NCBI GenBank assembly: GCA_023419995.1
Contig: JAEZXF010000355.1
Span: 1 to 18,840, forward strand
DNA: 18,840 nt
Origin: Pseudomonadota bacterium
GTDB taxonomy: Bacteria; Pseudomonadota; Alphaproteobacteria; Rhizobiales; Rhizobiaceae
Direction: 5' to 3'
The notes beneath the pieces are model-generated. The model was not told the DNA's origin and ran no database searches. It saw only the letters and a program-made list of their open reading frames with translations. The number at the start of each line of letters is the position of its first letter. The stretch's first letter is position 1. The position numbers were made by a program, and so were the translations under genes. Shown in pieces: positions 1-18,840 of the stretch.

Positions 1-8
1 TTTGCCGG

Positions 9-38
9 AAAGGGCGGCGGCTTTTGCCGCGGCCCTTT
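9..38. terminator. Hairpin terminator downstream of creatininase
   Basis: Outer arms AAAGGGC (9-15) and GCCCTTT (32-38) pair perfectly. Inside them GCGGC (17-21) pairs with GCCGC (26-30) around a TTTT loop, with one G-G mismatch between the two stems. A short T run (36-39) follows on the plus strand and an A/T-flanked copy follows on the minus strand, so it could terminate both the creatininase transcript (stop at 51) and any plus-strand gene entering from the left. The structure is seen in the sequence; its activity is inferred. Confidence 0.55.
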
Positions 39-50
39 TGGCGTGCTCTT

Positions 51-824
51 TCAGAACTCGGCTTGCAGCGCGGCGACGATGCCGCGGACGCAGACGTCCA
101 GCAGGATCTCGCCCTTCTCGCGCGACGCCCGCTTCGGCGACGAGAGCGTGCCGCTCGCCGGCGTCCAGTCGGGCTTGGGAGGGTAGACGTCGTAGGGCGG
201 AAAGCTCGCCGGCTCGTGATCGACCGCGCGCTCGAGGTGGACCAGATGCGGGTGGAGCGCCAGCATCAGCGACGTCTCGAGAACGCCGCCATGCTCGATC
301 TCCCAGCCCGGGAAGCCGTCGGGATAGAGCCTCGCGATCGTCTCCTTGTCGACGAAGTCCCAGTAGGACAGGACGACGATCTTCATCGTGTCGATCCCGT
401 CCCAGCGCAGTTCCCGCAACGCGAGGTCGATGGCCTCGACGATGAACCACGAATTCTCGAAATGGCCGTTGACCAGGCAGATGTTGCGCACGCCGTGCCG
501 CGCGAACTCCTTGATCACGTCGCGCAGCGCCGCGACCAGGGTGGCGCCGTCGAGGCTGGTGGTGCCGGGCAGGTGGTTGCCGCCGCCCGACTTCTGGTGG
601 GACTTGTAGCCGTAGGTGAAGGGCGGGGCGACCAGCGCGCCGATCGCGCCCGCGGTGCGCCGCGCGAACTCCATGGGCAGCAGCACGTCGACATGCATGG
701 GCATGTGGCATCCGTGCTGCTCCATCGAGCCGATCGGCACGAGGATCGGCACCGCGCCGTCTCGAACCCTGGCGTCGTAGTCGGGCCACGGCAGTTCGGC
801 GGCGAACACGGTATCGGCTGGCAT
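51..824 (-). CDS. crnA: Creatininase (creatinine amidohydrolase)
   Basis: This 257-residue protein is predicted to open the creatinine ring reversibly to give creatine in the cytoplasm. It carries the metal-site signature of the family: Glu35-Gln-His37 with Asp46, and NGHFEN with His121 and Glu123. These match the Glu34/His36/Asp45/His120/Glu122 pattern I recall for the Pseudomonas putida enzyme. The two active-site tryptophans (Trp155, Trp174), His178 and Glu183 (EHGGVLETS) are also present, as is the GGGNHLPGTTSLDGAT block. The wider creatininase superfamily (for example MftE-like proteins) usually has NGHGGN instead of NGHxEN, so true creatininase is favoured. The start at 824 is preferred because GGGAG lies 6 nt upstream; an in-frame ATG at 830 abuts that site. 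The gene is divergent from a LysR regulator. No creatinase gene is present to carry creatine on to sarcosine. Confidence 0.92.
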   Translation of the reverse strand: MPADTVFAAELPWPDYDARVRDGAVPILVPIGSMEQHGCHMPMHVDVLLPMEFARRTAGAIGALVAPPFTYGYKSHQKSGGGNHLPGTTSLDGATLVAALRDVIKEFARHGVRNICLVNGHFENSWFIVEAIDLALRELRWDGIDTMKIVVLSYWDFVDKETIARLYPDGFPGWEIEHGGVLETSLMLALHPHLVHLERAVDHEPASFPPYDVYPPKPDWTPASGTLSSPKRASREKGEILLDVCVRGIVAALQAEF

Positions 825-879
825 CGTCATCTCCCATTCCTGATGGTGGAACGGGCAGGATTGATGAGCGCACCGAGAT

Positions 880-901
880 ATGAGAAATTTATAATCTTCA
901 T
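880..901. promoter_or_regulatory. Candidate LysR operator/promoter between crnA and lysR-type gene
   Basis: The 100-bp divergent intergenic region (825-924) contains an AT-rich island in otherwise GC-rich DNA. Imperfect arms ATGAGAA (880-886) and TCTTCAT (895-901) flank it, and it includes a perfect TATAAT (890-895) suitable as the -10 box of the regulator gene, with no good -35. LysR-type proteins commonly bind such dyads in divergent regions, activating the neighbour and repressing themselves. The block AAATTTATAATC resembles the AAATTATGATAATC found downstream of the regulator (1855-1868), which supports shared binding. Function is inferred. Confidence 0.4.
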
Positions 902-924
902 CCTCGCATGAGGAATCGAAATCC

Positions 925-1839
925 ATGCGTAACATCACGAATTTCCAGACGGATCTGCTGCGCACCTTCGTTTCGGTGATCGACCTCGGCGCCTACACCA
1001 GGGCCGGCGAGGCGCTGGGGCGGACGCAGCCCGCCATCTCCCTTCAGATACGCCGGCTGGAGGAACTGGTCGGCGCGCCGATCATCCGGCAGGCCGGGCG
1101 GACGCTGCTCCTGACCAGCGAGGGCGAGATGCTCCTGAGCTACGCCCGCGAGATCCTGCGCCTCAACGACGAGGCGGCCTCCTACTTCAACCGCTCGAAG
1201 ATCGCCGGCGTGATACGCGTCGGCCTGCCCAACGACTACGCGGTCGCGTTCCTGCAGGGGGTGATCACCGAATACACGCGCCAGCACCCGGAGATATCGC
1301 TCGAGCTGCATTGCGGATGGAGCGCCGAGATCCTCGACCGGCTGCGCGCCGACGAGCTCGATCTGGCGGTGGCGATGGTCAACAACGAGCGCGCGCAGTA
1401 CCTTTCGCGCTCGTGGATAGAGCGTCCCATCTGGGCGGTGGCCGAGGGCGCGTCCTTCGATCCGGCTGCGAGCATTCCCCTTGCTGCCCATCCGGAGGGC
1501 TGCGCCTACCGGGCGCGGATGATCCAGGCGCTCGACAATGCGCGCATGCGCTGGCGCATCGCCTATACCGGCCCGGGCATCGGCGGCCTGCAGAACGCCG
1601 TGGTGAACGGCCTCGGGGTGAGCGCGCTGACGCGCTATACGATGCTTCCGGGCATGCGCATGCTCGACGAGAAGGACGGCTTCCCGCCGCTGACGGAGAT
1701 ACGCGTCGGCCTGTTCTACAAGCATCCGCGCCTGTCGGACGCCGGCATCCGGCTGGTCAATCACGTGATCGCGCGGCTGGACGAGGCCGGGACCACCCCG
1801 GACCGGACGCGGCGGCAGGTCGAGCTCGACCGGCAATAA
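925..1839 (+). CDS. LysR-family transcriptional regulator
   Basis: A 304-residue LysR-type regulator. Residues about 7-66 form the winged helix-turn-helix (FVSVIDLGAYTRAGEALGRT, then QPAISLQIRRLEELVG). Residues about 92-290 form a periplasmic-binding-protein-like effector domain beginning at GVIRVGLPNDYA. The length is normal for the family. The start is ATG 925, with AGGAA 9 nt upstream. It is divergent from the creatininase gene and lies 92 bp upstream of an ABC importer operon on the same strand, so it probably controls both. The effector could be creatinine, creatine or a downstream product, but the sequence alone cannot decide this. AT-rich palindromes on both sides of the gene are the likely binding sites. 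Confidence 0.9.
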   Translation: MRNITNFQTDLLRTFVSVIDLGAYTRAGEALGRTQPAISLQIRRLEELVGAPIIRQAGRTLLLTSEGEMLLSYAREILRLNDEAASYFNRSKIAGVIRVGLPNDYAVAFLQGVITEYTRQHPEISLELHCGWSAEILDRLRADELDLAVAMVNNERAQYLSRSWIERPIWAVAEGASFDPAASIPLAAHPEGCAYRARMIQALDNARMRWRIAYTGPGIGGLQNAVVNGLGVSALTRYTMLPGMRMLDEKDGFPPLTEIRVGLFYKHPRLSDAGIRLVNHVIARLDEAGTTPDRTRRQVELDRQ

Positions 1840-1845
1840 GCGTCG

Positions 1846-1883
1846 CAAATGCAAAAATTATGATAATCAATTTTTCAAATGCA
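1846..1883. promoter_or_regulatory. AT-rich palindrome inside a 30-bp-spaced direct repeat, upstream of importer operon
   Basis: Two perfect copies of CAAATGCA (1846-1853 and 1876-1883) lie 30 bp apart, close to three helical turns. Between them is an inverted repeat AAAAATT (1853-1859) / AATTTTT (1869-1875), centred on the small palindrome ATTAT-G-ATAAT (1857-1867). A T-N11-A pattern typical of LysR boxes (T1858, A1870) falls within it. It occupies most of the 92-bp gap before the binding-protein gene and is the strongest operator/promoter candidate for the importer operon. The repeats are seen directly; their function is inferred. Confidence 0.5.
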
Positions 1884-1931
1884 GCCGCTGTTCATACCCT
1901 TTCGAACGTCCAAAAAGAAAAGGGGAACTCC

Positions 1932-3065
1932 ATGGCTATCGACGATACTGGTGCGAAGTCGCGAACCCGACGCGAAATCCTGAAGGGCGCAAGCATTCTC
2001 GGCGGCGGGGTGCTCTCGATGCCCTATCTCAGCCGCCTTGCCTTCGCGCAGCCGGTCGAGCTCAACATGCTCGCCTGGTACGGCCATGCCGAGCCGGATG
2101 TGGTGGCCGAGTTCGAGGCCGAGAACAACGTCCGGTTCAGGCCGAAATACTATACCGGCGGCGACAACATGCTGGGCCTGATTGCCCAGTCCCCGCCCGG
2201 AACCTTCGACGTCATCCTCTCCGACGCCGAATACGTGCAGCAGCTCAACGCGGCCGGCTACATCGAGGAGCTCGCGCCCGAGGACTATCCCTTCGACGAC
2301 TATTTCCCCGAGTTCCAGAACTTCGCCGGCCACTGGCAGGACGGCAGGCTCTACTCGGTCTTCACCCGCTTCGGCTTCCTCGGCGTCGCCTACAACACCG
2401 ATGCGCTCACCGAGAAGGAGGCGTCGACCTACAACGTCTACTGGGACGAGCGGTTCAAGGGCAAGGTCGGGCATTTCGACTGGCACCTGCCGAATCTCGG
2501 CCAGCTCAGCCTGCTGAACGGCAACGCCTCGCCCTACGACATCGACGACGCCGCATGGGCCGCGCTGCGCGAGCGCACGGGAACGCTGCGGCCGCAGATC
2601 GGCGGCTTCTTCGACTATGGCGGCACCTTCTCGTCGCTGCAGAACGGCCAGATGCTGGTCATGGCCGGCATCGGCGACTGGATCACCGGCGCGCTGGAGA
2701 GGGACGGCGCCAAGGTCCGCAGCGTGATCCCGGAGGAGGGCGGCCTGCAATGGACCGAGTCCTTCTCGATCGGCAAGGGCTCCGCCAAGGCCGATCTGGC
2801 GAAGAAATGGATCCAGTACATCACCTCCGCCAGGGGGCAGGTGAAGTCCGCTAACATGGCCGCCTATCCCGCGCTCATCCCGAACAGCAAGGGATGGGAG
2901 CTGCTGGCGCAGGAGACGCCCGAGGAAGCGAAGCGGCAGGGCATGCTCCTCACCGAGAGCAACGCCATGGACCTGATCCGCGCCGGGCGCATCAAGTTCC
3001 GGCAGCTGCCGGTCCAGCAGGACCTTGAGGACTGGAACGATTTCTGGTCCGACTACAAGGGCTAG
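1932..3065 (+). CDS. ABC transporter substrate-binding protein (PotD-like, Tat-exported)
   Basis: A 377-residue periplasmic extracellular solute-binding protein of the spermidine/putrescine (PotD/PotF) type. The N-terminus carries a twin-arginine signal (TRREILKGASILGGG, with Arg13-Arg14). A hydrophobic stretch follows, and a probable signal-peptidase site lies after Ala39 (AFA before QP). The mature part opens with ELNMLAWYGHAEPDVVAEFE and ends in a helical segment typical of the family. The start at ATG 1932 is supported by AGGGG 6 nt upstream, so the long upstream in-frame extension overlapping the LysR gene is spurious. It heads a binding protein-permease-permease-ATPase operon. Because the operon sits beside creatininase and sarcosine oxidase genes, the ligand may be creatinine, creatine or another methylated amine rather than a polyamine; this is inference. 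Confidence 0.9.
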   Translation: MAIDDTGAKSRTRREILKGASILGGGVLSMPYLSRLAFAQPVELNMLAWYGHAEPDVVAEFEAENNVRFRPKYYTGGDNMLGLIAQSPPGTFDVILSDAEYVQQLNAAGYIEELAPEDYPFDDYFPEFQNFAGHWQDGRLYSVFTRFGFLGVAYNTDALTEKEASTYNVYWDERFKGKVGHFDWHLPNLGQLSLLNGNASPYDIDDAAWAALRERTGTLRPQIGGFFDYGGTFSSLQNGQMLVMAGIGDWITGALERDGAKVRSVIPEEGGLQWTESFSIGKGSAKADLAKKWIQYITSARGQVKSANMAAYPALIPNSKGWELLAQETPEEAKRQGMLLTESNAMDLIRAGRIKFRQLPVQQDLEDWNDFWSDYKG

Positions 3066-3073
3066 TGACCGGG

Positions 3074-3099
3074 GAGGCGGATGCCGGGTCGTCCGCCTC
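3074..3099 (+). other. Intercistronic stem-loop after the binding-protein gene
   Basis: Perfect 8-bp arms GAGGCGGA (3074-3081) and TCCGCCTC (3092-3099) enclose a 10-nt loop, beginning 8 nt after the stop of the binding-protein gene. No U tract follows, so it is more likely an mRNA-stabilising or partial-termination element than a full terminator. Such hairpins are known in ABC operons, where the binding protein is made in excess over the membrane parts. A second, shorter hairpin (GCGGAA 3122-3127 / TTCCGC 3138-3143) follows before the permease ribosome-binding site. Confidence 0.5.
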
Positions 3100-3160
3100 G
3101 TCCTTCCTGACAGCGAGCGCCGCGGAACGCCCTTCGTTTCCGCTGACGGAGTATGCCGCC

Positions 3161-4006
3161 ATGCGCAAGACGATCACGCTCTACGGTATGACGTTCTCGT
3201 TGCCGATGCTGGTGTGGCAGGCGGTGTTCTTCCTCGCGCCGCTGCTGTTCCTGATCGCGCTCAGCTTCTGGTCGGTCCGGAACTTCCGGATAGAGCCGGA
3301 TTTCAACCCCGACAACTGGACGAGGATGCTCGGCCGCGAGATCTTCTGGAGCGCCTATTTCAGGACGCTGCTGCTGTCCGCCTCGGCTGCCGCCCTCACC
3401 AGCGCGCTCGCCTTTCCCTGCGCCTACGCCATCGCCTTCAAGCTGTCGGAGACCGCCCGCCGCTGGGCGATATTCCTCATGGTGATACCCTTCTTCACCA
3501 GCTATCTGGTGCGTGTCTATTCGTGGCAGATCTTCCTGTCGGACAACGGCATCATCAACGCGCTGCTGGCGCAGGCGGGGTTCGGCCCGCTCGGCATGCT
3601 CAATTCCGTCTTCGGGCTGATGATCGGCTATCTCACGCTCTGCTTCCCGCTGGTCGTGCTACTGCAGCTTTTCAGCCTGCTGTTCGTCGACCGCACGCTG
3701 ATCGAGGCGGCGCACAACCTGCATTGCGGGCGGCTGCGCACGGTGTTCGAGGTCGTCGTGCCGTCGGCAAAGGTCGGCCTCGTGATCGCGGCCCTGTTCT
3801 GCTTCATCCTCACCTTCGGCGATTTCGTCAGCCCGCTCTATCTGGGCGGCGGCAATCCGCCGACCCTGTCGATCCTGATCACCGACACGACCAAGTCCGG
3901 CCAGCAGTGGCCGCGGGCCGCCGTGGTCGCCCTGGTGATGATCGCGACCCTGCTTTGCGTGGCGTTCGCCGCGGTGAGCTATGCCTACCGGGAGCGCGGG
4001 CGATGA
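3161..4006 (+). CDS. ABC transporter permease (PotB-like)
   Basis: A 281-residue inner-membrane permease of the binding-protein-dependent family. Hydrophobic segments lie at about 12-38, 66-92, 101-120, 147-175, 203-222 and 252-275. The cytoplasmic EAA loop, which contacts the ATPase, begins at Glu182 (IEAAHNLHCGRLRTVF). The usual EAA-x-x-L-G glycine is replaced by His188-Cys189, a mild oddity. I chose ATG 3161 because GGAG (3148-3151) lies 9 nt upstream and the hydrophobic N-terminus then starts at the normal place. An in-frame GTG at 3065 would add 32 non-hydrophobic residues running through the intercistronic hairpins. The end overlaps the next permease gene by an ATGA. Confidence 0.9.
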   Translation: MRKTITLYGMTFSLPMLVWQAVFFLAPLLFLIALSFWSVRNFRIEPDFNPDNWTRMLGREIFWSAYFRTLLLSASAAALTSALAFPCAYAIAFKLSETARRWAIFLMVIPFFTSYLVRVYSWQIFLSDNGIINALLAQAGFGPLGMLNSVFGLMIGYLTLCFPLVVLLQLFSLLFVDRTLIEAAHNLHCGRLRTVFEVVVPSAKVGLVIAALFCFILTFGDFVSPLYLGGGNPPTLSILITDTTKSGQQWPRAAVVALVMIATLLCVAFAAVSYAYRERGR

Positions 4007-4824
4007 ACGAATTCAACCGCAATCCGCTGATCGACTGGGCGCTGCGGCTCTACGTCGTGCTCGCGTTCGGCTTCGTCTTCGCGCCGATCGCCGCGAGCTT
4101 CGTGTTCTCCCTCAACGTCGACCGCTTCCCCTCGCTGCCGCTCGGCGGCTTCTCCACCGTCTGGTACGAAGCGGTCTACAACGACCCGCTGATCTGGGAA
4201 GGCCTGCGCAACACGCTCGTCGCCGGCGTCGTCGTCTCGGTGCTGGCGACGGCGATCGGCTTCGGCGCCGCCTACACCGATTTCCGCTACAGGTTCCTCG
4301 GCAAGTCCTTCTACGTGGCGCTCGCCCTGCTGCCGCCGACCATCCCGGTCGTCATCCTGGGCCTGGCCATGCTGGCGTTCCTGTCCAATGTCGGCCTGTC
4401 GGGCGAGCTGCACGCGGTCATCATCGCCCATGTGGTGATGTGCGCTCCGTTCGCCATGGCGATCATCCGCCTTCGGCTGTCGCAGATGGACCCGTCGCTG
4501 GAAGCCGCGGCGTGGAACCTCGGGGCCTCGGAATGGAAGGCGATGCGCCACGTCATCCTGCCTTTCTGCCGGCCCGCGATCTTCGCCGCGCTGTTCATCA
4601 CCATGGCGGTGTCGTTCGACGAGTTCGCGGTCGCCTGGTTCGTGTCCGGGCTGAACGAGACGCTGCCGGTGAAGGTGCTCGGCTTCCTGCAGGGGCAGGT
4701 CAGCCCCCGCATCAACGTCATCGGCACCTTCGTCTTCCTCACCTCGATGACGCTGGTCATCGTCGCCCAGCTTCTCCTGATGAAACGCAGCGCCGCCCCG
4801 AAGGCGGACGCAAGAGCGGAGTGA
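4003..4824 (+). CDS. ABC transporter permease (PotC-like)
   Basis: A 273-residue second permease of the same importer. It has an N-terminal membrane segment (about 12-37), further hydrophobic stretches at about 72-92, 103-128, 138-156, 190-207 and 236-260, and a canonical EAA loop (EAAAWNLGASEWKAM, residues 167-181, with Gly174) followed by HVILPFCRPAI. PotC-type proteins pair with PotB-type proteins to form the heterodimeric channel. Its start overlaps the upstream stop (ATGA at 4003-4006), which implies translational coupling. Its own stop overlaps the first possible ATG of the ATPase gene (TGATG). Confidence 0.91.
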   Translation: MNEFNRNPLIDWALRLYVVLAFGFVFAPIAASFVFSLNVDRFPSLPLGGFSTVWYEAVYNDPLIWEGLRNTLVAGVVVSVLATAIGFGAAYTDFRYRFLGKSFYVALALLPPTIPVVILGLAMLAFLSNVGLSGELHAVIIAHVVMCAPFAMAIIRLRLSQMDPSLEAAAWNLGASEWKAMRHVILPFCRPAIFAALFITMAVSFDEFAVAWFVSGLNETLPVKVLGFLQGQVSPRINVIGTFVFLTSMTLVIVAQLLLMKRSAAPKADARAE

Positions 4825-4829
4825 TGCGC

Positions 4830-5921
4830 ATGTCCGGTGAAGCACTCGTCGTCTTCGACGGCGTGATCAAGAGGTTCGGCGAGTTCGTCGCCGTCGAGCG
4901 GCTGAACCTCGACATCCGCAAGGGCGAGTTCCTCGCCATCATGGGCTCCAGCGGCTGCGGCAAGACCACCACGCTCAGGATGCTGGCCGGCCTCGAAGCC
5001 CCCAGCGAAGGCGAGATCCGGCTGGCGGGCAGGCGGATCAACGACCTGCCGACGTGGAAGCGCGACACGCCGATGGTCTGGCAGAGCCTGGCGCTGTTCC
5101 CGTTCCTCACCGTGCGCGAGAACGTGGAGTTCGGCCTGCGCATGCGCGGGATCGACAAGGCGGAGCGCAGCCGGCGGGTCGACACCTGGCTGGAGCGGAT
5201 GCAGATCGCCGAGTTCGCGCAGCGCAACGTCGCCCACCTTTCCGGGGGGCAGCGCCAGCGCGTCGCGCTCGCCCGCTCCCTCGTCACCGAGCCGGAGATC
5301 CTGCTACTCGACGAGCCTTTGTCCGCCCTGGACGCGCATCTCAAGGTGCGGATGCAGACGGTGCTGTCGAACCTGCAGAGGGAGCTCGGCATCACCTTCG
5401 TCTATGTCACGCACAGCCAGTCGGAAGCGTTCTCGATGGCCGACCGCGTCGTCATCATGAGCCGCGGGCGGATCGAGCAGATCGGCAGGCCGCAGGAGAT
5501 TTACCGGGCTCCGCGGACACGGTTCGTCGCCGAGTTCCTCGGCTCGTCCAACATATTCGCCGGGCGTGTCTCCTCGCTCGAGGACGGCACCGTCCGGATA
5601 GCGACGCCCGCCGGCGAGTTCGGCGTCTCCCGCGGCACGTCCAAGCCCCTCGCCAGCGGCGACAGCGCCACCTTCGTGGTCTCCGACGATCACATGCAGC
5701 TCAGCAACCGGCAGCCCGCCGGCGGCAACGCGGTTCGCGCGTCCGTGGTCGGCGAGGAGTTCGTCGGCGCGACCGCCGTCATCCACCTCGAAGGCGCGGG
5801 AGGCATCGAGCTGAAGGCCCAGAAGAGCCATGCCGAGATCGCGCAGCTCGACCTGACGCCCGGCGCCGACATATGGGTGTCGTGGCAGATGGAAGCGGGA
5901 CACATCCTGCCGGGCGAGTAA
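4830..5921 (+). CDS. ABC transporter ATP-binding protein (PotA-like)
   Basis: A 363-residue ATPase that would power the importer from the cytoplasmic side. It has the Walker A motif GSSGCGKT (39-46), Q-loop in MVWQSLALFPF, signature LSGGQRQR (from 137), Walker B LLLDEP with Asp161-Glu162, and switch histidine in VYVTHSQSEAFSMADR. A C-terminal TOBE-type regulatory region (about 250-360) is typical of the PotA/MalK subgroup. ATG 4830 is preferred because GGAG lies 8 nt upstream; the in-frame ATG at 4824 sits only 2 nt from it and would add two residues. It is the last gene of the importer operon and converges on the GlxA-type regulator with only 13 bp between the two stops, and no terminator is visible there. 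Confidence 0.93.
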   Translation: MSGEALVVFDGVIKRFGEFVAVERLNLDIRKGEFLAIMGSSGCGKTTTLRMLAGLEAPSEGEIRLAGRRINDLPTWKRDTPMVWQSLALFPFLTVRENVEFGLRMRGIDKAERSRRVDTWLERMQIAEFAQRNVAHLSGGQRQRVALARSLVTEPEILLLDEPLSALDAHLKVRMQTVLSNLQRELGITFVYVTHSQSEAFSMADRVVIMSRGRIEQIGRPQEIYRAPRTRFVAEFLGSSNIFAGRVSSLEDGTVRIATPAGEFGVSRGTSKPLASGDSATFVVSDDHMQLSNRQPAGGNAVRASVVGEEFVGATAVIHLEGAGGIELKAQKSHAEIAQLDLTPGADIWVSWQMEAGHILPGE

Positions 5922-5934
5922 CCACCGCGCCCGC

Positions 5935-6936
5935 CTAGCCGGGGCTGCGGAAAGCCGCCGGCGTCATGCCGCGGCGCTCCCGGAACGCCCGGATGAAGTG
6001 GGAGGAATCGCAGAAGCCGGTCGAGGTCGCGATCTCCGTCACCGACTGCGGCGTGTGCCGGAGCAGGAACTCGGCGTATTCGAGCCGCATGATCTTGCAG
6101 GCCAGCGTCGGCGCCATGCCGATCGTGCGCTGGAAATGGCGCTCGAGGCGCCGCCGGCTGACGCCGAGCCGGCGGGCAAGCTCGGCCACCGGCAGGGGCG
6201 TGTCGATGTGCTGCTGCATGATCAGCAGCGCGCGCCGGACCATCGCGTCGTCCGTGGTCAGATCGAGCGGAATGCCGGGCTGGGGCTTCTCCGCGCGCAG
6301 GGCGTCGTCGATGATCATGATGTGCAGGCTCTTGCGCGCCTGCGCGCGCCCGACATGCCTGTCGACCAGATAGGCGGCCAGATGCGCCGAGCTCGCGCCG
6401 CCGGAACAGGTGAGCCGGTCGCGGTCGACGATGAAGATCTGGTCCGAGACCGGCCGCAGGCCGTCGAACTGCTCCAGGAAGTCGGCATGGTGGAACCAGC
6501 TCACGCAGCAGCGGTAGCCGTCCATCAGCCCGGCCCTGTGCAGGATGAAGGCGCCGGTGCAGACGCCGACGAGCGGCACCTTCAGCGCCGCCGCGCGCTG
6601 CAGATAGCGCGTGTATTCGGGGCTGAGATTGGGGATCTCGTCGATCAGGCCGCCGACCACGACGATGTAGTCGAACTTCCCCGGGTCGCCGAGCCGCTCG
6701 CCGGGCTGGACCGTCACCCCGCAGCTCGATGCCATCGGGCTCATCGTGTCGGACAACACGCTCCACTCGCACAGGATCGGCCTGCTGCGGTCGCCCTCGT
6801 CGGCGGCCAGCCGCAGCACGTCGACGAAGTTGGCGAAGGCGCAGAGCGTGAAGCGCCGCGCGAGGATGAAGCCGACGGACAGCCTCGGCGCCGCCTTCCG
6901 TATCCGGATCTGTCCTGCGCTGACATGCGTGTCCAT
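5935..6936 (-). CDS. GlxA-family regulator (DJ-1/PfpI domain plus AraC HTH), SouR-like
   Basis: A 333-residue two-domain regulator. Residues about 18-190 form a DJ-1/PfpI-like (GATase1-like) sensor domain, with the nucleophile-elbow Cys126 in VGVCTGAFILHRAGLMDG. Residues about 232-330 form the AraC/XylS DNA-binding domain with two helix-turn-helix units (VAELARRLGVSRRRLERHF and VTEIATSTGFCDSSHFIRAF). The start at 6936 has AGGGG 5 nt upstream. It is divergent from soxB, like members of this family that control glycine betaine, carnitine and sarcosine catabolism (GbdR, CdhR and SouR in Pseudomonas). By context it most likely activates the sox operon in response to sarcosine or a related compound. 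The effector assignment is inference from family and position. Confidence 0.9.
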   Translation of the reverse strand: MDTHVSAGQIRIRKAAPRLSVGFILARRFTLCAFANFVDVLRLAADEGDRSRPILCEWSVLSDTMSPMASSCGVTVQPGERLGDPGKFDYIVVVGGLIDEIPNLSPEYTRYLQRAAALKVPLVGVCTGAFILHRAGLMDGYRCCVSWFHHADFLEQFDGLRPVSDQIFIVDRDRLTCSGGASSAHLAAYLVDRHVGRAQARKSLHIMIIDDALRAEKPQPGIPLDLTTDDAMVRRALLIMQQHIDTPLPVAELARRLGVSRRRLERHFQRTIGMAPTLACKIMRLEYAEFLLRHTPQSVTEIATSTGFCDSSHFIRAFRERRGMTPAAFRSPG

Positions 6937-6967
6937 CGGTTCCCCTTCGGCGAAGTGTCGCTCAGGT

Positions 6968-6997
6968 AATATCGAACTGACGCATCCGTTCTGTCCA
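6968..6997 (-). promoter_or_regulatory. Possible promoter for the GlxA-type regulator
   Basis: Reading the minus strand, TGGACA (6997-6992) is followed after 18 nt by GATATT (6973-6968), a fair match to sigma-70 -35/-10 boxes. The inferred transcript would begin about 25 nt before the start codon at 6936. Spacing is slightly long and the -10 is imperfect, so this is tentative. Confidence 0.3.
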
Positions 6998-7021
6998 GAG
7001 GGCAGGGCCGGTTCTAGTAGT

Positions 7022-7042
7022 CCACGAACGATCAATTCGTGG
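7022..7042. promoter_or_regulatory. Perfect inverted repeat immediately upstream of soxB
   Basis: CCACGAA (7022-7028) and TTCGTGG (7036-7042) form a perfect 7-bp inverted repeat with a 7-bp spacer, ending 8 nt before the soxB start codon at 7051. As DNA it could be an operator in the regulator/soxB divergent region. As RNA it would place a hairpin against the soxB ribosome-binding site and could modulate translation. No other strong dyad is visible in the 114-bp gap. The function is unproven. Confidence 0.45.
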
Positions 7043-7050
7043 GTGAAGCC

Positions 7051-8304
7051 ATGACCCGTTTCTCGTTCGCCTCGCTTCTGATGAACGCCGCGACCGGCCA
7101 CCGGAACTGGGAGCCGCAATGGCCCGACAGCCAGCCCAAGGCCGAATACGACGTGGTCGTCGTCGGCGCCGGCGGACACGGCCTCGGCGCGGCCTATTAT
7201 CTGGCGAAGGAGCACGGCATCACCAATGTCGCGGTCATCGACAAGGGCTGGCTCGGCGGCGGCAACACCGGCCGCAACACCACCATCATCCGCTCCAACT
7301 ACCTCTATGACGAGAGCGCGCGGCTCTACGACCACGCGGTCGACCTGTGGGAAGGGCTGTCGCAGGAGCTGAACTACAACGTCATGTACTCGCGCCGCGG
7401 CGTGATGATGCTGGCCCACACCGTGCACGACGTGCAGAGCTTCAAGCGCCACATCCACGCCAACCGGCTGAACGGCGTCGACAACCGCTGGCTGACGAAG
7501 GAAGAGGCCAAGGCCTACTGCCCGCCGCTCGATATCTCGCCGACCGCGCGCTATCCGGTGATGGGTGCGGCGTTGCAGGAGCGCGCCGGCACCGCGCGCC
7601 ACGACGCCGTCGCTTGGGGCTATGCGCGGGCGGCCGCCGCGCGCGGCGGCGACATCATCCAGAACTGCCCGGTGACGGCGATCCGCCGCAATGCCGACGG
7701 CACGGTCGCCGGCGTCGAGACGGCGCGGGGCTTCATCAGGGCGAAGAAGGTCGCCGTCTCCGCCGCCGGTCACACCTCCGTCGTCATGGACAGCGCGGGC
7801 GTGCGGCTGCCGCTCGAAAGCTACCCGCTCCAGGCGCTGGTGTCGGAGCCGGTCAAGCCGGTCTTCCCCTGCGTGGTGATGTCGAACGCGGTCCACGCCT
7901 ATATCAGCCAGTCCGACAAGGGCGAGCTGGTGATCGGCTCCGGCACCGACCAGTACACGTCCTATTCGCAGCGCGGCGGCCTGCCGCTGATCGAGCACAC
8001 CATCGCCGCCATCGTCGAGATCTTCCCGATCTTCAACCGCATGCGCATGCTGCGCAAATGGGGCGGCATCGTCGATGTCACCCCCGACCGCTCCGCGATC
8101 CTCGGCAAGACGCCGGTTCCGGGGCTTTACGTCAATTGCGGCTGGGGCACCGGCGGCTTCAAGGCGACGCCCGGTGCGGCGCACACCTTCGCCTGGACCA
8201 TCGCCAGGGACGAACCGCACCCGATCAACGCGCCGTTCACGCTCGAACGCTTCCGCACCGGCCGGCTGATCGACGAGGCCGCCGCCGCCGCCGTGGCGCA
8301 CTGA
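7051..8304 (+). CDS. soxB: Sarcosine oxidase subunit beta
   Basis: A 417-residue flavoprotein subunit, the usual length for beta subunits of heterotetrameric sarcosine oxidase. With its partners it demethylates sarcosine to glycine, forming H2O2 and 5,10-methylene-THF. The FAD-binding Rossmann motif [20 protein letters not shown] starts near residue 36. The conserved [14 protein letters not shown] block follows. His184 in [11 protein letters not shown] corresponds by context to the histidine that covalently holds FMN in characterised enzymes. The start ATG 7051 matches family N-termini ([11 protein letters not shown]...); a GTG at 7039 lies inside the inverted repeat and is less likely. The Shine-Dalgarno is weak (GGGTGA, 7041-7046). 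It is the first gene of a soxBDAG-glyA-sdaA-purU run. Confidence 0.95.
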
Positions 8305-8314
8305 GGATCACGTC

Positions 8315-8629
8315 ATGCTTCTTATCCATTGCCCGTACTGCAATGAGACGCTGCCGGAGGCGGAGTTCACCTATGCCGGGCAGGCGCATGTCGCGCGCGC
8401 CGCCGACCCCTCGTCGCAGACCGACGAGGAATGGGAGGCGTTCCTGTTCATTCGCGACAACGCGAAGGGACCGCATTACGAGCGCTGGCGGCACTTCCAC
8501 GGCTGCGGCCGCTTCTTCAACGCCGTGCGCGACACGGTCAGCGACCGCTTTCTTGCGACCTACAAGGCGGGCGAGGCGCGGCCCGACCTCGCCTCGCTGC
8601 CGGCTGCATCCGGGGAGGTGCTGAAATGA
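8315..8629 (+). CDS. soxD: Sarcosine oxidase subunit delta
   Basis: A 104-residue small subunit. It contains the zinc-binding set Cys6-x2-Cys9 (HCPYC) and His60-x3-Cys64 (HFHGC), which in known heterotetramers binds a structural zinc ion. It has no separate catalytic role in the family and stabilises the complex. GAGG lies 8 nt before the start. The gene begins 10 nt after soxB, and its stop overlaps the soxA start (ATGA at 8626-8629), so the subunits are translationally coupled in the standard B-D-A-G order. Confidence 0.94.
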   Translation: MLLIHCPYCNETLPEAEFTYAGQAHVARAADPSSQTDEEWEAFLFIRDNAKGPHYERWRHFHGCGRFFNAVRDTVSDRFLATYKAGEARPDLASLPAASGEVLK

Positions 8630-11616
8630 GCCGCTATCGCGTTCCGGGCCGCGGCCGGGTCGACACCGCGCGCGCCGTCTCCTTCACCTTCGACGGCCGG
8701 ACCTATAAGGGCGCGGCGGGCGATACGGTCGCGTCGGCGCTGCTCGCCAACGGCGTCCACCTGATGGGCCGCTCGTTCAAGTACCACCGCCCGCGCGGGA
8801 CCATCACTGCCGGCTCCGAGGAGCCCAACGCGCTGATCGGCACCCGCCGCGGCCCTGGCCGCTTCGAGCCCAACACCCGCGCCACGGTGCAGGAGATCTG
8901 GAACGGGCTCGAGGCCACCTCGCAGAACCGCTATCCGAGCCTGAAGTTCGACGTCGGCGCCGTCAACGACGCGGCCTACATGCTGTTCTCGGCCGGCTTC
9001 TACTACAAGACCTTCATGTGGCCGAAGAGCTTCTGGAACAAGGTCTACGAGCCCTTCATCCGCGCCGCCGCCGGCCTCGGCATCTCGCCGCGCGAGAAGG
9101 ACCCCGATGCCTACGCCTCGCGCTACCTGCATTGCGACGTGCTGGTCGTCGGTGCTGGCCCCGCCGGCCTCGCCGCGGCGCGCGCGGCGGCCGTCGACGG
9201 GCTGAAGGTCGTCGTCGTCGACGAGAACGCGGAAGCCGGCGGCACGCTGCTTTCCGAGCCGCAGGCGCTGATCTCCGGCCGCCCGGCCTGGGACTGGCTG
9301 GAGGACGAACTCGCGGCGCTGAAGGCGCTCGGCGTCACCGTCATGACCCGCACCACGGCCATCGCCTATTACCACCAGAACATGATCGGTCTCGCCGAGC
9401 GGCTGACCGACCATCTGGAAACCCTTCCCGCCGACATGCCGCGCGAGCGGCTGTGGCGGGTGCGGGCGCGCCGCGTCGTGCTGGCGCAGGGCGCGCTGGA
9501 AAAGCCGCTGGTGTTCCACGGCAACGACCGGCCGGGCGTCATGCTGGCGGGCGCCGCGCAGACCTATTTGAATCGCTACGGCGTCAAGGTCGGCGACCGG
9601 CCGGTCGCCGTCACCAACCACGACAGCGCCTGGCATGCCGCCTTCGACCTTCAGAGCGCCGGCGCGCGCATTCAGGCGATCGTCGATACCCGCGCAAATG
9701 TCCGCGAGGCGCTGGCGAACGAGGCGCGGGCGCTCGGCATCCCGGTCCTGCTGTCGCACACCGTGACGGCGACCTCGGGGCGGCTGCGCGTCGCCTCGAT
9801 CCGTGTCAACCCGGTCGAGGGCGGCAGGGTCGGTGCGGGGCGGGCGATCGCCTGCGACGCGGTGCTGATGTCGGGTGGCTGGACGCCGTCGCTGCATCTG
9901 TTCTCGCACACGCAGGGCAAGCTCGCCTGGGACGAGGAGCGCGCCACTTTCCTTCCGGCGCGGACAAACGAGGATTGTGCCATCGCCGGGGCCGGGCGCG
10001 GCCTGTGGGGCATCGAGGCGGCGCTGAGGGACGGCGCGGAGCGCGGCCGCGAAGCGGCGGAAGCGCTCGGCAAGAAGGGCGCGTCGGCGAGCCACGCGGT
10101 CGAGCACGATCGCCCCGGAACCGGCGTCTCGCACACCGAGCTGCCCACCGACCGCAATCCCGGCAGGGCCAAGGCCTTCGTCGACTACCAGAACGACGTC
10201 ACCGCCAAGGACCTGCGGCTGGCCGTGCGCGAGGGCATGCGCTCGATCGAGCACGTCAAGCGCTACACCACCAACGGCATGGCGACCGACCAGGGCAAGA
10301 TGTCGAACGTCAACGGCCTGAACATCGCCGCCGACGCGCTCGGCAAGCCGACGCCGCAAGTCGGGCTGACCACCTTCCGCCCACCCTATACGCCGACTAC
10401 CTTCGGTGCCTTCGCCGGCTACCACCGCGGCGACCATTTCGAGGTCACGCGCAGGACGCGGATCGATGCGTGGGCCGAGGCGCACGGCGCGGCGTTCGAG
10501 CCGGTCGGCCAGTGGCGCAGGGCGTGGTACTTCCCGAAGCCCGGCGAGGACATGGACGCCGCCGTCGCGCGCGAATGCCGCGCGGTGCGGGAGAGCGTCG
10601 GCATCTTCGACGCCTCGACGCTCGGCAAGATCGAGGTCGTCGGCCCCGATGCGGTCGAGTTCATGAACCGCATGTACACCAACCCGTGGACCAAGCTCGC
10701 GCCCGGGCGCTGCCGCTACGGCCTGCTGCTCGGCGACGACGGTTTCATCCGCGACGACGGCGTCATCGGCCGCATGGCCGAGGACCGCTTCCACGTCACC
10801 ACCACCACCGGGGGTGCTGCGCGGGTGATGAACATGATGGAGGACTACCTCCAGACCGAGTGGCCCGAGCTGAAGGTGTGGCTGACCTCGACCACCGAGC
10901 AGTGGTCGACCGTGGCGCTGAACGGCCCGAACGCGGCGAAGCTGCTCGCGCCGCTGGTCGAGGGCGTCGAGCTGACCGAGGACGCCTTCCCGCACATGTC
11001 GTGCGTGGAATGCACGGTGGCCGGCATGCCGGCGCGCCTGTTCCGCGTCAGCTTCACCGGCGAGACCGGATTCGAGGTCAACGTGCCCGCGCCGCTCGGC
11101 CACCGGCTGTGGGAGATCCTGTGGGAGGCCGGCCAGCCATACGGCATCGTCGCCTACGGCACCGAGGCCATGCACGTCCTGCGCGCCGAGAAGGGCTACA
11201 TCATCGTCGGCCAGGACACCGACGGCACGGTCACGCCCTACGATGCCGGCATGGGCTGGGCCGTGGGCAAGGCCAAGCCGGACTTCGTCGGCAAGCGCGG
11301 CCTCGCCCGCCCGGACCTCGTCGCGAAGAACCGCAGGCACCTGGTCGGGTTGCTGACCGAGGACGGCTCGAAGCTGGAGGAGGGGGCGCAGATCGTCTTC
11401 GACCCGAAGCAGCCGGTGCCGATGACGATGGTGGGGCACGTCACCTCCTCCTATCGCTCCGACGCGATGGGCCGGCCGATCGCGCTGGCGCTGGTCGAGG
11501 GCGGGCACGAGCGGATGGGCGAGACCGTCCATATCCCGATGCCAGACCGCACCATTGCCGCCACGATCACCGGGACCGTGTTCGTCGATCCCGAAAACGC
11601 CCGCCTGAAGATCTGA
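8626..11616 (+). CDS. soxA: Sarcosine oxidase subunit alpha
   Basis: A 996-residue alpha subunit of normal length. The N-terminal region (about 15-75, VSFTFDGRTYKGAAGDTVAS) resembles the 2Fe-2S-like fold of amine-oxidising dehydrogenases but lacks a cysteine cluster, as expected. A second Rossmann fold (VLVVGAGPAG, glycines from residue 176) binds NAD+. The C-terminal part, from about residue 630, is a GcvT/aminomethyltransferase-like domain that binds THF and captures the methyl-derived carbon as 5,10-methylene-THF. It includes GETGFEVNVPA and the EKGYIIVGQDTDGTVTP block. A very long open frame lies antisense to it but is a composition shadow. It overlaps soxD by 4 nt and is followed by soxG after 14 nt. 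Confidence 0.96.
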   Translation: MSRYRVPGRGRVDTARAVSFTFDGRTYKGAAGDTVASALLANGVHLMGRSFKYHRPRGTITAGSEEPNALIGTRRGPGRFEPNTRATVQEIWNGLEATSQNRYPSLKFDVGAVNDAAYMLFSAGFYYKTFMWPKSFWNKVYEPFIRAAAGLGISPREKDPDAYASRYLHCDVLVVGAGPAGLAAARAAAVDGLKVVVVDENAEAGGTLLSEPQALISGRPAWDWLEDELAALKALGVTVMTRTTAIAYYHQNMIGLAERLTDHLETLPADMPRERLWRVRARRVVLAQGALEKPLVFHGNDRPGVMLAGAAQTYLNRYGVKVGDRPVAVTNHDSAWHAAFDLQSAGARIQAIVDTRANVREALANEARALGIPVLLSHTVTATSGRLRVASIRVNPVEGGRVGAGRAIACDAVLMSGGWTPSLHLFSHTQGKLAWDEERATFLPARTNEDCAIAGAGRGLWGIEAALRDGAERGREAAEALGKKGASASHAVEHDRPGTGVSHTELPTDRNPGRAKAFVDYQNDVTAKDLRLAVREGMRSIEHVKRYTTNGMATDQGKMSNVNGLNIAADALGKPTPQVGLTTFRPPYTPTTFGAFAGYHRGDHFEVTRRTRIDAWAEAHGAAFEPVGQWRRAWYFPKPGEDMDAAVARECRAVRESVGIFDASTLGKIEVVGPDAVEFMNRMYTNPWTKLAPGRCRYGLLLGDDGFIRDDGVIGRMAEDRFHVTTTTGGAARVMNMMEDYLQTEWPELKVWLTSTTEQWSTVALNGPNAAKLLAPLVEGVELTEDAFPHMSCVECTVAGMPARLFRVSFTGETGFEVNVPAPLGHRLWEILWEAGQPYGIVAYGTEAMHVLRAEKGYIIVGQDTDGTVTPYDAGMGWAVGKAKPDFVGKRGLARPDLVAKNRRHLVGLLTEDGSKLEEGAQIVFDPKQPVPMTMVGHVTSSYRSDAMGRPIALALVEGGHERMGETVHIPMPDRTIAATITGTVFVDPENARLKI

Positions 11617-11630
11617 CCCCGGAGGCGATG

Positions 11631-12185
11631 ATGAGCATCGAGATTTCTTCACTGATCCCCGGCGTCGTGGCCGAGACGGCCGCCGCGCGGGTCGGCGTCC
11701 TCGCCGCGCCGGGGCGGCTGTCGCTTCGCGCCCGCGGGGACCTCGCCGCGCTCGACAAGGCGCTCGGCCTTGCCCTGCCGGATCGCATCGGCAAGCGCGC
11801 CGAAGCCGGCGGGATCGAGGCAATCCGGCTCGGGCCGGACGAATGGACGATCCTTGCCCCGGCTGACGCAGTTGCCGGACTGGCTGCCGCCTGCGCCGCC
11901 GTCTATGGCGAGCACCCGCACAGCCTCGTCGACATTTCCGGGCGCGAGGTCACGCTTTCGATCGACGGGCCGAGGGCGGCGGAGCTGCTGACGCTCGGCT
12001 GCCCGCGCGACATCGAGACGATCGCGCTCGGCGAAGGCCGCAGGACGGTCTTCGACGGGGCGACGGTCGTGCTGTGGCGCGACGCGCCGGATCGCTTCCG
12101 CATGGATGTCTGGAACAGCTTCGCGGCCCATGTCGCGCATCTGCTCGAAACCGGCTGCAGGGAACTTGCCGCCGAACACGCCTGA
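11631..12185 (+). CDS. soxG: Sarcosine oxidase subunit gamma
   Basis: A 184-residue gamma subunit (family range about 180-210), distantly related to the GcvT fold. It assembles with SoxA, SoxB and SoxD. Recognisable family features include [29 protein letters not shown] and the C-terminal [18 protein letters not shown]. Tandem ATGs occur at 11628 and 11631; the second is preferred because GGAGG (11621-11625) lies 5 nt upstream of it and only 2 nt from the first. glyA starts 20 nt after the stop. Confidence 0.93.
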
Positions 12186-12205
12186 CCGCCGAAAGGACCG
12201 TCCCC

Positions 12206-13474
12206 ATGCCCGACAGTTTCCCCAGGACCACGGTGTCCGACCCAGTGATCGCCGCTGCCATCGCGCAGGAACTCGACCGCCAGAAGACCCAGATCGAGCT
12301 GATCGCCTCGGAGAACATCGTCTCCGCCGACGTGCTGGCCGCGCAGGGGTCGGTGCTGACCAACAAGTATGCCGAGGGCTATCCCGGCAAGCGCTACTAC
12401 GGCGGCTGCGAGTTCGTGGACAAGGTGGAGGAGGTGGCGATCGACCGGCTGAAGCGGCTCTTCGGCGCGGAATTCGCCAACGTGCAGCCGCATTCGGGCG
12501 CGCAGGCCAACCAGGCGGTGCTGCTGGCGCTGCTCCAGCCGGGCGACCGCATCATGGGCCTGTCGCTGGCGCATGGCGGCCACCTGACGCACGGCTCACC
12601 GGTGACGATGTCGGGCAAGTGGTTCGACGTGGTCTCCTACGAGGTCGATCCCGATACCCACCTGATCGACATGGACAAGGTGCGCGAGAAGGCGCTGGAG
12701 ACGAAGCCGAAGCTGATCATCGCCGGCGCCTCGGCCTATCCGCGCCGGATCGACTTCGCCGGGTTCCGCAGGATCGCCGACGAGGTCGGCGCGTATCTGA
12801 TGGTCGACATGGCCCATTACGCCGGGTTGGTCGCGGGCGGGGCCTATCCGAACCCGGTGCCGCATGCCCACGTCACCACCTCGACCACCCACAAGACGCT
12901 GCGCGGCCCGCGCGGCGGCGTCATCCTCACCAACGACGCGGACCTGGCCAAGAAGCTGAACTCCGCCGTCTTCCCCGGCAACCAGGGCGGACCGCTGATG
13001 CATGTCATCGCCGCCAAGGCCGTCGCCTTCGGCGAGGCGCTGCAGCCGGAGTTCAGGGACTATGCACGCCGGGTCGTCGCCAATGCGCAGGCGCTGGCGA
13101 ACGTGCTGAACGAGGGCGGCCTCGGCATCGTCTCGGGCGGTACCGACAGCCACATCGTCCTCGTCGACCTGCGCCCCAAGGGCGTCACCGGCAAGGTCGC
13201 CGAGATCGTGCTGGAGCGCGCCGGCCTGACCTGCAACAAGAACGCCATCCCCAACGATCCGGAGAAGCCGTTCGTGACCTCCGGCATCCGGCTCGGCAGC
13301 TCGGCGGGCACGACGCGCGGCTTCGGCGAGGCCGAGTTCGAGAAGGTCGGCGCCCTGATCCTGCGCGTCCTCGACGCCCTGTCGCAGGCTCCGGACGGCG
13401 ACGCGGCGGTGGAGGCCGAGGTGCGCGGCGAGGTGCGGGCGCTGTGCGAGGCCTTTCCGATCTACGGATCGTGA
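12206..13474 (+). CDS. glyA: Serine hydroxymethyltransferase
   Basis: A 422-residue PLP enzyme that interconverts glycine plus 5,10-methylene-THF and serine plus THF. The cofactor lysine is Lys230 in [15 protein letters not shown]. Other family blocks are [35 protein letters not shown] and [19 protein letters not shown] lies 8 nt before the start. Its place between soxG and sdaA indicates work in the serine-forming direction, because sarcosine oxidase produces both substrates in a 1:1 ratio. It may be a catabolic paralogue with the housekeeping glyA elsewhere, which cannot be seen here. Confidence 0.96.
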
Positions 13475-13477
13475 AAA

Positions 13478-14875
13478 ATGTTCCTGTCGGTCTTCGACAT
13501 CTTCAAGATCGGCATCGGCCCGTCGTCGTCCCATACGATGGGGCCGATGGTCGCCGCTTCGCGGTTCCTCGGCGATCTTCGCGGCGGCGTCGACAAGATC
13601 CCCGGGGCCGGCGAGCTGTTCCGGCTGGGGGCGAGCCTGCACGGCTCGCTCGCCTTCACGGGAAAGGGGGATGCGACGGACCGGGCCGTGATCCTCGGGC
13701 TCTGCGGCCTGCTGCCCGAGACGCTCGATCCCGACCGGGCGGAGGAGATCGAGGCGCGGGTGCGCGAGGGCGGCCTGGTCGAGCCCGAAGGGCTGCCGGC
13801 GCTGCGCTTCGACCCCGACAGGGATCTGGTCTTCGACTACGGCCCGCCCCTGCCTGGCCATCCCAACGGGCTGGTCCTGAAGGCCTACGACCGGGCGGGA
13901 AACACCTGGCACCAGCAGACCTACTATTCGACCGGCGGCGGCTTCGTGGTGACGGAAGCGGAGCTGGGCGCGCCTGCCGATGCCGGCCCGGCCGGCGGGC
14001 GGCCGGCCGTGCCCTATCCCTTCCGCAATGCCGGGGAAATGCTGCGGATGGGGCGCGCCTCGGGAAAGTCGATCGCCCGGATGAAGCGGACGAACGAGGA
14101 GGCGATCCACGGGGCGGATCTCGACGCCCGGCTTGACCGGGTGTGGGAGGTCATGGACGGCTGCATCCGGCGCGGCCTCACCCGGGAGGGCATCCTGCCG
14201 GGCGGGCTGAAGGTGAGGCGCAGGGCGAAGGCCATTCACGACCAGTTGCAGGCCGAGCGCGGCCGGAATCTCAGCCAGCCGCACCAGGCCAACGACTGGA
14301 TGAGCGTCTACGCCATGGCGGTGAACGAGGAGAACGCCGCCGGCGGGCGCGTGGTGACCTCGCCCACCAACGGCGCGGCCGGCGTGGTGCCGGCGGTGGC
14401 GCGCTACTATCTCGACCATTGCGTCGGCGCGAAGCGCGAGGGGATCCGCGACCTGCTGCTCACCGCCGCCGCGATCGGCGGGCTGATCAAGCACAACGCG
14501 TCGATCTCGGGGGCCGAGGTCGGCTGCCAAGGCGAGGTCGGGTCGGCCTCGGCGATGGCGGCGGCCGGCCTCTGCGCCGTGCTCGGCGGGACCAACGAGC
14601 AGATCGAGAACGCGGCCGAAATCGCGCTCGAGCACCATCTCGGCATGACCTGCGACCCGGCCGCCGGCCTTGTGCAGGTGCCCTGCATCGAGAGGAACGC
14701 GCTCGGCGCGATCAAGGCGGTGTCGGCCGCGAGCTTGGCGCTGAGAGGCGACGGGACGCATTTCATGCCGCTCGACAACTGCATCAGGGTGATGCGCGAG
14801 ACCGGCCGCGACATGGACGCGAAGTACAAGGAAACCTCGCAGGGCGGCATCGCCGTCAACCTGCCCGAGTGCTGA
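13478..14875 (+). CDS. sdaA: L-serine ammonia-lyase, iron-sulfur-dependent, single-chain
   Basis: A 465-residue fused alpha/beta enzyme that converts serine to pyruvate and ammonia. The N-terminal SDH_beta-type domain begins with [19 protein letters not shown]. The C-terminal catalytic domain carries the 4Fe-4S ligands Cys350 (GCQGEVG), Cys392 (TCDPAAG) and Cys403 (VPCIERN). The last residue is Cys465. The cysteine spacings (42, 11 and 62) equal those I recall for the Legionella type 2 enzyme, whose C-terminal cysteine ligates the cluster when no substrate is bound. The start is only 3 nt after the glyA stop with no strong Shine-Dalgarno, so translation is probably coupled. Confidence 0.95.
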
Positions 14876-14897
14876 TCGCGGGAAGGAGGGGACGTTG

Positions 14898-15779
14898 GTG
14901 ACCTACGTGATGAAGGTGTCGTGCCCGGCGCGCATCGGGATCGTCGCGGCCGTCTCGGGATACCTGGCCCGTGCCGGATGCAACATCACCGACAGCTCGC
15001 AGTTCATCGACCACGAAACCGGCCGCTTCTTCATGCGGCTGGGCTTCGAGCCGGCGCCGGGACTGGAGCGCGAGGCACTGGCCGAGGGCTTTGCCCCGGT
15101 CGCGCGCGATTTCGACATGGACCACGAGATCCACGACCTGTCGCGGAAGACGAAGGTCGCGATCATGGTCTCGCGCTTCGGCCATTGCCTGAACGACCTT
15201 CTCTACCGCTCGCGCATCGGCGCGCTGCCGGTCGAGATCGTCGCGGTGATCTCCAATCATCTCGACTGCCGGAAGCCGGTGGTCAACGAGGACATCCCCT
15301 TCCACCACATCCCGGTCTCGCCCGAGGCCAAGCTCCGGGCCGAAGCCGGGATCCTCGGCGTGATCCAGGATTCCGGCGCGCAGCTCGTCGTCCTCGCGCG
15401 CTACATGCAGGTGCTGTCGGACCGGATGTGCAGCGAGATGTCGGGGCGCATCATCAACATCCACCATTCCTTCCTGCCCAGCTTCAAGGGGGCGAACCCC
15501 TACAAGCAGGCCTACGAGCGCGGCGTCCGCCTGATCGGGGCGACGGCGCACTACGTCACGGCCGATCTCGACGAAGGCCCGATCATCGAGCAGGACATCA
15601 TCCGCGTCACTCACGCGCAGAGCGCGGCGGATTATGTCAGCCTCGGCCGCGACGTCGAAAGCCAGGTCCTGGCGCGCGCCGTCCATGCGCACATCCATCA
15701 CCGCGTCTTCCTCAACGGCAACAAGACGGTGGTCTTCCCGGCCTCTCCCGGCGAATACGTCTCGGAGCGCATGGGCTGA
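14898..15779 (+). CDS. purU: Formyltetrahydrofolate deformylase
   Basis: A 293-residue enzyme that hydrolyses 10-formyl-THF to formate and THF. An N-terminal ACT domain (about 1-80, YVMKVSCPARIGIVAAVSGY) is followed by a formyltransferase-fold domain. The catalytic triad is Asn187 and His189 (NIHHSFLPSF) plus Asp225 (DLDEGPII), with the same Asn-Asp spacing as glycinamide ribonucleotide transformylase. GTG 14898 is preferred, 8 nt after AAGGAGG; TTG 14895, 5 nt away, would add one residue, and the first ATG (14910) is too far. PurU homologues often accompany sox genes, where they restore free THF when methylene-THF accumulates. No ATG start and no folD nearby are worth noting. Confidence 0.94.
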   Translation: MTYVMKVSCPARIGIVAAVSGYLARAGCNITDSSQFIDHETGRFFMRLGFEPAPGLEREALAEGFAPVARDFDMDHEIHDLSRKTKVAIMVSRFGHCLNDLLYRSRIGALPVEIVAVISNHLDCRKPVVNEDIPFHHIPVSPEAKLRAEAGILGVIQDSGAQLVVLARYMQVLSDRMCSEMSGRIINIHHSFLPSFKGANPYKQAYERGVRLIGATAHYVTADLDEGPIIEQDIIRVTHAQSAADYVSLGRDVESQVLARAVHAHIHHRVFLNGNKTVVFPASPGEYVSERMG

Positions 15780-15886
15780 CAGGCGCGCGCCTAGCCTTGG
15801 CGAGGCTGGAAGCAGGGGACGGACCGGAATAGACTGAAGGCGACCGGGCGCAGAGGCCGAGGCGGCGTCCGGCGGGAGGATCCATC

Positions 15887-17131
15887 ATGAGCGAGCCAGC
15901 CGCGATCACGCCGCGCGACGTCGAGGCGGCGGCCGCACGCATCGCCGGGCACGTGCTGCGCACGCCGCTGGTCGCGGCGCCGCGCCTTTCCGAGCTGACC
16001 GGCGCCGAGGTCCGCGTCAAGCACGAGAACATGCAGGCGACCGCCTCGTTCAAGGAGCGCGGCGCGGTCAACAAGCTCCTGTCGCTCGGCGGGGACGAGC
16101 GCCGGCGCGGCGTCATCGCCATGTCGGCGGGCAACCATGCCCAGGCCGTCGCCTACCACGCCCGGCGCTTCGGCGTGCCGGCGACCATCGTCATGCCGGA
16201 GACCACCCCGCTGGTGAAGGTCGAGAACACGCGCGCGCAGGGCGCCCGTGTCGTGCTCCACGGCGAAACGCTCTACGAATCCGCGCAGGAAGCGCGCGAG
16301 ATCGCCGATGCCGAGCATCTGGTGTTCGTCCACCCCTATGACGACCCCGCGGTCATGGCCGGGCAGGGAACCGTGGCGCGGGAGATGCTGGCCGACGCGC
16401 CCGACCTCGACGTGCTGGTCATCCCGATCGGCGGCGGCGGGCTGATGGCCGGCAACGCGGTCGCGGCCCGGGCGATCAGGCCCGACATCGAGCTGGTCGG
16501 CGTCGAGGCCGCGCTCTACCCCTCCTTCCTCAACGCCCTCGACGGGCGGGACCGGCCGGTCGGCGGCCCGACCCTCGCCGAAGGCATCGCGGTCAAGACG
16601 GTGGGCGAGCTCACCCTGCCGGTCGTCCGGCGCCTCGTCAGCGACATCGTCGCGGTCGACGAGGCGCTGATCGAGCGGGCCGTCAACGCCTATGCCAGCC
16701 TGCACCACACGCTGGCCGAGGGCGCGGGCGCCGCCGGGCTGGCGGCGCTGCTGAAGGAACCCGGCCGCTATGCGGGGCGCAAGATCGGCCTGGTGGTGTC
16801 GGGCGGCAACATCGACACGCGCCTGCTCGCCGCCATCATGCTGCGCGAGCTGGAGCGCGACGGCCGCATCGTCTCCTTCCGGCTGACCACCAGCGACCGG
16901 CCGGGCCTGCTCGGCAAGGTGGCGGGCCTGCTCGGGGCCGAGGGCGCCAACATCCTGGAGGTGAGCCACAGCCGGCTCTTCCTCGACGTGCCGGCCAAGG
17001 GGGTGACGATCGACGTCACCGTCGAGACGCGGGGCGAGAGCCATTCGCGCGCCATCGAGGAGGCGCTGGCGCGCAGCGGCCTCGCCCCCCGCCGGATCCA
17101 GCCGCACGACATCGCCGAGCCGAAGACGTAA
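15887..17131 (+). CDS. Threonine ammonia-lyase (catabolic type with C-terminal ACT domain)
   Basis: A 414-residue fold-type II PLP enzyme that deaminates threonine to 2-oxobutanoate and often serine to pyruvate. The PLP lysine is Lys56 (ASFKERGA), the phosphate-binding loop is IGGGGLMAGN (about 181-190), and MSAGNHAQAVAYHA is the usual asparagine-containing block. A single C-terminal ACT domain starts near residue 327 (FRLTTSDRPGLLGKVAGLLG). This is the shorter form, unlike E. coli IlvA with its double ACT-like tail. GGAGG lies 7 nt before ATG 15887. It is 107 bp downstream of purU on the same strand, so it may be the last gene of the sox unit or have its own promoter. Confidence 0.93.
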   Translation: MSEPAAITPRDVEAAAARIAGHVLRTPLVAAPRLSELTGAEVRVKHENMQATASFKERGAVNKLLSLGGDERRRGVIAMSAGNHAQAVAYHARRFGVPATIVMPETTPLVKVENTRAQGARVVLHGETLYESAQEAREIADAEHLVFVHPYDDPAVMAGQGTVAREMLADAPDLDVLVIPIGGGGLMAGNAVAARAIRPDIELVGVEAALYPSFLNALDGRDRPVGGPTLAEGIAVKTVGELTLPVVRRLVSDIVAVDEALIERAVNAYASLHHTLAEGAGAAGLAALLKEPGRYAGRKIGLVVSGGNIDTRLLAAIMLRELERDGRIVSFRLTTSDRPGLLGKVAGLLGAEGANILEVSHSRLFLDVPAKGVTIDVTVETRGESHSRAIEEALARSGLAPRRIQPHDIAEPKT

Positions 17132-17387
17132 GTCCGCTCCGGGCCTGCCATCGCCGGAAGACGCTGCTCATGAGACGGGGCCGGGCGCCGCCCGCTTTCC
17201 CGGACGACCCCAAGGTGCCAGGCCGATGGGGCGGGTGGCCGGCCTGCAGGGCGACCGCGCATCGCCGTCGACGCGGAAGATATCGGGGAACTAGGCGACG
17301 TCGCGCCGGGAACCTGCCTCCTCATGCGGGTGGCCCCGATCCGGCCGGGCGTGGTCTGGCGCAGGCAGGCTCGAGCCGGACGCCGGC
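17132..17387. other. Gene-free convergent intergenic region
   Basis: This stretch of about 256 bp separates the convergent threonine ammonia-lyase and DUF934 genes. I find no credible coding frame; an 86-codon open frame at 17170-17430 lacks a ribosome-binding site and looks like GC-rich noise. Two GC-rich stem-loops are visible: CGGGC (17182-17186) / GCCCG (17190-17194), followed by CTTTCC, and AGGCCG (17220-17225) / CGGCCT (17240-17245). Either could assist termination, but neither has a T tract. Confidence 0.5.
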
Positions 17388-17936
17388 TCAGTCCGCGCCG
17401 GCCTTCGCCGGTCCCCTGCGCCAGGAATAGCGCGGGCCGGCGTCTTCCGCGCGGCCGGCCGGCTGGTAGCGATGGGCGATGCCGCCGAGGCGACCTTCCT
17501 CCAGCCGCCTGAGCGCCGTGGGGTTCGTCACCTCGAACTCGGTGAAGCCGGTGCGGATCATCAGCGGGATCTGGTCGATCAGCACGTCGCCGGCGGCGCG
17601 GATCGTGCCGCCATAGCCGTGCCGCGAGCGCAGGAGCGACGCCTTCGAGTAGCTGCGGCCGTCGCTGAAGGCGGGGAAGGCGAGCGAGATCAGCGCCAGA
17701 TGCCCGAGGTCGGGAAGGATGGCGTCGAGGCCGTCGGCGGGCAGGAGATGCACGCCGGCGCGGCCGGCGCTCGCCGCCCGCGTCCCCGGATCGAGCTCGA
17801 GCCAGGCCGCCAAAGGCAGGATGGCCCGCCGGTTGCCGGCGAGCGCCTCGGCGCCGTCGGCGCGGGTCCATTCGTCCTCGCGAAACCCTTCCGGGGTCCA
17901 GAGCCGCGCGGCGGCGGGGGTGGCCGTGTCGTTCAT
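17388..17936 (-). CDS. DUF934 family protein, sulfite-reduction-associated
   Basis: A 182-residue protein of the DUF934 family, described as a putative oxidoreductase-associated protein that travels with assimilatory sulfite reductase genes. Its biochemical role is unknown. The visible family core is ALISLAFPAFSDGRSYSKAS followed by LRSRHGYGGTIRAAGDVLID and MIRTGFTEFEV. The C-terminus is rich in Arg, Gly and Ala. It starts 8 nt after the stop of the hemoprotein gene and ends the operon within this window. In related alphaproteobacteria a cysH gene often lies beside this pair, and none is present between or after them here. Confidence 0.87.
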   Translation of the reverse strand: MNDTATPAAARLWTPEGFREDEWTRADGAEALAGNRRAILPLAAWLELDPGTRAASAGRAGVHLLPADGLDAILPDLGHLALISLAFPAFSDGRSYSKASLLRSRHGYGGTIRAAGDVLIDQIPLMIRTGFTEFEVTNPTALRRLEEGRLGGIAHRYQPAGRAEDAGPRYSWRRGPAKAGAD

Positions 17937-17944
17937 CGCCGCGC

Positions 17945-18840
17945 TCACGCCGCCCGGGTTTCGCTGCCGTAGAGCGCCTGCCGGAACGGGTCGGGCCCGA
18001 GCCGGCGATAGGCGGCGAGGAAATCCTCGTCGCGCGCCTTGCGCAGCGCCAGATAGGTCTCGACGATCGTCTCGATCGCGTCTGTGATCTCCGCGGCCGA
18101 GAAGCCGCGGCCGATGATCTCGCCGATCGAGCTGTTCTCGTCGCCGGAGCCGCCGAGCGTCACCTGATAGAGTTCCTCGCCCTTCTTCTCGACGCCGAGA
18201 ATGCCGATGTGGCCGACATGGTGATGGCCGCAGGCGTTGATGCAGCCGGAAATCTTGAGCTTCAGCTCGCCGATCTCCTCTTGCCGCTCGAGCGAGGCGA
18301 AGCGCTGCGAGATGTCCTGCGCCACCGAGATCGAGCGGGCATTGGCGAGCGCGCAGTAGTCGAGGCCGGGGCAGGCGATGATGTCGGTGATGAGGCCGGC
18401 ATTGGCCGCCGCCAACCCCGCCGCGGCGAGGCGGTCGTATACGGCTTTGAGGTCGGCGCGGGCCACGTGCGGCAGGATGAGGTTCTGCTCGTGGCTGACG
18501 CGGATCTCGTCGAAGGCGAACGCCTCGGCGATGTCGGCCACCGCCTCCATCTGGGCGTCGCTGGCGTCGCCCGGCGCCTCGCCGGTGCCCTTGAGCGAGA
18601 TCGTGACCGCGGCATAGTCGGGGTGGCGGTGGGTGGTGACGTTGCGGCGCAGCCACGCGGCGAAGCCGCGGCTGTCGAGCGCGCCTTCCCGCACCGCGGC
18701 CTCGCCCTCCGGCCGCGCCGGCAGGGCCGGCGGCGCGAAATAGGCGCGGATGGCGGCCACGTCCGCCTCGGGCAGCGTCAGGTCGCCGCCCTTCAGCGCC
18801 TCGAACTCGGCCTCGACCCAGCGCGTCAGCTCCTCGGTGC
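17945..18840 (-). CDS. cysI: Sulfite/nitrite reductase hemoprotein beta-component, 5'-truncated by window edge
   Basis: The C-terminal 297 residues are visible; the frame is open to position 18838 and the gene continues off the right edge. It would reduce sulfite to sulfide using siroheme and a 4Fe-4S cluster. The cluster/siroheme cysteines are present as Cys-x5-Cys (CPGLDYC) and Cys-x3-Cys (GCINACGHH). Ferredoxin-like repeat sequence (ADVAAIRAYFAPPALPARP) lies at the left of the visible protein. A nitrite reductase is an alternative from this fragment alone, but the adjacent DUF934 gene favours the assimilatory sulfite role. Confidence 0.9.
   Translation of the reverse strand, partial: TEELTRWVEAEFEALKGGDLTLPEADVAAIRAYFAPPALPARPEGEAAVREGALDSRGFAAWLRRNVTTHRHPDYAAVTISLKGTGEAPGDASDAQMEAVADIAEAFAFDEIRVSHEQNLILPHVARADLKAVYDRLAAAGLAAANAGLITDIIACPGLDYCALANARSISVAQDISQRFASLERQEEIGELKLKISGCINACGHHHVGHIGILGVEKKGEELYQVTLGGSGDENSSIGEIIGRGFSAAEITDAIETIVETYLALRKARDEDFLAAYRRLGPDPFRQALYGSETRAA

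Follow-up and report, generated by a model that had tools for sequence, protein, structure and literature searches.

Among the systems closest to the locus described here, the glyA-soxBDAG-purU operons of pseudomonads take sarcosine to serine with recycling of folate, and a cluster of Arthrobacter sp. TE1826 (Nishiya 1998, cited in PMC8864220) reportedly holds creatininase, creatinase, sarcosine oxidase and transporter genes together, its sarcosine oxidase being monomeric and its transporter a single protein. In C. glutamicum ATCC 14067 (crnA-creT, cshA/hyuB) a dedicated transporter is again coupled to creatininase: according to PMC8864220, the strain requires CreT, a putative major-facilitator protein, to grow on creatine but can grow on creatinine without it, has no creatinase, and is under AmtR control for these genes.

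The window considered here is the whole analysed stretch of 18,840 nucleotides from a member of the Rhizobiaceae (contig JAEZXF010000355.1), and all of its named genes are open reading frames at the positions given below. It shares its theme with the Arthrobacter cluster, but has a heterotetrameric SoxBDAG and an ABC importer; relative to the pseudomonad operons, with which it has the path from sarcosine to serine in common, it adds a creatininase/importer module. It is highly likely, by comparison with relatives, to be most of a standard island for creatinine degradation; the creatinase gene of that island would lie immediately beyond the left edge of the window and most likely run convergent to creatininase. 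The best reading is thus of an ordinary island running from creatinine through creatine, sarcosine, glycine and serine to pyruvate, and the find is mostly ordinary because the creatinase most likely sits just outside the window, where most relatives carry one.

Gene content of the island

The gene nearest the left edge (51..824, minus strand, 257 aa) codes for a creatininase (creatinine amidohydrolase) that scores 366.9 bits with the equivalog model TIGR04448 (cut-off 235) and 368.5 bits with PDB 1q3k. The protein aligns to 1q3k and has the metal-ligand and catalytic motifs of creatininase, EQHG..D, NGHFE and GWEIEHGG (EQHGCHMPMHVD at 35, NGHFE at 119, GWEIEHGG at 173). Paralogues of the MftE or IolN type were ruled out, the scores being far below those model cut-offs.

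Curated NCBIfam cut-offs are likewise passed by the enzymes of the plus-strand sox run. Each subunit of heterotetrameric sarcosine oxidase exceeds its own: beta, soxB (7051..8304; TIGR01373, 704.1 bits, cut-off 529; 537 bits to PDB 1vrq_B), delta, soxD (8315..8629; TIGR01374, 126.7 bits, cut-off 116.5), alpha, soxA (8626..11616; TIGR01372, 1598.8 bits, cut-off 1164) and gamma, soxG (11628..12185; TIGR01375, 167.5 bits, cut-off 144). The same holds for the serine hydroxymethyltransferase (SHMT) gene glyA (12206..13474; NF000586, 646.7 bits, cut-off 335), the L-serine ammonia-lyase gene sdaA (13478..14875; TIGR00720, 584.4 bits, cut-off 345) and the formyltetrahydrofolate deformylase gene purU (14895..15779; TIGR00655, 331 bits, cut-off 286). 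In the window, sdaA is followed by purU and a threonine ammonia-lyase gene. The importer proteins and both regulators pass no NCBIfam cut-off among the matches listed (at most 25 per protein) and were assigned via family resemblance. At gathering scores, Rfam found nothing in the window.

The original prediction had named a true creatininase, an importer, two regulators and soxBDAG-glyA-sdaA-purU, and this gene set stands on the open frames and, for the enzymes, on the NCBIfam scores. It had also treated these genes as a meaningful group; the grouping is no product of chance, because the LysR-importer-creatininase block recurs in relatives. Only 15 of 80 creatininase loci, viewed with flanks of at most 10 kb, show soxB.

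The creatinase gene and the left edge of the window

Creatinase is truly absent from the window, as had been predicted, because a relative's creatinase used as query returned only two matches there, both at chance level (E 3.6 and 3.8). To speak of a missing creatinase step, as the original prediction did, is however most likely misleading, because the window ends 50 bases past the creatininase stop and the gap to creatinase in relatives is usually longer than that. In the sample examined (80 loci out of 118 relatives) a creatinase gene occurs within 2 kb of creatininase in 71, and among relatives with the layout of the window it lies downstream, within 2 kb of the stop, in 59 of 64 (57 convergent, two on the same strand); both counts accord with the option, already raised in the prediction, that creatinase lies just left of position 1. 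The intergenic gap in the 57 convergent cases, which were chosen by a best-hit rule and overlap the preceding count, spans 40-1394 bases (median 131) and exceeds 50 in 53. Two of the five window-layout relatives that have no such neighbour offer less than 500 bases of sequence there; where there are at least 500 bases of room, three of 62 loci (L011, L024, L064) are without it. Creatinase is also downstream in 15 of the 17 loci whose creatininase is at least 84% identical, the two others being L011 and L018. Past its creatininase, locus L018 offers just 495 bases.

The neighbouring gene in locus L002 gives 915.8, 707.3 and 589.5 bits to 7yto, 1kp0 and 1chm, the next best match being a dipeptidase at 70.5 bits, and on these scores its product is assigned as a canonical creatinase, not a prolidase. 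What are presumably the catalytic motifs of creatinase are present in 65-67 of the 71 neighbour genes. On the Mesorhizobium plasmids NZ_AP023248.1 (MesoLj131a2) and NZ_CP083953.1 (pB2-1-8), about 80% identical in DNA over window positions 75-8000, gene order and strands from creatininase to sdaA are those of the window, and creatinase (86-88% identical) comes next on the left. Beyond these shared features, the plasmids carry on their left side a second creatinase paralogue, a LysR gene and a second ABC importer, and on their right side LysR, isochorismatase and hydantoinase A/B genes where the window has purU. In a protein search the best of the 120 matches listed is 89% identical, and no near-identical record was found.

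A G+C-rich hairpin flanked by A- and T-runs (4..42) stands just past the creatininase stop and is a candidate two-way terminator between convergent genes. It folds at -31.4 kcal/mol on the plus strand and -27.0 kcal/mol on the minus strand (z about -4.2), and none of 200 shuffles did as well; a strong hairpin on both strands within the first 50 bases of the window would suit convergent genes. Hairpins of such kind past creatininase are not found in all relatives, and a consensus promoter and terminator scan of window positions 1-2000 gave no site.

The creatinase of this genome might instead lie elsewhere, away from creatininase, as in the minority of relatives. Nine of the 80 loci lack a creatinase inside the 2 kb limit, and a creatinase-like match turned up somewhere in all 12 genomes searched, those of the nine loci included; set against the downstream creatinase of most window-layout loci and the adjoining one of the collinear Mesorhizobium plasmids, such a displaced gene appears quite improbable. 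As for the matches in the nine genomes, four are at only 56-57% identity, L033 has only fragments, and L018 has only a contig-edge fragment already in its locus.

A further alternative is that creatinase is replaced in the island by an unrelated enzyme, or by a branch of creatinine deaminase, N-methylhydantoinase and N-carbamoylsarcosine amidase. On an Ancylobacter plasmid, genes for isochorismatase, a nucleoside deaminase and both hydantoinase A and B adjoin creatininase and a related importer, and that 19 kb stretch gave no creatinase match; hydantoinase and isochorismatase genes are also those found beyond sdaA on the Mesorhizobium plasmids. Those plasmids, however, carry creatinase too, a deaminase/hydantoinase branch would not need creatininase, and no such branch genes are among those called in the window, where purU and threonine ammonia-lyase follow sdaA; a replacement of this kind is extremely improbable. 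That the step seems to be missing is very probably due to where the window ends, so an unknown creatine-degrading enzyme need not be postulated; that candidate was rejected, a canonical creatinase adjoining creatininase in most relatives examined.

The importer and the two regulators

The least-known part of the island is its PotABCD-like candidate creatinine importer. Its four plus-strand genes code for a substrate-binding protein distantly related to PotD/PotF (1932..3065; Pfam SBP_bac_8, 90.7 bits), a PotB/PotH-like permease (3158..4006; PotB model 103.9 bits, cut-off 348), a PotC-like permease (4003..4824; PotC model 148.3 bits, cut-off 326) and a PotA/PhnT2-like ATPase (4824..5921) that stays below both the PhnT2 (335.6 bits, cut-off 457.7) and PotA (330.5 bits, cut-off 482) cut-offs. 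Upstream and divergent from creatininase is a LysR-family regulator (925..1839, plus strand; best NCBIfam model LrhA at 169 bits, below the cut-off of 530), with orthologues 78-89% identical in rhizobial loci. In the divergent promoter region between the two (825..924), aligned for the window and 79 loci, 13 columns at 885-922 are conserved in at least 95% of the sequences. A GlxA-type AraC-family regulator with DJ-1/PfpI and HTH_18 domains (5935..6936, minus strand) is divergent from soxB; at 183.7 bits against a cut-off of 480 it falls outside GbdR. Likely targets of control are creatininase and the importer for the LysR protein, and the sox operon for the GlxA-type protein.

Could this be an ordinary polyamine importer that stands next to creatininase without any metabolic significance? 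Its binding protein is often named spermidine/putrescine in public annotation, and the distant solved relatives of that protein are mostly polyamine binders (its score to PDB 4gl0 is 57 bits). In an Azoarcus island, moreover, cytosine-permease and MFS genes are present too, so that creatinine may be carried there by something other than the importer. The binding protein, however, reaches only 36.4 of 582 bits with PotD and 24.8 of 636 with PotF, far below the cut-offs, and membership in the PotABCD polyamine importers was rejected. Furthermore, in all 12 plasmid records whose binding protein reaches 69.9% identity or more, creatininase lies no farther than 6 kb away and creatinase no farther than 3 kb from creatininase, as against two of ten distant homologues that lie by creatininase. 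A Paraburkholderia plasmid has a cytosine-permease gene after creatininase and no relative of this binding protein in the stretch, and therefore transporter genes appear interchangeable. Taken as a polyamine importer placed there without meaning, the system is improbable.

The four genes probably form a distinct PotABCD-like branch dedicated to creatinine, under divergent LysR control, a reading of creatinine/creatine import that rests on genomic association. Of the eight more distant importer relatives whose surroundings were examined, six have genes for creatininase, hydantoinase, deaminase or amidase as neighbours, and this suggests that the branch has specialised in small cyclic amidines and ureides rather than in polyamines. 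Conserved residues of the binding protein did not tell creatininase-linked sequences (n=79) from others (n=6, labels hand-assigned) clearly enough to name a pocket. In the passages and listings covered, which mostly leave out subscription journals, no creatinine ABC importer encoded next to creatininase was found, and this is weak evidence of absence; a further listed paper, PMC7921472, mentions both creatininase and ABC transporters.

The proposed pathway and its meaning

Anchored in the gene identities and the neighbourhoods of relatives, the predicted flux would begin with uptake of creatinine by the binding protein-dependent ABC importer, after which creatininase would open it to creatine and a creatinase predicted to lie off the window would split creatine to sarcosine and urea. 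SoxBDAG would then oxidise sarcosine to glycine and hand the methyl carbon over to tetrahydrofolate (THF), SHMT would join glycine and methylene-THF to serine, SdaA would turn serine into pyruvate and ammonia, and PurU would free formate and return THF. This creatinine-to-pyruvate reading, made earlier from the window's letters, fits the comparative evidence, and the enzymes present pass curated cut-offs. Urease would be a sink for the urea: in a search of genomes behind 40 of the 80 loci, for the most part named isolates, urease alpha (E < 1e-40) is present in 33 of 40 genomes, and five of 40, including Mycoplana, the best-matching relative by creatininase, have no match.

According to PMC8864220, Roseobacter denitrificans OCh114 uses creatine yet is without CreT; if the present reading is true, a creatinine-dedicated importer would be an alphaproteobacterial answer to creatinine/creatine uptake without CreT. 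The importer is widely conserved and, although annotations often label it spermidine/putrescine, its neighbourhood is of the creatinine type. If it binds creatinine, the annotation of many genomes would need correcting, and a system by which soil and aquatic bacteria take up creatinine would have been identified.

Gene content and proposed pathway

The window holds an ordinary creatinine-degradation island of an already known kind, with its seemingly missing creatinase step most likely encoded just outside. The original prediction had grouped a true creatininase with an importer and soxBDAG-glyA-sdaA-purU, and this grouping holds: all the pathway enzymes in the window pass curated NCBIfam cut-offs, including the creatininase, the leftmost gene (51-824, minus strand), which scores 368.5 bits against the solved creatininase 1q3k as against 51.2 and 39.5 bits for two further structures named creatinine amidohydrolase. 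To its right lie a divergent LysR gene, the importer genes (binding protein, two permeases and ATPase), a minus-strand gene for a GlxA-type regulator and then, on the plus strand, soxB, soxD, soxA, soxG, glyA, sdaA and purU in that order. By their gene positions, the LysR and GlxA-type proteins are putative regulators of the island. The stretch right of purU (15887-18838), comprising a threonine ammonia-lyase gene (15887-17131), a minus-strand DUF934 gene and a minus-strand nitrite/sulphite-reductase-domain gene cut by the right end of the window, is probably not part of it. The predicted absence of creatinase was likewise borne out within the window, where a creatinase query found no real match.

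Creatininase and creatinase are established enzymes that together yield sarcosine and urea, and SoxBDAG, SHMT, SdaA and PurU are established enzymes leading from sarcosine to pyruvate with folate recycling; the island would join these two segments into one route. In the relevant portions of PMC8864220, creatinine/creatine genes of Corynebacterium are described, with CreT needed for growth on creatine, R. denitrificans OCh114 is noted to use creatine without a CreT homologue, and a figure legend gives sarcosine oxidase as heterotetrameric in the creatine/creatinine clusters of P. putida, Arthrobacter sp. AQ5-05 and R. denitrificans OCh114. As for the urea, a search for urease alpha in the genomes of 40 of the 80 related loci considered below, plus 14 control genomes, found a match in 35 of the 40 (E below 1e-40 in 33, the two weak matches probably being other amidohydrolases), none in the other five, Mycoplana included, and matches in four of the 14 controls. 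Thus, judged from gene presence, urease is the likely sink for creatinase-derived urea in these relatives.

Position and identity of the neighbouring creatinase in relatives

The best 80 of 118 creatininase relatives from one scan of genome contigs are chiefly from named alphaproteobacterial genomes and include some MAGs whose only label is Proteobacteria or Pseudomonadota. Tblastn detects a creatinase-type gene in 74 of these 80 stretches, and in 71 it lies at most 2 kb from the creatininase. Among the 64 loci laid out like the window, where LysR and importer diverge from creatininase, creatinase is downstream of creatininase in 59, i.e., on the side past the window's left edge, with 57 copies on the opposite strand (convergent) and two on the same strand. 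The remaining five include L018 and L033, with 495 and 10 bases of room, respectively; only three of the 62 window-like loci with more room (L011, L024 and L064) are without a downstream creatinase. Where the importer is on the other side (12 loci), creatinase is upstream in nine. Across 57 convergent cases chosen by a best-hit rule, a set that overlaps but differs from the 57 convergent window-like loci, the two genes lie between 40 and 1394 bases apart, with a median of 131 and just four gaps of at most 50. Hence a window like ours, which ends 50 bases past the creatininase stop, would nearly always miss the creatinase.

The neighbour in L002, one of the 80 loci, scores 915.8, 707.3 and 589.5 bits against the three solved creatine amidinohydrolases, the next-best structure being a dipeptidase (70.5 bits). 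Of the catalytic motifs, the GAHNP histidine occurs in 67 of the 71 neighbours, the LERT glutamate in 65, the SMEP glutamate in 67 and the FGR arginine in 66; the neighbours include cut copies, a split one (L010) and one only about 55% identical (L044). The L010 creatinase, on a Mesorhizobium sophorae contig (12617-13838), reads as two separate pieces, suggesting a frame break or an assembly error. All 12 genomes searched, nine whose loci lack a creatinase within 2 kb and those of L010, L001 and L003, contain a creatinase-like match somewhere. This is weaker evidence, because in four of the nine the best match is only 56-57% identical, the L033 genome has fragments and the L018 genome yields nothing beyond the contig-edge piece present in its locus; among the nine, only L070 has a clear orthologue on another contig (84%). 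Creatininase and creatinase of sponge symbionts are discussed in parts of PMC7848895, PMC6742649 and PMC6790972, and passages of the first and last cite a hypothesis that in archaea a Xaa-Pro aminopeptidase might replace creatinase; the window's island does not need such a substitute. In a plasmid collection, creatinase-type genes appear on 264 Klebsiella and 102 Acinetobacter records; among the 60 matches listed, the Acinetobacter copies share about 62% identity with the L002 creatinase and no Klebsiella copy appears.

The window's left 50 bases are predicted to form a strong hairpin whichever strand is read (-31.4 and -27.0 kcal/mol; z about -4.2, with none of 200 shuffles as good), flanked by A- and T-runs. 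By eye, among 30 intergenic ends inspected, a similar G+C hairpin between such runs is in the same place at L003, L014, L016, L020, L027 and L028, and none is seen at L005, L006 and L019. This suits a terminator common to two convergent genes. Speaking against it, a consensus terminator scan reported no site, and a one-way terminator for creatininase alone would look much alike. In the 100-base gap between the LysR gene and creatininase, 13 AT-rich columns (885-922) show at least 95% conservation across an alignment of the window with 79 loci, marking a candidate LysR operator.

Collinear and rearranged islands

Two Mesorhizobium plasmids (stretches L081 and L082) align to 98% of window positions 1-8000 at about 80% identity and, by their annotation, have identical genes and strands from creatininase to L-serine ammonia-lyase. 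Next to creatininase on the left, each carries an annotated M24 'metallopeptidase'; the two match the L002 creatinase at 86 and 88% identity. Beyond the window's content, they add on the left a second creatinase paralogue (67% identical; 632 bits to the creatinase structure 7yto and 621 to 1chm) plus a LysR gene of its own and a further ABC importer (L081 3633-10140, L082 3574-10061), possibly a creatine-specific module. Right of sdaA, they add LysR, isochorismatase and hydantoinase A/B genes (L081 26966-31959, L082 26952-31973), a candidate N-methylhydantoin branch resembling the other known creatinine route, via N-methylhydantoin and N-carbamoylsarcosine. Elsewhere, soxB is in view in 15 of the 80 loci in several arrangements; in Microvirga, for example, the importer is adjoined by purU, glyA, sdaA, soxG and soxA. 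That the same modules are joined in varying order speaks for a common function.

The importer and its possible cargo

The importer's binding protein is often annotated as spermidine/putrescine-binding; its identity as PotD was rejected (36.4 bits against a cut-off of 582). Relatives of it occur on 22 plasmid records, 12 at an identity of at least 69.9% and 10 more distant. All 12 have a creatininase within 6 kb and a creatinase within 3 kb of that creatininase, and a creatininase is near in two of the 10. Six of the other eight (NZ_CP123585.1 and NZ_CP071400.1 being left out) lack any creatininase match at E 1e-10 in the stretch: one importer adjoins an amidohydrolase annotated as cytosine deaminase, one a nucleoside deaminase gene and two (L095 8672-15921, L099 8896-15758; binding proteins 61-63% identical to the window's) amidase, polysaccharide deacetylase and urea-carboxylase-associated genes, which may form a pathway for a different nitrogen compound, with none of these gene kinds adjoining the last two. 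On an Ancylobacter plasmid (L103 3552-13755), a 49% relative of the binding protein lies among isochorismatase, hydantoinase A/B, nucleoside deaminase and creatininase genes; the 19 kb stretch yields no creatinase match, and urease accessory genes are nearby. Since creatinine is common to both routes, it is, from gene context, a likelier cargo than creatine, with creatine or both being possible. Counting against the importer as exclusive carrier are Azoarcus, where importer, cytosine-permease and MFS genes share one island, and Paraburkholderia, where creatininase is followed by a cytosine-permease gene with no binding-protein relative in the stretch. The importer is the part of the island that merits bench work.
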